Assembly: GCF_008843165.1 (NCBI RefSeq)
Contig: NZ_CP044427.1
Coordinates: 1,488,001 to 1,552,000 of the forward strand
From: Ornithinimicrobium pratense
GTDB taxonomy: Bacteria > Actinomycetota > Actinomycetes > Actinomycetales > Dermatophilaceae
Direction of reading: 5' to 3'
DNA: 64,000 nucleotides
Shown here: piece by piece, positions 1-64,000 of the stretch
Layout: each line of letters starts with the position of its first letter
Position numbering within the stretch: position 1 is the first letter of the stretch
Position numbers and translations under genes: made by a program
Notes under the pieces: model-generated
Database searches by the model: none
Told to the model about the DNA's origin: nothing
Seen by the model: the letters and a program-made list of their open reading frames with translations, nothing else

Positions 1-298
1 AGACCGGGTGGGTGAAGGTGTTGGTCGTCACCATGGGGACGGTCAGGCCGGTCGCCTCCAGCGCCGCCCGGAAGCGGGCAATGATGGTGTCGCGCTGGCT
101 CGCGCTGGCGCCGAATGGGACCAGGTCGTCGTCGTGGAAGGTCACCCCGGCGGCGCCCAGCTCGGCGAGGCGGTGGACCGACTCCACCGGGTCGATCGGC
201 GCCCGGGTCGCGTCCCCGAACGGGTCCTGGGCCGACCAGCCGACGGTCCAGAGGCCAAAGGTGAACTGAATGGGTGCGGATGGGGTGGGTGACGGCAC
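1..298 (-). CDS. xylA: Xylose isomerase, N-terminal part (runs off the window)
   Basis: The first 99 residues of a xylose isomerase, which converts D-xylose to D-xylulose in the cytoplasm. The N-terminus carries the family landmarks [10 protein letters not shown] (residues 12-21), DPFGDATR (25-32) and [10 protein letters not shown] (54-63), where His55 and Asp58 correspond to the catalytic His-Asp pair. The start is GTG at 298, chosen because AGGAGGT (302-308 on the plus strand, read in reverse) sits three bases upstream. The rest of the gene lies beyond position 1. It is divergent from a sugar ABC transporter operon and shares a promoter region with a LacI-type palindrome, so it is probably induced with that operon. 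Confidence 0.9.
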
Positions 299-374
299 GA
301 GACCTCCTGAGTTGGTTGTGGGGCAAAACTATCTGGTCATAGACTCGCCCGCAAGCCTGATCAGATGGCGTTGA

Positions 375-394
375 AATCGTTATCGATAACGATT
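375..394. promoter_or_regulatory. LacI-family operator, perfect 20-bp palindrome
   Basis: The sequence AATCGTTATCGATAACGATT is a perfect palindrome with the CG centre typical of LacI-family operators. It lies between divergent xylA and the sugar-binding-protein gene and touches a TTGACA (393-398), so a bound repressor would block transcription toward the transporter. The likely partner is the LacI-family gene at 6126-7151; the ROK protein at 7206-8414 is an alternative. The palindrome is seen; the partner is inferred. Confidence 0.75.
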
Positions 395-422
395 GACATG
401 CGGCGCAACTTACTGGCACATT
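393..422 (+). promoter_or_regulatory. Probable promoter of the sugar transporter operon
   Basis: TTGACA at 393-398 is a consensus -35 box. The best -10 at normal spacing is CACATT (417-422, 18-bp spacer), which is weak. The -35 box overlaps the right end of the palindrome at 375-394. The assignment rests mainly on the -35 box and on position before the first gene of the operon. Confidence 0.45.
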
Positions 423-462
423 CGGGTCCATCGACTCTCACTCAACGCCGAGGAGCACGACC

Positions 463-1764
463 ATGACCACCATCCGCGCACTGAGCCTGATGGCCTCGGG
501 CAGCCTCGTCCTCACCCTTGCCGCGTGCGGCACCGGTGATGAGGGCGAAGGTGGCCAGGGGGCGTCCGACGGGGACAACGTGACCATCACCTGGTGGCAC
601 AACTCCAACACCGGCGAAGGGCTGGAGTACTACCAGCAGGTCGCCGAGGACTTCCAGGACGACAGCCCGGACGTGACCATCCAGATCGAGGCCATGCAGC
701 ACGAGGACATGCTGACCCAGCTCGATGCGGCCTTCCAGGCCGGCGACGCCCCGGACGTCTACATGGAGCGAGGCGGCGGCGAGCTCGCGGACCATGTCGC
801 GGCCGACCTGACCATGGACCTCACCGAGGTGGCCGCCGAGGAGATCGAGATGCTCGGCGGCACCGTGCAGGGCTGGACGGTCGATGACCGGGTCTACGCC
901 CTGCCGTTCTCGATCGGCGTCGTCGGGTTCTGGTACAACACCGAGATGTTCGAGGAGGCCGGCGTGACCGAGACCCCGACCACCTGGGACGAGATGTATG
1001 ACGTGATCGACCAGGTCAAGGCGGCCGGGATGGAGCCGATCTCGGTCGGCGCGGGCGACGGCTGGCCGGCGGCGCACTACTGGTACCAGTTCTCCCTGCG
1101 CCACTGCGCTGAGGAGACGCTGACCGACGCCGTACAGTCCTTGGACTTCTCCGACCAGTGCTTCATCACGGCCGGCGAGGAGGTAGAGAGGTTGATTGAC
1201 GCCGAGCCGTTCAACCGCGGCTTCTTGTCCACCCCGGCGCAGTCCGGCCCGTCCAGCGCCTCCGGCCTGCTCGCGACCGAGCAGGTGGCGATGGAGATGC
1301 AGGGACACTGGGAGCCGGGCGTCATGGCGGGACTGACCGAGGATGGCGAGGGGCTGGGCGACAAACTGGGCTGGTTCCCCTTCCCGCAGGTCGAAGGCGG
1401 CCAGGGTGACCCCGAGGCCCAGCTCGGTGGCGGTGACGCCTGGGGCGTCGCGGCCGACGCGCCCCCGGAGGCCGTGGAGTTCGTGAAGTACCTGCTCTCC
1501 GAGGAGGTCCAGCGCGGCTTCGCCGAGCGCGACATGGGGCTGCCGACCAACCCCGACGCCACCGACGCGGTGGCCGACCCGGCCCTGGCGGGCCTGATCC
1601 AGGTGCGGGACAGCGCCCCCTACGTACAGCTCTACTTCGACACCGCATTCGGCCAGTCCGTCGGCGGCGCGATGAACGACTCGATCGAGCTCATGTTCGC
1701 CGGGCAGGCCAGCCCCCAGGACATCGTCGACGCCACCCAGGCCGCGGCCGACGCCGAGGGCTGA
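463..1764 (+). CDS. Sugar ABC transporter substrate-binding lipoprotein
   Basis: A 433-residue extracytoplasmic sugar-binding protein of the SBP_bac_1 (cluster D) type. The N-terminus is a lipoprotein signal peptide ending in LTLAAC, with lipidated Cys22. The mature part begins with an acidic linker and then the WWHNSN and PDVTIQIEA strands usual in this family. The ATG at 463 follows GAGGA. It is the first gene of an operon with two permeases and a GH3 enzyme. No ATPase is encoded nearby, so a shared MsiK-type ATPase elsewhere is probably used, as is common in actinobacteria. The xylA neighbour suggests xylose or xylo-oligosaccharides; the substrate is not proven by sequence. Confidence 0.88.
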   Translation: MTTIRALSLMASGSLVLTLAACGTGDEGEGGQGASDGDNVTITWWHNSNTGEGLEYYQQVAEDFQDDSPDVTIQIEAMQHEDMLTQLDAAFQAGDAPDVYMERGGGELADHVAADLTMDLTEVAAEEIEMLGGTVQGWTVDDRVYALPFSIGVVGFWYNTEMFEEAGVTETPTTWDEMYDVIDQVKAAGMEPISVGAGDGWPAAHYWYQFSLRHCAEETLTDAVQSLDFSDQCFITAGEEVERLIDAEPFNRGFLSTPAQSGPSSASGLLATEQVAMEMQGHWEPGVMAGLTEDGEGLGDKLGWFPFPQVEGGQGDPEAQLGGGDAWGVAADAPPEAVEFVKYLLSEEVQRGFAERDMGLPTNPDATDAVADPALAGLIQVRDSAPYVQLYFDTAFGQSVGGAMNDSIELMFAGQASPQDIVDATQAAADAEG

Positions 1765-1774
1765 GCTGCCCGCG

Positions 1775-2755
1775 ATGACCAGCCTGTCGGTCCCCCCCAG
1801 GGACGCCTCGACCCAGCCCACCGGCCGCGCCGCGCGGCCGGTGGGCCGGCGGCGCGACTGGCGGATGGCCGGGGAGATCCTGCTCTTCACCGCCCCGGCC
1901 CTGGTGATCTTCGGCCTCTTCGTCGTCGTGCCGATCGCGCGCGCGGTCCAGTTCTCGCTCTACCGTTGGAAGGGTTTCGGCCCGCTTGTCGACTTCGTCG
2001 GCCTGCAGAACTACGTCAGCGTCCTGAGCAATGAGGTCTTCCGCGGCGCCGTCGGCCACAACCTGTTCATCGTCGTCGCCTCGATCCTCATCCAGCTGCC
2101 TCTCGGACTGGCGATCGCGCTGCTGCTCAACCGGCGCATCCGTGGTCGCGGGCTGCTGCGCACGATCATCTTCGTCCCCTACGTGCTGGCCGAGGTCATC
2201 GCCGGCGTCGTCTGGTTCCAGCTGCTGCAGCCGGGCCGGGGCGTCGTGGAGACCTTGCTCGGCACGGTCGGGCTCGACGGGCCATACCAAGGCTTCCTCG
2301 GCACTCCCGAGTTGGCCATGCCCACCCTCATGGTGGTGCTGACCTGGAAGTATGTGGGGCTGGCGGTGCTCCTCTTCCTGGCCGGGCTGCAGGGGGTGCC
2401 GGACGAGCTGACCGAGGCCGCCCAGATCGACGGTGCCTCGTGGTGGCAGATCCAGCGGCGGGTGACCATCCCGCTGCTCGGCCCCACCATCCGGACCTGG
2501 GCCTTCCTGTCGATGATCGGCTCCCTGCAGCTCTTCGACATGGTCTGGATCCTCACCGGTGGCGGACCGGCCAACGCCACCACGACGATGGCGACCTTCC
2601 TGGTCAACGAGGGCACCAAGCGGCAGAACTACGGCATCGCCTCCGCCGCCTCGGTCGTGCTCTTCGTCATCGCCCTCACCATGGCCGTCCTCTACCAACG
2701 CTTCGTGCTGCGCCGGGACACCTCCGGCGCCGACGTCCTGCGGGGGGTCCGATGA
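1775..2755 (+). CDS. Sugar ABC transporter permease (MalF/UgpA type)
   Basis: A 326-residue inner-membrane permease with about six membrane segments. It has the cytoplasmic-loop EAA motif in the form ELTEAAQIDGASWWQIQRRVTIPLL, shown here only as its family hallmark (residues about 210-233), which contacts the ATPase. The ATG at 1775 is 10 bases after the binding-protein stop. It ends in an ATGA overlap with the next permease at 2752-2755, so the two are translationally coupled. It would form the heterodimeric channel with the following gene. Confidence 0.88.
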   Translation: MTSLSVPPRDASTQPTGRAARPVGRRRDWRMAGEILLFTAPALVIFGLFVVVPIARAVQFSLYRWKGFGPLVDFVGLQNYVSVLSNEVFRGAVGHNLFIVVASILIQLPLGLAIALLLNRRIRGRGLLRTIIFVPYVLAEVIAGVVWFQLLQPGRGVVETLLGTVGLDGPYQGFLGTPELAMPTLMVVLTWKYVGLAVLLFLAGLQGVPDELTEAAQIDGASWWQIQRRVTIPLLGPTIRTWAFLSMIGSLQLFDMVWILTGGGPANATTTMATFLVNEGTKRQNYGIASAASVVLFVIALTMAVLYQRFVLRRDTSGADVLRGVR

Positions 2756-3687
2756 GCACCACGACGAGAGTCCAGACATCCTCTTCGGAGCTCAACGACC
2801 CGGCCGCGCTGCGGCTCAGCGGAGGGCAGAGCCTCCCGCCGCGGTCCCGTCGGCCCAAGGAGGGCAGCGGCCGCCGCGACGGCGGGGTGCTGGTCTACCT
2901 GGCGGCGCTGATCGTCGTCGCGCTCACCCTGGGCCCGGTCCTGTATGCCGTGCTCGGCGGCTTTCGCAGCAACGCCCAGCTGGCCGCCGACCCGGCCGGC
3001 CTGCCGGACCCGTGGGTGCTGGACAACTACCGCCGGGTGATCACCGGCAGCACCTTCTGGACCTATGCGGTCAACTCGCTCGCGATCGCCGTCATCACCA
3101 CCGTGGTCACCGTGGTCGCCGGGCTGATGGCGGCCTACCCGCTGGCGCGCTACCAGTTCCGCTGGCGGGAGCCGCTGTTCATGGTCTTCGTCGTCGGCCT
3201 GCTCTTCCCGGCGACCGTGGCGATCATCCCGCTGTTCATCCTGGTCACCCGTGACCTGTCGATGGGCAACACCTGGTGGGGCGTCGCGCTGCCGCAGGCG
3301 GCGTTCGCGCTGCCGATGACCATCGTCATCCTGCGGCCGTTCCTGATGGCGATCCCACGGGAGATGGAGGAGGCGGCGATCATGGACGGCGCCTCCCGGA
3401 TGCAGTTCTTCTGGCGGGTGCTGCTGCCGCTGTCGGCACCGGGCGCCATCACCGTCGGCGTGTTGGCCTTCGTCGGCTCCTGGAATGCCTACCTCCTGCC
3501 GCTGCTCCTGCTGCGCGGGGACATGAAGACCTTGCCGTTGGGTGTGGCCGACTTCTCCTCGCAGTACTCCTCCGACACCGCGGGCGTCTTCGCCTTCACC
3601 ACCCTGGCGATGGTCCCGGCGCTCATCTTCTTCCTCGCGATGCAAAAGCGCATCGTCAACGGGCTTCAAGGAGCGGTCAAGGGCTGA
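2752..3687 (+). CDS. Sugar ABC transporter permease (MalG/UgpE type)
   Basis: A 311-residue permease and partner of the preceding gene. The start ATG at 2752 overlaps the upstream stop as ATGA. The N-terminus is a roughly 45-residue basic cytoplasmic leader before the first membrane segment (VYLAALIVVALTLGPV). The EAA loop reads EMEEAAIMDGASRMQFFWR. The protein ends KRIVNGLQGAVKG, the usual C-terminus of MalG-type permeases. The GH3 gene starts 64 bases downstream. Confidence 0.88.
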   Translation: MSTTTRVQTSSSELNDPAALRLSGGQSLPPRSRRPKEGSGRRDGGVLVYLAALIVVALTLGPVLYAVLGGFRSNAQLAADPAGLPDPWVLDNYRRVITGSTFWTYAVNSLAIAVITTVVTVVAGLMAAYPLARYQFRWREPLFMVFVVGLLFPATVAIIPLFILVTRDLSMGNTWWGVALPQAAFALPMTIVILRPFLMAIPREMEEAAIMDGASRMQFFWRVLLPLSAPGAITVGVLAFVGSWNAYLLPLLLLRGDMKTLPLGVADFSSQYSSDTAGVFAFTTLAMVPALIFFLAMQKRIVNGLQGAVKG

Positions 3688-3751
3688 CCTGCTCGACCGT
3701 CGCGCCCGCCCGAGCCGCCGGCTCGCCCCATCGTCCCGAAAGGCACCCGTC

Positions 3752-6052
3752 ATGACCCAGACCTCCAGCGCCGCTGTGCCGCTCCAGCACGCCCCGCCGC
3801 CCACGGACGTGGCCGAGCTGCTCGCCGCGATGAGCCTGGAGGAGAAGCTGGCCCAGATCGTGGGGTTCTGGGACAAGGGGGACGGGGAGGCGGTTGCCCC
3901 GTTGCAGGGCGCCTTCGTCGAGGCCCAGGGACTGTATGACGTGGCTGCACAGGGGCTGGGCCACCTCACCCGGGTCTACGGCACGCGTCCTGTGGACCCG
4001 GTGGAGCGGGCCCGGTGGCTGTGGGACTTCCAACGCTGGTTGGTCGGCTCGACGCAGCACGGCATACCCGCGCTGGTGCACGAGGAGTGCCTGACCGGGC
4101 TGTCGGCGTGGAGGGCCGCGACCTACCCGACTCCGCTGGCCTGGGGGGCCTCCTTCGACCCGGACCTGGTGGGCGAGGTAGCCGGTCTCGTCGGTGAGAC
4201 GATGCGCCAGCTCGGGGTCCATCAGGGCCTGGCGCCGGTGCTCGACGTGGTCCGCGACCCGCGCTGGGGGCGGGTAGAGGAGGCGATCTCCGAGGACCCC
4301 TACCTGGTCGCCACGATCGGCACCGCCTACGTCGAGGGCCTGCAGGAGCAGGGGGTGCACGCGACGCTCAAACACTTCGTCGGCTACTCCGCCTCGCAGG
4401 CCGGCCGCAACTTCGCCCCCGTGCACGCCGGGCCGCGCGAGCTCGAGGACGTGCTCATGGTGCCCTTCGAGATGGCGCTGGTCGAGGGAGGGGCGCGGTC
4501 GGTCATGCACTCCTACACCGAGGTCGACGGTGTCCCCGTCGCCGCCGACGCGGACCTGCTGACCGGGGTGCTGCGCGAGCGGTGGGGTTTCGCCGGCACG
4601 GTCGTGGCCGACTACTTCGGCGTCGCCTTCCTGCACGTCCTGCACCGGGTCGCCGCCGACCTGGGGGAGGCGGCCGGGCAGGCGCTGTTGGCCGGCGTGG
4701 ACATCGAGCTGCCGACCGGGGACGCCTACCTGGCCCCCCTGGCGGCCGCGGTCCGCTCCGGCGCGGTGGACGAGGCGCTGGTCGACCGGGCGTGCACCCG
4801 GGCGCTGGAGCAAAAGGCCGAGCTGGGGCTGCTGGGCGCCACCTTCGAGGACGAGCCGCCCACGCAGGTCGACCTGGACGGGCCGCGGCACCGGGCGGCG
4901 GCGCGGCGGCTGGCGCAGGAGTCGGTCGTGCTGCTGGCGAACGACGGGACCCTGCCGCTGACGGACCCTTCGCGGATCGCGGTCATCGGGCCCAACGCCG
5001 ACCGCCTGGAGGCGCTCTTCGGCTGCTACTCCTTCATCAACCATGTCATCGCGCAGCACCCCGAGGTGGACGCGGGGATTGTCGCGCCGACGGTGCACGA
5101 GGCGCTGGCCGCGGAGTGGCCCGGGGCGGTGCTCCAGCACGTGCGCGGCTGCGAGGTCGACTCCGAGGATGCGTCCGATATCGAGGAGGCGGTGGCTGCG
5201 GCGCGGGGGGCCGAGGTTGCGGTCGTCGTCGTCGGGGACTCCTCAGGTCTCTTCGGCCGCGCGACCTCCGGGGAGGGGTGCGACCGGGACGACCTGGAGC
5301 TTCCCGGTGTGCAGCGGCAGCTCGTCGAGGCGGTCCTGGCCACGGGGACCCCCGTGGTGCTCGTCCTGCTCACCGGACGCCCGTATGCGGTGGACTGGGC
5401 GTTGGAGGCGTGCTCGGCGGTCGTGCAGGCGTTCTTCCCCGGCGAGGAGGGCGCAGGCGCTATCGCCGGGGTCGTCTCCGGGCGGGTCAACCCCTCCGGC
5501 CACCTGCCGGTCAGCCTGCCCCGCTCCGCCGGCAGCCAGCCCTACACCTACCTGCACCCGCCCCTGGGCGGGGACAGTGACGTCACCAACCTCTCCAGCC
5601 GCCCCGCCCTGCCCTTCGGCCACGGCCTGTCCTACACCACCTTCGAGGTAGGCGACCTGGAGGTTCGCGCCGGCTCGACCGCGGAGGCCGTGGAAGCGCA
5701 GGTCCGGGTCACCAACACCGGCGAGCGAGCGGGGGACGACGTCATCCAGCTCTACGCCCGCGACCTGGTCGCGTCCGTGACCCGGCCGGTCGCCCAGCTG
5801 GTCGGCTACGCCCGCGTCACGCTCGACCCGGGACAATCCCGTGTCCTGACCTTCAGCGTGCCGCCCACCCGCCTGTCCTTCACCGGCCGCGACCGCCGGC
5901 GCGTCGTCGAGCCCGGCGAGTTCGAGATCTGGGCAGGTGACTCGGTAGCCGACCGCAACATGGTGCGGACAATCACCCTGGAGGGCGGCGTGCACGAGGT
6001 GGGCCTGCACGAGCCCCGGCGGACCGCCGTCGCGATCAGCATCCACGGCTGA
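3752..6052 (+). CDS. Glycoside hydrolase family 3 (beta-glucosidase or beta-xylosidase)
   Basis: A 766-residue GH3 enzyme that removes sugars from the non-reducing end of beta-linked oligosaccharides. The N-terminal barrel shows KHFVGYSASQ and the nucleophile segment GTVVADYFGV with Asp287. The middle domain has VVLLANDGTLPL and the C-terminus is a fibronectin-III-like domain (VTNTGERAGDDVIQLY onward). It has no signal peptide, so it acts in the cytoplasm on sugars brought in by the adjacent transporter. The ATG at 3752 follows GAAAGG at good spacing; the frame is open further upstream but that part overlaps the permease. Location beside xylA favours beta-xylosidase activity, which is an inference. 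Confidence 0.88.
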   Translation: MTQTSSAAVPLQHAPPPTDVAELLAAMSLEEKLAQIVGFWDKGDGEAVAPLQGAFVEAQGLYDVAAQGLGHLTRVYGTRPVDPVERARWLWDFQRWLVGSTQHGIPALVHEECLTGLSAWRAATYPTPLAWGASFDPDLVGEVAGLVGETMRQLGVHQGLAPVLDVVRDPRWGRVEEAISEDPYLVATIGTAYVEGLQEQGVHATLKHFVGYSASQAGRNFAPVHAGPRELEDVLMVPFEMALVEGGARSVMHSYTEVDGVPVAADADLLTGVLRERWGFAGTVVADYFGVAFLHVLHRVAADLGEAAGQALLAGVDIELPTGDAYLAPLAAAVRSGAVDEALVDRACTRALEQKAELGLLGATFEDEPPTQVDLDGPRHRAAARRLAQESVVLLANDGTLPLTDPSRIAVIGPNADRLEALFGCYSFINHVIAQHPEVDAGIVAPTVHEALAAEWPGAVLQHVRGCEVDSEDASDIEEAVAAARGAEVAVVVVGDSSGLFGRATSGEGCDRDDLELPGVQRQLVEAVLATGTPVVLVLLTGRPYAVDWALEACSAVVQAFFPGEEGAGAIAGVVSGRVNPSGHLPVSLPRSAGSQPYTYLHPPLGGDSDVTNLSSRPALPFGHGLSYTTFEVGDLEVRAGSTAEAVEAQVRVTNTGERAGDDVIQLYARDLVASVTRPVAQLVGYARVTLDPGQSRVLTFSVPPTRLSFTGRDRRRVVEPGEFEIWAGDSVADRNMVRTITLEGGVHEVGLHEPRRTAVAISIHG

Positions 6053-6125
6053 GCCCGGCTGAACCCGGGTCGTGCCGGGGCGCGGCGCGGCGCGCCGAGG
6101 TCCGACAGGTCGGCGCCCGGCTCGG

Positions 6126-7151
6126 TCAGGCGGGCGAGGCGGAGTCGGTCGTGGGCGGTGCCGTCGAGGCCCGTTCGACCAGCGTCGTGTCCAGGCGGAC
6201 ATGGGTCTGCTCCAGGTTCTGCCCGGCCAGGAGGGTGAGCAGCATGTCCAGGGCGGTGCGGCCGAGCTCGGCCAGCGGCTGCGCCACGGTGGTGAGAGCC
6301 GGCTGCGCCAGGGCGGACTCGGGGACATTGTCGAAGCCGATGACCGAAACGTCCTCGGGGACGCGCAGGCCGCGTGATCGGGCGACCTCGACGGTGCGGA
6401 TCCCCATCAGGTCGTTGGCGGCGAAGATCGCGGTGGGCCGGTCGCGCCGGTCCAGCAGCAGGCGGGCGGGGGTGACCGCGGACTCGGCCCGGTAGGAGCC
6501 GGTGGCCAGCAGCGTCTCGTCCACCTCGATCCCCGCGGCGGCCATCGCCTGCCGGAAACCCTTCTCCCGCAGTCGCGCGGACTCGAGGTCCTCACGGCCA
6601 CGGATCATCCCGATCCTGGTGTGTCCCAACGAGATCAAGTGCTCAATCGCTGTCCTGGCGCCGCCGACGTTGTCGGAGTCGACGGTGGGCACGTCGCCGT
6701 TGCCGGTGTGCGGGTCGATGGCCACGACCGGCACTGCGGCGCCCGGCTCGATGACGGTGGGGGTGACGATGATGGCCCCGTCGACCAGGGTGCCCCCCAG
6801 GCGGCGCAGGGAGCGCCGCTCCCACCCCACCGTCTCACCGTGGATGGCGCCGGCGAAGGCGAGCAGCTCGTAGTCCGACGTGGCCATCGCACTGGAGACG
6901 CCCTTGAGCAATTGGGTGCTGAACGGCTCGAACTCGGCGACCAACACCCCGAGGATGCCGGTGCGCGAGCTGCGCAGGGCACGGGCGCCCAGGTTGGTCT
7001 CGTAACCCAGCTCGGCGATGACCTCATGGACCCGGGTAGTGGTGCTCGCGGCCACGCCGTAACGACCGTTGACCACCTTGGAGACGGTCGCGACCGAGAC
7101 GCCGGCCCGGCGTGCGACGTCCTCCATCCGGATCCGCCCGTGCGTCATCAT
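6126..7151 (-). CDS. LacI-family transcriptional regulator
   Basis: About 341 residues. The N-terminal helix-turn-helix reads MEDVARRAGVSVATVSKVVN, followed by the hinge region (NLGARALRSSRTG) and a periplasmic-binding-protein-like effector domain ending in TTVAQPLAELG. It probably represses the xylA/transporter region through the palindrome at 375-394. Start is uncertain: ATGs occur at 7160, 7151 and 7148. None has a strong ribosome site, and GATAAT just upstream on the minus strand could be a -10 box giving a leaderless message starting at 7151 or 7148. It converges with the GH3 gene and is divergent from the ROK gene. Confidence 0.88.
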   Translation of the reverse strand: MMTHGRIRMEDVARRAGVSVATVSKVVNGRYGVAASTTTRVHEVIAELGYETNLGARALRSSRTGILGVLVAEFEPFSTQLLKGVSSAMATSDYELLAFAGAIHGETVGWERRSLRRLGGTLVDGAIIVTPTVIEPGAAVPVVAIDPHTGNGDVPTVDSDNVGGARTAIEHLISLGHTRIGMIRGREDLESARLREKGFRQAMAAAGIEVDETLLATGSYRAESAVTPARLLLDRRDRPTAIFAANDLMGIRTVEVARSRGLRVPEDVSVIGFDNVPESALAQPALTTVAQPLAELGRTALDMLLTLLAGQNLEQTHVRLDTTLVERASTAPPTTDSASPA

Positions 7152-7205
7152 GCCGCCCATTATCGCTGCTCAGGCCGCCCTACAGGGAGGCCGTAGCCTG
7201 GGGCC

Positions 7206-8414
7206 ATGCCCCTCGTCCCCACTCCGGCCGGGCCCGGTGTCGTCCTGGCCCACCAGTCCTCGGTGCGGGAGGCGAACCTCGGGGTCGTGATGCACACCGT
7301 GTGCGCAGCCCCGGAGCCGCTGTCGCGGGCTGGGGTCGCCGCGTCGACAGGGCTGACCCGCTCCACCGTCTCCCGACTGGTCGACGAGTTGGTCGCGGGC
7401 GGTCTGGTCGACGAGGGTCAGGCCAGGCTCGCTGGCCCGGGGCGGCCACCTACGCCCCTGCGCCCTACCCGCCGGGTTTGCGCCGTCGGTCTGCAGGTGA
7501 ACGCCGCGCACGTGGCCGCGCGCTTGATCGACCTGCGTGGTCAGGTGGTTGCCGAGTCCCGCTCCGAGCCCGACCTCGTCGGCTCCCGACCCGAGGAGGC
7601 GTTCTCGCTGCTCGCCGGTCACCTCACGGAGGTCTTGGCGGACCTGCCGGAGGGTGGCCGGGTCATCGGGGCCGGGATGGCCCTGCCCGGTGTGGTGGAC
7701 GGCGCGGGTGAGCGGCTCCTGCGCGCGCCCAACCTTGACTGGCGCGACGTGAACCCCGCCGAGGGGCTGCGGGGGCAGTTGCCCGGCATACCCCTCAGCC
7801 AGGGCAACGAGGCCAACCTCGCGGCGCACGCCTTCGCCCAGCCGGCCCCCGGACGGTCCGGCCGGCACAGCCACTTCGTCTACGTCTCCGGCGAGATCGG
7901 GATCGGCGGGGCGGTCGTGACCGACTCCCGGGTTCAGACCGGCCTGCACGGCTTCGCCGGCGAGATCGGGCACCTGCCCTTCCGCCCGGGGGAGGAGCCG
8001 TGTCCCTGCGGGTCGGACGGGTGCCTGGAGAGGTATGCCGGGCGGCTGGCCATGACCCACCGCGCCGGTCTGCCCCCAGCCACCACGCTGGCCGAGCTCG
8101 GCAGGCGTGCCGAGGAAGGGCACCAGGCGAGCCGCGCGGCCATCGATCTGGCGGCGGAGGCTCTTGGGGTGGTGCTGGCCGGTGTGCTCAACCTGCTCGA
8201 CGTGCCGACGGTCGTGCTGGGCGGCGAGATCGGCGACCTCGCCGAGCGGATCGCCCCCACGGTGCAGGAGCGCGTGCGGTCCCGGGTGATGGCCGCGGCC
8301 TGGATGCCGCTGGAGGTGGTGCGCGACGCCGATGACGTCGCCGGTGCCACGGGCGGGGCGCTGCTGCCGCTGAGCGACGTCGTCACCCGCCCTGCGCGCT
8401 TCCTGACCCCCTGA
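7206..8414 (+). CDS. ROK-family regulator (XylR/NagC-like)
   Basis: A 402-residue ROK protein with an N-terminal winged helix-turn-helix (SRAGVAASTGLTRSTVSRLV, about residues 40-60), so a regulator and not a plain sugar kinase. The ROK domain contains GAGMALPGVVDG, the zinc-binding GEIGHLPF and CPCGSDGCLERYAG with its three cysteines, and ends with a typical ROK tail. It is divergent from the LacI gene. Being next to xylA and a mutarotase, a XylR-like role in pentose control is plausible but not shown. Confidence 0.85.
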   Translation: MPLVPTPAGPGVVLAHQSSVREANLGVVMHTVCAAPEPLSRAGVAASTGLTRSTVSRLVDELVAGGLVDEGQARLAGPGRPPTPLRPTRRVCAVGLQVNAAHVAARLIDLRGQVVAESRSEPDLVGSRPEEAFSLLAGHLTEVLADLPEGGRVIGAGMALPGVVDGAGERLLRAPNLDWRDVNPAEGLRGQLPGIPLSQGNEANLAAHAFAQPAPGRSGRHSHFVYVSGEIGIGGAVVTDSRVQTGLHGFAGEIGHLPFRPGEEPCPCGSDGCLERYAGRLAMTHRAGLPPATTLAELGRRAEEGHQASRAAIDLAAEALGVVLAGVLNLLDVPTVVLGGEIGDLAERIAPTVQERVRSRVMAAAWMPLEVVRDADDVAGATGGALLPLSDVVTRPARFLTP

Positions 8415-8517
8415 GCTCCAGGACTTTCTGGGAAGACCATGCTCGGCGACCTCACTCTGAGCGACTGCGCAGGGGGAACCGGAGCGAGCGGCTGGTGCCG
8501 AGGCGTCGCGGGGCGGC

Positions 8518-9417
8518 TCAGGACTGCGGGGCCAGCGCGCTGATCCGCAGCGAGAGGGTGCGGGTCTCACCTGGCAACAGCAAGACGGCGTCGGGCTCGC
8601 GGTTGTAGGCGTCCGGTGGGCAGGTCATCGGCTCCACCGCGGCGGCCACGCGGCCGATGCGGTCACCGGTGTAGAGCTGCACCCACGGGGCGTCGCTGTC
8701 CACCCTGACCCCAGGTGCGTCGGGATGGGTGAGCTCGACTGCCCAGGTGGCCGGGAGGTCGGTGAACGCATGGTCCACCTCCAGCCCCGCCAAGGGGATG
8801 GGCCCGGAGAGGTCCCCGGAGAGGTCAAGGTCGGCGTCGGCCACGGGCATCAGCTCGGTGGGGGAGGAGTTGTCGTCAGCGAGCAGCACGGCGCCGGCGG
8901 GCAGGCTCAGCCGGCATTCGTCGACCGAGCGCCCGGCGCAGGTCAGGTAGGGGTGGGTGGCGGCTCCAAACGGGGCTGCGGCGCTGCCGATGTTCGTGCC
9001 TTCGATGCTCAGGCCCAACCCGTCCTCGCCCAGGGTGTAGGTGGTCTGGCAGCGCACCTGGAACGGGTAACCGTAGGACGGCGGCAGCTCCAGGGCCCAG
9101 GTGACGCTGGTGGTGGTGTGCTCAACGAGGTCCCAGCGCTGGAACGCGGCCAGGCCGTGCAGCGCCGCGCCGGTCTCGTGCTCGTTCACCGGCAACTCGT
9201 ATGAGGTGCCCTCCACCGCATACCGCCCGCCGACCACCCGGTTCGGCCAAGGGACCAGGGTGCGGCCACGCCAGGCGTCGTCCAGTTGGTCCGCGGCGAC
9301 GGGGTCCACGAGGTGGTGGCCTCGGTGGGTGAGCGAGAGCAGGGTGGCCCCCACCTGGCCGACCTGCGCGCTGTAGTCACCGGTCTGGAGGGTGAGCACG
9401 GTGCCGTGGACAGTCAT
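8518..9417 (-). CDS. galM: Aldose 1-epimerase (mutarotase)
   Basis: A 299-residue cytoplasmic enzyme interconverting alpha and beta anomers of aldoses. Seen motifs are PWPNRVVGGRY near residue 56, LHGLAAF (catalytic His region), THPYLTC (second His) and VEPMTCPPDAYN near the C-terminus containing the general-base Glu. Length fits the short actinobacterial GalM-like group. The ATG at 9417 is preceded by GAGAGGAA. It fits a role in preparing imported sugars for isomerase or kinase; sugar specificity is not visible. Confidence 0.85.
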   Translation of the reverse strand: MTVHGTVLTLQTGDYSAQVGQVGATLLSLTHRGHHLVDPVAADQLDDAWRGRTLVPWPNRVVGGRYAVEGTSYELPVNEHETGAALHGLAAFQRWDLVEHTTTSVTWALELPPSYGYPFQVRCQTTYTLGEDGLGLSIEGTNIGSAAAPFGAATHPYLTCAGRSVDECRLSLPAGAVLLADDNSSPTELMPVADADLDLSGDLSGPIPLAGLEVDHAFTDLPATWAVELTHPDAPGVRVDSDAPWVQLYTGDRIGRVAAAVEPMTCPPDAYNREPDAVLLLPGETRTLSLRISALAPQS

Positions 9418-9553
9418 GGTGGTTCCTCTCGCGGGCGGGTGATCAGTCTAGGAGCGCGCCAGGCGGAGGCCCTGCCACAGCCGGGCGGGGCAGACCGGTC
9501 CGTCGGCGAGGTGGTCCCCCGCCCGTGCGGCGACGGAGGACGACGCCGACGCT

Positions 9554-12500
9554 CTATCCCTCGTTCACCACCTCCGGCGTGGCCCGCAGGTGATGGTGGA
9601 CGTAGCGACGACCGGCCGCCCGGTAGAACGTCACCGGGGCCCAGGTCTGCTGAGCCGGTGCCTGGATGAGGGCGGTGCGCTCGTCGAAGGGGTGCAGCTC
9701 GAAGGCCTGCACTGGGTCGCGCTCCTCGGTCAGCGGGTGCCGGTCGGTCGAGGTGAGCGTGCGCGCCCCGTCGACCTGGTGGATCTCGATCCGCTCCGCA
9801 CCGCGCTCGTAGGTCCCGGAGGCATCAGCCAGGTTCACCTCGCCCGTCCGGGGCCGCAGGGCCGCGGGCAGCTCGACGTCGGCCAGCTCGTGGAAGATCT
9901 CACCGTAGAGGGAGCGGAAGAGGTCGGCCGTGTTGCCGCCGTTGGTCAGGAGGGCGACGACGACACCGGCCCGGGGCAGCACCCGCAGGAAGGCGGACTG
10001 GCCGATGGTGTTGCCGTCGTGGCCGATCAGCCGCTCACCGTTCCAGTCGAAACGGATCCAGCCCAGCCCCCAGGAGTCGCCGAGGTCGTAGCGGCCGGGC
10101 AGGCGGACCTGCTCCTCCTGCATCGCGCGGACCTGCTCGGTCCCCAGGATGCGGGTCCCGTCGACGCCCACACCGCCGCGGAGGTGGGCGGCGGCGAACT
10201 CGAGCAGGTCGCGCACTCGGGCGTGGATGAGCCCGGCCGGACCTGAGGAGCGGGGGATACCCCAGACGGAGGCCGGCTGCACGTGCTGGTCCTCGCCGCG
10301 TTCGTGCCCCAGCGCCGCGTCGTAGAGCAGCGCCTCCTCTGGCAGGGTGCCGGTGCGGGTCAATCCCAGCGGCGTGATGAGCCGCTCCCGCAGGACGGTG
10401 TCCCACGTCTTGCCGGTGACCTTCTCCACCACCCGGCCGGCGAGGTTAAAGCCGGAGTTGCAGTAGGAGAATGTCTCCCCGAGCGGGTGCAGCTGGGCGG
10501 CGCCGGCCAGCCCCGCGACGTACCGCTCGAGGCAGTCGTCACCCCGGCCGGTGTCGGTGAAGATGTCGCCGTCGATGCCGCTGGTGTGTGTCAGCAGGTG
10601 ACGCAGGGTGACTCGCGCGGCCACGTCCTCGTCCGCGAGCCGCAGCTCGGGCAGCACGTCCCGCACCGGCGCGTCCAGGTCGAGCAGGCCCTCCTCGACC
10701 AGCTGCATGACCAGGGTCGCGGTCCACACCTTGGTGATCGAGCCAATCTGGAAGACGGAGTCCGCACCCACCGAGTGCCCGGTTGTCCGGCTGAGCACGC
10801 CGTGCGCTGCCGCGACCACCTCGTCCGACCCGTCCGGTGCGGCTCCGAGGCGGAGTATGCCAAGCACCGCGCCCGGCACCTCGTGCCGGTCCGCCAACAC
10901 CGAGAGCCGGTGCTCCCAGTGGTCTGCCTCGAGCGCGGGCGCGACTGGGTCGGCCCCGCAGGTGTGGCGGTGCACCCAGTCGACGATGCGGCGGTTGTAG
11001 TCGGCCCGGTGGGATGGGCGGCCGTTGAGGATGAACAGGTGTGCGGCGCCGGGGTAGAGCACCAGCTCGCTGGGCACGTGCCGGGTGCGCAGCGAGCCGA
11101 ACCAGCGCTGCGCCTCGCTCACCGGGCAGCGCACGTCATCCGCACCCTGCAGGATGAGGGTCGGGGTGTGCACCTGGTCGACCAGGTGGATCGGAGAGGA
11201 CTGGTCCAGGTGCTCCCCGTCGGTCCACGGCAGGGCACCCATCTCCAGGTGCGCCAGGAAGTAGCCCATGTCCGAGGTCGTCGCCACGCTCCGGCCGTCG
11301 GACACGATGCCCCCGGGCGCGGCGGCGGCGAAGCGGTTGTCCCGTGAGGTGAGGTAGCAGGTCATGTAGCCGCCGTAGCTGTAGCCGGTCACCGCGAGCC
11401 GGTCCGGGTCGGCGACTCCCTCGGCGACCAGCGCGTCCAGGGGTGCGAGGAAGTCGTCGGCGTCCGCGACGCCCCAGCTGCCGACGGCTGCGGTGTAGAA
11501 GGCCTCGCCGTAGCCGTCGCTGCCGCGCGGGTTGAGCAGCAGCACGCCCCAGCCCGCGGCGGCCAGCACCTGGTGGTACAGGTGCTCGGCGTCTGCAGCG
11601 CCCGACCACGCATTGTGCGGCCCGCCGTGGATGTCCAGCAGCAGGGGCCCGGCCCCGTCGACGTCCGGGCGGCGCAGGAGCCAGCCGTGGATCTCGGTCC
11701 CGTCGGGTGCGGTGAACGTCCGCTCCTGCGGCGTCACCCAGTCCAGATCGGCCAGCAGGGCCGCGCGGTGGTCCGTCAGCTCCTGGACCTTGCCCGTGGC
11801 GAGGTCCAGCAGGGCGACCTCACCGAAGCTCTCCGGCGTGGCGAGGACCAGGGCGGCCCGCTGCCCGTCAGGGGTCAGCGACATCCCGGCCACGGTCGTG
11901 GTGCCCCCGATGACCACCTCGGGCTCCTGCCCCTCGCGCAGCCGGTAGAGGTGGGTGTACCCCCGGTCTCGGAAGCAGACCAGCAGGTCCGCCTCGGTGA
12001 GCATCGCCGGGGTGGCGCCGGGGTATCCGGGGGCGCCGGCCATGACGTTGCGGTCGATCGACGCGGTGAGGTCCTGCCGTCCCGTCCCGTCCAGGCTGCG
12101 CAGCCACAGCTCGGCGTGGCCGCTGCCCGGTTCGGCCGAGCCCAGGCACAGCAGCTGCCCACCGGGGGAGAACGCCACCGGCACCTCGTAGGCGCGGTCG
12201 ATACCGGGCAGTTGGTGGGCCTCACCGGCGCGGTCGAGGCCGACGACGTGCGCGGTGGTCGTCATCGTCATGTCGTTGTCGGGGCCCACGCCGGTGGCGA
12301 AGACGACGGACCGACCGTCGGGTGCCCAGACAGGGGCGTTGGCGTGCAGCTCGCCGGAGGTCAGCTGGGTCACCTCACCGGTGGCGACCTGCACGGTATG
12401 CACGTGCTGCCGGACACCGCCGATGAAACCGGCCCCGTCGGCCTGGTAGAAGAGGTCGCGCGCCACGACGGGAGCCGACGCCGTCTCGCCCGGCGCCAGG

Positions 12501-12892
12501 CCCACCGGGGAGACCGCGGCGCTGAACGCGATGTGCGCGGCGTCCGGGCTCCATACCGGCTCCCCAGCCCCCCACTCCAGATGCGTCAGCTGGCGGGCAT
12601 CACCTCCGGCGCAGGGCAGGAGCCAGATTTGGGGCGGGCCGTCCGCGGCGCGCAGGAAGGCGACCTGGGAGCCGTCGGGGGAGAAGACCGGGGAGCTGTC
12701 GGCCGGGCCGGAGGTCAGCCGACGTGGCGATGACCCGTCGGTGCCGACCTCCCACAGCTCACTGTGGGGACGGTCCTCCTCGCGCAGCACGCTCGTGCGG
12801 ACGTAGACGACCCGGCCGCCGTCCGGCGCGATGGCCGGCTGCTGCGGCTTGACGACGGCGTAGAGATCCTCGATCTGCGGGGGGCGGGGCAT
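9554..12892 (-). CDS. S9 prolyl-oligopeptidase-family peptidase fused to a beta-lactamase-fold serine hydrolase
   Basis: A 1112-residue two-enzyme fusion. Residues about 1-400 are a TolB-like beta-propeller (repeats such as FSPDGSQVAF). About 420-640 is an S9 alpha/beta-hydrolase domain with Ser505 in GYSYGGYM, Asp586 in ADDVRCP and His618 in AAHLF, a complete triad of the acylaminoacyl-peptidase type. About 650-1110 is a class-C beta-lactamase/D-peptidase-fold domain with Ser718-x-x-Lys721 (SITK), Tyr810-x-Asn812 (YCN) and HDG. The frame is open through the junction, so the fusion is real in this sequence. No signal peptide is seen, so both act in the cytoplasm. The ATG at 12892 follows GAGGAG. 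It is divergent from the D-amino-acid cluster and likely trims imported peptides, including ones with D-residues (inference). Confidence 0.87.
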   Translation of the reverse strand: MPRPPQIEDLYAVVKPQQPAIAPDGGRVVYVRTSVLREEDRPHSELWEVGTDGSSPRRLTSGPADSSPVFSPDGSQVAFLRAADGPPQIWLLPCAGGDARQLTHLEWGAGEPVWSPDAAHIAFSAAVSPVGLAPGETASAPVVARDLFYQADGAGFIGGVRQHVHTVQVATGEVTQLTSGELHANAPVWAPDGRSVVFATGVGPDNDMTMTTTAHVVGLDRAGEAHQLPGIDRAYEVPVAFSPGGQLLCLGSAEPGSGHAELWLRSLDGTGRQDLTASIDRNVMAGAPGYPGATPAMLTEADLLVCFRDRGYTHLYRLREGQEPEVVIGGTTTVAGMSLTPDGQRAALVLATPESFGEVALLDLATGKVQELTDHRAALLADLDWVTPQERTFTAPDGTEIHGWLLRRPDVDGAGPLLLDIHGGPHNAWSGAADAEHLYHQVLAAAGWGVLLLNPRGSDGYGEAFYTAAVGSWGVADADDFLAPLDALVAEGVADPDRLAVTGYSYGGYMTCYLTSRDNRFAAAAPGGIVSDGRSVATTSDMGYFLAHLEMGALPWTDGEHLDQSSPIHLVDQVHTPTLILQGADDVRCPVSEAQRWFGSLRTRHVPSELVLYPGAAHLFILNGRPSHRADYNRRIVDWVHRHTCGADPVAPALEADHWEHRLSVLADRHEVPGAVLGILRLGAAPDGSDEVVAAAHGVLSRTTGHSVGADSVFQIGSITKVWTATLVMQLVEEGLLDLDAPVRDVLPELRLADEDVAARVTLRHLLTHTSGIDGDIFTDTGRGDDCLERYVAGLAGAAQLHPLGETFSYCNSGFNLAGRVVEKVTGKTWDTVLRERLITPLGLTRTGTLPEEALLYDAALGHERGEDQHVQPASVWGIPRSSGPAGLIHARVRDLLEFAAAHLRGGVGVDGTRILGTEQVRAMQEEQVRLPGRYDLGDSWGLGWIRFDWNGERLIGHDGNTIGQSAFLRVLPRAGVVVALLTNGGNTADLFRSLYGEIFHELADVELPAALRPRTGEVNLADASGTYERGAERIEIHQVDGARTLTSTDRHPLTEERDPVQAFELHPFDERTALIQAPAQQTWAPVTFYRAAGRRYVHHHLRATPEVVNEG

Positions 12893-12954
12893 GGTGTCTC
12901 CTCGGTCGTGGGCGTCCGGTCCACGGGCAGCGTCGCACCTGCGGCGCGGGCCGG

Positions 12955-12976
12955 ACTTCGTCAAAACGGACGAAGT
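12955..12976. promoter_or_regulatory. Inverted repeat, candidate operator between divergent promoters
   Basis: Perfect 8-bp arms ACTTCGTC and GACGAAGT are separated by AAAACG. The repeat lies 63 nt upstream of the S9-fusion start and about 80-180 nt upstream of the M20 gene. The core TCGTC-N6-GACGA recurs 61 nt upstream of oppA (26667-26682). The regulator is unknown; the PucR-type protein at 17798-19420 is the nearest candidate. Confidence 0.55.
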
Positions 12977-13135
12977 GGGCCGCGGCGGTTGGTGTAGCCG
13001 GCCACCGCGCAGCCCGGCCACCCCGACCTAGCCTGGGGACGACCCCGAGGAAGGATGCCGACATGCGCAGCGAAATCGACACCGACGCCAAGGGCATCGA
13101 CCCCGAGCACACGGACCCCCATCACAACGGACGTG

Positions 13136-14227
13136 ATGGAGACGGCCGTCATGGTGCAGGATCTGCGCACCCTGGTGGAGTGCGAGTCGCCGTCGGGGGA
13201 CGTCGCGGCCACGACGCGCTGCGCAGAGGTCGTCGCTGAGCTGGGGGAGCGATGGCTCGGCGCCCCGCCCCAGGTCCTGCGCACCGGTGAGCGCGTCGCC
13301 CTGCTCTGGTCCTGGGAGGGCCCACAGCGCCGGCTCGTCCTGGGTCACCTGGACACGGTGTGGCCGATGGGGACCCTGGCGCGCTGGCCCTTCACCCACG
13401 ACGCCCAACGCGCGAGCGGCCCCGGGTGCTTCGACATGAAGGCGGGCATCGTCCAGGCGATGCACGCCATCGCCAGCCTGGAGGACCCCTCCGGGCTGGC
13501 GCTGCTGCTCACCTCGGACGAGGAGATCGGCGCCCCCGACTCGCGCTCCCTGATCGAGCAGGTGGCGCAGGGGATGAGCGCGGTCTACGTCCCCGAGGCC
13601 AGCGCCGCTGGCGCCCTGAAGGTGGAGCGCAAGGGGGTCTCCCTGTATGCGGTGCAGGTCGCCGGTCGCGCCGCGCACGCGGGGCTGGAGCCTGAGCTGG
13701 GCGTCAACGCCAGCATCGAGCTCGCCCACCAGGTACTGGCCGTCGCTGGCCTCCAGGACCTCTCGGCCGGCACCACCGTTACCCCGACCGTGCTGTCGGC
13801 CGGCACGACCACCAACACCGTCCCGGCGGCGGGCCAGATCCGGGTGGACGTGCGTGCCCGCACCGAGGCGGAGCAGGACCGCGTCGACGCAGCCATGCGT
13901 GCGCTGCGGCCCGTCCTGGACGGAGCCTCGCTCACGATCGAGGGCGGCAAGAACCGGCCACCCCTTGAGCGGCGCCGCTCCGAGGCACTGCTCGCGCGCG
14001 CCGTGCACGCCTACCGCGAGCTGGGGTTTGGCGAGCTCGGCGCCGTCGCAGTCGGTGGGGCGTCGGACGGCAACTTCACCGCCGGACTGGGCATCGCGAC
14101 CCTGGACGGACTGGGTGCGGTGGGCGACGGGGCGCACGCCGAGGGGGAGTGGGTCTCGGTGCCCGACCTGCCGCGACGGGCTCGGCTGCTTGCCGCGCTC
14201 GTCCGACCCGACGAGGCAGCGCGGTGA
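13136..14227 (+). CDS. M20-family metallohydrolase, probable N-acyl (N-succinyl)-L-amino-acid hydrolase
   Basis: A 363-residue dinuclear zinc hydrolase of the M20/ArgE/CPG2 group. Seen motifs: GHLDTVWP (metal His and following Asp), GPGCFDMKAG (bridging Asp), TSDEEIG (catalytic Glu pair) and a dimerisation domain beginning KVERKGVSLY, with HA near the C-terminus. With the following GNAT and racemase genes it matches the desuccinylase of the D- to L-amino-acid pathway known from Geobacillus; glutamate carboxypeptidase activity is the alternative. ATG 13136 begins the family-like N-terminus. An in-frame ATG at 13055 exists, but its extra 27 codons do not look coding, while another frame between 13063 and about 13125 does, so the true N-terminus may be frameshifted. 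Confidence 0.8.
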   Translation: METAVMVQDLRTLVECESPSGDVAATTRCAEVVAELGERWLGAPPQVLRTGERVALLWSWEGPQRRLVLGHLDTVWPMGTLARWPFTHDAQRASGPGCFDMKAGIVQAMHAIASLEDPSGLALLLTSDEEIGAPDSRSLIEQVAQGMSAVYVPEASAAGALKVERKGVSLYAVQVAGRAAHAGLEPELGVNASIELAHQVLAVAGLQDLSAGTTVTPTVLSAGTTTNTVPAAGQIRVDVRARTEAEQDRVDAAMRALRPVLDGASLTIEGGKNRPPLERRRSEALLARAVHAYRELGFGELGAVAVGGASDGNFTAGLGIATLDGLGAVGDGAHAEGEWVSVPDLPRRARLLAALVRPDEAAR

Positions 14228-14239
14228 CTTTGTTGCAGT

Positions 14240-14260
14240 CGCACGATTCACCGTCGTGCG
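14240..14260. promoter_or_regulatory. Inverted repeat between M20 and GNAT genes
   Basis: Arms CGCACGA and TCGTGCG, 7 bp each and perfect, are separated by 7 nt. The site lies 13 nt after the M20 stop and 22 nt before the GNAT start. It could be an operator, a weak terminator or a processing hairpin. No U-tract follows. Confidence 0.35.
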
Positions 14261-14281
14261 CCCTCGACCACGCTCATAGAT

Positions 14282-15139
14282 GTGGGTACGACAGTGAACG
14301 TGAGCGCCGCCGCAGGTGACCTCGCCCTGCGCACGGCCCAGCAGTGCGGGCTCACTGTCGAGATGATCCACGACCCCACCGATGCGCACGAGGCGGCCGC
14401 GCTGCTACAACAGATCTGGCGCACGCCCCTCGGTGCCCCGGTCCCGCCGGAGCTGCTCATCTCTCTGGACCACACCGGCAACTATGCGGCCCTGGCCCGG
14501 CATGAGGGCCGGATCGTCGCGGCGTCGGCCGCCTTCCGGGCTGGGGACGGATCCCCCCACCTGCACTCCCACATCACCGGGGTCGCCGACAGTCACCGCG
14601 GCCGGTCCGTGGGGTATGCGATGAAGCTGCACCAGCGGGCCTGGGCGATCGACCACGGCTACTCGGTCATCTCCTGGACCTTCGACCCCATGCAGGCGCG
14701 CAACGCCTACTTCAACGTGGTCAAGCTCGGCGCCAGGCTGGACACCTACCTGCCTGACTTCTACGGCCCGATGGGTGACGCGATCAACCAGGGTGCGCTC
14801 AGTGACCGCGGCTTGCTGAAGTGGGACCTTTTCGCCCCCGCGTCCGCCCGCGACCTCGGCACCCCCGAAGCGCCCGGGATCCCCGGCGGCCGGACGGCGC
14901 CGGTCCCGCTGCTGGAGGTGGCTGACGACGGGGCGCTCCTGCTCCCCAGGACCTTGGGCGCGCCGCTGCTGACCATCGCCGTCCCCGCTGACGTCGGGCA
15001 CCTGCGCAGGACCGACCCAGACCGGGCGCTGCGCTGGCACCACGGCGTCCGGGACGCCTTCGTGGCCGCCTTCGCGCGGGGCTACGAGGTCATCGCCTTC
15101 CACCCCGACCACTCTTACATCCTGCGAAAGACTGACTGA
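14282..15139 (+). CDS. GNAT-superfamily acyltransferase (COG3375 type), probable D-amino-acid N-succinyltransferase
   Basis: A 285-residue predicted acyltransferase. The CoA-binding region is around HSHITGVADSHRGRSVGYAMK (residues about 95-115), where RGRSVGYA is a variant of the GNAT Q/RxxGxG/A loop, followed by SWTFDPMQARNAYFNVVKLGA typical of COG3375. In Geobacillus a homologous gene next to an N-succinylamino-acid racemase and an M20 hydrolase acylates D-amino acids; the same trio is present here. The GTG at 14282 lacks a clear ribosome site, and GTG at 14294 is an alternative. It stops 2 nt before the racemase gene, so the two are cotranscribed. Acyl donor and amino-acid range are inferred. 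Confidence 0.75.
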   Translation: MGTTVNVSAAAGDLALRTAQQCGLTVEMIHDPTDAHEAAALLQQIWRTPLGAPVPPELLISLDHTGNYAALARHEGRIVAASAAFRAGDGSPHLHSHITGVADSHRGRSVGYAMKLHQRAWAIDHGYSVISWTFDPMQARNAYFNVVKLGARLDTYLPDFYGPMGDAINQGALSDRGLLKWDLFAPASARDLGTPEAPGIPGGRTAPVPLLEVADDGALLLPRTLGAPLLTIAVPADVGHLRRTDPDRALRWHHGVRDAFVAAFARGYEVIAFHPDHSYILRKTD

Positions 15140-15141
15140 TC

Positions 15142-16248
15142 ATGCGTCTGCACCGAGCTGAACTGTTCACCGTCGAGATGCCCCTGGTCTCGCCGTTCGC
15201 CACGTCCTTCGCGGTGCAGACGCACCGGCAGCTGACCCTCCTGCGGGTCGAGACCGACGCGGGGGTCGGCTGGGGGGAGTGCGTGGCCATGGCCGACCCC
15301 CTCTACTCCTCGGAGTACCTGGCCGCTGCAGGCCAGGTCATCAGCGACTTCCTGCTGCCCAGGCTGAGGGGCAAGGACCTGTCCGCCTCCGCGGTCAGCC
15401 ACCTGCTCGGCCCGGTCAAGGGGCACCGGATGGCCAAGGCGACGGTCGAGATGGCGCTGCTGGACGCCGAGCTGCGGGGGGCCTCGATGAGTCTGAGCGA
15501 CTACCTCGGCGGAGTGCACGACCGGGTCCCCAGCGGGGTCAGCGTCGGCATCATGGACAGTGTCGAGGAGCTGCTCGCCGCGGTCGGCGGCTACCTGGAG
15601 GAGGGCTACCAGCGGATCAAGCTCAAGATCCAGCCCGGGTGGGAGCTGGAGCCGGTACGCGCGGTGCGCCGGGAGTTCGGTGACATCGCGCTGCAGGTGG
15701 ACGCCAACGCCGCGTTCACGACCGCGGATGTCCGGCTCTTCCAGCAGATGGACGAGTTCGGGCTGCTGCTGGTCGAGCAGCCGCTGGAGGACGAGGACCT
15801 CACCGATCACGCCTTTCTCGCCGCGCGGATCAGCACCCCGGTGTGCCTGGACGAGTCGGTCGTCAGCGCCAAGTCGGCCGCGGACGCCATCGCCCTGGGT
15901 GCCTGCTCGGTGGTCAACATCAAGGCCGGCCGGGTGGGCGGTTATCTGGAGGCCCGGCGGGTGCACGACGTGTGCGCCGCCCATGGCGTCCCGGTCTGGT
16001 GCGGGGGCATGGTGGAGACCGGCATCGGTCGGGCGGCGAACATGGCCCTGGCCGCGCTGCCCAACTTCCGTCTGATCGGCGACACCTCGGCCTCCGACCG
16101 GTTCTTCACGACCGACATCATCACCCAGCCGTTCGTGATCGAGGACGGGTATGTGGCGGTGCCGCGGGGCCCCGGGCTGGGGGTCGAGGTCGACGAGCAG
16201 GCCCTCGCCGCCGTGACGGTTGCCCGCACCGAGATCGCACTGGGCTAA
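15142..16248 (+). CDS. N-acyl(succinyl)amino-acid racemase, enolase superfamily (MenC/OSBS-like)
   Basis: A 368-residue enolase-superfamily enzyme that racemises N-acylated amino acids by proton exchange at the alpha carbon. Catalytic lysines are Lys162 in the KLK pair (160-162) and Lys261 in NIKAGRVGG. Magnesium ligands are Asp187 (VDAN), Glu212 (VEQPL) and Asp237 (LDES). Length and segments such as GWGECV, LYSSEY and WCGGMVETGIGRAAN closely match the Amycolatopsis N-acylamino-acid racemase as I recall it. Automatic pipelines often call this o-succinylbenzoate synthase, but no menaquinone genes are nearby and the M20 and GNAT partners support racemase. Starts with ATG 2 nt after the GNAT stop. 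Confidence 0.88.
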   Translation: MRLHRAELFTVEMPLVSPFATSFAVQTHRQLTLLRVETDAGVGWGECVAMADPLYSSEYLAAAGQVISDFLLPRLRGKDLSASAVSHLLGPVKGHRMAKATVEMALLDAELRGASMSLSDYLGGVHDRVPSGVSVGIMDSVEELLAAVGGYLEEGYQRIKLKIQPGWELEPVRAVRREFGDIALQVDANAAFTTADVRLFQQMDEFGLLLVEQPLEDEDLTDHAFLAARISTPVCLDESVVSAKSAADAIALGACSVVNIKAGRVGGYLEARRVHDVCAAHGVPVWCGGMVETGIGRAANMALAALPNFRLIGDTSASDRFFTTDIITQPFVIEDGYVAVPRGPGLGVEVDEQALAAVTVARTEIALG

Positions 16249-16264
16249 CCGGAGCCCAGCTGCT

Positions 16265-16288
16265 CAGCCAGTTGACCTGGCCTGGCTG
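16265..16288. terminator. Weak hairpin between convergent genes
   Basis: CAGCCAG (16265-16271) and CTGGCTG (16282-16288) form a 7-bp stem with a 10-nt loop in the 41-bp gap between the racemase and the convergent deacylase gene. It is placed as a bidirectional terminator would be, but there is no U-tract. Confidence 0.35.
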
Positions 16289-16289
16289 C

Positions 16290-17801
16290 TCAGGCCGGGG
16301 CGCCGCGCACCGGCCGCCCGGGCAGGGCGTCCAGCATGTGCTGGTTCCGGATGAGCGGCACGCCTCCCACCAGCAGGTGCACCACGCCCTGGCTGGGGCG
16401 CACCGGGTCCAGGTAGGTGGCCGCGTCGGTCAGCGTTCCGGGGTCCAGGACCACGACGTCTGCGTCCGCGCCGGGGGCCAGATGGCCCTTGGTCCGGGCG
16501 GCGGGCGTGGCCCCGTCGAGCACCCTGGCCGGCAGGTAGGAGCAGCGCCGGAAGGCTTCGAGCCAGGTCCACAAACCCGTCTCCAGCACCATGCGCCGCA
16601 ACGACCGGGCGAAGGTGCCCGCGGTCCGAGGATGGGTCAGCCCGCCTTCGGGCAGCGGCCAAGTGTGGGAGTCCCACGTCCGGTCGGGCCAGGTGATCGG
16701 CATCGCGTCGCTGGCGACGATGGCGTCGGGGTAGCTCAAGGAGCGCAGCAGCAGCTCCTGGTCGTGCGGATCCTGCTCGTCGAGGAAGGTGACGACACAC
16801 GGTGCGCCCGGGTCCTCGGCCCGCACCTGGGCCAGCCGTCGCGCGTCCTGGATCCGCTCGCCGGTGGCCACGAGCACCAGGTCCTGCGGGGTCAGGTCCC
16901 AGCGGTGCAGCGCCTCGGGCGCGAGGAAGGCGGCTCCGATCGCGGTGGACCCGGCCCCGTAGGGATAGCACTCGACGCTCACCCGGCTGCCCGCGGCCTG
17001 GTGCCTCTGCAGGCTGGCCAGCACCCGATCCACGTGTCGGCGGGAGGTGCTGTTGACGTGGCAGTGGTGCATCGCCGCACCGGTCTCCGCCGCCACGATC
17101 CCGATCTCGTCCGAGCCGTCGACGGGGGTGGTTGGGTCGGACTCGACGATCTCGCGCACGTGGGTATAGACGGGCACCCCGGCCTCGGCGGCCAGGCGAC
17201 CGACTCCGAGGAACTCGGCCGGGTCACTGGAGGGCGCATACCCCAGCAGCACCCCGATGCCCAGGGCACCGTCGGCCAACTCGCTGCGCAGCAGCCCCAA
17301 CCACGTCTGCAGTTCCCGGGTGCTGGACGAACGCTGCCAGTCCGGACGGGCCAGCAGCTGCAGCGAGGCCTGGATGTCGGCCGTGGGGGTGATCCCCGCA
17401 TGTGCTGCGGCCCGGGCCGAGCTCCACGAGGCGGAGAAGCCGTAGTGGAGCGGGCGGCCCTGCGCCGCAGCGTCGGCGTAGGCCTTGGCGATCGGCATCA
17501 GACCTGACTCCAGGTCGAGCGCGGTGGTGACGCCGTCCATGGCCTGCAACCGCATGCCGGCGACAGAGTGCACGTGGCTGTGCAGGTCGACGAAGCCCGG
17601 CCCGACGACGAGGCCGGAGACGTCCAGCACCGTTGCGTCGTCGGTCGCGGGAGCGGCGCCGTAGCCCTCCGGCCCGGTGCCCGCAGTCGCAGGCACCACT
17701 GCGGCGATCCGCCCGTGCTCAACGTGCACATCGGCGATGCCGTCGAAACTGGTGCCCGGGTCGATGACCCGTCCACCGCTCAGGATCAGTCTGGTACTCA
17801 T
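16290..17801 (-). CDS. N-acyl-D-amino-acid deacylase (D-aminoacylase family amidohydrolase)
   Basis: A 503-residue metal-dependent amidohydrolase. Landmarks are GFVDLHSHVHS with metal ligands His74 and His76, GVTTALDLESG, THVRE, HHCHVNS, IVASDAMP containing the catalytic Asp, and a C-terminal composite beta-domain (GHLAPGADADVVVLDP). It would release D-amino acids from N-acyl-D-amino acids or D-terminal dipeptides in the cytoplasm. The start ATG at 17801 overlaps the PucR stop as ATGA, so the two are coupled. It is the last gene of the long leftward unit beginning at oppA and converges on the racemase. Confidence 0.85.
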   Translation of the reverse strand: MSTRLILSGGRVIDPGTSFDGIADVHVEHGRIAAVVPATAGTGPEGYGAAPATDDATVLDVSGLVVGPGFVDLHSHVHSVAGMRLQAMDGVTTALDLESGLMPIAKAYADAAAQGRPLHYGFSASWSSARAAAHAGITPTADIQASLQLLARPDWQRSSSTRELQTWLGLLRSELADGALGIGVLLGYAPSSDPAEFLGVGRLAAEAGVPVYTHVREIVESDPTTPVDGSDEIGIVAAETGAAMHHCHVNSTSRRHVDRVLASLQRHQAAGSRVSVECYPYGAGSTAIGAAFLAPEALHRWDLTPQDLVLVATGERIQDARRLAQVRAEDPGAPCVVTFLDEQDPHDQELLLRSLSYPDAIVASDAMPITWPDRTWDSHTWPLPEGGLTHPRTAGTFARSLRRMVLETGLWTWLEAFRRCSYLPARVLDGATPAARTKGHLAPGADADVVVLDPGTLTDAATYLDPVRPSQGVVHLLVGGVPLIRNQHMLDALPGRPVRGAPA

Positions 17802-19420
17802 CGGCGGGCGCTCCTCATCCGGATCTCCAGCATGGCCGCGAACCGTGCGTCAGCGTCACCGAGGTCGAGATCGGCGATCTCGGCAAGCCGGCGCAGCCGG
17901 TAGCGGAAGGTGTTGGGGTGGACGTGCACGCGCTTGGCCGCCAGCGCAACGTCGCCGAAGGCGTCCAGCCAGGCCGCCAGGGTGTCGACCAGGTGCGACT
18001 GGTTGTCCTCGTCGTGCTCGTGCAGGATGGCGATCGGACCGCGGGAGACGTCGTCGCGTGCGTCGGCCAGGTCCGCGAGGTCCATCAGCACCGTGTCCAC
18101 CGACACACTGCCGATCTGTGCGACCTGCGGTCGGTCGGAGCTGCGCCGCAGGAGTGCCCGCGATGCGCGGTCGGCCTGCGACCTGGCCCGGGGCAGGGCG
18201 TCGACGCCGTGCGCCGGGTCGCTGACGCCGATGACGGTGACGTGCTTGTCCGCGATGCGCAAGGCGAAGTCGTGGGCGATGGACTCGACCCGGCCCGGGT
18301 TGTCCGAGGGCACCAGGCCGTAGATGACCTTGCCGACGAGGGCCGCAGCGCTGCGCGGGCTGGAGGAGACCAGATGCACGGCCAGGGTGTCCGCGAGGCG
18401 GGTGCTGTCTGCCCGGTGCTCCGCCTCCCGCAGGCTCTCCGAGCCGGGCGTTGCCCCCTCGACCAGGCGGACTGCCACGACACAGACGGTGCTGGCCTGC
18501 AGACCCAGCCGGTCCAGGGCCTCGGCCGCGTTGGGCCCGCCCTCCAGGGCGGTGGAGACCAGGTCGGCGCGAAGGCGCCGCTCGACGTCGGCACCGGCCC
18601 GCAGCCGGAGCAGGTGCAGGGCCACGATGCTCGAGGCGTCCACCATCGCGCGGGTTCGGGCCTCGTCCAAAGGACCGGAGACCGCCGCCCAGATCGAGCC
18701 CAGCACCTCGTCCCCCGCCCGTACAGCCATGGCCACCCGCGGCTGGAAGAACGCATCATCGGGCTGACCGGGTTCGATGAAGACCGGCTCCGCAGAGCGG
18801 TAGAGCTGGGCGAAAACGCCCCGTTCGGCCAGCAGCGCAGCGAAGCGTTCGGGCACCTGCCGGCCCAGGATCGTCTCGATCCGGGAGGGGTCCGCCTCGT
18901 CCTGGGCCCCGGAGAAGGCCAGGACCTTGGAGCTGCGGTCCTCGATGGTGATGGGGGCCCCGAGCAGGGAGCCGATGGCGTTAGCCACGGAGAAGAGGTC
19001 ACCCGAGGGCAGGCCGCCGAGTGTCTCGGAGTCGACCCTGCCGAAGTCGTCCTGCGACAGCAGCGAGCCCAGCAGGGCCGCCAGCTGGCTCCAGGACGCG
19101 CCCCGCCTCAGCGTGAGCAGCGCCACCCCGGACTCCCGCACGGCAGCCTCCAGCTCGGGCGCGACCTCGACCGGACTGCGCACAACGATCGCGGTGGCGC
19201 CGGCGGCGCCAGCGAGCCCCAGGAGCGGGCGCACGTCCTCGCCGGTGACTCCGACCCCCAACAAGATCGCGTCCTCCCGGACGGGGGCGTCGTCCAACGG
19301 GTCGTGGATGACCACCGAGGAGACCTTCCGGTCCAGACCTCGGGTGATCACCTGGTCGGTGAAGGTGGCGCCGAGATCATCGAGGATGCGACCGAGCGTG
19401 GCGCGCGGTCTGCTGCTCAT
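17798..19420 (-). CDS. PucR-family transcriptional regulator
   Basis: About 540 residues. An N-terminal PucR domain (TFTDQVITRGLDRKVSSVVIHDPLD region) is followed by a GGDEF-like/CdaR-type middle domain and a C-terminal helix-turn-helix (AKRVHVHPNTFRYRLRRL). PucR/CdaR proteins usually activate nitrogen or amino-acid catabolism in response to a substrate. Start at 19420 was chosen because GGGAG lies nine bases before it; ATG 19441 is the alternative. It sits between the serine hydrolase and the D-aminoacylase and is the only regulator inside the 9.5-32.5 kb region, so it is the best candidate for its control. Confidence 0.85.
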   Translation of the reverse strand: MSSRPRATLGRILDDLGATFTDQVITRGLDRKVSSVVIHDPLDDAPVREDAILLGVGVTGEDVRPLLGLAGAAGATAIVVRSPVEVAPELEAAVRESGVALLTLRRGASWSQLAALLGSLLSQDDFGRVDSETLGGLPSGDLFSVANAIGSLLGAPITIEDRSSKVLAFSGAQDEADPSRIETILGRQVPERFAALLAERGVFAQLYRSAEPVFIEPGQPDDAFFQPRVAMAVRAGDEVLGSIWAAVSGPLDEARTRAMVDASSIVALHLLRLRAGADVERRLRADLVSTALEGGPNAAEALDRLGLQASTVCVVAVRLVEGATPGSESLREAEHRADSTRLADTLAVHLVSSSPRSAAALVGKVIYGLVPSDNPGRVESIAHDFALRIADKHVTVIGVSDPAHGVDALPRARSQADRASRALLRRSSDRPQVAQIGSVSVDTVLMDLADLADARDDVSRGPIAILHEHDEDNQSHLVDTLAAWLDAFGDVALAAKRVHVHPNTFRYRLRRLAEIADLDLGDADARFAAMLEIRMRSARR

Positions 19421-19511
19421 CCCGGTGGGCTCCCAGGGCATGGTGATGGGCTCGGACCGACCCGACGATAGCAACGACACCGTCAGGTCTGTCGGAGGGC
19501 CCGCGGCTGCG

Positions 19512-20891
19512 TTACGCAGGGTCACGCAGCGTCAGCCGCCCGCCGAAGTGCATGCCGGTGACCTGGCCGTCCTCGCCCCGCTGGAAAGAGCCGCGGTAGC
19601 CGGGGCTGCCGTCCTCGATGACGACGAACAGGTCGCCCTCCTCGTCCACCATCTTGATCGGGGTCGGCGGGCTCTCGAAGGCCTCAGCGGGTGCGCCGAC
19701 CATGTCGAGGAAGTCCTGCGTGGGGACGCTGTCGATCTGCAGACCCTCCTTGGTGGTGGTCACGGTCGAGACGAGGGAGATGTTGCGGTAGACGCCCTCG
19801 TACTCGGTCAGCGCCTCCGTGGGGCGGTCGGTGGCCTTCAGCTTCGGCCACTGCAGACCTAGGTACTCGGCGGTGGCGGCATGAACGATGGCGCGGTGCA
19901 GGTCGCCCCCGCCCGAGGAGTTGGTGAGCACGGCAATCCCGAAGCCACGGCTGGGGACCAGCTCGAGTGCGGACTGTTGGCCGATCGTGGTGCCGCCGTG
20001 GCCGACGACTTGGGTGCCGTCGACGTCCTGGATCAGCCAGCTGATCCCGATGGCGTCGCCCAGCGTGCTGCCGGGCGTGCGGATGGCGGGCACCTTCATC
20101 AGGTCCAGGGTCTCCTGCGGCAGGATGCGGGTGCCGTCCTGCGCGGTACCGTCGCCGAGGTGGAACTTCATCCAGGTGACCTGGTCGGTGATGGGGGCCG
20201 ACATCCCGCCGGCCGGGCCGCCACCCCGGGGCAGCGCCCATGGCCGGGCGACGGAGAACTCCTTGGTCTCTTCGTCCTGGAGGTGGCCCACGGCGAACCT
20301 CCGGGTGATCACGTCCTCGGCGAAGAAGAAGGTGCTCTCCATCCCGAGGGGCTGCAGGACCATCTCGGTCATCGCCTGGTCGAACGGTTTGCCGGTGACG
20401 ACCTCGATGATGCGGCCCGCGACGGACAGGGCCGAGTTGTTGTAGCTCATGCCGGCGCCGACGGGGAAGTCCTGCTTGAGCTTGGCCATGTGCTCGACGA
20501 AGTCCTCGAGCGCACGGTCGCCCCGCTCCGGGGTGCCGAGGAAGTCGCCGGACCAGCCGGCGGTGTGGTTGAGCAGGTTCTTGACCCGCACCGTCGCGGC
20601 GGCCTGCTCGTCGGCGACCTTGAACTCCGGCAGGTAGTCGCGCACGGGCGCCTCGAGGTCGACACGGCCCTGGTCGGCCAGCATCATGATCGCGGTGGCG
20701 GTGTACGTCTTGCCGGTGGAGCCGAACTGGAACAGGGTCTTGTCGTCGACGTCGAGGGGGTTCTCGATGTTCGTCACACCGTGGGTGGCGTAGGTGACCT
20801 CGCCGTCGAGGACCATGCCGACGGCCACGCCGGGCACGGGATGGGCGGCGACCTGCTCGTCGACGAGCTCCTGGAGTGTCTTGGTCATCAT
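19512..20891 (-). CDS. Beta-lactamase-fold serine hydrolase (class C / D-aminopeptidase-like)
   Basis: A 459-residue penicillin-recognising-fold hydrolase. Active-site motifs are Ser58-x-x-Lys61 (STGK), Tyr150-x-Asn152 (YNN) and HGG near residue 300. A C-terminal lipocalin-like beta-region of about 110 residues follows (YEGVYRN onward). There is no signal peptide, so it is cytoplasmic and unlikely to defend against beta-lactams; D-aminopeptidase or D-amino-acid-amide/esterase roles fit better. Its start (ATG ATG at 20891/20888, after AAAGGAA) overlaps the oppF stop. It is paralogous in fold to the C-terminal domain of the fusion at 9554-12892. Confidence 0.85.
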   Translation of the reverse strand: MMTKTLQELVDEQVAAHPVPGVAVGMVLDGEVTYATHGVTNIENPLDVDDKTLFQFGSTGKTYTATAIMMLADQGRVDLEAPVRDYLPEFKVADEQAAATVRVKNLLNHTAGWSGDFLGTPERGDRALEDFVEHMAKLKQDFPVGAGMSYNNSALSVAGRIIEVVTGKPFDQAMTEMVLQPLGMESTFFFAEDVITRRFAVGHLQDEETKEFSVARPWALPRGGGPAGGMSAPITDQVTWMKFHLGDGTAQDGTRILPQETLDLMKVPAIRTPGSTLGDAIGISWLIQDVDGTQVVGHGGTTIGQQSALELVPSRGFGIAVLTNSSGGGDLHRAIVHAATAEYLGLQWPKLKATDRPTEALTEYEGVYRNISLVSTVTTTKEGLQIDSVPTQDFLDMVGAPAEAFESPPTPIKMVDEEGDLFVVIEDGSPGYRGSFQRGEDGQVTGMHFGGRLTLRDPA

Positions 20892-21898
20892 GCGTTCCTT
20901 TCGGGTGGCGGGGCGAGCCCCGGGGGGAAGCTGGTGGAAGTGGTGAGAGCGGCTGCGCCCAGGGGTCTGGCGAAGTGGCAGGCGGCCCGGTGCCGTCGAC
21001 CGTCGGCCCCGGTGACCGGGTCCTCGGTGAGGCAGGCCGGCCGATCCAGCACCAAGGGGCCCACCGGGCAGCGCGGGTGGAAGCTGCACCCCGCGGGGAC
21101 GTGGTGGGGGTCGGCAGGCTCGGCGAAGCGGACCGGCTCGGGGGCGTTCGACTCCTCCAGCAGGGTGTCTCCCACCGAGAGCGTGGACTGCAGGAGCATG
21201 TGGGTGTAGGGGTGCTGCGAGTCGCTCATGAGCTCCTCGGTGGGGGAGCACTCGACGATCCTGCCCATGTACATCACCGCGATGACGTCGCTGACGTAGC
21301 GGACGACGGACAGGTTGTGGGAGATGAAGAGCATCGACAGCCCCAGGTCGGCGCAGACCTCCCGGACCAGGTTGAGCACCGCGCCCTGTACCGAGACGTC
21401 CAGCGCGCTGGTGATCTCGTCGGCGATGATGACGTCGGGACGTGCTGCCAGCGCACGGGCGACGGCGACCCGTTGACGCTGGCCACCGGACAGGCTCGCT
21501 GGCAGCCGCGAGGCGACCGATGGCTCGAGGTGGACCTGCTCGAGCAGCTCCTCGACGCGGGCTCGCCGCCCTGACCGCTCCCGCATTGCCTCGGCGATGC
21601 TCGCGCCGACGCTCATCCGGGGGTCCAACGCGCCGGAGGGGTCCTGGAAGATCATCTGCACCGGCCTGCGCCGGCCACGGGTCGGCACTGGGCGCCCCCC
21701 GAGAAGCACCTGGCCGCTGGCCACGGGGACCAGCCCCACCGCCGCCCGGCCGAGGGTGGACTTGCCGGACCCGCTCTCGCCCACCAGGCCCACCACGGAC
21801 CCCGGGGGGATGGCCAGGCTCACGTCCTGGACCGCCGTCATCGCGGCCGGCCCACGCCCGTACCGGACGGTGACGTCCACGAACTCCAGGCTCGTCAT
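20888..21898 (-). CDS. oppF: Oligopeptide ABC transporter ATP-binding protein
   Basis: A 336-residue ATPase of the OppF/DppF type. Walker A is GESGSGKST, the signature is LSGGQRQR, and Walker B is VIIADEITSALD. The C-terminal oligopeptide-transporter domain carries the cysteine-bearing CSFHPRCP and a later CHF. The ATG at 21898 overlaps the upstream ATPase stop as ATGA. It would energise peptide import with the second ATPase half encoded at 21895-22725. Confidence 0.9.
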   Translation of the reverse strand: MTSLEFVDVTVRYGRGPAAMTAVQDVSLAIPPGSVVGLVGESGSGKSTLGRAAVGLVPVASGQVLLGGRPVPTRGRRRPVQMIFQDPSGALDPRMSVGASIAEAMRERSGRRARVEELLEQVHLEPSVASRLPASLSGGQRQRVAVARALAARPDVIIADEITSALDVSVQGAVLNLVREVCADLGLSMLFISHNLSVVRYVSDVIAVMYMGRIVECSPTEELMSDSQHPYTHMLLQSTLSVGDTLLEESNAPEPVRFAEPADPHHVPAGCSFHPRCPVGPLVLDRPACLTEDPVTGADGRRHRAACHFARPLGAAALTTSTSFPPGLAPPPERNA

Positions 21899-22725
21899 AC
21901 GTGCATCTCCTGCTGCTCCTGGGTGACCGTGACCGGCCCCTGCTGCGGGTGGTGGCAGGCGACGCTTCCACCGGCCGGGGAGGGGGCAAGCGGCGGGTCC
22001 ACCTCCAGGCAGACCTGCGTCGCGAACGGGCAGCGGGCGGCGAACGAACAGCCCGGGGGGAGGTTGGCGGGGTGGGGCGGCCGGCCTGGGATCGTGGCCA
22101 GGGGGCGGGTGCGGTCGGTGTGCATGTCGGGCAGGGTGGCGAGCAAGCCGCGCGTGTAAGGGTGGGCGGGGCCGGCGGTCAGCCCGGCGACGTCGATGAC
22201 CTCCACGATCCGCCCGGCATACATGACCAGGACGCGGTCGCACATGGCGGAGATGACCGACAGGTCGTGGGAGATGAGCAGCAGGGCTGCGTCCTGCTCC
22301 CGCTGCGCGCGCTTGAGCATACGCAGGACCTGCTCCTGGACCGTGACGTCGAGGGCGGTGGTCGGCTCGTCGGCGATGATGAGCGCCGGCTCACCCATGA
22401 GGCCCATGGCGATCATCGCCCGCTGGCGCATGCCGCCGGAGAGCTCGTGGGGATACTGCTTGGCCCGGCGCTCGGGGGAGGGGATGCGCACGGCGCGCAG
22501 CCGGTCGACGGCCCGGTCCCAGGCGGCGCGGCGGCTGGCGCCCTGGTGCTCCCGGCTGTGCTCCGCCAGCTGGGTCCCGGTGCGCATAGTCGGGTTGAGT
22601 GAGCTCATCGGGTCCTGGAAGACCATCGTCAGGGACTGGCCGAGGTGCCGCCGACGGGTGGTGTCCGAGGCGGTGGTGAGCTCGTGCCCGTCGAGCTCGA
22701 GCCGGCGGGCTCGGGTGACGACCGG
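21895..22725 (-). pseudogene. C-terminal part of OppD-type ATPase, cut off from its N-terminus by a frameshift
   Basis: This frame encodes the second half of a peptide-transporter ATPase: the Q-loop (TMVFQDPMSSLNP), signature LSGGMRQR, Walker B LIIADEPTTALD, and the cysteine tail CSFAARCPF. It has no Walker A. That motif is in the other frame, inside the preceding gene. Homologous sequence starts at Pro (22725-22723), exactly where the permease-ATPase frame leaves the family alignment. One extra base in the C run (22724-22728, five bases) would join both as a single OppC-OppD fusion of about 655 residues. An internal ATG at 22626 cannot give a working ATPase. Sequencing error, natural inactivation or slippage are all possible. 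Confidence 0.8.
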
Positions 22726-23858
22726 GGGTCGGTCAGCTGGGACACGGCCATGGCGGTCAGGGTCTTGCCGGAGCCGGACTCGCCCACGATGCCGACGGCC
22801 TCGCCGCGGCCGACCACGAAGGTGAGGTCGCGGACGGGGGTGGCCACGGTGTCGTCGCCCAGGGGGATGGCGACGCTGAGCCCCTCGACGCGCAGCACGG
22901 CGTCCTCGGGGTCGGGTACGCGGTCATCCCGAACTTGGCGCTCGGCGCCGATGGCCTCGTCCACCAGACGGCGGGCGCGGACGGGGGACAGGGACACCCT
23001 GCGGCCCAGCAGCTGCGCCCCGGCCTCACCGGAGAGGTTGAAGGCCAGGCTGGCCAGCACGATGGCCAGGCCGGGGGCCAGGGCGGCGAGCGGGTTGGTG
23101 TAGATGGAGTTGAGCCCGTCGCTGAGCATCCGGCCCCAGTCGTAGTCGGGCAGCTGCACCCCCAGACCGAGGAAGGACAGGCCAGCGAAGGCGAGCAACG
23201 AGCTGCTGGCCGCCAGGGTGCCGTTGATGATCAGCGGCTCACCGATGTTGGGCAGCACGTGCCGGAACAGGATGCGGGCGCGGGAGATGCCCAGGGTGCG
23301 CGCGGCGCTGACGTAGTCGCGCCCGACGACGCCGGCCGCCAGGGTGTAGGTGAGGCGGGCGAAGGCGGGTGTCATCGCGGTGCCGAGGGCCAGCACCGCA
23401 CCCTGGGGCCCGATGCCGAAGATGATGGCGAAGAAGAGCGCCAGCAACAGGCCCGGGAAGGCGACGAGGATGTCGATGAGCCCGGTGATGAGGCGTGCCA
23501 GGGGCGGGGGCGCCAGCGCGGCCATGCACCCCACGACGATCCCGATCGCCATACCCATCGCGGTGGCGGCCAGGGCCAGCCCGATGGACAGGCGGGTCGC
23601 GACGAGGACCCGGGCCAGGATGTCGCGGCCCAGCGCGTCGGTGCCGAAGGGGTGGTCGGGGGTGGGGCCTGAGCCCAGCGCGTCGAAGTTGTTGGTGCTC
23701 GCGACCTCGCCCCAGATCGTCGGGCCGAAGAGGAGGAGGAAGAGGATGAGGAGGTTGACGACCAGCGCAGCCAGACCGAGCGGGCTGACCAGCATGCGTC
23801 GCATGCTGGTGCCGCGGCCCTGCCTGCGGACCGGACGTTGGGGCAGCATCGTGCTCAT
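22629..23858 (-). CDS. oppC: Oligopeptide ABC permease (OppC/DppC) fused to the N-terminus of an OppD-type ATPase; frameshifted
   Basis: Residues about 1-300 are a complete DppC-type permease: DALGRDILARV, then about six membrane segments and the EAA-like loop ARTLGISRARILFRHVLPN. The frame then runs on into an ATPase N-terminus with Walker A GESGSGKTLT near residue 365. After AVSQLTDP the sequence turns into low-complexity Ser/Pro/Gly and stops at 22629, while the ATPase continues in another frame. Permease-ATPase fusions of this kind are known in actinobacteria. The ATG at 23858 overlaps the oppB stop as ATGA. The permease part should be intact even if the frameshift is real. Confidence 0.85.
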   Translation of the reverse strand: MSTMLPQRPVRRQGRGTSMRRMLVSPLGLAALVVNLLILFLLLFGPTIWGEVASTNNFDALGSGPTPDHPFGTDALGRDILARVLVATRLSIGLALAATAMGMAIGIVVGCMAALAPPPLARLITGLIDILVAFPGLLLALFFAIIFGIGPQGAVLALGTAMTPAFARLTYTLAAGVVGRDYVSAARTLGISRARILFRHVLPNIGEPLIINGTLAASSSLLAFAGLSFLGLGVQLPDYDWGRMLSDGLNSIYTNPLAALAPGLAIVLASLAFNLSGEAGAQLLGRRVSLSPVRARRLVDEAIGAERQVRDDRVPDPEDAVLRVEGLSVAIPLGDDTVATPVRDLTFVVGRGEAVGIVGESGSGKTLTAMAVSQLTDPRSSPEPAGSSSTGTSSPPPRTPPVGGTSASP

Positions 23859-24865
23859 GCCGCCTCCCGGATGGTGGAGCGCGGGTCGAGCAGCGCCAGG
23901 GTGAGGTCGACCGCGAGGTTGATGAGCAGCACCATCGTGCCGTAGACCAGCACGATGCCCTGGACCATCGGGTAGTCCTTGGCCAAGATTGAGCTGACCA
24001 TAGTCGGGCCCAGTCCCGGCCAGGCGAAGATGGTCTCGACCAGCACCGATCCCACGACGAGTCCGGCGAGCAGGAGCCCGGAGACGGTCAGGGTCGCGGT
24101 CACGGCGTTGGGCAGGGCGTGCCGCAGGTAGATCCGGCCGGCGCGCAGACGTTTGGCCCGGGCCGTGCGGATGAAGTCCTGGCCGAGCACGCCGAGCACC
24201 TCAACCCGGACCAGGCGGGAGAGCGCCATCGCCGAACCGAGCGTCATCGCCGCGACCGGCAGCACGTAGGACGAGGGCCCCGCCTTGCCGGCGATCGGCA
24301 GCACCCCGAGGTTGACCGCGAAGAGGTAGACCAGCAACACCGAGAGCAGGAACTCGGGGACGGCCGAGACGACCATCGAGCCGGAGGTGAAGCCCAGCTC
24401 CAGCGGCCGGCGGCGCCCGTCCCGGGTGAGGATGGCCATCAGCAGACCCAGCGGGACGGCGATGAGGGTGACGGCCAGGAAAGCCAGCAGCGCGAGGGAC
24501 AGGGTGTTGGGCAGCCGTTGGCTGATGGTGTCGATGACCGGGAGCCGGTTGAGCATCGAGACGCCGAAGTCGCCCCGGCTCAGGTCTGCCAGGTAGCTGC
24601 CGTACTGGACGTGCAGCGGGTCATTAAGCCCGAGCGTCTCACGCTGGCGCTCGACCAGGTCCTGCGGCGCGGTCAGCCCCAATGCGTTGCGGACCGGGTC
24701 ACCGGGGATCAGGTGCAGCAGGAGAAAGGCGAAGGTGACGAGCAGCCACAGCGAGAAGACAAAACGGCTGAGCCTGCGCACCAGGAAGACTACCCAGGGG
24801 TTGAGGCTGGGTGCGGCCACCCGGGGACCGTCTGCTGTCACGGCGCTCCCGGCGTGGTGGCTCAT
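23855..24865 (-). CDS. oppB: Oligopeptide ABC transporter permease
   Basis: A 336-residue OppB/DppB-type permease with about six membrane segments. The first segment is FVFSLWLLVTFAFLLLHLIPGDP, a family hallmark (the short form LIPGDP is decisive), followed by ERQRETLGLNDPLHVQY and the EAA-like loop ARAKRLRAGRIYLRHALPN. The ATG at 24865 has only a weak ribosome site (AAGG); the longer upstream frame lacks family similarity. It pairs with OppC to form the peptide channel. Confidence 0.88.
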   Translation of the reverse strand: MSHHAGSAVTADGPRVAAPSLNPWVVFLVRRLSRFVFSLWLLVTFAFLLLHLIPGDPVRNALGLTAPQDLVERQRETLGLNDPLHVQYGSYLADLSRGDFGVSMLNRLPVIDTISQRLPNTLSLALLAFLAVTLIAVPLGLLMAILTRDGRRRPLELGFTSGSMVVSAVPEFLLSVLLVYLFAVNLGVLPIAGKAGPSSYVLPVAAMTLGSAMALSRLVRVEVLGVLGQDFIRTARAKRLRAGRIYLRHALPNAVTATLTVSGLLLAGLVVGSVLVETIFAWPGLGPTMVSSILAKDYPMVQGIVLVYGTMVLLINLAVDLTLALLDPRSTIREAA

Positions 24866-24959
24866 CGGTGCAGGCCTTCTTTCTGACGGGTGGCGGTATG
24901 TGGGCGTGGGCGGGGGATAGAGGGGCGGGCCGGCCGGGCTGCCCGGCCGCCCCAGGACG

Positions 24960-26606
24960 TCACTGGGTGGACCGGATCGAGGACCCGTCGATCTCGCCGC
25001 TGGCGGCATCGAGGGTGACGCCGTTCAGGTAGTTGGAGGCGACGATGTCGAACATGGGGGCGACGTCAACGTTCTGGATCAGGGCGGTCTCCGCCTCGAT
25101 CCACAGAGCGCAGGCCGCCTCGATCTCACCCTGGACGTTGGCCTCGGCACTCTTGGCCGTGTAGGTCTCGTTGTCGATGTGGGCGAAGTTGGTGCCGTCG
25201 GGGGCGGCCGGCCCGGAGAGGAAGGCGAGCAGCTGCGAGGGCAGGTCGACGGTGACCGGAATCCACCCGGCGTCCCAGTCGCCGGAGGCGAAGAGGACCT
25301 CGTTGAGCTGGGTCGCGGCGATCGTGGACGGGCTCATCTCGGCCCCGACCTCGCGCCACTGCTGGGAGAGCAGCTCGGCGGCCGCCGCCAGCTCGTCGCC
25401 GCCGCGCTGGGCGAAGATGAACTTCAGGCTGAGCCGGTTGCCGTCCTTCTCCCGGATCCCGTCGGCGCCGCGGACCCAGCCGGCGTCGTCGAGCATCGCG
25501 TTGGCGGCCTCGACGTTGTAGGCGGGCAGGTTGCCGCTGACGGTGTCGCCCGGGCACACCTTGGGCTCGAGGGTGACCAGGCCGGTGGAGACCTGGCCGG
25601 CTGCGCCGGCGCCCACGGCCGCGACCATCTCGATGTCGGTGGCCGCGATCAGGGCCTTGCGCACGGCGGGGTCGGCGCCGGGATGGCCGGGGCCCTGGTT
25701 GAAGAAGGTCTCCCCAAGGGGTGAGGCCGCGCCATACCGGTCCAGGCCCGCGGCCTGCACCCGCTCCTCGTCGCCGGGGCTGACACCGGCGATGTTGACC
25801 TCACCGGCGAGCAGCAGGTTGGCGGTCGTGGTCATGTTGGGAATGACGCGGAAGACGAAGGTGTCAGGGACGCCCTCGCCCTCGAAGGGCTCCTGGCGCG
25901 GACCCCAGCTGTAGTCCTCGTTGCGGGCGAAGGTGTAGCTGTCGTTGGGCGCGGCCTCCTCCAGCACCCACGGGCCGGTGCCGGCGGTGGCCTGGGCCAG
26001 CGTCTCGCGGTCATCCAGGCCGGAGCGGCAGACCATGAAGACCGAGGTGAGGTTGCTCAGCAGGAAGGCGTTGGGGGCGCTGACCTCGACGGTGACCGTG
26101 CCGGCCTCGTCGTCGGCGCTGGCCGTGGCGTCTGTTGGCACCATGATGCCCAGCAGGGGGGATGCGTTCTCCGGGTCGGCGATGAAGGAGATGTTGTCCG
26201 CGGCATCGGTCGCGGTGAACGGCGTGCCGTCGGCGCAGGTCGCGTCCGGGTTGAGGCTGAAGGTCACCGACGTGGGGGTGACCTCCCACTCAGTGGCCAG
26301 GTTGGGCACGATCTCACCGTCCGGACTGGTGCGGACCAGTGAGTCGTAGGCCATCCGGCCCACGCCCCGGGTCACCTGCAGCACCGTCATGGCCGGGTCC
26401 AGGTTGCCGGGGTCGTCGCCGATGGCCATGGTGATCGTGCCCCCGGCCTCGCCAAGCTCGGCGGTGCCTGTCTCACCAGGGCTCTGGGTGGCGGCGCCGG
26501 TCCCATTGCCGTCGGGGGAGCCGGGGGAGTCGGAGCTGTTGCTGCACGCCGACAGCACGAGGGCTCCGCCCATGGCGATGGCGAGGAGCGGTCGAGTGGT
26601 GCGCAT
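24960..26606 (-). CDS. oppA: Peptide ABC transporter substrate-binding lipoprotein
   Basis: A 548-residue SBP_bac_5 (OppA/DppA) protein. The signal peptide ends in LVLSAC with lipidated Cys21, followed by a Ser/Gly/Pro-rich linker. The mature part shows the family pattern ALRKALIAATDIEMV-like segment (VRKALIAATD) and YNVEAANAMLDDAGW. The ATG at 26606 follows AGGAGG. It is the first gene of the leftward opp operon and would capture peptides outside the cell. A TCGTC-N6-GACGA dyad lies 61 nt upstream. The ligand cannot be read from sequence. Confidence 0.9.
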   Translation of the reverse strand: MRTTRPLLAIAMGGALVLSACSNSSDSPGSPDGNGTGAATQSPGETGTAELGEAGGTITMAIGDDPGNLDPAMTVLQVTRGVGRMAYDSLVRTSPDGEIVPNLATEWEVTPTSVTFSLNPDATCADGTPFTATDAADNISFIADPENASPLLGIMVPTDATASADDEAGTVTVEVSAPNAFLLSNLTSVFMVCRSGLDDRETLAQATAGTGPWVLEEAAPNDSYTFARNEDYSWGPRQEPFEGEGVPDTFVFRVIPNMTTTANLLLAGEVNIAGVSPGDEERVQAAGLDRYGAASPLGETFFNQGPGHPGADPAVRKALIAATDIEMVAAVGAGAAGQVSTGLVTLEPKVCPGDTVSGNLPAYNVEAANAMLDDAGWVRGADGIREKDGNRLSLKFIFAQRGGDELAAAAELLSQQWREVGAEMSPSTIAATQLNEVLFASGDWDAGWIPVTVDLPSQLLAFLSGPAAPDGTNFAHIDNETYTAKSAEANVQGEIEAACALWIEAETALIQNVDVAPMFDIVASNYLNGVTLDAASGEIDGSSIRSTQ

Positions 26607-26666
26607 GTCCAACCTCCTGGGGTCGTGGGGTGCAGACATCGTCGCCCTCGGTGCCCGGCCCCTTCA

Positions 26667-26682
26667 TCGTCCGATCCGACGA
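26667..26682. promoter_or_regulatory. Inverted repeat upstream of oppA, candidate shared operator
   Basis: TCGTC and GACGA are separated by CGATCC. This is the same core and spacing as the longer repeat at 12955-12976, and it lies at nearly the same distance from its start codon (61 versus 63 nt). Arms are short, so chance is not excluded. Confidence 0.4.
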
Positions 26683-26817
26683 GCGGGCGTGCCCGCGTTG
26701 GTCCACACGCACAGCAGGCCCCGTGCTGGAGCTCAGCGACCGTAGGCATGGGGCGCGAGTAGTTCGTCCGCTGTGTGGGACACGGTCAGAAACCGCAGGC
26801 CGTGACCGGCCCGTCCG

Positions 26818-27663
26818 TCAGCGCCCAGCGCGGACGAACCTCAGCTCCTGGCCCGGCCGCAGCTGGGCACAGCGGTCGACGTCGAGATCGTCGACGTAGC
26901 CGATGACCGGGTAGCCACCAGTGACCGGGTGGTCGGCCAAGAAGAGCACGGGCAGGCCCGAGGGTGGCATCTGGATCGCGCCGCGCAGCATGCCCTCGCT
27001 GACCAGCTCACCCTCCCGCAGCCGCTGCAGCGGCTCACCACTGAGCCGGACCCCGACCCGGTTGGACTGGCTGTCGACGGAGTAGGTCTGGCTGGTCAGC
27101 AGCGCCCACGCCTCGTCGTCGAACCAGTCGCGCCGCGGGCCGGGGGTCACCGCGATCTGCATCAGCTCGTTGGTCGGCTCGGGGACGGGGGCGACGTCGA
27201 CGCCGGGGACCGGCCGCTCCGTGGTGCCCACGGGCAGCACATCACCGGAGGACACCACGGGCGGGCCCAGGCCGGAGAGGATGTCGGTGGCCCGGCTGCC
27301 CAGGACCGGCTCGACGTCGATGCCTCCGCGCACCGCCAGATAGGTGCGCAGACCGGTCTCGGGTATGCCGAAGGTGAGGGTCTCCCCGGCGCGCAGCTGG
27401 AAGGCGGCCAGGTGGGGGACACCCGGGCAACGGGCGCCGCTCGTCGCCAGCGTGATGTCGGTGTCGGGGCTCAGGGACAGCCCGCCCAGGGTCAGCTCCA
27501 GCGTCGCCAGCGTGGGGTGGTTGCCGATGAGCGCGTTAGCCAGCCGGTGGGCGCCGCGGTCGCACGCGCCAGACCGGCCGATGCCCAGCGCAGAGTGCCC
27601 CGGCCGGCCGAAGTCCTGCACGGTGGTCAGCGCACCGGGCTCGATGATGGTCAGCTCGGTCAC
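26818..27663 (-). CDS. pxpC: 5-oxoprolinase subunit C
   Basis: A 281-residue PxpC (KipA-like) subunit. Hallmarks are GALTTVQDFGRPGHSALGIGRSGACD near the N-terminus (key part QDFGRPG), YLAVRGGI, SNRVGVRLSG, and HPVTGGYPVIGYV near the end. With PxpA and PxpB it opens 5-oxo-L-proline to L-glutamate at the cost of ATP. The GTG at 27663 overlaps the pxpB stop as GTGA. The 211-bp gap downstream contains the oppA promoter region. Confidence 0.9.
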   Translation of the reverse strand: MTELTIIEPGALTTVQDFGRPGHSALGIGRSGACDRGAHRLANALIGNHPTLATLELTLGGLSLSPDTDITLATSGARCPGVPHLAAFQLRAGETLTFGIPETGLRTYLAVRGGIDVEPVLGSRATDILSGLGPPVVSSGDVLPVGTTERPVPGVDVAPVPEPTNELMQIAVTPGPRRDWFDDEAWALLTSQTYSVDSQSNRVGVRLSGEPLQRLREGELVSEGMLRGAIQMPPSGLPVLFLADHPVTGGYPVIGYVDDLDVDRCAQLRPGQELRFVRAGR

Positions 27664-28277
27664 GGCTGCCCCACGAAGCGGACGGCGGTGCCGGGCACGA
27701 GCAGCGCCGGCGGGTCGCGGTCGATGTCGAAGACGTCGACCACGGCGGTTCCGATGAGCTGCCAGCCGCCGGGGGACTCCCGCGGGTAGACCCCGGTGAA
27801 CTCCCCGGCGATCGCCACGGCCCCGGCTGGCACCTTGGTCCGCGGGCTGGACCGGCGGGGCGTGTCCCAGGCGAACTTCGACCCCGCCAGGTAGCCGAAG
27901 CCGGGCGCGAAGCCGCAGAAGGCCACCGTCCAGTCCTCCTCCTGGTGCCGCTGGACCAGCTCCTCAGGTGAGCACCCGAGCAGCTCGGCCGCCTCGGCCA
28001 GGTCCTCCCCGTCATACCGGACCGGGACCTCCACGGTGGAGCCCTCCTGCTGTCCGTGCTCCGCGGGCGGCACCTGTCGCAGCTGGGACCGCAGATCCTC
28101 CAGATTGGTCTCGCGGTCGGCGACCACGAGGATCGTCCGCCCCGCAGGGACCAGGTCGAGGACCGGCAGGTCGGCGTCCAGCAGCGCCGCATACTGACGC
28201 AGCACGTCCTCCAAGGTGTCCAGCTCCAGCAGCAGCCCCCGCGAGCCGCTCGGCAGGATCCGCATCGCCTCCCCCAT
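27660..28277 (-). CDS. pxpB: 5-oxoprolinase subunit B
   Basis: A 205-residue PxpB (KipI-like) subunit with VPVRYDGEDL, FCGFAPGFGYLAG and PRTKVPAGAVAIAGEFTGVYP (key part AGAVAIAG), and the closing SPGGWQLIGT. It is close to the usual 210-230 residues. The ATG at 28277 was chosen because it overlaps the ribosome-binding region at the end of the upstream gene; ATG at 28265 is an alternative. It is translationally coupled to pxpC. Confidence 0.9.
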   Translation of the reverse strand: MGEAMRILPSGSRGLLLELDTLEDVLRQYAALLDADLPVLDLVPAGRTILVVADRETNLEDLRSQLRQVPPAEHGQQEGSTVEVPVRYDGEDLAEAAELLGCSPEELVQRHQEEDWTVAFCGFAPGFGYLAGSKFAWDTPRRSSPRTKVPAGAVAIAGEFTGVYPRESPGGWQLIGTAVVDVFDIDRDPPALLVPGTAVRFVGQP

Positions 28278-28279
28278 GC

Positions 28280-29524
28280 TCACCCCGTGATCAGCTCGAT
28301 GGCGGGGCGGACCGAGTTGACCGCCAGGTAGATGGTCACCAGCCAGGCGACGGTGCCGATGCCCGCGAGCCACTTGGGGTAGTCGTAGCCCTGCAGCAGA
28401 TCCCGCCGCCGCCAGGCGACCCACAGCATGACCCCGATCCCGACCGGCAGCAGGATCCCGTTGAAGGCGCCCGCGAAGACGAGCAGCTGGGCCGGGGCCG
28501 CCCCGATCGACAGGTAGAGGATGAGCGAGACGACGATGAAGCCGATGACCATGAAGTTGGTCGTGCGCGGCGTGGTCTTCTCCCGGGAGGTCAGGAAGGT
28601 GACCGTGGTGTAGGAGACGCCGATGACGCTGGTCAGCGCGGCGGCGGCGAAGACCACGCCAAAGAGCCGGTAGCCGACGGCCCCGGCCGCAGCCTCGAAC
28701 GCGCTGGCCGCTTGGCGCTCCGGGTCCAGGGCGTGGCCGGCGCTGACCACACCGAGGATGGCCAGGAAGAGGATGACCCGCATCACGCCGGTGACGATGA
28801 TGCCAGTGACCGCACCCTGGGTGAGCGTCTTGAGGTGACCCGGGCCGGAGATGCCCGCGTCCAGCAGGCGATGGACCCCGGCGTAGATGATGTAGCCGCC
28901 GATCGTGCCGCCGATGAGGGTGGTGATCGCCAGGGCGTTGATCTGCTCGGGCAGGACGGTGTTCCTCAGCGCGTCGCCGACCGGGGGACCGGAGGTGACT
29001 GCGATGTAGAGGGTCAACAGGATCATCACGGCACCGAGGAGAACGACGACGCGGTCCATCGCCACCCCCGCCCGCTTGGACAAGAAAATGGCGATGGCCA
29101 GGGCCGACAGCAGGACCGCGCCCAGCCGCATGTTCATGTCGGTCATGATGTTCATGCCGAGCCCGGCACCGCTGATGTTGCCGATGTTGAAGACGAGCCC
29201 GCCGAGCAGCAGCAGGAAGGCCATGAGATAACCCAGACCCGGCAGGGTCGCGTTGCCCAGCTCCTGCGCCCGCATGCCCGAGATGCCGATGACCCGCCAC
29301 ACGTTGGTCTGGATCGCGATGTCGACCAGGATCGAGATGAGGATGGCGAAGGCGAAGGCGGCGCCGAGCTGGACCGTGAAGTTCGTGGTCTGGGTGATGA
29401 AGCCAGGCCCGATCGAGGACGTGGCCATCAGGAAGATCGCGCCGAGCAGGGTGCCCCGGCCGGTCGCCGCCTTCAGGGCGGACTGACCGTCGACCTTCGG
29501 GTCGCGGGTGGTGTCTTGCGGCAT
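28280..29524 (-). CDS. NRAMP-superfamily transporter of the YcsG type, probably not a metal carrier
   Basis: A 414-residue membrane protein with about 11 transmembrane segments. It is recognisably NRAMP-like, but the first segment reads SSIGPGFITQT where metal carriers have the DPGN motif, and segment 6 lacks the MPH motif (GGYIIYAGVH instead). In Bacillus subtilis the related ycsG sits with pxp genes. Import of 5-oxoproline or a similar organic acid is therefore more likely than manganese uptake (inference). ATG 29524 was chosen because GGAGG precedes it; GTG 29536 is possible. It stops 2 nt before pxpB. Confidence 0.8.
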   Translation of the reverse strand: MPQDTTRDPKVDGQSALKAATGRGTLLGAIFLMATSSIGPGFITQTTNFTVQLGAAFAFAILISILVDIAIQTNVWRVIGISGMRAQELGNATLPGLGYLMAFLLLLGGLVFNIGNISGAGLGMNIMTDMNMRLGAVLLSALAIAIFLSKRAGVAMDRVVVLLGAVMILLTLYIAVTSGPPVGDALRNTVLPEQINALAITTLIGGTIGGYIIYAGVHRLLDAGISGPGHLKTLTQGAVTGIIVTGVMRVILFLAILGVVSAGHALDPERQAASAFEAAAGAVGYRLFGVVFAAAALTSVIGVSYTTVTFLTSREKTTPRTTNFMVIGFIVVSLILYLSIGAAPAQLLVFAGAFNGILLPVGIGVMLWVAWRRRDLLQGYDYPKWLAGIGTVAWLVTIYLAVNSVRPAIELITG

Positions 29525-29657
29525 CTTCGCCTCCACAGGGCCAGGGTATGTCGGTTGACGCGTGGTGCACTCTAGCCGGGAGCGGGCGCGCTTGGGGGCG
29601 GACCGGGCGCTCGACTCCGGACTACGAGGCGGAGCCCGGGCCGGGATGACCGCCGGC

Positions 29658-30443
29658 TCAGGGCACGGCGTAGACCACGTCCTTGATGTCGGTGACCAGC
29701 ATGTGTCCCGGAGCGTGGGTGAGAGCGATCTGCGGCCGGGACTCCAGCACCATGGCCTGCGGGGTCACCCCGCAGGCCCAGAAGACCGGCACGTCACCGT
29801 CCTCGATCGTCGGCGCCTCGCCGTAGTCGGGGGAGTTCAGGTCCTCGATGCCGAGCCCCGCCGGGTCGCCCACGTGCACCGGCGCGCCGTGCACGGCGGG
29901 GTAGCGCGAGGTGATCCGCACCGCGTCGGCCACCTGTGCCGCGGGGATCGACCGCATCGAGACCACGAGCGGGCCCCCGAGGTCGCCGGCGGGCAGGCAG
30001 CGGGTGCTGGTGCGGTACATCGCCACGTTGGTCCCCGCGTCCTGGTGCCGCATCGGTATCCCCGCCTCGACCATGGGGTGCTCGAAGGTGAACGAGCAGC
30101 CGATGAGGAAGGTCACCAGGTCATCGCGCCAGTGCTCGCGCACGTCGCTGGCCTCCTCGACCAGCTCCCCCTCCTTCCAGACGCGGTAGCGCGGGACGTC
30201 CACCCGGATGTCCGCCGCCGGGTCGCCATACACGGCCGAGCCCTGCGGCGCGCGGACCTGCCCGGCCTCCAGCACCTCAAGCACGGGGCAGGGCTTGGGG
30301 TTGCGGGTGGCGAAGAGCAGCATGTCGAAGGCCACGGCCTGGGGCACGCTGATGATGTTGGCCTGCGCGTAGCGCGCGCACCAGCCGGTCGTCGGGACCT
30401 GCAGCCCCTGGGCGAAGAGGGCGCGGGCCTCTGCGGGCGACAT
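29658..30443 (-). CDS. D-glutamate-cyclase-family protein (DUF1445, putative hydro-lyase, YcsI-like)
   Basis: About 261 residues. Family motifs are [26 protein letters not shown] ([14 protein letters not shown]), [14 protein letters not shown] and FWACGVTPQ and PGHMLVTD near the C-terminus. The family shares a domain with human DGLUCY, which cyclises D-glutamate to 5-oxo-D-proline, and Bacillus YcsI lies beside the pxp genes as here. A link to pyroglutamate metabolism is likely; the exact reaction is not proven for bacterial members. ATG 30443 matches the family N-terminus; ATG 30494 would add 17 residues. Confidence 0.82.
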
Positions 30444-30586
30444 CGCGGCCCGCTCCGCGCGGTCGGGGATGGTGTGCACGTTCAAGGTCCTCATTTCCTG
30501 GTATGCCGTGCCGGCCGGATACCGTGGTGCGTGCGATGGGTCGCCGGCCGGATGGGTCGGATGGGTCGGGTCGGATGGGGGTAGGG

Positions 30587-31633
30587 TCAGCCAGCCTGCG
30601 TGAGCCTGGGCCGCATCGTGGATGACCAGGCTTTGACGACATCGTGGGGCAGGTCGTAGCTGCCCGTCCAGGTGTGGGCGGGGAAGAGGAAGGCGCGCTG
30701 CATACCCAGCTCGTCGCGGGCGCGTAGGAGGCGGTCGGCGCACTGCTCGGGAGGGCCGAAGAGGCCGTAGGCGTCCAGCAGGTCGTCGACCAGCGCGTCC
30801 GGCAGGCTCGCCGGGTCGGTCAGGTCCGGCCCGGTGCCCAGCTCCGGCAGGTCGAGGCCCGAGGCGGACAGCCACCGTAGGTTGGAGCGGCTGGGGTAGT
30901 GCAGCCAGGGCTGGCCGTCGCGGAACCAGCTGCGCGGCCAGGCGCGGACCTCGTCCCGGGTGCCTAGCCCGATCGGCACGATGAGGGTCTCGACGAAGTC
31001 GCTGTCCGGGCCGTAGGGGTCGGGGCGGCCGGCCCGCTCGGCCCCGGCGCGCACGTGCGCACGTGCGGCCTGGACCCCGTCGGGGTGGAGCCCGACGAGC
31101 ATCAGCACGCCGTCGCCGACCGCGCCGGCCAGCTCCAGCAGGCGAGGGCCGGAGGCCAGCACGTGCACCAGGCCCGCGCGGCTGCGCGGGTGGTGGAAGA
31201 GCTGCAGCTCCCGCCCGCCGTGGTCGGCGCGGCCCTCGTGCAGCAACCCGCGCAGGGCCCGCACGGCCTCACCGAGCACGGCTCTCTTGGCCTGCGCCTC
31301 GCCGGCCTTCTCCACCGACAGGAAGCCCGGGGCGACCGTGAGCTCTGACCGGCCAGGGGCCAGCTCGTCCAGCGAGGCGACGAGGGACGCGAGGACGATC
31401 GGGTGGCGGGTGACCACGTTGGACGTCGCGGGGAAGAGTCGCAGACGGTTGGTCGCCATCCCCATCGCGGCCAGTGCAAGGTAGGCGTCGCGGCCGGTGT
31501 GGTGGTGGTCGGGGACACCGATGCCGTCCAGGCCGGCCCGCTCGACCTCGGTGGCGAAGGTAGCGAGCTCGGGCAACGGCGCGCCCAGGGGGACGCGCAG
31601 CGCCACCTCGAGCGGGTGGGACGGTGCTGACAT
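30587..31633 (-). CDS. LLM-class flavin-dependent oxidoreductase
   Basis: A 348-residue luciferase-like monooxygenase-fold protein using FMN or F420. The N-terminal barrel shows [11 protein letters not shown], then [26 protein letters not shown] and the C-terminal [15 protein letters not shown]. The ATG at 31633 follows GGAGG. It is the first gene of the leftward unit leading to the pxp genes and is divergent from pxpA. Its substrate and its link to the neighbours are unknown. Confidence 0.82.
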
Positions 31634-31700
31634 GTGACCTCCTCGTGACGGACACTAACATCGAGGAAAGACGGCCCTAGATCGAGCAGCAGGAGCACCT

Positions 31701-32501
31701 ATGAGCACCGATACCCGGACCTCAGAGACCACCGAGACCGCGAGCATCGACCTCAACGCCGACCTGGGCGAGGGTCTAGGCAGCTGGTCGATGGGGGACG
31801 ACCTGGCCCTGCTCGACATCGTCACCAGCGCCAACGTCGCCTGCGGCTTCCATGCCGGCGACCCCTCGATCATGCGGTCGGTCACCCAGGCAGCAGCTGA
31901 CCGGGGCGTGGCGATCGGTGCGCACGTGGCCTACCGCGACCTGCACGGCTTTGGCCGCCGCTTCATCGACATGGAGCCCGACGCGCTGCGTGATGAGGTG
32001 CTCTACCAGATCGGCGCGCTGGAGACCTTCGCTCAGCGGGCCGGCACCACGATCGCCTACTGCAAGCCGCACGGCGCGCTTTACAACACGATCGCCAAGC
32101 ACCCCGAGCAGGCAGCCGCCGTCGCCGAGGCGCTCAGCGAGTTCCGCTCCGGCCTGCCGGTGTTGGGCCTGCCGGGGTCGGTCTGGCTCGGCGTCGCCCA
32201 GGAGACCGGCCTGACGCCGGTGGGGGAGGCCTTCGCCGACCGCGCCTACACCCCCGACGGATCTCTCGTCTCCCGTCGCGAGCAGGGCTCGGTCCTGCAC
32301 GAGGCTGGGACCATCGCCGAGCGCTGCGTGGCGATGGCCAAGGGTGAGGCGATCGCCGACGTTCAGGGTGGTGAGCTGGTCCTCGACGCGCGCTCGATCT
32401 GCGTTCACGGGGACACCCCGGGCGCCGTCGAGATTGCCCGCACGGTCCGCGAAGCGCTCGCCGGAGCCGGGGTCCAGGTCGAGCCGTTCGCCCGGGCCTG
32501 A
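31701..32501 (+). CDS. pxpA: 5-oxoprolinase subunit A (LamB/YcsF family)
   Basis: A 266-residue PxpA. Hallmarks are IDLNADLGEGLG (residues 16-27), SANVACGFHAGDP, GAHVAYRDLHGFGRR and YCKPHGALYN, and the C-terminal SICVHGDTPGAV. It acts with PxpB and PxpC in ATP-dependent hydrolysis of 5-oxoproline. It is transcribed away from the other subunits, separated by the 67-bp divergent gap in front of the flavin oxidoreductase. The ATG at 31701 follows AGGAG. Confidence 0.92.
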   Translation: MSTDTRTSETTETASIDLNADLGEGLGSWSMGDDLALLDIVTSANVACGFHAGDPSIMRSVTQAAADRGVAIGAHVAYRDLHGFGRRFIDMEPDALRDEVLYQIGALETFAQRAGTTIAYCKPHGALYNTIAKHPEQAAAVAEALSEFRSGLPVLGLPGSVWLGVAQETGLTPVGEAFADRAYTPDGSLVSRREQGSVLHEAGTIAERCVAMAKGEAIADVQGGELVLDARSICVHGDTPGAVEIARTVREALAGAGVQVEPFARA

Positions 32502-32679
32502 CCGCAGACCCGGCCACGCTCGCGCTCCGCGCCACTGTCGCCATGGGGACCGGCTGACCGAGCCACGTTGGGCGACCCCACTGCTGTGACAAAAGGGCTC
32601 GGTGCTGCTCAGCGTGGCTACTCGACCCGCCTGTGCCGGCAGGGCTGAGGCCCGTCGGCAGTGGATCTGCTCTAGGGGG

Positions 32680-32709
32680 TTGACAACTCCTCGATCCCGG
32701 GACCATGCT
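32680..32709 (+). promoter_or_regulatory. Promoter of the cellobiose-type operon
   Basis: TTGACA (32680-32685) and CATGCT (32704-32709) are separated by 18 bp. The palindrome at 32713-32728 starts three bases after the -10 box, so a bound repressor would cover the transcription start. The 178 bases between pxpA and this promoter hold nothing I can identify. Confidence 0.6.
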
Positions 32710-32712
32710 TGC

Positions 32713-32728
32713 GTGAGAGCGCTCTCAC
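32713..32728. promoter_or_regulatory. CebR-like operator, perfect 16-bp palindrome
   Basis: GTGAGAGCGCTCTCAC is a perfect palindrome. Its core TGAGAGCGCTCTCA differs from the Streptomyces CebR box TGGGAGCGCTCCCA by one symmetric position. It lies directly upstream of the cellobiose-type transporter, with the LacI-family gene at 37326-38333 closing the operon as the likely repressor. Confidence 0.75.
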
Positions 32729-32775
32729 AACAACGACAGTGAAGTCGGGTGCTCCACAGGGACAAGGAGTTCGGC

Positions 32776-34080
32776 ATGCAGAGCAGCAAGCACATCTACT
32801 ACCTCCTGGCGTCGAGTACCGCACTGACGCTGGCCCTCACCGCGTGCGGTGACGGCGACAACGGGGCGTCGGCCGACGACGGAGACGACACCGGCAGCGG
32901 GTCCGGCCGACAGATCGAGCTGAGCGTGGCCACCTTCAACGAGTTCGGTTATGAGGAGCTCCTCAAGGAGTACGAGGCTGACAACCCCGGCATCAAGGTC
33001 ACCCACGTCAAGGCCGACACCGCCGACAACGCCCGGGCCGCACTGCGCAACAGCTTGGGCGCGAACTCCGGAGCCTCGGATATCGAGGGGATGGAGGTCG
33101 ACTGGGTCGTGGAGTTCAAGCAGTACCCCGATAAGTTCGCCGACCTGGCCGACCCCGAGGTCGAGGGCCGATGGTTCGACTGGAAGACCGAGGCGGTCAC
33201 CCTTGAGGACGGCAAGCTCATGGGCTACGGCACCGACATCGGGCCCGAGGCCATCTGCTACCGCGCGGACCTGTTCGAGGCGGCTGGCCTGCCCACCGAC
33301 CGCGAGGAGGTAGCCGAGCTGCTCGAGGGCTCGTGGGAGAACTACTTCGAGGTCGGCAAGGACTTCGTCGCGAACTCTGACGCCGCCTGGTACGACTCCG
33401 CCGGCGCGCTCTGGCAGGGCATGATCAACCAGATCGACTACGCCTACGAGGACGCCGACGGCAATATCGTGGCCGCCAGCAACCCCGAGGTGCGGGCAAT
33501 CTACGACCAGGTGCTCCAGGCCTCGGTAGAGGACGAGCTCTCGGCCGGGCTCGCCCTGTGGAGCCCCGACTACACCGCCTCTTTCCAGAAGGACGAGTTC
33601 GCGACGATGCTCTGCCCGGGTTGGATGCTCGGCATCATCGAGGGCAACGCCGCGGGCGTCGAGGGCTGGGACGTGGCCAACGTCTTCCCCGGCGGCGGCG
33701 GCGTCTGGGGCGGCTCCTACCTCACCGTGCCCGCGCAGGGCGACAACATCGAGGAGGCCACGAAGCTGGCCAAGTGGCTCACCGCGCCCGAGCAGCAGGT
33801 CAAGGCGTTCGAGGCCAAGGGCACCTTCCCCAGCCAGCTGGAGGCTCTGGACTCCGACGTCCTGCTGGAGTCGACCAACGCCTTCTTCAACGACGCCCCG
33901 ACCGGCCAGATCTTCGTTGACCGGGCCGAGGCGGTGAAGGCGCAGCCGGTCAAGGGACCCAGGTACTTCGACATCAACACCGCCCTCCAGGACGCCATCA
34001 CCCGGGTGGACGTGGACCAGACCGACGACCCGGAGAGCAGCTGGGCGAAGTTCGTCTCAGCAGTGGAGGCGCTGGGCTGA
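32776..34080 (+). CDS. Sugar ABC transporter substrate-binding lipoprotein (CebE-like)
   Basis: A 434-residue SBP_bac_1 lipoprotein. The signal peptide ends LALTAC with Cys24, followed by a Gly/Asp/Ser linker. The mature part starts IELSVATFNEFGYEEL and contains WYDSAGALWQGM and GGGGVWGGSYLTVP. The ATG at 32776 follows AAGGAG at 6 nt; the frame opens a little earlier but without a ribosome site. Together with two permeases, a GH1 enzyme and a LacI regulator, the order matches cebE-cebF-cebG-bglC clusters, so cellobiose or cello-oligosaccharides are the likely ligands. Confidence 0.86.
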   Translation: MQSSKHIYYLLASSTALTLALTACGDGDNGASADDGDDTGSGSGRQIELSVATFNEFGYEELLKEYEADNPGIKVTHVKADTADNARAALRNSLGANSGASDIEGMEVDWVVEFKQYPDKFADLADPEVEGRWFDWKTEAVTLEDGKLMGYGTDIGPEAICYRADLFEAAGLPTDREEVAELLEGSWENYFEVGKDFVANSDAAWYDSAGALWQGMINQIDYAYEDADGNIVAASNPEVRAIYDQVLQASVEDELSAGLALWSPDYTASFQKDEFATMLCPGWMLGIIEGNAAGVEGWDVANVFPGGGGVWGGSYLTVPAQGDNIEEATKLAKWLTAPEQQVKAFEAKGTFPSQLEALDSDVLLESTNAFFNDAPTGQIFVDRAEAVKAQPVKGPRYFDINTALQDAITRVDVDQTDDPESSWAKFVSAVEALG

Positions 34081-34082
34081 CC

Positions 34083-35066
34083 GTGGGCGCCACGACCACG
34101 GCCCCGCCGGCCACCACCGCAGGACCTCTCCCGGCCCCGGCCTCGCCGAAGCGCGAGCGCCGGGGTCGGCGGTCAGGGGTCGACGTCCGCTTCTCGCCCT
34201 ACCTGTACATCGCCCCGTTCTTCGTCCTCTTCGCCGTCACCGGCCTGTTCCCGCTGCTCTACACCGGGTGGGTCGCGCTGCACGACTGGGACCAGATCAT
34301 GGGCCAGGGCGAGTTCGTCGGGCTGGACAACTTCGTCGCCGTGCTCACCGGGAGCGCCTTCTGGCGGGCCTTCACCAACACGGTCAGCATCTTTGTGCTC
34401 TCCTCGGTGCCCCAGATCGCGGCGGCGCTGCTCATCGCCACCGCGCTGGACCGCAACCTGCGGGCCAAGACGCTGTGGCGGATGGGCGTCCTGCTCCCGT
34501 ATGTGGTGGCCCCCGTGGCCGTGGCGCTCATCTTCTCCAACCTCTTCGCCGACCGGTTCGGCCTGATCAACGCGCTGCTGGAGACGGTCGGCCTGGAGCC
34601 GGTGCGCTGGCACTCCGACCGCTTCGCCAGCCACGTGGCCATCGCCACGATGGTCAACTTCCGCTGGACCGGCTACAACGCGCTCATCCTGCTCGCCGCC
34701 ATGCAGGCGGTGCCCAGGGACCTCTACGAACAGGCCGCCATCGACGGGGCCAACGCGTGGCGGCAGTTCTGGGCGATCACCGTGCCCATGCTGCGCCCCA
34801 CGATCATCTTCGTCATCATCACCTCCACCATCGGTGGACTGCAGATCTTCGACGAGCCGCGGATGTTCGACCAGTACGGCCGCGGCGGCGCCGACCAGCA
34901 GTGGCAGACGCTGACCATCTATCTCTACGAGCTGGGCTGGACCCGGTCCGACTTCGGGATGGCCTCGGCCGTGGCCTGGCTGCTCTTCCTCATCATCGTC
35001 GGCTTCGGCATTGTCAACTACCTGATCACCCGCCGCATCGCCACGGCCGAGGGGAAGAAGTCATGA
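34083..35066 (+). CDS. Sugar ABC transporter permease (CebF-like)
   Basis: A 327-residue MalF-type permease with about six membrane segments and a basic N-terminal leader (KRERRGRRSG). The EAA loop reads LYEQAAIDGANAWRQFWAITVP. The GTG start at 34083 is two bases after the binding-protein stop, and the end overlaps the next permease as ATGA (35063-35066). Confidence 0.87.
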   Translation: MGATTTAPPATTAGPLPAPASPKRERRGRRSGVDVRFSPYLYIAPFFVLFAVTGLFPLLYTGWVALHDWDQIMGQGEFVGLDNFVAVLTGSAFWRAFTNTVSIFVLSSVPQIAAALLIATALDRNLRAKTLWRMGVLLPYVVAPVAVALIFSNLFADRFGLINALLETVGLEPVRWHSDRFASHVAIATMVNFRWTGYNALILLAAMQAVPRDLYEQAAIDGANAWRQFWAITVPMLRPTIIFVIITSTIGGLQIFDEPRMFDQYGRGGADQQWQTLTIYLYELGWTRSDFGMASAVAWLLFLIIVGFGIVNYLITRRIATAEGKKS

Positions 35067-35878
35067 GACGCCCGTCCTGGTTCGTCTACGGCCTGCTGGC
35101 AGCTGTCGTGCTGGGCAGCATGTTCCCGCTGTGGTGGTCGTTTCTCATCGCCAGCCACGACGCGACCGTGCTCTCGCGCGAACGGTTCCCGCTCATCCCG
35201 GGCGGCAACTTCCTGCGCAACGCGGCCACGGTCATCGACACGGTGCCGTTCTGGCGGGCGACGATGAACTCCATCATCGTCTCCACCACGGTCTCGGCGT
35301 CGGTGGTCTTCTTCTCCACGCTCGCCGGGTATGCCTTCGCCAAGCTGCGTTTCCGCTTCTCCGGGCCGCTGCTGGTCTTCGTCATCGCCACCATGGCGGT
35401 GCCCACCCAGCTCGGCGTGGTCCCGCTCTACCAGGTGATGGCCAAGCTGGGCTGGACCGGGGAGCTCACCGCGGTGATCGTGCCCGGCCTGGTCACGGCC
35501 TTCGGAGTCTTCTGGATGACCCAGTACCTCACCCAGGCCGTGCCCACCGAGCTCATCGAGGCGGCGCGGGTCGACGGGGCCAGCATGATCCGGACCTTCT
35601 GGCACGTCGGGCTGCCGGCCGCCCGTCCCGCAGCCTGGATGCTCGGCCTGTTCACCTTCGTGGCGACGTGGACCAACTTCTTCTGGCCCTTCATCGTCCT
35701 GGGACCGCGCAACCCCACCCTCCCCGTAGCCCTGCAGCAGCTGCAGGCCGCGCACTTCGTGGACTACTCGCTGGTCCTCGCCGGCGCCGTCCTGGCCACG
35801 ATCCCCCTCATCCTGCTGTTCGCCGTCGCCGGTCGCCAGTTGGTCTCCGGCATCATGCAAGGAGCTGTCAAGCAATGA
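35063..35878 (+). CDS. Sugar ABC transporter permease (CebG-like)
   Basis: A 271-residue MalG-type permease and partner of the preceding gene. The EAA loop reads ELIEAARVDGASMIRTFWH, and it ends IMQGAVKQ. Both ends overlap neighbours as ATGA (35063 and 35875), so transporter and GH1 enzyme are translationally coupled. As in the first sugar operon, no ATPase is encoded, pointing to a shared ATPase elsewhere. Confidence 0.87.
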   Translation: MRRPSWFVYGLLAAVVLGSMFPLWWSFLIASHDATVLSRERFPLIPGGNFLRNAATVIDTVPFWRATMNSIIVSTTVSASVVFFSTLAGYAFAKLRFRFSGPLLVFVIATMAVPTQLGVVPLYQVMAKLGWTGELTAVIVPGLVTAFGVFWMTQYLTQAVPTELIEAARVDGASMIRTFWHVGLPAARPAAWMLGLFTFVATWTNFFWPFIVLGPRNPTLPVALQQLQAAHFVDYSLVLAGAVLATIPLILLFAVAGRQLVSGIMQGAVKQ

Positions 35879-37317
35879 CCCCAGACCTGACCTTCCCCCA
35901 GGACTTCCTCTGGGGGGCCGCCACCGCTTCCTACCAGATCGAGGGTGCCGGGGACGCCGACGGACGCTCCGACAGCATCTGGGACACCTACGCCCGCACC
36001 CCGGGCCAGGTCCTGCACGGCCACGACGGGTCGGTCGCCTGCGACCACTACCACCGGTACCCGCAGGACGTGGCGCTGATGCGCGAGCTCAACCTGTCCT
36101 CCTACCGCTTCTCCGTCGCCTGGCCCAGGGTCATGCCGGACGGGCGCACGCTCAACCCGGCCGGCCTGGACTTCTACTCCCGGTTGGTCGACGAGCTGCT
36201 CGAGGCCGACATCGTCCCCTGGCTCACCCTCTATCACTGGGACCTGCCGCAGGTGCTGGAGGACGCCGGGGGCTGGCCGGAGCGGGACACCGCGCTGCGC
36301 CTGGCCGACTACGCCGGCGCCGTGCACGATGCGCTGGGTGACCGGGTGCGGCACTGGACCACGCTGAACGAGCCGTGGTGCTCGGCTTTCCTCGGGTATG
36401 CCCAGGGCCGGCACGCGCCCGGTCGCACCGAGCCCACGTCGGCGCTGCGGGCCGCCCACCACCTGCTGCTTGGCCACGGCCTGGCCGTGGAGGAACTGCG
36501 GCGGCGCGACCCGTCCTTGCAGCTGGGGCTGACGCTCAACTTCACCGACACCCGGCCACTGGACCCGGCCTCCCCGCGCGACCTGGACGCCGCGCGCCGT
36601 ATCGACGGGATGGCCAACCGGCTCTTCGTCGAGCCGGTAACCCTGGGCGCCTACCCGGCCGACGTGCTTGAGGACCTGCGGGAGCTGTGGCCTCAGGACC
36701 TCGTCCACGAGGGTGACCTGGCCACGATCAGCGCGCCGATCGACGTCCTGGGCGTGAACTACTACGCGACCCAGACGGTCACTGCCGGCTGTGACCCGGA
36801 GCGCGCGTCGGTCGCGGCGGCGCAGGCCCGACGGCACGACTCGCCCTCGCCGTCGGTCGGGTCCGAGCACGTCGTGACCGTGCGGCGGGGCGTGCCGGTC
36901 TCGGACATGGGCTGGGAGATCTCCCCGACCGGGCTGAGCGACCTGCTGCTGCGACTGCACAAGGACTACACCGGGGCTGCGGGTGTGCGGCTCTACGTCA
37001 CCGAGAACGGCATGGCCGACGACGACGTGCCCGACGCCAACGGGTATGTCGAGGACCCGGACCGGCTGAACTACCTCGACCACCACCTGCGGGCCGTGCA
37101 CGACTCTCTGCAGCGGGGCGCGGACGTCGGCGGCTACTTCGTCTGGTCCCTCCTCGACAACTTCGAGTGGGCCTGGGGCTACACCAAGCGGTTCGGGATC
37201 GTGCGGGTCGACTACGACACGCAGGAGCGCATCCCCAAGGCCAGCGCCCGATGGTATGCCGACGTGGCAGGATCGGGGCGCATCGACCACAACGGGGCCG
37301 GAGCCCCGCCGGAGTGA
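35875..37317 (+). CDS. Glycoside hydrolase family 1 beta-glucosidase
   Basis: A 480-residue cytoplasmic retaining GH1 enzyme. It begins FPQDFLWGAATASYQIEGA, with acid/base Glu166 in TLNEP and nucleophile Glu377 in YVTENG. Other landmarks are YRFSVAWPR and the aglycone-side DNFEWAWGY. No signal peptide. It would split imported cellobiose or aryl-glucosides to glucose. Start ATG overlaps the permease stop; AAGGAG lies 11 bases upstream. The LacI-family gene follows after 8 bases. Confidence 0.92.
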   Translation: MTPDLTFPQDFLWGAATASYQIEGAGDADGRSDSIWDTYARTPGQVLHGHDGSVACDHYHRYPQDVALMRELNLSSYRFSVAWPRVMPDGRTLNPAGLDFYSRLVDELLEADIVPWLTLYHWDLPQVLEDAGGWPERDTALRLADYAGAVHDALGDRVRHWTTLNEPWCSAFLGYAQGRHAPGRTEPTSALRAAHHLLLGHGLAVEELRRRDPSLQLGLTLNFTDTRPLDPASPRDLDAARRIDGMANRLFVEPVTLGAYPADVLEDLRELWPQDLVHEGDLATISAPIDVLGVNYYATQTVTAGCDPERASVAAAQARRHDSPSPSVGSEHVVTVRRGVPVSDMGWEISPTGLSDLLLRLHKDYTGAAGVRLYVTENGMADDDVPDANGYVEDPDRLNYLDHHLRAVHDSLQRGADVGGYFVWSLLDNFEWAWGYTKRFGIVRVDYDTQERIPKASARWYADVAGSGRIDHNGAGAPPE

Positions 37318-37325
37318 GGAGTCAG

Positions 37326-38333
37326 GTGAGCGAGCGGCGACCCCCCACATTGGAGGACGTCGCTGCCCGAGCGGGGGTCTCGCGGGCAACTGCCTCCCGG
37401 GTAGTCAACGACGATCCGCGGGTGCGGGCTCAAGCCCGCGAGTCGGTCCTGGCGGCCATCGCCCACCTGGGCTATCTGCCCAACCGAGCGGCCCGCTCCC
37501 TGGTCGTGCGCGAGCCGGACTCGGTCGCGGTGCTCATCCACGAGCCGGACCAGCGGATCTTCGCCGACCCCTTCTTCAGCGGTATGTTGCGCGGCGTCAG
37601 CCAGCGGCTGGCCGACACCCCGCTGCAGATGGTGCTGCTCATGGGCGAGCCGGCACGCGACGCCGGGCGCATGGAGCGTTACCTGCGCGCCGGGCACACC
37701 GACGGCGTGATCGTGGTCAGCGCTCACCGGGGCGACGGCCTCATGGCGGCGCTGAGCGAGACCCGGTTGCCGACCGTCTTTGTCGGGCGCCCGCTCGACC
37801 CGGACAGCCACTTCCCCTTCGTCGACGTGGACAACCAGGAGGGCGGCCGGTTGGCCGCCGCGCGGTTGCTGTCCCGGGGTTGCCGACGGATCGGCACCGT
37901 CACCGGCCCCCTGGACATGGCAGCCGGTCTAGACCGGTTCGCGGGCTGGGCAGAGGTGCTCACCGAGGCGGGCATGACCCTCGAAGCCGTCGAGCACGGC
38001 GACTTCACGCCGCAGGGAGGGGCTGAGGCGATGCACCGGCTGCTGGCCGCCCATCCGGACCTCGACGGTGTCTTCGTCGCCTCCGACCTGATGGCCCTGG
38101 CGGCGATGGGGGAGCTGCAGGCCGCCGGGCGCCGGGTCCCCGACGACGTCGCGCTCGTGGGCTTCGACGCCTCGGCCACGGCCTCGATGACCCGTCCGCC
38201 GCTGACGACAGTGACCAACCCCGTCGCGCAGATGGCGGTGCGCGCCACCGACCTGCTCATGCAGCTGCTCCGGGGGGAGCGGGCCACCTCCGAGATCTTC
38301 CCCACCCACCTCGTTGAGGGCGGTACCGCCTGA
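37326..38333 (+). CDS. LacI-family repressor (CebR-like)
   Basis: 335 residues. The N-terminal helix-turn-helix is TLEDVAARAGVSRATASRVV, the hinge YLPNRAARSL, then a ligand-binding domain with VDVDNQEGGRLAA and GFDASATASMTRPPLTTV. The GTG at 37326 follows GAGGAG by four bases. It is the last gene of the operon whose promoter carries the 16-bp palindrome, so autoregulation is likely. Confidence 0.87.
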   Translation: MSERRPPTLEDVAARAGVSRATASRVVNDDPRVRAQARESVLAAIAHLGYLPNRAARSLVVREPDSVAVLIHEPDQRIFADPFFSGMLRGVSQRLADTPLQMVLLMGEPARDAGRMERYLRAGHTDGVIVVSAHRGDGLMAALSETRLPTVFVGRPLDPDSHFPFVDVDNQEGGRLAAARLLSRGCRRIGTVTGPLDMAAGLDRFAGWAEVLTEAGMTLEAVEHGDFTPQGGAEAMHRLLAAHPDLDGVFVASDLMALAAMGELQAAGRRVPDDVALVGFDASATASMTRPPLTTVTNPVAQMAVRATDLLMQLLRGERATSEIFPTHLVEGGTA

Positions 38334-38386
38334 GACGGCCCGTCTGAGCTGGTCTGGTGGGGTGGTCGGGCCGCGGTGGTCCGGGG

Positions 38387-39142
38387 TCAGCCGATCTGCT
38401 CCTGCCGCCGTGGCGCACGCAGGGTGAGCCACAGGCTCAGCCCCGTGTAGTACACGATGTAGGCCCCGGACAGGGCGACCAGCCACGGGCTGGGCGAGGG
38501 GTGCTGCAGGAGGATCACGGCATACAGGGCCAGCCAGGCCACGGTGAGTGTCATGGTCAGCCCCCAAGCCGCCTCGGTCCGGGAGGGGTAGACGTAGCGG
38601 ACCGGGACGAACACCAGCACCGACAGGACCAGCAGGATGGCAGTGGTCAGCCCCGTCCCGGCGTCGAGCACGATGATGTAGAACGCCGCGACGTTCCAGT
38701 AGCTGGGGAAACCGAGGAAGAAGTGGTCCTCGGTCTTGGCGTCGGCGCGGGAGAACTGCATGCAGGAGGCAAGGAGGGGGACCGCGGCCACGACGCCTCC
38801 GAGCCAGCCGTCCGGCAGGTAGCCGGCGCTCCAGAGCAGCACCATCGGCGCGAAGGCGTAGGTGAGGTAGTCGACGATGTTGTCCAGCAGGGCCCCGTCG
38901 AAACCAGGCAGCACCTTGGCGACGCGGAAGTGGCGAGCGAGGAACCCGTCGGTGCCGTCGATGACCATCGCGAGCAGGAAGAGCCAGAGCACCGCGAGGA
39001 CATCGCCCGCGTAGGACAGGTGCACCATCAGCAGCGCCAGCACCGCTCCCGTCGCGGTGTAGGCGTGGACCGCGCCGGCGGCGACACGCTCCCACGGGCT
39101 CGGCTTCGGGCTCGGGTCCGGGTCTGGGTGTGGTGCGGGCAT
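38387..39142 (-). CDS. CDP-alcohol phosphatidyltransferase, probable phosphatidylcholine synthase
   Basis: A 251-residue membrane protein with about eight hydrophobic segments. The catalytic CDP-alcohol motif runs DGTDGFLAR (residues about 62-70), then PGFDGALLDNIVD, giving DG-x-DG-x(2)-AR with the final D-x3-D. The pattern, with FDG before LDNIVDY, and the length fit bacterial phosphatidylcholine synthase, which joins CDP-diacylglycerol and choline. Phosphatidylserine synthase is the alternative. ATG 39142 has only a weak ribosome site. It appears to stand alone. Confidence 0.75.
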   Translation of the reverse strand: MPAPHPDPDPSPKPSPWERVAAGAVHAYTATGAVLALLMVHLSYAGDVLAVLWLFLLAMVIDGTDGFLARHFRVAKVLPGFDGALLDNIVDYLTYAFAPMVLLWSAGYLPDGWLGGVVAAVPLLASCMQFSRADAKTEDHFFLGFPSYWNVAAFYIIVLDAGTGLTTAILLVLSVLVFVPVRYVYPSRTEAAWGLTMTLTVAWLALYAVILLQHPSPSPWLVALSGAYIVYYTGLSLWLTLRAPRRQEQIG

Positions 39143-39200
39143 GGGCGAAACCTTATGTCGGCGCGCCCGGTCGGGATGTGTCGAGGCGCGCGCCGACCGC

Positions 39201-39252
39201 GGCCGGGCTCGGCGCTAGGGCCGGGTCGGCACTAGGGCCGGGCTCGGCGCTA
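39201..39252. repeat. Three tandem copies of a 17-18 bp unit
   Basis: GGCCGGGCTCGGCGCTAG (39201-39218), GGCCGGGTCGGCACTAG (39219-39235) and GGCCGGGCTCGGCGCTA (39236-39252) follow head to tail. The last copy supplies the stop codon of the tricorn protease gene (CTA at 39250-39252 on the plus strand). Confidence 0.75.
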
Positions 39253-42200
39253 CCGGCGCACCCGTGGTGCCGGCAGCGTGGGGGCGGTCGCCGCGGGCCG
39301 CTCCTCCAGCTGCCGGAGGGCCTCGGCCATTGCCCGGTCCAGCTGGGGGTCATCGCTGCTGAAGAAGTCCGCTGGCGTGTGCTCGACCTCGATGTCCGGG
39401 TCGACGCCGTGGTTCTCCACGCCCCAGTCCTTGCCCTGCAGCCAGAAGGCGTAGCGGGGCTGGGTGATCGAGGTGCCGTCGACGAGGTCGAAGCGACCGT
39501 CGATGCCGACCACGCCGCCCCACGTCCGCACCCCGACGACCGGGCCCAGGCCCATGGCCTGGCCCGCAGCGTTGACGATGTCGCCGTCGGAGCCGGAGAA
39601 CTCGTTGGCCACGAGCACGACCGGGCCGCGCGGGGAGGTCGACGGGTAGCGGCCGGCCTCCGCGTAGTGCCGCGCCGGGGCCCAGCCGACGGTCTGTGCG
39701 GCCAGCCGCGCGAGGACCAGCTGGCTGGTGTGGCCGCCCCGGTTGTAGCGGACGTCGACGACCAGACCCTCTCGGGCGCTGGCGTGTCGCAGGTCGCGGT
39801 GCAGCTGCGCCCAGCCGTAGCTCGTCATGTCGGGCACGTGCACGTAGCCGAGCCGACCGCCGGAGCGCTCGCGGACGTAGTCACGCCGGGCGCGGACCCA
39901 GTCCTGGTAGCGCAGCACCTCCTCGTCGGCCAGCGGGACCACCACCACCCGCCGATCGCTGCCCGCGCGGCGCAAGGTCAGCTCGACCGGTTTGCCGGCC
40001 GCCCCCATGAGCCGTGTCGCTGGCCCGTGCGCCGGGTCCACCGGCGCTCCGTCCACAGCCACGACGACGTCGCCGACGCGCGCGCCGACCCCGGCGGCGG
40101 CCAGCGGCGAGCGGGCCTCCGGCTCGCTGGACTCACCGGGCAGGATGCGCTCGATCCGCCACCCCTCGTCGGTGGGCACCAGGTCGGCCCCGAGCAGGCC
40201 CAGCTTGCGCCGGTCCAGCGACTCGTCGGTCCGCTCGGCCGGGATGATGTAGGCGTGCGAGGTGTTGAGCTCACCGACCGTCTCCCAGAGCAGGTCGACG
40301 AGGTCGTCGTGGGAGGCCAGGGTTTCTACGACTGGCCGCCACCGCTGCAGCGCCCCGTCCCAGTCGACGCCGTCCATGTCGCTGCGCCAGTAGTGCTCGC
40401 GCATGATCCGGCCGTTCTCCTCGAACATCTGCCGCCACAGTGCCCGCGGCGAGACCTCCCGGCGCAGCCGGCTCAGGTCGACCGGGACCACCGCGGGGTC
40501 GTCCTGCTCGGGCTTGCGGGCGGCGGGGGTGACGGTGACCGAATCGTGGTGCCGCACGATGAGCCGCTCGCCGTCACCGGAGACCTCGACCTTGTCCACC
40601 TTCTCCACGACCGTCTCCACGGCCCGCTTGGGGAAGGACCACAACTGCACGCTGTCGCTGCCAGGCTCGGCGGTGACACCGGCGCGGCGGGCGCCCAGCT
40701 CACCGGCCTCCCCCGCCTCGCGGACCCAGATCACCCCGTCCTTGACTACCCGCAGGTCGCGGTAGCGCCCGCTGGGCACCGGGAAGGGCACGATGCGTTG
40801 TTCAGCCCCCTCCGCGTCCAGGTCGGGGGAAGCGGGCGGCGCGTCGTCCTTGCCTGGCCCATCCGGACCGCTGGCTCCCGAACCGCCCTGGTCCGTCCTG
40901 CCGGGCCGGGCCTTGCCCTGCTCGCCCTGCCCCGCGCCGCTCAGCCGCCAGCCCTGCGCGGTGGGCCCGAAAGGCGGTGCCTGGTCGGCGGCCAGCGGGA
41001 TCAGCCAGGGCCGCGTGGAGCCGGAGAAGGACAGCCCGAACTCGTGGGTGTCGTAGTCCGGGTCGAAGGTCCGCTCAGAAAGGAAGACCACGTGCTGGCC
41101 GTCGCGTGTGAACGCCGGGTCGTGGTCATGGAAGGTGCCGGAGGTCAAGGCCACCGGCTCTGCCCCCGGGTCCTGGGTGTCGAGCACCATCAACCGGTGC
41201 AGCTCGGACTCGCCGGTCGTCGGCTGCGACCACAGCAGGTAGCGGCCGTCCGGGGAGAAGGACGGGTGCAGCGCCTCCCCCTGCTCGGACCTGGCCACCT
41301 CGCGCACCGCGGTCGCCCGGTCACCGGACTCCGCGCCGGACCCGCCGCTGGAGTCGCCCTCGCCGCCCGCCCGGCTGGCGTCGATCAGCCGCACCGCCCC
41401 GTCGTGGGAAATCGTGGCCACCCTCGTGCCCGCCGCGTCGGCGGCGAGGTGCAGCACCCGGCCCAGCTGCCCCGAGGCGATGACGTGAGGGGTGGTGCCG
41501 GCGCCATCGGTGAGGTCGTGCACCTCTAGCCGGTCCTCCCCGTCAGCGTCGGTGACGAGGACGACCCGGCCGGTACGCCCGAGGAAGTGGGGCTCCCGCG
41601 CCCGCACCGCGTCATCAGCCACCAGCGCCCGGACCGGTCCCTCCCGGTGCGCAAGCCAGTGGACGGCGCCGTGCCAGCTGACCAGGCTCGCGTCACCGCC
41701 GTGGTCGGGGCGCAGCGGTCCCAGCTGCATGGTGGGGGAGAGGGAGTATGGCGCTGCGGCGGCCCCCGGCAGGGTGATCCCCACCTCGCGCGGGGTGGCC
41801 TCGAGGCCGTCCAGCAGCCAGAGGTGACCACGGCTGTGCCAGACGACGCGGTGGCCGTCGGTCGTCGCGTCCCGGACGTAGCCCAGGTCGGGGCCCTGGT
41901 CGGTCAGCTGCCCGGCCCTGGCCTCGGCGAGGCGTCCGTCGTCGGTGACGGCCCCCGCGCCGAATGCCCACAGGTTGGCCTGCCGGTCGGCCTCTTCGGC
42001 CGAGCCGGGCAAGCGAGCCGCCCGGTCGGAGACGAACACCAGCCGGTCGTCCACCCACATCGGGTCCACGATGGCGGCGGTGTCCTCGCGCAGGACCCGC
42101 TCCCACGTCATCCCCTGCCCGGCGTGCGTGTCACCGTCCTTGGCGGCATCGTTCCCGCGGCCGAGCCACAGGCGGGGCGCGGTGCCCCCGCGGTAGCGCT

Positions 42201-42672
42201 TCCACTGGGCCGGCGGCCGGCTGCCCGGGGTGGCGAGGGCGACGAGGCCGTCTTCGCGCACCGCCACCCCCCAGGCCGGGCCCCACGGGGGCGTGCGCAC
42301 CGTCCCGTCCAGCCCGACCGAGCGGACGACGAGGTGGCGCAGGTTGGGCTGGCCTGCGTGCGAGGCGACGAGCACCCGGTCCGTACCCTCCCAGCCCAGG
42401 ACCCGGGTGTTCTTGGCGCCCCACCAGGTCAGCCGCTGCGGCGCCCCACCTCCGTCGACCGGCATGGCATACACCTCTGGGTGACCGTCGCGGTGCGAGA
42501 TGAAGGCGACGTGCGCGCCGTCGGGGGCGAAGCGCGGGTGGGCGACGGGCGCCGAGTCATGTGTGAGCCGCCATGCGGGGCCCCCGTGGATCGGCGCGAT
42601 CCACACGTCGTCAGCGCCGACGAAGGTGAGCAGGTTCTCGTGCAGGTGCGGGTAGCGCAGGTAGGTCCTCAC
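39250..42672 (-). CDS. Tricorn-type S41 protease
   Basis: A 1140-residue homologue of tricorn protease, a large cytoplasmic enzyme that degrades peptides released by the proteasome or other proteases. It starts VRTYLRYPHLHENLLTF with GTG at 42672. Beta-propeller repeats (FAPDGAHVAFISHRDG and FSPDGRYLLWS) fill the first two thirds, followed by a C1 domain with catalytic His in LNTSHAY, a PDZ domain (GVGARVGDVVVAVDG) and the S41 core with Ser1028 and Asp1029 in GSDGD. A Gly/Asp/Ser-rich insert near residues 560-620 is unusual in length. Upstream open codons lack family similarity. Confidence 0.9.
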   Translation of the reverse strand: MRTYLRYPHLHENLLTFVGADDVWIAPIHGGPAWRLTHDSAPVAHPRFAPDGAHVAFISHRDGHPEVYAMPVDGGGAPQRLTWWGAKNTRVLGWEGTDRVLVASHAGQPNLRHLVVRSVGLDGTVRTPPWGPAWGVAVREDGLVALATPGSRPPAQWKRYRGGTAPRLWLGRGNDAAKDGDTHAGQGMTWERVLREDTAAIVDPMWVDDRLVFVSDRAARLPGSAEEADRQANLWAFGAGAVTDDGRLAEARAGQLTDQGPDLGYVRDATTDGHRVVWHSRGHLWLLDGLEATPREVGITLPGAAAAPYSLSPTMQLGPLRPDHGGDASLVSWHGAVHWLAHREGPVRALVADDAVRAREPHFLGRTGRVVLVTDADGEDRLEVHDLTDGAGTTPHVIASGQLGRVLHLAADAAGTRVATISHDGAVRLIDASRAGGEGDSSGGSGAESGDRATAVREVARSEQGEALHPSFSPDGRYLLWSQPTTGESELHRLMVLDTQDPGAEPVALTSGTFHDHDPAFTRDGQHVVFLSERTFDPDYDTHEFGLSFSGSTRPWLIPLAADQAPPFGPTAQGWRLSGAGQGEQGKARPGRTDQGGSGASGPDGPGKDDAPPASPDLDAEGAEQRIVPFPVPSGRYRDLRVVKDGVIWVREAGEAGELGARRAGVTAEPGSDSVQLWSFPKRAVETVVEKVDKVEVSGDGERLIVRHHDSVTVTPAARKPEQDDPAVVPVDLSRLRREVSPRALWRQMFEENGRIMREHYWRSDMDGVDWDGALQRWRPVVETLASHDDLVDLLWETVGELNTSHAYIIPAERTDESLDRRKLGLLGADLVPTDEGWRIERILPGESSEPEARSPLAAAGVGARVGDVVVAVDGAPVDPAHGPATRLMGAAGKPVELTLRRAGSDRRVVVVPLADEEVLRYQDWVRARRDYVRERSGGRLGYVHVPDMTSYGWAQLHRDLRHASAREGLVVDVRYNRGGHTSQLVLARLAAQTVGWAPARHYAEAGRYPSTSPRGPVVLVANEFSGSDGDIVNAAGQAMGLGPVVGVRTWGGVVGIDGRFDLVDGTSITQPRYAFWLQGKDWGVENHGVDPDIEVEHTPADFFSSDDPQLDRAMAEALRQLEERPAATAPTLPAPRVRR

Positions 42673-42764
42673 CCGACCGACCCTAGTCGCCGACGCAGAC
42701 AGCCGCCCCCGGTTTGTCACGTTCTCCGCCTCGGCGGCGCCTGGCAGGACCCGGCCCATATCCG

Positions 42765-44114
42765 CTATTTGCGACGATGCCGCGGCCGTCGTCGTGCGGG
42801 GCGGCGAAGCACGAAGCGGGCCATGCGTGAGGCGTGGGTAGGACGGGCCACCAGAGAGCGAAAGCGGTCGGCTTGGTGGGAAGCGAGCATGTCGCGGATG
42901 AGCACATTGCCTGAGTTCGTCGCCCGTGGCTTGCTCGACTGCTGCTGCTCGTGGAGCCGGGCGCGGTCCTCGAGCTTTAACGGGACCAGCACATGGTCGA
43001 CCGCGGTGAGGATCGAGCCGCGGAGCAACCACAGGGTGGTTTCCTCCCGCGGGTCGACCAGGAGCAGCTCGGTGAGGACGGCCCGAGCTTCCCCGGCGAC
43101 GTCCAGGCCTTCGGCGAGGTTGCGCTTGACCTCCACCTCGGAGTTCTCGGCCTCGGCCTCGACGAGTGCGCCGAAGGCGTCCAGGCAGTCCGCGACGTGA
43201 CCGAGCAGGACGGCGAACGCGGGCCGGACCACCTCGCCATAACCGTCGTCGGGCGTCTCGTGCTCGGGAGCCTCGGTGAGCATGGTGGCGAAAAGCGTGC
43301 GGATGGCGAGCAGGGAGTGGTCCAGGGAGGCCAGTCCAGCGCGGAGCACCGGTTCCACCTCAGGGGTGCCTATGGCCCGGGGGTTGAACCGCCGCAGGTC
43401 CGTGACAGTGCTGATGGCAACTGCCGTCCGGTCAGAGAGCTGGGCGACGGCGCGCGCCTGGTCCAGCCACGTGGTGACCGCGGCTTTGGTGATCGGTCTC
43501 TGGGCCATCGACGACGCGGCTGTCCGCAGGCACCCAGCCTGGCTGCTGGAGACGTTGCGCACGTCGGCCACCGCCGCCCGGATGGGGACGCGTGGCGGCA
43601 GAAGCAGGTTGAACGCCATACCGACGCCCGCACCGATAAACGTCGTCAGCACGCGTGTCTCCGCCGCGATCTCCTGGCCACCCATCCCCAGGATCAGCAT
43701 GGCGCTGATCGGTGCCTCCAGTCTTTGGTCGCCGAGACGTAGGACTGAGGCGAGCAGCAGGGCCAGCGCGATCGCTGCTCCAAGGCTCCACCAGGTCAGA
43801 CCTACCCACGACGACAGCGTGACCGCCACCAGCACCCCGGTCAGCACGGCCCCCACTCGGACGGCGCCCATCCGCAAGCTCGCAGATGCCGACGCCTGGA
43901 CCACCAAGAGTGCGGTGAGCGCGCCCGTCAGGTCGGTGGGTCCCTCGACCAACCACACTGTCAGCAGGTAGGCCACGACGGCGGCGGTCGTCAGCCGGGC
44001 CACCCAGACCAGGACCGGCCACACCGGCTGAGGAAGCAACCAGGACGGTGCCACCCGCCCCAGGGCTGGACGAAACCGCCGCAGCACTGTGCGCTGATGA
44101 GCGGACTCGGGCAT
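42765..44114 (-). CDS. FUSC/aromatic-acid-exporter-family membrane protein
   Basis: A 449-residue protein with an N-terminal block of about six membrane segments (LTTAAVVAYLLTVWLV, LTALLVVQASASASLRMG and later) and a long soluble helical C-terminal half. This is the ArAE/FUSC (YgaH-like, PF06081) layout. The segment LRLGDQRLEAPISAMLILG fits this family. Function is likely export of a small organic acid or an unknown envelope role. The ATG at 44114 follows GGGAG; a GTG at 44126 is less likely. It precedes the tricorn gene by 92 bases in which I see no other feature. Confidence 0.72.
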   Translation of the reverse strand: MPESAHQRTVLRRFRPALGRVAPSWLLPQPVWPVLVWVARLTTAAVVAYLLTVWLVEGPTDLTGALTALLVVQASASASLRMGAVRVGAVLTGVLVAVTLSSWVGLTWWSLGAAIALALLLASVLRLGDQRLEAPISAMLILGMGGQEIAAETRVLTTFIGAGVGMAFNLLLPPRVPIRAAVADVRNVSSSQAGCLRTAASSMAQRPITKAAVTTWLDQARAVAQLSDRTAVAISTVTDLRRFNPRAIGTPEVEPVLRAGLASLDHSLLAIRTLFATMLTEAPEHETPDDGYGEVVRPAFAVLLGHVADCLDAFGALVEAEAENSEVEVKRNLAEGLDVAGEARAVLTELLLVDPREETTLWLLRGSILTAVDHVLVPLKLEDRARLHEQQQSSKPRATNSGNVLIRDMLASHQADRFRSLVARPTHASRMARFVLRRPARRRPRHRRK

Positions 44115-44199
44115 GGCGACTCCCACGACGAGGTCGGAGGATGTCAGCGTACAAGCCGGCGGTGGCCTGGGACGGGGAGGTGATGTGAACCGTTTCGCG

Positions 44200-44736
44200 T
44201 TACAGATCTCGCATAGTGAACAGAGTGGTTCCGTAGGCGGGGTCGGGCTCGCTCTGGCCAGTTTCGAGAAACCCGAGCTTGGCCAGGACGCGCCGAGACG
44301 CGGTGTTCCAGTCCCATACGGTTGCCCACAAGCGCCCGTATCCGGATGATCTGGCCCAGTCCATGACCGCGAGCGATGCTTCGGTGGCGTACCCCCGACC
44401 CCAGTGGCGTTGCAGCAGCTCGAAGGCTAGCTCCGGTTCGCCCGGGACGGGTCGCCCGCTGTCCACCAACCCGCAGTAGCCGATGACCGCCCCCGTCCTC
44501 ACGAGTTTCACGGCCAGCAGGCCGACCGTCGTAGGTGGGTTGGAACGGATCGACTCCTCTAGGTCCGCGACGGTCGGGCGTCCGTCAGCACTCATCTGCC
44601 GGTGAGGCGGCACACGCGGGTCCCGCTCGGTCCACAGCTCGTGCAGGACTGCCGCCTCACCCACTCGCCACGGCCGCAGCAGCAGGCGGGCCGTGTGCAG
44701 GGCTGGTTCGTGCTCCTCGTCCGCTCCGGCGCTCAT
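44200..44736 (-). CDS. GNAT N-acetyltransferase (RimJ/RimL type)
   Basis: A 178-residue acetyltransferase. It starts with the RimJ/L-like TARLLLRPWR and contains the acetyl-CoA loop RHWGRGYATEA (Q/RxxGxG/A form) and the closing TASRRVLAKLGF. No substrate can be assigned. The ATG at 44736 has no obvious ribosome site. It is divergent from the PH-domain genes. Confidence 0.82.
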   Translation of the reverse strand: MSAGADEEHEPALHTARLLLRPWRVGEAAVLHELWTERDPRVPPHRQMSADGRPTVADLEESIRSNPPTTVGLLAVKLVRTGAVIGYCGLVDSGRPVPGEPELAFELLQRHWGRGYATEASLAVMDWARSSGYGRLWATVWDWNTASRRVLAKLGFLETGQSEPDPAYGTTLFTMRDL

Positions 44737-44859
44737 GGTGAAGACATTGCCACCCGCCGCGTCCCCGTCATACTCCTGGCGGGTGCGTCCGTCCTGGGTC
44801 AACCGGACTACGTTTGGACCGTTCGGCCAAACCCACCCATGTAGATCGGGAGAGCACTC

Positions 44860-45396
44860 ATGCCTGCCCCCCTCGCCGAGACCACCGAGACCACACAGAC
44901 GCCTGCGTCCGGCGTCCACATCCGCGTTCCGAAACTGCGGGTGGAGCGGCGTGCCATCGTGTGGTGGATGCTGCGGGCACTGGTCTTCTGGGGCCTTCTG
45001 GTGGGCGGACTCGCCACCGCTGCGGTGATGTGGGAGCCCGCACGGGTGTGGCTCGTCGTTCCCACCGTCTTCGTGGCGGTCGTCTTCCTGGCGAAGCTCT
45101 TCGTCGAACCGTGGTGGCGGTACGCCGTGCACCGCTGGGAGATCGGCGAGCACGCCACCTACGCCTCGAACGGATGGCTCGTGCGCGAGTGGCGCGTCGC
45201 CCCCACCTCGCGTATCCAAACCGTGGACGCTGTACGCGGGCCCATCGAGCAGATGCTCGGATTGTCGACCCTGCGCGTCACGACCGCATCGTCTTACGGG
45301 GCCATCAGCATTGTCGGGCTGGACCGCGCGGTTGCGCAGGATGCCGCCGCGAGGCTTGCCGTCATCGCCGAGATCTCCGAGGGCGACGCAACGTGA
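44860..45396 (+). CDS. PH-domain membrane protein (bPH2/DUF304, YdbS-like)
   Basis: 178 residues. Two membrane segments (residues about 33-78) are followed by a bacterial PH domain with YAVHRWEIGEHATYASNGWLVREWR and PTSRIQTVDAVRGPIEQMLGL (key part RIQTVD). The ATG at 44860 follows GGGAGAG. It overlaps the next gene as GTGA, forming a YdbS-YdbT-like pair; in Bacillus ydbST protects against a circular bacteriocin. Function here is unknown. Confidence 0.83.
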   Translation: MPAPLAETTETTQTPASGVHIRVPKLRVERRAIVWWMLRALVFWGLLVGGLATAAVMWEPARVWLVVPTVFVAVVFLAKLFVEPWWRYAVHRWEIGEHATYASNGWLVREWRVAPTSRIQTVDAVRGPIEQMLGLSTLRVTTASSYGAISIVGLDRAVAQDAAARLAVIAEISEGDAT

Positions 45397-47018
45397 CCGA
45401 TGAGACGCTGCCAGCAGGCAGTCGCACCGCTCCCGAACCGTCGGCAGACGGCTGGCGTGGCCTCAGTATTCGAGTCGTCTGGGTGGATTTCGCCAAGAGT
45501 CTCTTATCCGTTCTCCCCGCGGTGGTCGCGATCCTCGGATTTGGCATCGAGCCTTCCTGGAGCTCGATGTGGCCGTTCGCAGCGATCGCCGTCTGGGGCG
45601 TGCTCAGTGCGGTTGCCGACATCATCCGCTGGCTGCTCACGCGGTACCGCATCACCGAAACCGAGGTGGAGCGAAGTACCGGCCTGTTCGTGCGCCGGCA
45701 CCGTTCGGTTCGCCGCGACCGGATCCGAAGCGTTGACACCCATGCCAAACTGCGGCACCGCATTGCGGGGCTGCGCGTGATCACGGTCGGTGCTGGTCAG
45801 CAGACCAATGCCGGTGAAGCAGCGTTCGTGCTCGACTCCCTCATTCGCGATGACGCCGAGCTACTCCGCAGCGTCCTGCTCCGCGAGCACCAGACGGCCA
45901 CCGCCGAAACGGAGCGTCCCAGGGATGGTGATGACATCCAGGACCCCCCCGATCCGGCCAAGACGCGCTCTGCTGAGGTCTTCGCGACATTGCGCCCGTG
46001 GTGGGTGGTTTACCACATGTTCAGCCTGTGGGCCTACCTCTCCGCAGCCGGCCTTCTGTGGGGTGCCTTCTGGTTGGCGTCCACCTTCGGTGTCAACTTG
46101 ATCGATGTCTCCTCACGCTGGATCTCGTGGGGAGACCTCGGCTGGTTCGAAACGATCGCAGTCGCCGTCGTCGGGGGCGGACTGTTCGGCGCGATCGCCA
46201 TGGGCGTGGGCTTCTTCCTCTCCTACTGGAAGTTCGAGCTGGCGCGCGTACGCAGCGATGACACCTCCTTCCTCCGCACCCGCAGGGGCCTGCTGAGCAC
46301 CCGGGAGGTGAACCGTGACGAAGTGCGCACCCGCGGGCTCTCCATCTCCGAACCCTTGCTCTGGCGTTGGATGAGAATGGCCGATACCAACGTCATCACC
46401 ACCGGCCTGAGCATCTGGGACCCCGAGCAACCCAGCGCTATCCTTCCCCGCGGCCCGAGGAGCATCGCCCACGAGGTGGCTACCCGAGTCTTGGGAGCGC
46501 CGTCACCGCTGGAGGTTCCACTGCCAAGGCATCCCCGAGCCGCTCTACGCCGCAGGCTCTGGTGGGCGACCGCCTTCACCGCTCTGGGTGTCGCCATCGT
46601 GGCATTGCCCGTGGCGACCTCTGTCGTGCCGACGTGGGTGCTGTGGGCGGCGATCGGCGTGTGGCCGGTGGCATTGTGCGGTGCCATCGTGGCCTACCGA
46701 GCCCTCGGTCACGCGATCACCGAGGACTACGTCGTGATGCGGTCTGGTCTGACGAGCCGCACCACCTCGGCGCTGCGTCGCGATGCGGTCAGCACCATCG
46801 CGGTGCGGCAGTCGATTCTGCAGAAGCGGCTCGGGCTCAGCACCGTGTCGGCGATGACGGCCGCCGGGTGGTCGATCTATGAGGCCCCAGATGTCTGCGC
46901 CCACGAAGCCATCTCATTCGCCGCACAGGCCGCCCCGGGTTTCCTGGATGAGTTCCTCGGGTCGTCGGTGTGCTCGCGCGCTGACGAGGTCGCCTCAGGC
47001 CCAGTTCGCGATCTCTGA
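45393..47018 (+). CDS. Multi-PH-domain membrane protein (YdbT-like)
   Basis: 541 residues with three pairs of membrane segments and three bPH2/DUF304 units: YRITETEVERSTGLF with RIRSVDTHAKLRHR, then FLRTRRGLLSTREV, then YVVMRSGLTSRTTSALRRDAVSTIAV. GTG at 45393 overlaps the upstream stop. Its 3' end overlaps the convergent DUF421 gene by 24 bases. Base composition looks slightly less GC-rich than neighbours, judged by eye. Probable envelope-stress or antimicrobial-resistance role, by analogy only. Confidence 0.8.
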   Translation: MTDETLPAGSRTAPEPSADGWRGLSIRVVWVDFAKSLLSVLPAVVAILGFGIEPSWSSMWPFAAIAVWGVLSAVADIIRWLLTRYRITETEVERSTGLFVRRHRSVRRDRIRSVDTHAKLRHRIAGLRVITVGAGQQTNAGEAAFVLDSLIRDDAELLRSVLLREHQTATAETERPRDGDDIQDPPDPAKTRSAEVFATLRPWWVVYHMFSLWAYLSAAGLLWGAFWLASTFGVNLIDVSSRWISWGDLGWFETIAVAVVGGGLFGAIAMGVGFFLSYWKFELARVRSDDTSFLRTRRGLLSTREVNRDEVRTRGLSISEPLLWRWMRMADTNVITTGLSIWDPEQPSAILPRGPRSIAHEVATRVLGAPSPLEVPLPRHPRAALRRRLWWATAFTALGVAIVALPVATSVVPTWVLWAAIGVWPVALCGAIVAYRALGHAITEDYVVMRSGLTSRTTSALRRDAVSTIAVRQSILQKRLGLSTVSAMTAAGWSIYEAPDVCAHEAISFAAQAAPGFLDEFLGSSVCSRADEVASGPVRDL

Positions 47019-47507
47019 CAGCGACTGCTCATCCCCGGTCGAGGAGGCGCCGATCACGCTGAGCGTCCCGTCCGGCTCCAGGACGACCGCCGCGATGGTC
47101 TGCAGGCCACCGTGCCCTGCGGAGCGTGCCGCCTGCAGCACCTCGCCCCGGGTCAGCCGCACCCGCCTGAGGGCCGGCTCGAGCAGCTCGCCCCGCCTGA
47201 GCACGAGGGTCGGCTCAGCATTGACGAACCGACGCCCGCCCGGTAGCGAGGTCGTGACGCGTGAGACCAGCCATTGCGTGCAGATGAGCAGCCCCATCCC
47301 GGTGAGCACATCGGCATACCGGATGTCTTGGGTGAGCACAGCGCTGGCCAGCATCGACCCCAGCGCCACGGTCACGACGAAGTCGAAGGCGTTCAGCTTG
47401 GCCAAGACACGTTTGCCCGAGATGCGGAGCAGGACCACCAACGTCACGTATGAAGCCGCGCCGACCAGCACGATGCGCAGCAGCGCGGACCAAGAGTCGA
47501 ACCACAT
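46995..47507 (-). CDS. DUF421 membrane protein (YetF-like)
   Basis: 170 residues with three N-terminal membrane segments and a soluble C-terminal domain. Landmarks are LLRISGKRVLAKLNAFDFVVTVALGS (key part NAFDFVVTVALGS) and NAEPTLVLRRGELLEPALRR. The family is common in Firmicutes and actinobacteria with no firm function. ATG 47507 chosen by homology; no clear ribosome site. Confidence 0.8.
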   Translation of the reverse strand: MWFDSWSALLRIVLVGAASYVTLVVLLRISGKRVLAKLNAFDFVVTVALGSMLASAVLTQDIRYADVLTGMGLLICTQWLVSRVTTSLPGGRRFVNAEPTLVLRRGELLEPALRRVRLTRGEVLQAARSAGHGGLQTIAAVVLEPDGTLSVIGASSTGDEQSLSEIANWA

Positions 47508-47641
47508 GAGTGAGTGAGCCTTTCGCGAGGAGTGCGCAGTCCACCTGAGACTGGCACGCAACGTGCCCGCGCAGCGAGGCAGGCATGTTCAGGGCCCTCG
47601 CGTAGGGTCAACCAAGATCCGCGACCGACAAGGAGACCCTC

Positions 47642-48568
47642 GTGGCCACGCAGCGCCCGACCCTGGTCCTGGTCAACTCCTCTGCAGGTTCGGGAGAGGC
47701 GGACCTGGTGGAGCAGGTGTGCCGTGCACTGGAGCAACACAGCCTGTTCGGCACCGAGGTCGTGGAATCTGGGTCTGACGAAAGGTATGCCGCGGCCGTC
47801 GCCTCGGCGCGGGGGCGCGACGTCGTCGTCGTGGGCGGAGACGGGTCGGTGAACAGGTTGCTGCAACAGCTGATGGACCAGCAGCTGCTGGGCAGCGTCG
47901 GTGCGGTCGGGGTGGTGCCGGTGGGCACCGGGAACGATCTGGCCCGCGACGCCGGTCTCCCCTTGGACTGGTGCGGGGCGGCAGAGGTGGCGGTCAGCGG
48001 CGCCCCAGTGGCTCGGGGCCTGCTCGTCGACACCGCGGGCCGCGTGGTGACCAACGTCGTGCACTGCGGGGTGGCCGCGGAGGCGACCGCGCACGCCGCG
48101 GACGTCAAGGGTGTGCTCGGCAGGACGGCCTACACCTGGGGCGCGGTGCGCGCCGGGCTGACCAGGCAGGGGTGGCACTTGCGGGTCGTCGTCGACGGCC
48201 GCACCGTCGCTGACGGGACCGAGCGACTGCTCATGGTCAGCGCCGCCGTGGGGTCCAGCGTCGGTGGCGGCCACGAGATCGCCCCGAATGCCGACGCCGG
48301 CGACGGGCAGGTAGATGTCGTCATCGCTCACGGGACCTCTGCCCGAGCCAGGGTGGGTTTTGCCCTGGACCTGCGCCGCGGGCGGCACATCGAGCGTCAG
48401 GACGTCACCGTGACCCAAGGTCGCGAGGTGCTCGTCAAGGCCGTGACGTCGCGGGACGCGTTCGCGGTCAACACCGACGGAGACGTGGAGAAGGACCGGC
48501 TGCGTAGCCGCCGCTGGCAGCTACGCGCGGACGCGTGGCGGCTGCGGGCGCCCACCAGGCCTCACTGA
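47642..48568 (+). CDS. Diacylglycerol/lipid kinase-family protein (YegS/DgkB-like)
   Basis: A 308-residue DAGK-catalytic-domain protein that would phosphorylate a lipid alcohol using ATP at the membrane face. The nucleotide-binding motif GGDG is at residues 65-68 (VVVVGGDGSVNRLL), followed by VPVGTGNDLARD. The C-terminal beta-domain ends with DAFAVNTDGDV, a variant of the usual V-DGE motif. GTG at 47642 follows AAGGAG. Confidence 0.83.
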   Translation: MATQRPTLVLVNSSAGSGEADLVEQVCRALEQHSLFGTEVVESGSDERYAAAVASARGRDVVVVGGDGSVNRLLQQLMDQQLLGSVGAVGVVPVGTGNDLARDAGLPLDWCGAAEVAVSGAPVARGLLVDTAGRVVTNVVHCGVAAEATAHAADVKGVLGRTAYTWGAVRAGLTRQGWHLRVVVDGRTVADGTERLLMVSAAVGSSVGGGHEIAPNADAGDGQVDVVIAHGTSARARVGFALDLRRGRHIERQDVTVTQGREVLVKAVTSRDAFAVNTDGDVEKDRLRSRRWQLRADAWRLRAPTRPH

Positions 48569-48653
48569 CTCCTCCCGCTCGACCACCCTGGGCTCGCCGG
48601 TCACCACGCTGGGACCGACAGGGTTGTGAACGCCTTCGCAGATCCCGGTCACG
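48561..48653 (-). pseudogene. Decayed partial copy of the 76-residue protein gene at 49086-49316
   Basis: Read on the minus strand this stretch encodes LVTGICEGVHN, then PSVVTGEPRVVEREE, which aligns without gaps over 29 residues with the C-terminus LVAGISKALKD, then PGVEVGEAKVVARDE of the nearby gene. DNA similarity is also clear (shared words such as CGACCACC and GGGACCGACAG). It has no start codon and no matching stop, so it is a fragment from a tandem duplication. It overlaps the end of the lipid-kinase gene by about 8 bases. Confidence 0.6.
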
Positions 48654-48692
48654 AGGGGTGGACGTACGATCCACCTGGACGCGGAGGCATCG

Positions 48693-48977
48693 TCAGGCTC
48701 TGCTGCGCCGCAGGGCGGAAGCAGCCACGACCGCGGCGGCAGCCAGCGTCGTCAGGCACCCGATCGGCAGCGGCAGGCAGCAGCCGCCGACAACGACGCG
48801 GCTGTTGCCGCGGGTCCACGTCCGGGACGGCAGCGGACCCAGGCCCCCGCTCTGCGACTCCCACCGCCCGTCGTCCTGGGCCGCCTGCTCGGCGGCCCAC
48901 GGGTCAGCCGGCTCCGACCCCGGCGCCGCGTCCGGGCGGGGGAGGTCTTCCGGCGCGGGGCCACCTTGGTAGGTCAT
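48693..48977 (-). CDS. Small single-pass membrane protein, unknown function
   Basis: A 94-residue protein. The first 65 residues are polar and acidic, then a Cys-Cys-containing hydrophobic C-terminal segment (GGCCLPLPIGCLTTLAAAAVVAA) with a basic tail RRSRA. This is a tail-anchored layout. ATG 48977 is preceded by AGGA; ATG 49007 is an alternative adding 10 residues. I do not recognise a family. Confidence 0.5.
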   Translation of the reverse strand: MTYQGGPAPEDLPRPDAAPGSEPADPWAAEQAAQDDGRWESQSGGLGPLPSRTWTRGNSRVVVGGCCLPLPIGCLTTLAAAAVVAASALRRSRA

Positions 48978-49085
48978 GAGCACCGATCCTGACACCGGGG
49001 CGGCCATGGCGCAGCACAGATGTTCCTGGGTGGGCTCGGGTGGCGTCTGAAACTGGCGCTGGCACCACGCGGCAGTGGGGGCGGC

Positions 49086-49316
49086 TCACTCGTCCCGCGC
49101 GACCACCTTGGCCTCACCAACCTCCACGCCCGGGACCGACAGGTCCTTCAGCGCCTTCGAGATGCCGGCGACCAGCGCCGAGGGCGCCCGGTCTTCCTGG
49201 CGGATGTCCTGCGGTGACAGTGAGTCCTCGGGGGTGTCGGACTGAACCGCCTCAACGAGGGCGTCCTCGTCGGTGATCTCGGCGTCCAACTGGATGGTCA
49301 GCGTGTGCTTGCTCAT
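49086..49316 (-). CDS. Small conserved-looking acidic protein, unknown function
   Basis: A 76-residue protein starting MSKHTLTIQLDAEI and ending GEAKVVARDE. It has an N-terminal strand, an acidic middle (DTPEDSLSPQD) and no signal or membrane segment. The nearby decayed copy at 48561-48653 shows amino-acid conservation at aligned positions, which supports real coding. No good ribosome site precedes ATG 49316. Function unknown. Confidence 0.6.
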   Translation of the reverse strand: MSKHTLTIQLDAEITDEDALVEAVQSDTPEDSLSPQDIRQEDRAPSALVAGISKALKDLSVPGVEVGEAKVVARDE

Positions 49317-49499
49317 GGGAGAAGACTCACTGATGGAGCCTGCCCCGGCCACTCGGAGGAGCCTGTGGCCCCGGCTACCGCCAGCCGCGCGGCGGCGTCC
49401 GCTCATCAAGCCCGCAGTGTGCTGATGAGGCAGGATCTCAGGTGTGTTGCGGGCGATGGACCGGCAGCAGGCCAGAGCCAGGAGAGGGATCCGGTCGCG

Positions 49500-51104
49500 A
49501 TGAGCCCAGTGAGCACAGCCGATGCAGTGGTGATCGGCGGGGGACCCAACGGCCTCGTCGCCCTGAACGCCCTGGTCGACGCCGGGTGGGACGTTGTGCT
49601 CATCGAGGCCAACGACGAAGTGGGCGGCGCGGTGCGCAGTGGCGAGGTGACGACGCCGGGTTTCGTCAACGACCTGTTCAGCGCGTTCTACCCGCTGGCG
49701 GCGGCCAGCCCGATCATCCGTGACCTGCACCTGGAGCAGCACGGCCTGGTGTGGCGCAGGGCGCCGCACGTGCTCGCCCACGCCCTCGACGACGGGTACG
49801 CCGCCGTCCTGCGCGACCGCGCCGAGGACACCGCCGCGGCCCTCGACGCCGAGGCCCCGGGTGACGGTGAGGCGTGGCTGGAGCTGGTGCACGGGTGGGA
49901 CCAGATCCGCGACCCGCTGCTGGACGCCTTGTTTACCCCGTTCCCGCCGGTCACCTCGGCCGCGCGCATTCTCCGCCGCCTGGGCGCAGCTGACACCCTC
50001 GATTTCGCTCGCTTGGCGGTGACGCCTGTCCGCAGGCTTGCCGACGAACGGTTCACCGGCCCCGGCCCGGGGCTGCTCCTGACCGGCAATGCGATGCACG
50101 GGGACATCCCTCCGGACGCCGCCGGCAGTGGCATGTTCGGGTGGCTGCTCACCATGCTGGGGCAGGACGTGGGCTTCCCGGTCCCTGAGGGTGGTGCGGG
50201 CGAGTTGGCGCACGCCCTTCGGCGGCGGGCCGAGAGCAAGGGCGCCCGCCTGCTCACCGGCACCGCAGTGACCGCCGTGATCGTCGAGCACGGCCGGGCC
50301 TCCGGCGTGCGGCTCGCGGACGGGACGATGGTCCGGGCCCGCCGTGGCGTGCTGGCCGATGTGGCTGCGCCGGCGCTCTATCGCGACCTCCTGGCCGGCC
50401 ACCGCCTGCCCGCACGGCTGCTGCGTGACATCGACCGCTTCCAGTGGGACAACCCGACGATCAAGGTCAACTGGGCCCTGGAGCAGCCGGTGCCCTGGTT
50501 GGCTGAGGACGCGCACGGTGCCGGGACCGTGCACCTCGGCGTCGACGCCGACGGCTTCGTCGACTTCGCCGCGGACCTGTCGGTCGGTCGGACCCCCGCG
50601 CGGCCGTTCATCCTGTTCGGCCAGATGACAACCTCGGACCCGACGCGCTCACCCGCGGGGACGGAGTCGGCGTGGGCCTACACCCACGTCCCCCACACGA
50701 TCGACTGGTCCGGCGATCACCTTGCGGCCCACGTCGAGCGGATCGAGGACGCGCTCGAGCGGGTCGCCCCGGGCTTCCGGGACACCCGGCTGGCCCGTCA
50801 CGTGCAGTCTCCGGCGGACCTCGAGGACGCGAACGCCAACCTCGTGGGCGGTGCCGTCAACGCCGGCACCTCGGGGCTGCACCAGCAGCTGGTCTTCCGC
50901 CCCACGCCGGGGCTGGGTCGTCCGGAGACGCCAGTGCCGGGCCTCTACCTCGCCAGCGCCGCCGCGCATCCCGGAGGAGGGGTGCACGGCGCACCCGGCT
51001 GGAACGCCGCCCGCGCCGCGATCGGGGCTCACGCCCGGCTTACCGGCGGGGTGCGGCGAGCGCTCGCGCGCACGGCCTGGGCCCGGCTCCTCCCGCGGCC
51101 CTGA
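49500..51104 (+). CDS. FAD-dependent oxidoreductase (phytoene-dehydrogenase/CrtI-like)
   Basis: A 534-residue flavoprotein. The N-terminal dinucleotide-binding loop is VVIGGGPNGLVA with EANDEVGG after it, and the C-terminal FAD segment is VPGLYLASAAAHPGGGVHGAPGWNAA. This is the phytoene-desaturase-like NAD(P)/FAD group (COG1233), whose members act on carotenoids, retinoids or unknown lipids. No carotenoid genes are nearby. ATG 49500 was chosen at the start of the nucleotide fold; AGGAGAGG is somewhat distant. Confidence 0.82.
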   Translation: MSPVSTADAVVIGGGPNGLVALNALVDAGWDVVLIEANDEVGGAVRSGEVTTPGFVNDLFSAFYPLAAASPIIRDLHLEQHGLVWRRAPHVLAHALDDGYAAVLRDRAEDTAAALDAEAPGDGEAWLELVHGWDQIRDPLLDALFTPFPPVTSAARILRRLGAADTLDFARLAVTPVRRLADERFTGPGPGLLLTGNAMHGDIPPDAAGSGMFGWLLTMLGQDVGFPVPEGGAGELAHALRRRAESKGARLLTGTAVTAVIVEHGRASGVRLADGTMVRARRGVLADVAAPALYRDLLAGHRLPARLLRDIDRFQWDNPTIKVNWALEQPVPWLAEDAHGAGTVHLGVDADGFVDFAADLSVGRTPARPFILFGQMTTSDPTRSPAGTESAWAYTHVPHTIDWSGDHLAAHVERIEDALERVAPGFRDTRLARHVQSPADLEDANANLVGGAVNAGTSGLHQQLVFRPTPGLGRPETPVPGLYLASAAAHPGGGVHGAPGWNAARAAIGAHARLTGGVRRALARTAWARLLPRP

Positions 51105-51175
51105 GCGGTCTGCAGCGACTGGCCGGGTGTGCAGCATGCAGTGACCGGCGGGGAGGTGCGGGGATGCTCGAACGG

Positions 51176-52606
51176 TCAGGCGCTGGTTTCGCCGTTGCGG
51201 AAGCGCCCCTCGGCCAGGAAGGCCAGCCGCCGAAGCGCCTCGACGTTGCGCGGCCCGATCGCCAGCTGGCGCCCCGGCCTGGGCAGGAGCTTGCCGGGCC
51301 CGCGGGAGGCGTCCTCCGCGATCTTCACTGTGCAGGCCCGCTCGCCGCGGGGAGTGATCGAGATGACGACCCGCGCCTCGCCCAGGGGCCAGCCGCGGGC
51401 GGTGAGGACGAGCAGGGAGGGCTCGACGGAGCGCTCGACCGTGGTCGCGTCGTTGATCAGGGCGGGCCAGAGACCGAAGGAGTGGTGGACCTGGGCACCT
51501 TGCGCCGGCCAGGTCACGTCGACGTCGCGGACGCGAGAGGCACCCACGACCCACGTCGCGTAGGACCACCCGTCGGCGAGGACGTCCCAGACCGCCTGGC
51601 TCGGGGCCTCGACCTCTCGCGTGACGGTGACGACGCCAGGGGATTGATCCACGATCTGCTCTCCGGGCGGCGTGCCTGGGGTGACGGCGGCGACGGGGGA
51701 GCCGGCGAGCGAGAGCCCGCTGGTCCAACGGCGACCCCACCTTCCGTGGACCGCCTCCCCCAGGGGCAGCGGCGCCAGGACATTGCCAGGCGAGTTGGGG
51801 ACCTCCCCGCGCGAGAGCCCACCGGTCTTCATCAACGATGTCACGAGGAGGTCATACACCGCGGGGGACAGGCGGAACCCGCCCACCACGACATGGTTGG
51901 CCAGCCCGACAGAGGTCTCGCGACGGGGACGGTCGAGGGCGCGGACCACGGCGCGAGCCACCTTCTCCGGAGGGTCCACCGGGGGTGGCGGGCGGCCGTG
52001 CCGGCCCAGGTAGGTCCCCGCCTGCAGGTAGACCGGGGTGTCGACGCCCCCGGGCGAGACGAGGCTGATGTGGATGCCCGGCGTGCTGCGGGCCTCAATC
52101 TGCAGGGTCCGCACGAGGCCGTGAACTCCCCACTTCGCCGTGATGTAGGAACTCATGAAGGGGGTGCTGATCTTGCCGAGCAGCGAGCCGAGGAACACCA
52201 AGCTCCCGCCGCCTGCCTCCTTGAACTCCCGCAGCGCGCATCGCGCGACGTTCGCGGTGCCGATCAGCGTGGCCTCGATGGAGCTGTTGAACACCTCTGC
52301 CGGAACGTCCTCGAACCGGCCATAGGCAAGGGACCCCGCGGAGTGCACAACGCCGTCCAGGACGCCAAAGGCGGTGCGAGCGCCAGCGAAGGCGGCGTCC
52401 AGAGCCTCGACGTCGCGCACGTCGGCGACGGTCACCAGGGCCTTGGCCCCCCGGTCCTCGCACTCCTGACGGACGGTCTGCAGCACGTCGAGAGAGCGAG
52501 CCAACAGGACGAGGTTCGCGCCCTCATCGGCCAGCTGCAGGGCCGTCGCCCGACCGATGCCACTGGAGGCTCCGGTGATGAGCACGGTCCTGGGCGTGTG
52601 GGTCAC
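51176..52606 (-). CDS. Short-chain dehydrogenase fused to an SRPBCC (START-like) domain
   Basis: 476 residues. Residues 1-250 are a classical SDR: TGASSGIG (11-18), HSAG (88-91), catalytic Ser141, Tyr154 and Lys158 (YITAK), and SPGGVDTP. Residues about 335-470 resemble an SRPBCC polyketide-cyclase/START-like domain (VTREVEAPSQAVWDVLADGW and later VERSVEPSLLVLTAR). NAD(P)-dependent reduction of a hydrophobic ketone or alcohol held by the second domain is a reasonable guess. GTG 52606 lies just after GAGGGA; ATG 52687 would add 27 unlikely residues. It converges on the FAD oxidoreductase. Confidence 0.8.
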   Translation of the reverse strand: MTHTPRTVLITGASSGIGRATALQLADEGANLVLLARSLDVLQTVRQECEDRGAKALVTVADVRDVEALDAAFAGARTAFGVLDGVVHSAGSLAYGRFEDVPAEVFNSSIEATLIGTANVARCALREFKEAGGGSLVFLGSLLGKISTPFMSSYITAKWGVHGLVRTLQIEARSTPGIHISLVSPGGVDTPVYLQAGTYLGRHGRPPPPVDPPEKVARAVVRALDRPRRETSVGLANHVVVGGFRLSPAVYDLLVTSLMKTGGLSRGEVPNSPGNVLAPLPLGEAVHGRWGRRWTSGLSLAGSPVAAVTPGTPPGEQIVDQSPGVVTVTREVEAPSQAVWDVLADGWSYATWVVGASRVRDVDVTWPAQGAQVHHSFGLWPALINDATTVERSVEPSLLVLTARGWPLGEARVVISITPRGERACTVKIAEDASRGPGKLLPRPGRQLAIGPRNVEALRRLAFLAEGRFRNGETSA

Positions 52607-52711
52607 TCCCTCAGTGTGCGGTTTCGCCCGGGATTGTGCCCCCCGCACCGTCACATCCCGCACCCCCTCTGTCCCAAGGCGCGCCATACGCCGTCGCCTC
52701 CGCGCCCTCGG

Positions 52712-52984
52712 GACAGGTTCGTGCAGGCCGCCAAGGCGCTGTTCGCGCTGCTCACCGGCGCCCGGCGTGGGAACACACCGAGGACATCGCCCGGATACTC
52801 ACCGACTGCGGGCTGCAGACCGGCCCGGTCGGGGTGGAGCGGCACCACGCCACGGGGTAGGTCCGGGAGATCTGGACCGCCCTGGACCGAGCGGCCGGGA
52901 CCCTCATGGGTCACCGAGCCGGGTGACCAGCGCGACTACCGGGCGGTCGCCCTGGCCCGGGCCGCCCGGTGGCCGGACGGATAG
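52712..52984 (+). pseudogene. Remnant of an unidentified protein gene
   Basis: Coding-like sequence with strongly GC-biased third positions switches frames. One frame gives DRFVQAAKALFALLTG, then a shift near 52761-52775 gives WEHTEDIARILTDCGLQTG, an in-frame TAG at 52858-52860, then VREIWTALDRAAGTLMG, a TGA at 52924-52926, and finally, back in the first frame, DQRDYRAVALARAARWPDG to a stop at 52984. The family is not recognised. The rest of the 52607-53014 gap holds nothing else I can identify. Confidence 0.4.
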
Positions 52985-53014
52985 GGAGTCGGCAAAGGTG
53001 TGCGCCGGCGGCGC

Positions 53015-53518
53015 TCAGCCCGTCATGCACTCCATGAGCGGACCCATGAGGTTGTCGGCCGCCTCGTCCTCACGTCCCTGGAACATCAGCGAGAAGAGCT
53101 CGGTGAGGGCATCGTTGTCGAGCACCTCGTTGATGCACTCCTGCTCCTGCTCGCCCATGGTGTCGTCCGCGGCGAACTGCTCGGTCAGCATCGCCTGGGC
53201 GTCGACGCAGCCTACGAGGACGTCGGCGGCGTGGTCAGCGTCCTCCTCCTCCATGGTCACGTCGGTGACCTGACCGGCGACCTCCAGGTCGTCGGTGAGC
53301 AGGCCGTACTCCTGCAGCTGCTCCACGCCGATCCGGTCGACCATGCCCTCGCCGACGCAGTCCGCCTGCTCCTGGTCGACGGGGAAGTCCTCATCCGACT
53401 CCTCCATCATGGAGGCCGAGATGGCTTCCGCAGCCTGGGCCTCGTCGTCGTTGCCGCAGGCGGCGAGGGACAGGGTCAGGGCCAGGCTGCCAGCAACAAC
53501 GAGTGCTCGGGTCTTCAT
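53015..53518 (-). CDS. Small secreted lipoprotein, unknown function
   Basis: A 167-residue lipoprotein with signal peptide ending LSLAAC (Cys21). The mature part is very acidic and rich in Met and Glu, with four further cysteines (DCVGEG, VGCVD, QECINE, MECMTG) that could form two disulfides. ATG 53518 follows GAGGAG. The repeated pattern of Cys-x-x-x with acidic helices suggests two related halves. No known domain. Confidence 0.7.
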   Translation of the reverse strand: MKTRALVVAGSLALTLSLAACGNDDEAQAAEAISASMMEESDEDFPVDQEQADCVGEGMVDRIGVEQLQEYGLLTDDLEVAGQVTDVTMEEEDADHAADVLVGCVDAQAMLTEQFAADDTMGEQEQECINEVLDNDALTELFSLMFQGREDEAADNLMGPLMECMTG

Positions 53519-53656
53519 GTGGTTTCTCCTCAGTACGGCGGCGCTCAGGCCCCCCCGTGTCGTTGACGGCCCCTCCGGCCGGCGCGCCGACGCCGGCACG
53601 CGGGTCTGAGGCTAGCAGGCGGCGCCCGCAGGGAGGCTCGCCCTCAGCCTCGGCGG

Positions 53657-53679
53657 CGTGGCGGAGGGTACACGCCACG
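53657..53679. terminator. Second hairpin of a possible terminator pair
   Basis: CGTGGCG (53657-53663) and CGCCACG (53673-53679) form a perfect 7-bp stem with a 9-nt loop. It follows the larger hairpin at 53684-53723 in the direction of the leftward transcript, with no U-tract. Confidence 0.4.
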
Positions 53680-53683
53680 GTCC

Positions 53684-53723
53684 GAGGTAGGCCGGTGTCG
53701 CCTTGGCGACACCCACCTACCTC
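53684..53723 (-). terminator. Strong 40-nt hairpin downstream of the iclR/synthetase pair
   Basis: GAGGTAGG-CC-GGTGTCGCC pairs with GGCGACACC-CA-CCTACCTC: 8 bp, a 2-nt mismatch, then 9 bp closed by a TT loop. It starts 86 bases after the stop of the acetyl-CoA-synthetase-like gene and before the lipoprotein gene. No U-tract follows, which is common for actinobacterial terminators. The 290-bp gap 53519-53808 holds these two hairpins and no gene. Confidence 0.55.
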
Positions 53724-53808
53724 AGTCCTGGTCACCTTGCTGTGGCGCCGATGGGGACACTATGGCCACCTGACGCAATGTGCTGCTGCTGGGCAGGCAG
53801 CCTTGGCT

Positions 53809-55710
53809 TCAGCCCTCACCCGCCGCGGTGACCAGCTGCTCCCAGGTAATGCTGCGAGGTGGGCTGTGTCGGTGCTGGGTGGCCAGGGCGGCGACGGCGC
53901 GGCTCAGGGCCTCGCGGCCCAGCTCCTCGCCGAAGCGATCGACCACGAGGATGGCACGGGGACGGGCCAGGCCGCCCAGGGCCTCACGGACGGCGTCCAT
54001 CAGCTCCACGGCCACGGCGTCCAGGTCGGTGCCGCGGGCGCTCTCGGCCATCTCGGGGGTCAGCACTACCGCGGCGACGAGCGACCGACCGAGCTCGACG
54101 TCCTTGCGGACCGTCACCCGGGCCTCGGCCACGAACGGGTGGTCGATCAGCACGTCCCGGACCTCGCGCAGCGAGACCAGCTGGCCCGAGACCGAGACAA
54201 CCTCGTCGGTGCGGCCGAGGAAGACCACCGTGCCGTCCCCGGCCCGCAGGGCCAGGTCGCCGGTGGCGTAGACACCGGGGTGGCGGCCCCAGTGCTCCCA
54301 CGGGTCCTGCGAGACCTCCTCCGAGCCGTCCACCCCGATCATCAGCCCGGCCCATGGGCGTCGCAGCACCACCTCACCAGTGTCACCCGGTGCCACGATC
54401 CGTCCCTCCCGGTCGACGATCTCCAAGCCGCAGTCCGGCATGGGCAGCGCGGCCCCGGCAACATCACCGCCCGATCCGTCGCCGCCGGCCGCATTCGGCC
54501 CGCTGGCCGCAGCATCGCCAGACCCTCCGGCATCGGTGACCCGCACAACCCCACCCAGCTCCAGCTGGCCCCAGGCGTCCAGCAGCTCCAGGTCGGCCCC
54601 GAAGGCGTCCCGGATCCACCCGGCCAGCTCCGGCTCCACCGGCTCGCCCGCGGTGGCCAGGCGGCGCAACGAGGGAGCCGCGTCGACCCGGGGCATGTCC
54701 CGGTCCCAGCCCCGCAGGGTCCGCATCACCGATGGGCTGGTGATGAGCGTCTCCACACCGTAGCGGCGCACGATGTCCCAGGCTCGGCGATGATGCGGCA
54801 CGTCGAGGGTGCCCTCGTACATCACCGAGGCGTCCCCCCAGGCCAGCGGCCCGTAGACCGCGTGGAACTGAGTCACCGCCCAGGCGATGTCGCCCGCGCA
54901 CCAGAACGGGCCACCAGTCCGCAGCCGCCCGTGCACCGCGATCGCGTTAGCCAGGACGCAAGCGGTGCCGTGCAGCACCGACACAGGGTGCCCGCCCCGC
55001 CGCGCGATCGGCACCGAGGCGACCGGGTGGTGGCTTGCGAGCGCGAGGACCTCATCGGTGGTGTGCACCTTGCCGCGCTTGGCGGCCACCACGTCGTGAT
55101 ACCACCGGTCACCCTCGTACCAGGCGACGTCCATCCCGGTGCGCCGCACCACGATCGTGTGCTCGATGCTGCCCACGGCGGACAGGGCGTCGTCAAGCCG
55201 GGCCTTCAGCGGCAGGACCGTCCCGTGCCGCCACGCCCCGTCCTGGGTGAAGATGACCTTCAGGTCCAGCAGGGCCAGCCGGTCGGCCAGCGGCCCCGAC
55301 GGCAGGGCCGAGGGGATGATGCTGTGCACGGCTCCGATGCGGGCGCAGGCCAGCATCACCACCACGGTCTCGGGCAGCCAGCCCAGGTGCAGTCCGACGC
55401 GCTCGCCCGGCTGCACACCCATACCCGTGAGGGCTCGCGCCAGCGTGACCACCTGCTCGTGCAGCTCCCGGTAGGTCAGGTCGCGCCGGTCGCCCGGCTC
55501 ACCCTCCCAGTGGATCGCGTCGTCGTCACCGCGCTCCTGAAGGTGAGCGTCCAGGCAGGTCACGGACAGGTTGAGCCGTGCCCCCGGCAGCCACGCCGCG
55601 CCACGCTCGTCCTCCCCCCACAGCCGAGTGGCGGGGGAGAGCAGGTGCAGCCGCCCCGCGACCTCCTCCCACCGCGGGTCGGGGGACAGCGGGGTCACCC
55701 GGTCAGCCAT
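53809..55710 (-). CDS. Acetyl-CoA-synthetase-like protein with degenerate active-site motifs
   Basis: A 633-residue ANL-superfamily protein most like acetyl-CoA synthetase (GAVHSIIPS, VLHG, WCAGDIAWAVTQFHAVYGPLAWG, VMYEG, and late ATGDLALRAGDGTVVFLGRTDEVVSVSG). The ATP-phosphate loop TSGSTGxPKG is replaced by VPIARRGGHPVSV, the usual WQTETG is WGQLELG, and no C-terminal catalytic Lys segment (PKTRSGK) is seen. It may be inactive, or may bind a ligand without adenylating it. ATG 55710 overlaps the iclR 3' end by 8 bases, so the two are cotranscribed. Confidence 0.8.
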   Translation of the reverse strand: MADRVTPLSPDPRWEEVAGRLHLLSPATRLWGEDERGAAWLPGARLNLSVTCLDAHLQERGDDDAIHWEGEPGDRRDLTYRELHEQVVTLARALTGMGVQPGERVGLHLGWLPETVVVMLACARIGAVHSIIPSALPSGPLADRLALLDLKVIFTQDGAWRHGTVLPLKARLDDALSAVGSIEHTIVVRRTGMDVAWYEGDRWYHDVVAAKRGKVHTTDEVLALASHHPVASVPIARRGGHPVSVLHGTACVLANAIAVHGRLRTGGPFWCAGDIAWAVTQFHAVYGPLAWGDASVMYEGTLDVPHHRRAWDIVRRYGVETLITSPSVMRTLRGWDRDMPRVDAAPSLRRLATAGEPVEPELAGWIRDAFGADLELLDAWGQLELGGVVRVTDAGGSGDAAASGPNAAGGDGSGGDVAGAALPMPDCGLEIVDREGRIVAPGDTGEVVLRRPWAGLMIGVDGSEEVSQDPWEHWGRHPGVYATGDLALRAGDGTVVFLGRTDEVVSVSGQLVSLREVRDVLIDHPFVAEARVTVRKDVELGRSLVAAVVLTPEMAESARGTDLDAVAVELMDAVREALGGLARPRAILVVDRFGEELGREALSRAVAALATQHRHSPPRSITWEQLVTAAGEG

Positions 55711-56449
55711 GGCCCAGCGTCCTTCCTGCCGCCTTCGCGGCCCGGCCCAGGTATGCCGCAGCCTGGGCGATGTGCGTCTCGTCGCCCGGGTCGGGCAGGT
55801 CGGCGGCGAGCGCCCCGACGGCCGCGCCGCTGGCGTCCAGCACCGGGACGGCCACCTCAGCAGGCATGGTCATGTCGTCGGGCTCGTGGGCCAGCCACTC
55901 GCCGGCCGCCCATTCGGCCCGCGCAGCCCGGGCCGACTCCTGCTCCTCGGGGTCGACCAGGCGCACCGCCTGCTGCCACTGCTCCTCGGAGGCGCGGGCA
56001 GCCAGCAGCCGTCCGCCGGCGGTCTCCAGGGCGCGGTGCACCCGGTTGCTCTCCCGGTAGGGCCCCACGACGCCCCCGTCGACACGGTCGACATACACGA
56101 CCTCTCCGCTCACGAGGACCTCGACATGGACGGTCGCCCCGACCTTGTCCCGGACCTGGGACAGGTATGGGGAGGCGGCGCCGATCAGCGGCAGCCGCGT
56201 CAGGTAGTGGTGGGACAGCCGCGCCAGTTCTGGACCCAGCCCGTAGCGCGAGGTAGCCGGGTCCTGGACCGCCAGGTCTGCCAGCACCAGCGAGCGCAGC
56301 AACCGGTGCACGGTCGGGATGGACATCGCCGAGCGCTCCGCGAGGTCGGTGAGCTGGTGGTATGCGGGTCCGTCGGCCAGCAGCTCCAGCAGTGTGACTG
56401 CATTGCGCACGGTCCCCAGACCGCCCCGCCCGTTCTCGATGGTCGCCAT
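55703..56449 (-). CDS. IclR-family transcriptional regulator
   Basis: 248 residues. The N-terminal winged helix-turn-helix is TDLAERSAMSIPTVHRLLRSLV, and the effector domain starts LIGAASPYLSQVRDKVGATVHVEV. ATG 56449 follows AAGGAGG by four bases. It is divergent from the branched-chain-type transporter operon and cotranscribed with the synthetase-like gene. IclR proteins usually sense aromatic or short carboxylic acids, so this one likely controls the transporter. Confidence 0.87.
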   Translation of the reverse strand: MATIENGRGGLGTVRNAVTLLELLADGPAYHQLTDLAERSAMSIPTVHRLLRSLVLADLAVQDPATSRYGLGPELARLSHHYLTRLPLIGAASPYLSQVRDKVGATVHVEVLVSGEVVYVDRVDGGVVGPYRESNRVHRALETAGGRLLAARASEEQWQQAVRLVDPEEQESARAARAEWAAGEWLAHEPDDMTMPAEVAVPVLDASGAAVGALAADLPDPGDETHIAQAAAYLGRAAKAAGRTLGHG

Positions 56450-56527
56450 CCGACCTCCTTTCGCCTGCATCATCCCTGATAGGCAGCCCAGTTGCGACAT
56501 GCGGCCAAAGTTTCCTGTCCGAAGTGC

Positions 56528-56556
56528 TTGATTTTCAGATAGTGGAACCCTACTGT
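56528..56556 (+). promoter_or_regulatory. Possible promoter of the liv-type operon
   Basis: TTGATT (56528-56533) and TACTGT (56551-56556) are separated by 17 bp in the iclR-livG divergent gap. The area is notably AT-richer than its surroundings (GATTTTCAGATAGTGGAA). TTTTC and GGAA flank an imperfect dyad that might be an IclR site. Moderate support only. Confidence 0.4.
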
Positions 56557-56602
56557 CAGTCCAGCCAGCACGTCACCGACGACCTGCAGGGAAGGACCGA
56601 CC

Positions 56603-57529
56603 TTGCTTACTCGCGCATATCAACACTCCCTCAACGGCAGCCATCTGCCGGCCGGGGAGCCGTTGCTCGAGGTGGACGGCGTGTCGCTGCGCTTCGGCGG
56701 AGTCACCGCCCTGAGCGACATCAGCTTCACCGTCACCCAAGGCCATGTGCACGCCATCATCGGCCCCAACGGCGCCGGCAAGTCCTCGATGCTCAACTGC
56801 ATCAGCGGGATCTACCACCCCCAGGAGGGCCAGATCCGGCTGCAGACCGCCGCGGAGTCGGGCGAACGGACGACCTCGACGCTGACCCAGCTGCCGCCCC
56901 ACAAGATCGCCCGTCTCGGCGTGGCCCGCAGCTTCCAGAACATCGAGCTGTTCTCCCACCTCACGGTGCTGGAGAACCTCATGCTCGGCCGGCACATCCA
57001 CATGAAGCACAGCGTCGCCGCCTCGATGCTGTGGTTCGGTCCGGCCCGCAAGCAGGAAATCGCCCACCGCCGGCTCGTCGAGGAGGTCATCGACCTGCTC
57101 CAGCTGCAGGCCTTCCGGTCCAAGCCTGTCGGAGCCCTGGCCTACGGCATCCAGAAGCGGGTCGAGCTAGGCCGCGCGCTGTGCATCCAGCCGGCGCTGC
57201 TGCTGCTCGATGAGCCGATGGCCGGGATGAACGTGGAGGAGAAGGAGGACATGGCCCGCTACGTCCTGGACGTCCACGAGCTGGCCGGCGTGACGGTGGT
57301 CCTGATCGAGCACGACATGAACGTCGTCATGGACATCTCCGACTGGGTCAGCGTGCTGGACTTCGGTCGGCTCATCGCCGACGGCACCCCTGATGACGTG
57401 AAGACCAACCCGGCCGTGATCGAGGCCTACCTCGGCTCCGACGACGAGGACTCCGCGGTCCGCGAGGCGCTGCAGACGATGCAGGAGCAGGTCGAGCAGG
57501 ACCAGATCGAGAGCGACGCCCGTGGCTAG
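56603..57529 (+). CDS. Branched-chain-type ABC transporter ATP-binding protein (LivG-like)
   Basis: 308 residues. Walker A is GPNGAGKSS, the signature region is the LivG-type LAYGIQKRVELGRAL, and Walker B is LLLLDEPMAG. The C-terminus carries an extra acidic helical tail of about 35 residues. The TTG start at 56603 is supported by GGAAGGA and by the lack of an ATG before Walker A. It overlaps the next gene by 8 bases. Confidence 0.87.
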   Translation: MLTRAYQHSLNGSHLPAGEPLLEVDGVSLRFGGVTALSDISFTVTQGHVHAIIGPNGAGKSSMLNCISGIYHPQEGQIRLQTAAESGERTTSTLTQLPPHKIARLGVARSFQNIELFSHLTVLENLMLGRHIHMKHSVAASMLWFGPARKQEIAHRRLVEEVIDLLQLQAFRSKPVGALAYGIQKRVELGRALCIQPALLLLDEPMAGMNVEEKEDMARYVLDVHELAGVTVVLIEHDMNVVMDISDWVSVLDFGRLIADGTPDDVKTNPAVIEAYLGSDDEDSAVREALQTMQEQVEQDQIESDARG

Positions 57530-59507
57530 CAGTCCCCCGAGCCCCGCCCTGGACCTGGCCCGCGACACCTTCCCCCGGCTGCTGCGCCAGCTCGCAGAGG
57601 TGCGGCCCAACGATGTGGCGATGCAGGAGAAGCTCTACGGCATCTGGCAGCCGATCACCTGGTCCGACTACGCCCGCCGCGTCGAGGACTTCGCCCACGG
57701 GCTGGCCGGCTTCGGCGTCGAGCGCGGCTCGATCATCGCTGTCCTGGGCGACAACCGGCCCGAATGGCTCATCGCCGAGCTCGCCGCCCAGAGTATGGGC
57801 GCAGCCGTGGTCGGCATCTACCCCACCTCCATCGGCGAGGAGCTCGAGCACATCCTGGCCAAGTCCGCGGCCCGCGTCGTGGTCGTCGAGGACCAGGAGC
57901 AGGTCGACAAGCTCCTGCGGCTCAAAGAACTCGGGCGAGACCTCGACATCGGACAGGTCATCTTCTACGACCCCCACGGGCTGGAGCAGTATGACGACCC
58001 CTGGCTGATCGACTTCACCGAGGTCGAGCGACGCGGCCGGGAGCGCTCAGAGGCCCAGCCGCACTGGTTCGCCGAGCAGGTCGAGCTGGGCCGGCCGGAC
58101 GACATCGCGGTCATCTGCACCACCTCGGGCACCACCTCCAAGCCCAAGCTCGGCGAGTTGTCCCACGCCAACCTGCTGGCGATGGCGCACAACCTCACCC
58201 AGATCGACCCGGCCGACAGCTCCTTCCGCTACGTCTCCTTCCTGCCCTTCGCCTGGATCGGCGAGCAGATGCTCGCGGTCGCGATCGGGCTGGGGCGCGG
58301 GCTGACGATCAGCTTCCCCGAGGACGCCTCCACCCAGCGCTCGGACCTGCGCGAGATCGGTCCAGACGTCATGTTCTCCCCGCCCCGGATCTGGGAGTCG
58401 ATGCTCTCCGAGGTCCAGGTCCGCATCGACGAGGCCGGCTGGCTCAAGCGCAAGGTCTTCGGCTGGGGCTACGACATCGGTGACAAGGCCGCGCGCGCCC
58501 GCGTCCAGGGCAAGGGCCGCAGTGGGCTGCTGACCAAGCTCGCCGACGCGGTCAGCACCCGCCCGGTGCGCGACCAGCTCGGCCTGGCCCGGGTGCAGCG
58601 CGCCTACACCGGCGGCGCCCCGCTGGGCCCCGACGTCTTCCGCTTTTTCCACGCGATCGGGGTCAACCTCAAGCAGATCTACGGGCAGACCGAGATCTGC
58701 GGGATCGCCGTCGTCCACCGCGACGACGACATTGCCTTCAACACCGTCGGCACCCCCATCCCCGGGACCGACCTGCGGATCACCGACGACGGCGAGATCC
58801 TGCTGCGCTCGCCCTCGGTGTTCCGCGGTTACCACCGCCAGCCGGCGGAGACGGCCAAGACGGTCGACGCGGATGGGTGGCTGCATACCGGCGATGCGGG
58901 TTATCTGGACGAGGACGGCCACCTGGTTGTCATCGACCGCGCCAAGGACGTGCTGACCGCACCGGACGGCAGCCGCTACTCCAGCCAGTTCATCGAGAAC
59001 AAGGTCAAGTTCAGCCCCTACGTCGAGGAGGCTGTGGTCTTCGGCCCCGAGCGGGCCGGCCAGGGGATGACCGCGATGGTCATTCTCGACCCCGGCACCG
59101 TCGGGTCCTGGGCCGAGCACGAGCGGTTGTCCTACACGACCTACACCGACCTGGCGGCCAAGGACGAGGTCTACGACCTGGTCGCCGAAGAGATCGTGCA
59201 CGCCAACGAGGACCTGCCCGAGGCGATCCGGGTCCAGCGCTTCGTGCTGCTGCACAAGCAGCTCGACCCCGACGATGACGAGATCACCCGCACCCGCAAG
59301 GTCCGCCGCAACGTCATCGACGAGCGCTACGCCACCATCATCGCCGCCCTGCGCGCCGGCGAGGGCGAGGCCCGGATCAGCAGCCGCGTCACCTACCAGG
59401 ACGGCTCCTCGGTCGTGCGGGAGCTGGGGCTGCGCATCTTCGACCTGACCACCTACGAGATCCCGCAGGGCCGGGGTCGCCGGCCGGTATGGAGTGGGCG
59501 CCGATGA
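57522..59507 (+). CDS. Long-chain acyl-CoA-synthetase-like AMP-forming ligase
   Basis: A 661-residue ANL-superfamily ligase that would activate a carboxylic acid with ATP and CoA. Motifs: TTSGTTSKPK (P-loop with Ser in place of one Gly), YGQTEICG, TGDAGYLDEDG, and IDRAKDVLTAPDG. A C-terminal ITRTRKVRRN supplies the late Lys region. This FadD15-like type is often encoded inside liv-type transporter operons. GTG 57522 overlaps livG. Substrate (fatty, branched or aromatic acid) is unknown. Confidence 0.85.
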   Translation: MASSPPSPALDLARDTFPRLLRQLAEVRPNDVAMQEKLYGIWQPITWSDYARRVEDFAHGLAGFGVERGSIIAVLGDNRPEWLIAELAAQSMGAAVVGIYPTSIGEELEHILAKSAARVVVVEDQEQVDKLLRLKELGRDLDIGQVIFYDPHGLEQYDDPWLIDFTEVERRGRERSEAQPHWFAEQVELGRPDDIAVICTTSGTTSKPKLGELSHANLLAMAHNLTQIDPADSSFRYVSFLPFAWIGEQMLAVAIGLGRGLTISFPEDASTQRSDLREIGPDVMFSPPRIWESMLSEVQVRIDEAGWLKRKVFGWGYDIGDKAARARVQGKGRSGLLTKLADAVSTRPVRDQLGLARVQRAYTGGAPLGPDVFRFFHAIGVNLKQIYGQTEICGIAVVHRDDDIAFNTVGTPIPGTDLRITDDGEILLRSPSVFRGYHRQPAETAKTVDADGWLHTGDAGYLDEDGHLVVIDRAKDVLTAPDGSRYSSQFIENKVKFSPYVEEAVVFGPERAGQGMTAMVILDPGTVGSWAEHERLSYTTYTDLAAKDEVYDLVAEEIVHANEDLPEAIRVQRFVLLHKQLDPDDDEITRTRKVRRNVIDERYATIIAALRAGEGEARISSRVTYQDGSSVVRELGLRIFDLTTYEIPQGRGRRPVWSGRR

Positions 59508-59583
59508 GCGACAGCGTCGTGAGGACACGAGCTTGTGAGGCGGGACAGTGCGTGCGGCGCGTCCAGGGCCTTGAGGAGGCACG

Positions 59584-60456
59584 ATGAGCACCTTCGTCAG
59601 TGTGCTGGCCTACGGGCTGGCCGACGGCGCGATCCTGGCGTTGGCCGCGCTGGGCTTCGTGCTGATCTACAAGGCCACGTCGGTCATCAACTTCGCCCAG
59701 GGCGAGTTCCTGCTCGTGGGTGCCTACATGTTCTACACCGCGTTCGTGGTGATGAGGCTGCCGCTGCTGCTGGCCGTGCTGGTCGGTGTCGTGGTGGCCA
59801 CGCTCATCGGCGTGCTCGTGGAACGGCTGATCCTGCGCCCGATGATCGGGGAGAGCGCGATCAGCATCATCATGGTCACGATCGGCCTGTCCTCGCTGCT
59901 GCGGGCGCTGGTGCAGATGTTCTACGGCACCCGCCCCCAGCCGATGCCGGCGATCTTGCCTCGCGGCTCGGTGCAGATCCTGGGCGCCACGGTGCCGATC
60001 AACCGCCTGCTGGTCATCCTCGTCGCGGCCGTCGTGCTCACCGCGTTCACGATCTTCTTCCGCAAGTCCCGGCACGGCATCGCGATGCGCGCCGTGGCCG
60101 ACGACCAGCAGGCGGCCATGACGATGGGCATCTCGGTGCGCCGCATCTTCGCCATGGCTTGGGCGTTGGCCGGCGTCAGCGCTCTCATCGCCGGTGTCCT
60201 GCTCGCCGACATCTCCGCGGTCGACCAGAACCTCGCGGCGTTCGGCCTGCTCGTCTTCCCCGTCGTCATCCTCGGCGGCCTGGACTCGGTGCCAGGCACG
60301 ATCGTCGGCGGCATGATCATGGGCCTGCTCATCCAGGCCACCGCCAGCTACTGGGAGGCCGGCCTGGCCGTCGTCATCCCCTATGTCGTCCTCGTCCTCA
60401 TCCTGCTGGTCAAGCCCTACGGGCTGTTCGGCGAGACCCGCATCGAGAGGGTGTGA
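59584..60456 (+). CDS. Branched-chain-type ABC permease (LivH-like)
   Basis: A 290-residue LivH permease with about eight membrane segments. Hallmarks: YGLADGAILALAALGFVLIYKA (key part LGFVLIYKA), INFAQGEFLLVGAYM, and GLDSVPGTIVGG near the end. The ATG at 59584 follows GAGGAGG. The 76-base gap to the ligase gene shows no feature. Confidence 0.9.
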   Translation: MSTFVSVLAYGLADGAILALAALGFVLIYKATSVINFAQGEFLLVGAYMFYTAFVVMRLPLLLAVLVGVVVATLIGVLVERLILRPMIGESAISIIMVTIGLSSLLRALVQMFYGTRPQPMPAILPRGSVQILGATVPINRLLVILVAAVVLTAFTIFFRKSRHGIAMRAVADDQQAAMTMGISVRRIFAMAWALAGVSALIAGVLLADISAVDQNLAAFGLLVFPVVILGGLDSVPGTIVGGMIMGLLIQATASYWEAGLAVVIPYVVLVLILLVKPYGLFGETRIERV

Positions 60457-60463
60457 GCAGCCC

Positions 60464-61534
60464 GTGGCCATGACCGCCACCGGTGTCCACCACCGGTCCT
60501 ACACCTCCGAGCTACGCCTGCGCGCGACGCGGGCCGAGTATGTCCGCCTGGCACTGATGGGCGTGCTGCTGGTCGTCGTGCCGTTCGTGCTCGACAACTA
60601 CTGGATGTCGATCGCCAACACGATCCTCATTGCCATCATCGGCGCCGTCGGGCTCAACATCCTGGTCGGCTACACCGGGCAGATCTCCCTGGGGCAGGGC
60701 GGCTTCCTCGCCGTGGGTGCTTACACCTCGGTGATCCTCTCGGACCGGATGGGCCTGCCCACCCCGCTCGCGATCGCCTTCGCGGTGGTCTTCACCGCGG
60801 TCGTCGGCACCTTCTTCGGCCTGCCGGGGCTGCGGCTCAAGGGGCTCTACCTGGCGATCGCCACCTTGGCCAGCCAGCAGATCATCGAATTCTTCATCCG
60901 CCGCGATATCGGCGACTTCCTCACCGGCGGTCTGGGCTACATCAACGTCGAGCGGTTCGGTTTCCTCGGCTTCCAGATCGGTGGCCGAGACGTCTTCGAG
61001 CGGCAGTGGTACGTCATCCTGGCGATCCTGGCGGTGCTGTCGGTGATGGCCGCCCGCAACCTGTTCCGCACCGGCCTGGGCCGCTCGTTCATGGCGGTGC
61101 GCGACCAGGACATCGCCGCCGAGGCGATCGGGGTCAACCTGACCCGGGCCAAGCTGACCGCCTTCGCCGTCTCCTCCGGCTTCGTCGGGCTCGCCGGTGC
61201 GCTCACCGCGCACTACAGCGAGGTCGTCTCCTGGGAGAAGTTCACCCTGCAGGTCTCGATCCTCTACCTGGCGATGATCATCGTCGGTGGGTTGGGCAGC
61301 ATCGCCGGCGCGGTCTATGGGGCCATCTTCATGACCCTGCTCCCGGTGGTCATCCGCAACGTCGCCAACGCCTTCGAGTCGGTCGTGCCGTTCCTGGGCA
61401 ACCAGCTGCCCGCGGTGCAGAACGCGACCTTCGGTTTGGTCATCATCCTCTTCCTCATCATCGAGCCCAGAGGGTTGAACCGGCTCTGGGAACGGATCAA
61501 AGAGTTCTTCCGGTTCTGGCCCTTCCGTTACTGA
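60464..61534 (+). CDS. Branched-chain-type ABC permease (LivM-like)
   Basis: A 356-residue LivM permease. Hallmarks: GLNILVGYTGQISLGQGGF, LRLKGLYLAIATLA, GRSFMAVRDQDIAAEAIGVN and GGLGSIAGAVYGA, and it ends in a basic amphipathic tail. GTG 60464 is 8 bases after livH; ATG 60470 is an alternative. Confidence 0.9.
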   Translation: MAMTATGVHHRSYTSELRLRATRAEYVRLALMGVLLVVVPFVLDNYWMSIANTILIAIIGAVGLNILVGYTGQISLGQGGFLAVGAYTSVILSDRMGLPTPLAIAFAVVFTAVVGTFFGLPGLRLKGLYLAIATLASQQIIEFFIRRDIGDFLTGGLGYINVERFGFLGFQIGGRDVFERQWYVILAILAVLSVMAARNLFRTGLGRSFMAVRDQDIAAEAIGVNLTRAKLTAFAVSSGFVGLAGALTAHYSEVVSWEKFTLQVSILYLAMIIVGGLGSIAGAVYGAIFMTLLPVVIRNVANAFESVVPFLGNQLPAVQNATFGLVIILFLIIEPRGLNRLWERIKEFFRFWPFRY

Positions 61535-61599
61535 CGCCCCTGTAGTCCCCCCGACCCCAGCCCACGACATACCTGCAAGACACCCCCAAGGAGAGAACC

Positions 61600-62808
61600 A
61601 TGAACCGCACACGACGTGGAGCCCTGATCGCCTCACTGGCTGCCCTGACCCTCGGGCTGTCGGCCTGCGGCAACGGTGACGGCGGAGGCGGCGACGGTGA
61701 CGCCAGTCCCATCCCGATCGGCATCATCGCCGACCTGTCCGGCGCGACCGGTGACGTCGGCACGCCCTACAACCAGGGCATGCTCGCCTACATCAACCAC
61801 CTCAACGCTGAGGGCGGCATCGACGGGCGGATGATCGAGGCCGACTCCAACGACTACGCCTACGAGGTGCCGCAGGCCGAGGATCTCTACCGCCAGTACG
61901 TCAACGACGGCGTCGTCGCCGTCCAGGGTTGGGGCACCGGAGACACCGAGGCGCTGCACACCCGCGTCGGCCAGGACGAGCTGCCGTTCATGTCCGGCTC
62001 GTTCGCCGAGTCGCTCACCGACCCGAACGAGGCGCCTTACAACTTCGTCGTCGCACCGACCTACTCCGACCAGATGCGCGTGGCGCTGAACTGGATCAAC
62101 GAGGACTCTGGCGGCGACGCCGAAGTCGCGGTCTTCCACCACGACAGCCCCTTCGGCACCGCCCCGGTCGCCGACGGCCAGGAGTGGGTGGAGGAGCAGG
62201 GCTACGGGCTGGGCTACCAGGCCTACGCGATGCCCGGCGGCCAGCAGAACTACGTCGGCCTGCTGAACCAGGCGCAGAGCCAGGGTGCGCAGTACATCGT
62301 CATCCAGAACGTGGCCAGCCCGGCCGCGCTCGTCGCCCGGGACATCGCCGACCAGAACCTGGACATGACGATCGTCTGCCTCAACTGGTGCGGCAACGAG
62401 CTGTTCATCGACACCGCAGGGGAGCAGGCCGCCGAGGGCCACATGCTCATCCAGCCGTTCGCGCCGCTCAGTGTGGAGAAGGAAGGGCACGGGATCATCA
62501 ACGACTACCTCGAGGAGGAGGGCATCGACCCCGAGAGTGTCGGCACTTCCTGGGTCCAGGGCTGGTACGTCATGCACGTCATGGCCGAGGGCATCCGCCA
62601 GGCGGTGGAGAACAACGACGGCGAGGAGCTCACCGGCGAGATGATCCGGGAGGCCCTGGAGACGATGGGCCCGATCGACACCGGCGGCGTCATCGGCGAA
62701 GGTGCTATCGAGTTCTCCGCGGAGAGCCACCGCGGCTCCACCAGCACCGGTGTCTACCGGGCCGAGGGCGGCCAGATGGTCGAGGTCGAGGCGGGCGCCA
62801 CGCCATGA
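61600..62808 (+). CDS. Branched-chain-type ABC substrate-binding lipoprotein (LivK-like)
   Basis: A 402-residue Peripla_BP_6 protein. The signal peptide ends LGLSAC (Cys23), then IPIGIIADLSGATGDVGTPYNQGMLAYI opens the first lobe. It has a distinct cysteine pair (CLNWCGNE) in the ligand region that is not typical of LivK. ATG 61600 follows GGAGAGAA. It overlaps livF as ATGA. Confidence 0.88.
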   Translation: MNRTRRGALIASLAALTLGLSACGNGDGGGGDGDASPIPIGIIADLSGATGDVGTPYNQGMLAYINHLNAEGGIDGRMIEADSNDYAYEVPQAEDLYRQYVNDGVVAVQGWGTGDTEALHTRVGQDELPFMSGSFAESLTDPNEAPYNFVVAPTYSDQMRVALNWINEDSGGDAEVAVFHHDSPFGTAPVADGQEWVEEQGYGLGYQAYAMPGGQQNYVGLLNQAQSQGAQYIVIQNVASPAALVARDIADQNLDMTIVCLNWCGNELFIDTAGEQAAEGHMLIQPFAPLSVEKEGHGIINDYLEEEGIDPESVGTSWVQGWYVMHVMAEGIRQAVENNDGEELTGEMIREALETMGPIDTGGVIGEGAIEFSAESHRGSTSTGVYRAEGGQMVEVEAGATP

Positions 62809-63665
62809 GCACCGCTGCGACTCCCGCGGGGGCGGCCCAGCACACCAGGGCTGCCCCCACCGGGGTCGGCCCGGCCATGCTCGTCCTCAACAACGTCGAG
62901 GTCATCTACGACGACGTGATCCTGGTGCTGCGGGGCCTGTCCCTGTCGGTGCCGGAGCACAAGATCGTGGCTCTCCTGGGCTCCAACGGGGCGGGCAAGT
63001 CGACCACCCTCAAGGCCGTCTCGGGGCTGCTGCCGAGCGAGCGTGGCGAGGTCACCGACGGCTCGATCGTCTTCAAGGACCAACACATCACCCGGATGGA
63101 CGCCCCCGCCCGGGTCAAGCACGGGATGAGCCTGGTGATGGAGGGGCGGCACGTCTTCGAGCACCTCACCATCGCCGAGAACCTCGTGGCCGGGGCCTAC
63201 ACGCGCAGCGGCAAGGAGTCGGCCGCGGACCTCGACATGGTCTACGAGTTCTTCCCCAAGCTGGCCGACATGCGGGCCCGGGTCGCGGGCTACCTGTCCG
63301 GTGGCGAGCAGCAGATGCTCGCGATCGGGCGGGCGTTGATGTCGCGGCCGCAGTTGCTCATGCTGGACGAGCCCTCGCTGGGCCTGGCGCCGCTGCTGGT
63401 GCAGGAGATCTTCGGCTACGTCAAGAGGCTCAACGCCGAGACCGGTCTGACCGTGCTCGTCATCGAGCAGAACGCCCGACGGGCGCTGGAGATCGCCGAC
63501 CACGGCTACATCATGGAGCAGGGCCGGATCGTGCTCGAGGGCCCGGCCGCCGACCTGCGGGAGAACCCGGACGTCAAGGAGTTCTACCTCGGCCTCGGGG
63601 ACGAGGGTGGGCGCAAGTCCTTCCGGGACGTCAAGCACTACAAGCGGCGCAAACGCTGGCTCTAG
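62805..63665 (+). CDS. Branched-chain-type ABC transporter ATP-binding protein (LivF-like)
   Basis: 286 residues. Walker A is GSNGAGKST, signature YLSGGEQQMLAIGRAL, and Walker B LLMLDEPSLGLAPLL, all typical of LivF. It has an N-terminal Ala/Thr-rich extension of about 25 residues and a basic C-terminal tail (KHYKRRKRWL) also found in ligase-linked liv operons. Confidence 0.9.
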   Translation: MSTAATPAGAAQHTRAAPTGVGPAMLVLNNVEVIYDDVILVLRGLSLSVPEHKIVALLGSNGAGKSTTLKAVSGLLPSERGEVTDGSIVFKDQHITRMDAPARVKHGMSLVMEGRHVFEHLTIAENLVAGAYTRSGKESAADLDMVYEFFPKLADMRARVAGYLSGGEQQMLAIGRALMSRPQLLMLDEPSLGLAPLLVQEIFGYVKRLNAETGLTVLVIEQNARRALEIADHGYIMEQGRIVLEGPAADLRENPDVKEFYLGLGDEGGRKSFRDVKHYKRRKRWL

Positions 63666-63671
63666 CCAACC

Positions 63672-63701
63672 GCGGTGCCCCGCGTGATCTACCGGCACCG
63701 C
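63672..63701. terminator. Hairpin between livF and the PaaK-like gene
   Basis: GCGGTGCC (63672-63679) and GGCACCGC (63694-63701) form a perfect 8-bp stem with a 14-nt loop. It may be a partial terminator separating the transporter from the following ligase, or an mRNA-stability element. No U-tract. Confidence 0.4.
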
Positions 63702-63731
63702 ATACCCCCAACTGCGAGGAAAGAGGACCCA

Positions 63732-64000
63732 TGTCGATCGAGGCTGCCCTGCAACAACGGGCTGAGGAGATGGCCCCGGCGCTGGCCGAGGTGGTGCGAG
63801 GGGCCGCCGAGCGCGTGCCGGGCTTTGCGGCCCGCCTCGCCGAGGCGGGCACGGACGTGGAGCAGGTATGCGGCTCGCCCGGCCTGGGCGCGCTGCCGGT
63901 CCTGTCCAAGGACGACCTGGTCGAGCGGCAGCGGACCGAGCCCCCGCACGGTGGCCTGCTCGCCGCGGAGGCGCAGGTCGCCCGCTGGTTCCAGTCGCCG
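63732..64000 (+). CDS. PaaK-like AMP-forming ligase, N-terminal part (runs off the window)
   Basis: The first 89 residues of a protein that begins MSIEAALQQRAEEMAP and contains LPVLSKDDLVERQRTEPPHGGLLA and RWFQSP. The LPVLSKDDL...GG pattern before an FxSPG segment is typical of phenylacetate-CoA-ligase-family (AMP-binding) proteins. It would activate an aromatic or related acid imported by the adjacent transporter. The ATG at 63732 follows GAGGAAAGAGG. The catalytic motifs lie beyond the window, so the assignment is provisional. Confidence 0.7.

Follow-up and report, generated by a model that had tools for sequence, protein, structure and literature searches.

A probable PucR-controlled salvage cassette for D-residue peptides beside a separate 5-oxoproline operon in Ornithinimicrobium pratense

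The gene set at positions 9554..32501 of the window, as we call the whole 64,000-nucleotide stretch of Ornithinimicrobium pratense DNA analysed here, consists of two units, block A (9554..26798, about three quarters of the region) and block B (26818..32501). We consider it probable that block A works as a single salvage cassette under PucR control, for peptides or N-acyl compounds with D-amino acids, and that block B is a separate 5-oxoproline operon. For block A, what we observe is its gene content, its conservation, its catalytic motifs, a shared palindrome and the occurrence of that palindrome before orphan pucR genes. A preliminary description had read the whole region as one system; the families it listed were all present where it had placed them (Pfam and NCBIfam matches), and its association of importer, hydrolases, amidohydrolase (AMH), M20/GNAT/racemase trio and PucR stands as one unit that recurs in other genera. 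Block A contains the following features.

9554..12892, minus strand: S9 peptidase fused to an S12/beta-lactamase-fold hydrolase (1112 aa; motifs of both halves)
12957..12974, no strand: candidate operator TTCGTC-N6-GACGAA, exact, in the divergent S9-S12/M20 promoter
13136..14227, plus strand: M20 peptidase (ORF from 13055, likely start ~13136)
14198..14215, no strand: weak candidate operator, 2/12 mismatches, within the M20 3' end, before GNAT
14300..15139, plus strand: GNAT-type acyltransferase (ORF from 14282)
15142..16248, plus strand: N-succinyl/N-acylamino acid racemase, NSAR/OSBS type
16290..17801, minus strand: AMH, a PRK09061-subfamily amidohydrolase, distant relative of D-aminoacylase/N-acyl-D-Glu deacylase
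17798..19441, minus strand: PucR-type regulator (HTH_30, GGDEF_2; ORF from 19525, likely start ~19441)
19512..20891, minus strand: stand-alone S12/beta-lactamase-fold hydrolase, signal peptide not apparent by eye
20888..21898, minus strand: DppF ATPase (profile match)
21895..23858, minus strand: DppC-DppD permease-ATPase fusion gene, frame disrupted
23855..25009, minus strand: DppB permease (profile match)
24960..26639, minus strand: DppA peptide-binding protein (lipoprotein-like start)
26666..26683, no strand: weaker candidate operator, 2/12 mismatches, upstream of dppA; inner TCGTC-N6-GACGA exact

In the mechanism we propose, DppABCDF would import peptides, which the S9-S12 fusion and the S12 hydrolase would cleave inside the cell, and AMH would take acyl groups off N-acyl-D-residues. 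The GNAT enzyme would then succinylate the D-amino acid so released, the NSAR-type racemase would invert the N-succinyl D-amino acid, and M20 would remove succinate from the L-isomer, rendering the inversion one-way, with PucR predicted to bind TTCGTC-N6-GACGAA at the cassette promoters. It is the substrates, the order of the reactions, PucR as the binder and the choice between activation and repression that we infer. Sakai et al. 2006 reportedly described a Geobacillus kaustophilus NSAR pathway of GNAT succinyltransferase, NSAR and M20 desuccinylase. Likened by enzyme types, block A has the same three side by side and the same inferred one-way D-to-L logic, but its trio, unlike that pathway, is joined by an importer, S9/S12 hydrolases, AMH, PucR and the palindrome.

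The racemase is 63% identical to Amycolatopsis NAAAR/NSAR (PDB 1sja; alignment E 3.5e-147), with conserved KLK, VDAN, EQP, LDES and NIK segments, which we take to be the paired catalytic lysines and metal-binding acids. The native task of the Amycolatopsis enzyme is said to be disputed (Palmer 1999; Taylor Ringia 2004). Its sequence is 97-98% identical to the racemases of five Amycolatopsis cassettes (L014, L058, L009, L015, L013), linking it to the gene set described here. The passages available, from among PMC8142540, PMC7431475 and PMC4271523, discuss it either as a biocatalyst or as an instance of promiscuity, and among the literature matches listed none concerned the NAAAR gene neighbourhood or regulator. 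We lean towards the view that an actinobacterial PucR regulon, with TTCGTC-N6-GACGAA as operator, takes up and cleaves D-residue peptides and inverts D-amino acids via N-succinyl intermediates, and that this is the native role of Amycolatopsis NAAAR/NSAR. Because the racemase belongs to a cassette that is conserved, seems to be co-regulated, includes an importer and D-type hydrolases, and has a named candidate operator, its role can be tested directly; the cassette also suggests a route by which actinobacteria in soil might obtain nutrients from D-residue peptides.

Catalytic motifs are intact in S9 and in S12, both in the fusion and in the stand-alone hydrolase; the roles of the motifs in the two halves of the fusion are presumed. 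The fusion is one open frame whose longest ORF starts at 13021, and a 1112-aa database copy moves the start to 12892. It is not a novelty, as 1461 proteins match the stretch across the fusion point, the 120 listed among them carrying PF00144 with PF00326, in a search limited to proteins of similar length, which under-counts split forms. Two Kutzneria loci and the sister genome G002 encode both domains in a single open frame; in G030 and in one Arthrobacter the domains lie side by side but are encoded separately. PucR matched PF13556 (67 bits, cut-off 27) and PF17853 (30.7 bits, cut-off 24.5), with no N-terminal domain and no further Pfam family at E <= 0.001.

AMH matched NCBIfam NF006560 (PRK09061) with 617.7 bits, the cut-off being 340. 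Aligned with D-aminoacylase and N-acyl-D-glutamate deacylase (1m7j, 3gip), it retains HxH, His, His, Asp and HPRxxGTF, the first four in what we assume to be their usual roles. Unlike D-aminoacylase, it is missing the metal-bridging Cys, the GNCG of 1m7j and 3gip aligning with LESG, and the Glu beside the aligned Cys position is invariant (90/90 rows, 88 distinct genes). Its chemistry may therefore differ from that of D-aminoacylase. AMH and GNAT oppose each other on an N-acyl-D-residue unless the acyl groups differ.

The conservation of block A was assessed on 80 AMH loci with 17 genus-level labels, for 67 of which flanks of 10 kb were fetched on each side; these loci are not independent, 28 being from Amycolatopsis and 15 from Microbacterium. 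Near AMH we found the S9/S12 fusion domains in 51 loci, GNAT in 43, M20 in 41, NSAR in 40, DppA in 37 and PucR in 31. Two same-genus drafts, G028 and G030, hold all 12 block A genes in ~17 kb at 38-65% identity, and a second Dpp-NSAR-AMH-M20-GNAT set lies elsewhere in the window's own genome. Of the 50 AMH loci without a strong nearby PucR match, 26 had their genomes searched, and all 26 have a PucR orthologue (48-58%) elsewhere. The recurrence across loci, together with the shared palindrome, led us to reject chance grouping. Many soil actinobacteria carry a gene set of this type, which one regulator probably switches.

When 13,312 inverted repeats in the sequence upstream of AMH were ranked, the first three places all went to one palindrome, TTCGTC-N6-GACGAA. 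The best repeat occurred with <=1 mismatch at 43/80 AMH loci, compared with maxima of 10-12 in three mononucleotide shuffles; a PxpB control, in which the upstream sequence is coding DNA of related genomes, gave unrelated repeats at up to 26/43, showing that relatedness by itself may produce high counts. The loci and the window together contain 90 exact cores, 34 of them 37-107 bp before AMH and 23 before PucR. The palindrome is also exact upstream of six of the eight orphan Amycolatopsis pucR genes, and PucR is therefore the likely regulator acting at this candidate operator. The site is missing at AMH in 6/30 AMH loci that contain PucR, and no exact core was found in the AMH loci of Microbacterium (15), Nocardioides (9) and Arthrobacter (4). 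In the window, the exact core at 12957..12974 is kept at the same place in G002 and is one of two exact TTCGT-N8-ACGAA matches in the 3.54 Mb genome, the reversed control also giving two. The inner repeats of the 14198..14215 and 26666..26683 candidates are likewise present in G002, matches with 2 mismatches being not rare in the window. The shorter motif TCGTC-N6-GACGA, with 81 sites genome-wide versus 31 in the reversed control, is weak by itself, as codon phase favours spacers of 0, 3, 6, 9 and 12.

Block A might instead serve N-acylated or other L-peptides, with a minor or promiscuous racemase. Among solved structures, those closest to the S9 half include acyl-peptide hydrolases and the one closest to M20 is carboxypeptidase G2, and many Microbacterium and Nocardioides AMH loci have no M20/GNAT/NSAR trio nearby. 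However, NSAR lies beside PucR in 12 of the 20 fetched loci of the elsewhere-placed PucR orthologues, and GNAT adjoins NSAR in 8/10 NSAR loci outside the window's own genome (M20 in 6/10). A separate actinobacterial MenC (431 bits, cut-off 288), moreover, frees the racemase from menaquinone synthesis; the lone TAG that falls within this MenC gene is its stop codon, and the 361 codons ahead of it are open, and we accordingly rejected the racemase as sole MenC. Taken together, these points make the L-peptide reading unlikely.

A narrower role for block A, namely the recycling of stem peptides from peptidoglycan (D-Ala, D-Glu), is in keeping with the similarity of the S12 hydrolases to DD-peptidases and D-peptidases among solved structures, and with Glu-handling proteins among the nearest solved relatives of AMH and M20. 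We regard it as doubtful to a greater degree still, as amidase, LD-carboxypeptidase and Mpl families are absent among the Pfam matches of the scanned cassette proteins, and the NSAR kinetics in the available part of PMC8142540 concern N-acyl Met, Phe and phenylglycine. Salvage of D-residue peptides or N-acyl compounds is the reading we favour for block A. Block B consists of the following features.

26798..26830, no strand: junction of blocks A and B, where G002 has 43.4 kb extra
26818..27663, minus strand: PxpC-like 5-oxoprolinase subunit
27660..28277 (start approximate), minus strand: PxpB-like 5-oxoprolinase subunit
28280..29536, minus strand: Nramp-family transporter, YcsG/PxpT type (profile match)
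29658..30494 (start approximate), minus strand: PF07286 (D-Glu_cyclase/putative hydro-lyase) protein, family match only
30587..31633, minus strand: luciferase-like (F420/FMN) oxidoreductase, absent from the preliminary list
31701..32501, plus strand: PxpA (LamB/YcsF) 5-oxoprolinase subunit

By its gene content, block B looks like a known kind of operon, the pxp/ycs type, for 5-oxoproline (pyroglutamate) uptake and hydrolysis, separate from block A and next door by chance. PxpA, PxpB and PxpC are encoded together (PF03746, PF02682 and PF02626, all over cut-off); PxpA scores 349.9 vs a cut-off of 226 with its subfamily profile NF003814, and the NCBI equivalog scores, both below the cut-off, are 143.1 vs 145.55 for PxpB and 193.5 vs 500 for PxpC. 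As in Corynebacterium glutamicum pxpTABC and the Bacillus subtilis pxp/ycs genes, the three homologues are accompanied by an Nramp-family transporter, and block B adds the PF07286 protein and the luciferase-like oxidoreductase. The ycsI gene of the B. subtilis ycs operon is, we assume, a PF07286 member. Block B of the window showed no gene of the GntR type, and the window's own genome gave no PF06792 match. In C. glutamicum, according to the available part of PMC13274462, pxpTABC is required for growth on 5-oxoproline, and PxpT, an NRAMP-family protein, is homologous to YcsG. For mammalian D-glutamate cyclase, a section title of PMC5339696 points to the DUF4392 region.

The integrated reading, which would have both blocks act together to turn peptide-derived D-Glu and pyroglutamate into L-glutamate after import, draws on the arrangement of the blocks: they are co-directional with a gap of 178 bp, so read-through is possible (a terminator/promoter scan of the gap found 0 vs 0.0 expected), G002 carries both on one contig, 55 kb apart, and in G017 some 30 kb lie between an NSAR gene and a pxp operon. 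It is highly improbable, given that co-conservation of the sub-blocks, the lack of which the preliminary description had itself set as a refutation, was absent (a block B gene in 0/80 AMH loci, as judged from the fetched flanks), that 40 PxpB loci held no block A genes bar DppF-like ATPases in five, and that PF02682 occurs in 140/198 genomes of the order versus AMH in 4/198 (E <= 1e-100, own genome counted). The adjacency of A and B is thus not conserved in the genomes examined, and this, with the extra 43.4 kb at the junction in G002, led us to reject a single 18-gene system; tRNAs were not found at the junction in the window or in three G002 slices. The inner operator repeat was found in 0/43 cases within 150 bp upstream of PxpA and in 1/43, with one mismatch, in a longer stretch, and no 10-mer was common to five promoter regions of the two blocks. 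Established chemistry also rules this conversion out, since ring opening of 5-oxo-D-proline returns D-Glu with the alpha carbon not inverted, and passage through cyclase and oxoprolinase would regenerate D-Glu. The notion that one combined system handles D-peptides and pyroglutamate is hereby corrected.

Two further observations concern block A genes. In the window the reading frame of dppCD is broken between ~22.69 and 22.75 kb, and the counterpart in G002 is one fused gene of 654 aa (L090:667-2631); the break may be a genuine mutation or may stem from an error in sequencing. AMH is patchy within the genus as well, occurring in 4 of 31 members (E <= 1e-60, own genome counted). An AMH tree built by a quick method, with long branches elsewhere, separates G000/G002 from G028/G030 with a support of 93%, under the 95% star of the method, a split that may reflect transfer or an old duplication.

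The window (GC 71%) lies on a complete chromosome of 3.54 Mb, and the nearest genome found is that of the sister genome G002. Block A, a proposed salvage cassette for D-residue peptides, and block B, a 5-oxoproline operon of pxp/ycs type, are arranged as follows:

9554-12892, minus: S9-S12 fusion (block A)
13136-16248, plus: M20, GNAT and racemase (NSAR), the trio (block A)
16290-26639, minus: amidohydrolase (AMH), PucR, S12 hydrolase, DppF, DppC-D, DppB and DppA, nearly contiguous (block A)
26818-31633, minus: PxpC, PxpB, Nramp/YcsG-type transporter, PF07286 and luciferase-like oxidoreductase (block B)
31701-32501, plus: PxpA (block B)

Sugar genes flank the blocks on both sides, in sugar-use cassettes (SBP, permease, GH3, GH1, LacI, ROK, epimerase) at 463-9417 and 32749-38333. 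DppC-D is a single 654-aa gene in G002, a permease-ATPase fusion; in the window, dppCD (21895-23858) carries a frame disruption in the interval from about 22.69 to 22.75 kb.

The preliminary description had proposed that both blocks form a single system for D-peptide and pyroglutamate salvage, and the evidence says that they do not. Among 80 named AMH loci, 67 of them with full 10-kb flanks, block B genes were found near AMH in none. Conversely, around PxpB in 20 genomes of the order, selected for their long contigs, the sole block A match was a DppF-like ATPase in 3, and 20 further same-genus PxpB loci had such an ATPase in 2. PF02682 is present in 140/198 order genomes and 30/31 genus genomes; AMH was found in 4/198 (E ≤ 1e-100, with up to 7 candidates per genome scored) and 4/31 (E ≤ 1e-60), own genome included in both. 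In the three other AMH-bearing order genomes, all drafts, PxpB lies on another contig in two and none was shown in one. The blocks are co-directional in the window with a gap of 178 bp, and the same-genus genome G017 carries NSAR and a pxp operon about 30 kb apart, as a single system might predict. However, AMH and PxpB are 55 kb apart in G002 versus 11 kb in the window, and because 3536-26798 and 26830-32521 each align collinearly with G002, which has an extra 43.4 kb between them, the junction is a breakpoint. Among ten genes scanned in this extra stretch are members of the molybdopterin oxidoreductase, CoA-transferase, dehydrogenase, SBP and malic-enzyme families. A terminator/promoter scan of the gap found 0 against 0.0 expected and was hence uninformative.

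Block A itself forms a unit. At matches of at least 70 bits, the neighbours of AMH in the 80 loci (17 genus-level labels, dominated by Amycolatopsis with 28 and Microbacterium with 15) were S9/S12 fusion domains (51), GNAT (43), M20 (41), NSAR (40), DppA (37), DppB (31), PucR (31), DppC (30), DppF (28) and DppD (27), with a stand-alone S12 in 12 and no cassette gene nearby in 9; NSAR covered 7 labels and GNAT 9. All 12 genes lie within about 17 kb in two same-genus drafts (38-65% identity), in a differing arrangement. GNAT accompanied 8 and M20 6 of ten NSAR loci outside the own genome. A second set in the own genome (locus L107, G000:C1:2816000-2835999) comprises Dpp, NSAR, AMH, M20 and a GNAT-like gene, about 27-50% identical to block A (tblastn) and accompanied by GntR/FCD and AsnC-type regulators; it holds no exact TTCGT-N8-ACGAA. 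Fifty AMH loci had no strong PucR match, and in all 26 of their genomes searched a PucR orthologue (48-58% identical) was found elsewhere. NSAR adjoins PucR in 12 of 20 PucR loci fetched; the remaining 8, all Amycolatopsis with NSAR already at the AMH locus, had no cassette gene around PucR. The system is divided in L160-L174 (Nocardioides, Microbacterium and others) between an AMH locus, with S12 and Dpp in some, and an NSAR-PucR locus, with M20, GNAT and S9/S12 in most.

The window racemase is 63% identical to 1sja with catalytic segments kept, and 1sja is 97-98% identical to the racemases of five cassettes (L014, L058, L009, L015, L013); the own genome has a separate, dedicated MenC. The catalytic motifs SxxK, YxN and HxG are intact in each S12 domain, as are GxSxGG, Asp and His in the S9 half. 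AMH exceeds the PRK09061 cut-off and has no D-aminoacylase Cys; a Glu adjoining the aligned position (window residue about 98), invariant in 90/90 rows, makes a different metal site possible. Source names of AMH homologues varied: amidohydrolase, D-glutamate deacylase (one), N-acyl-D-aspartate/D-glutamate deacylase (several), cytosine deaminase-related and imidazolonepropionase-like. Judged by eye over the first 45 residues, DppA starts like a lipoprotein and the hydrolases show no evident signal, so that peptide cleavage by the latter would be cytosolic. The proposed D-to-L conversion is modelled on a Geobacillus pathway, whose logic was reportedly set out by Sakai in 2006; AMH and GNAT would make a futile pair unless AMH works on non-succinyl acyl groups.

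The search for a candidate operator started from an inverted repeat at 12957-12974, in the promoter between S9-S12 and M20. It covered the full set of 1024 five-base inverted repeats, each at 13 spacings, within 150 bp upstream of the AMH gene at the 80 loci. The top three repeats all describe one palindrome, TTCGTC-N6-GACGAA: with at most one mismatch, TTCGT-8 occurred in 43 loci (exact in 34/80), TCGTC-6 in 40 and GTTCG-10 in 37, compared with best counts of only 10-12 in three mononucleotide-shuffled sets. TCGTC-6 occurred upstream of PxpA in 0/43 and of PxpB in 2/43 (150 bp); in a longer stretch, 200 bp upstream together with the first 30 bp of the gene, the counts were PxpA 1/43, PxpB 3/43, PxpC 2/43 and AMH 41/80. 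Since unrelated repeats reach 26/43 in coding DNA upstream of PxpB, repeat counts are inflated by kinship; the AMH sites, though, keep TTCGT and ACGAA around a variable spacer. The exact core, TTCGT-N8-ACGAA, occurred in 41/154 loci, to which the 40 PxpB control loci contributed none. Including the window, 90 exact sites were assigned to AMH (34; centre 37-107 bp from its start), PucR (23), S9/S12 (16; some as far as 473 bp away), GNAT (6) and M20 (3), with 8 unassigned; 84 lie outside matched cassette genes, the only genes annotated in those loci. Across the own genome 2 exact sites occur, one of them within block A, and the reversed control gave the same number. Window sites before dppA and GNAT carry 2/12 mismatches each and are weak alone, because the window has five other places with 2/12 and a coding place with 1; in both sites the inner TCGTC-N6-GACGA matches exactly and also occurs in G002.

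PucR is the likely binder. The AMH site was present in 24/30 loci with a strong PucR match versus 16/50 without, the loci being related and the comparison thus given without a P value. Among eight Amycolatopsis loci with an orphan PucR, the full palindrome was exact in 6, at 63-66 bp before the pucR start as estimated, which is the pattern expected of self-regulation by PucR; of the other two, one had an exact core in the vicinity and the other just a 2-mismatch site. Against PucR as the binder, no exact core was found in the Nocardioides and Microbacterium PucR loci fetched, nor in Microbacterium, Nocardioides and Arthrobacter AMH loci.

Block B resembles Corynebacterium glutamicum pxpTABC, with PF07286 in addition; PMC13274462 describes that operon as required for growth on 5-oxo-L-proline and PxpT as a YcsG homologue. 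Nramp and PF07286 stood alongside PxpABC in 4/20 order loci, and the luciferase-like (F420/FMN) gene (30587-31633) lies inside block B in the own genome, G002, G017 and the same-genus G014.

The trio, Pxp and every single family are already known; among the literature matches listed, in a search covering a minority of subscription papers, none described the AMH-trio-Dpp-PucR cassette or the palindrome. About 7 kb past the blocks lies a tricorn-like protease of 1260 aa (S41, PDZ, PD40; 39250-43032), whose gene contains a one-mismatch copy of the palindrome at 42607.
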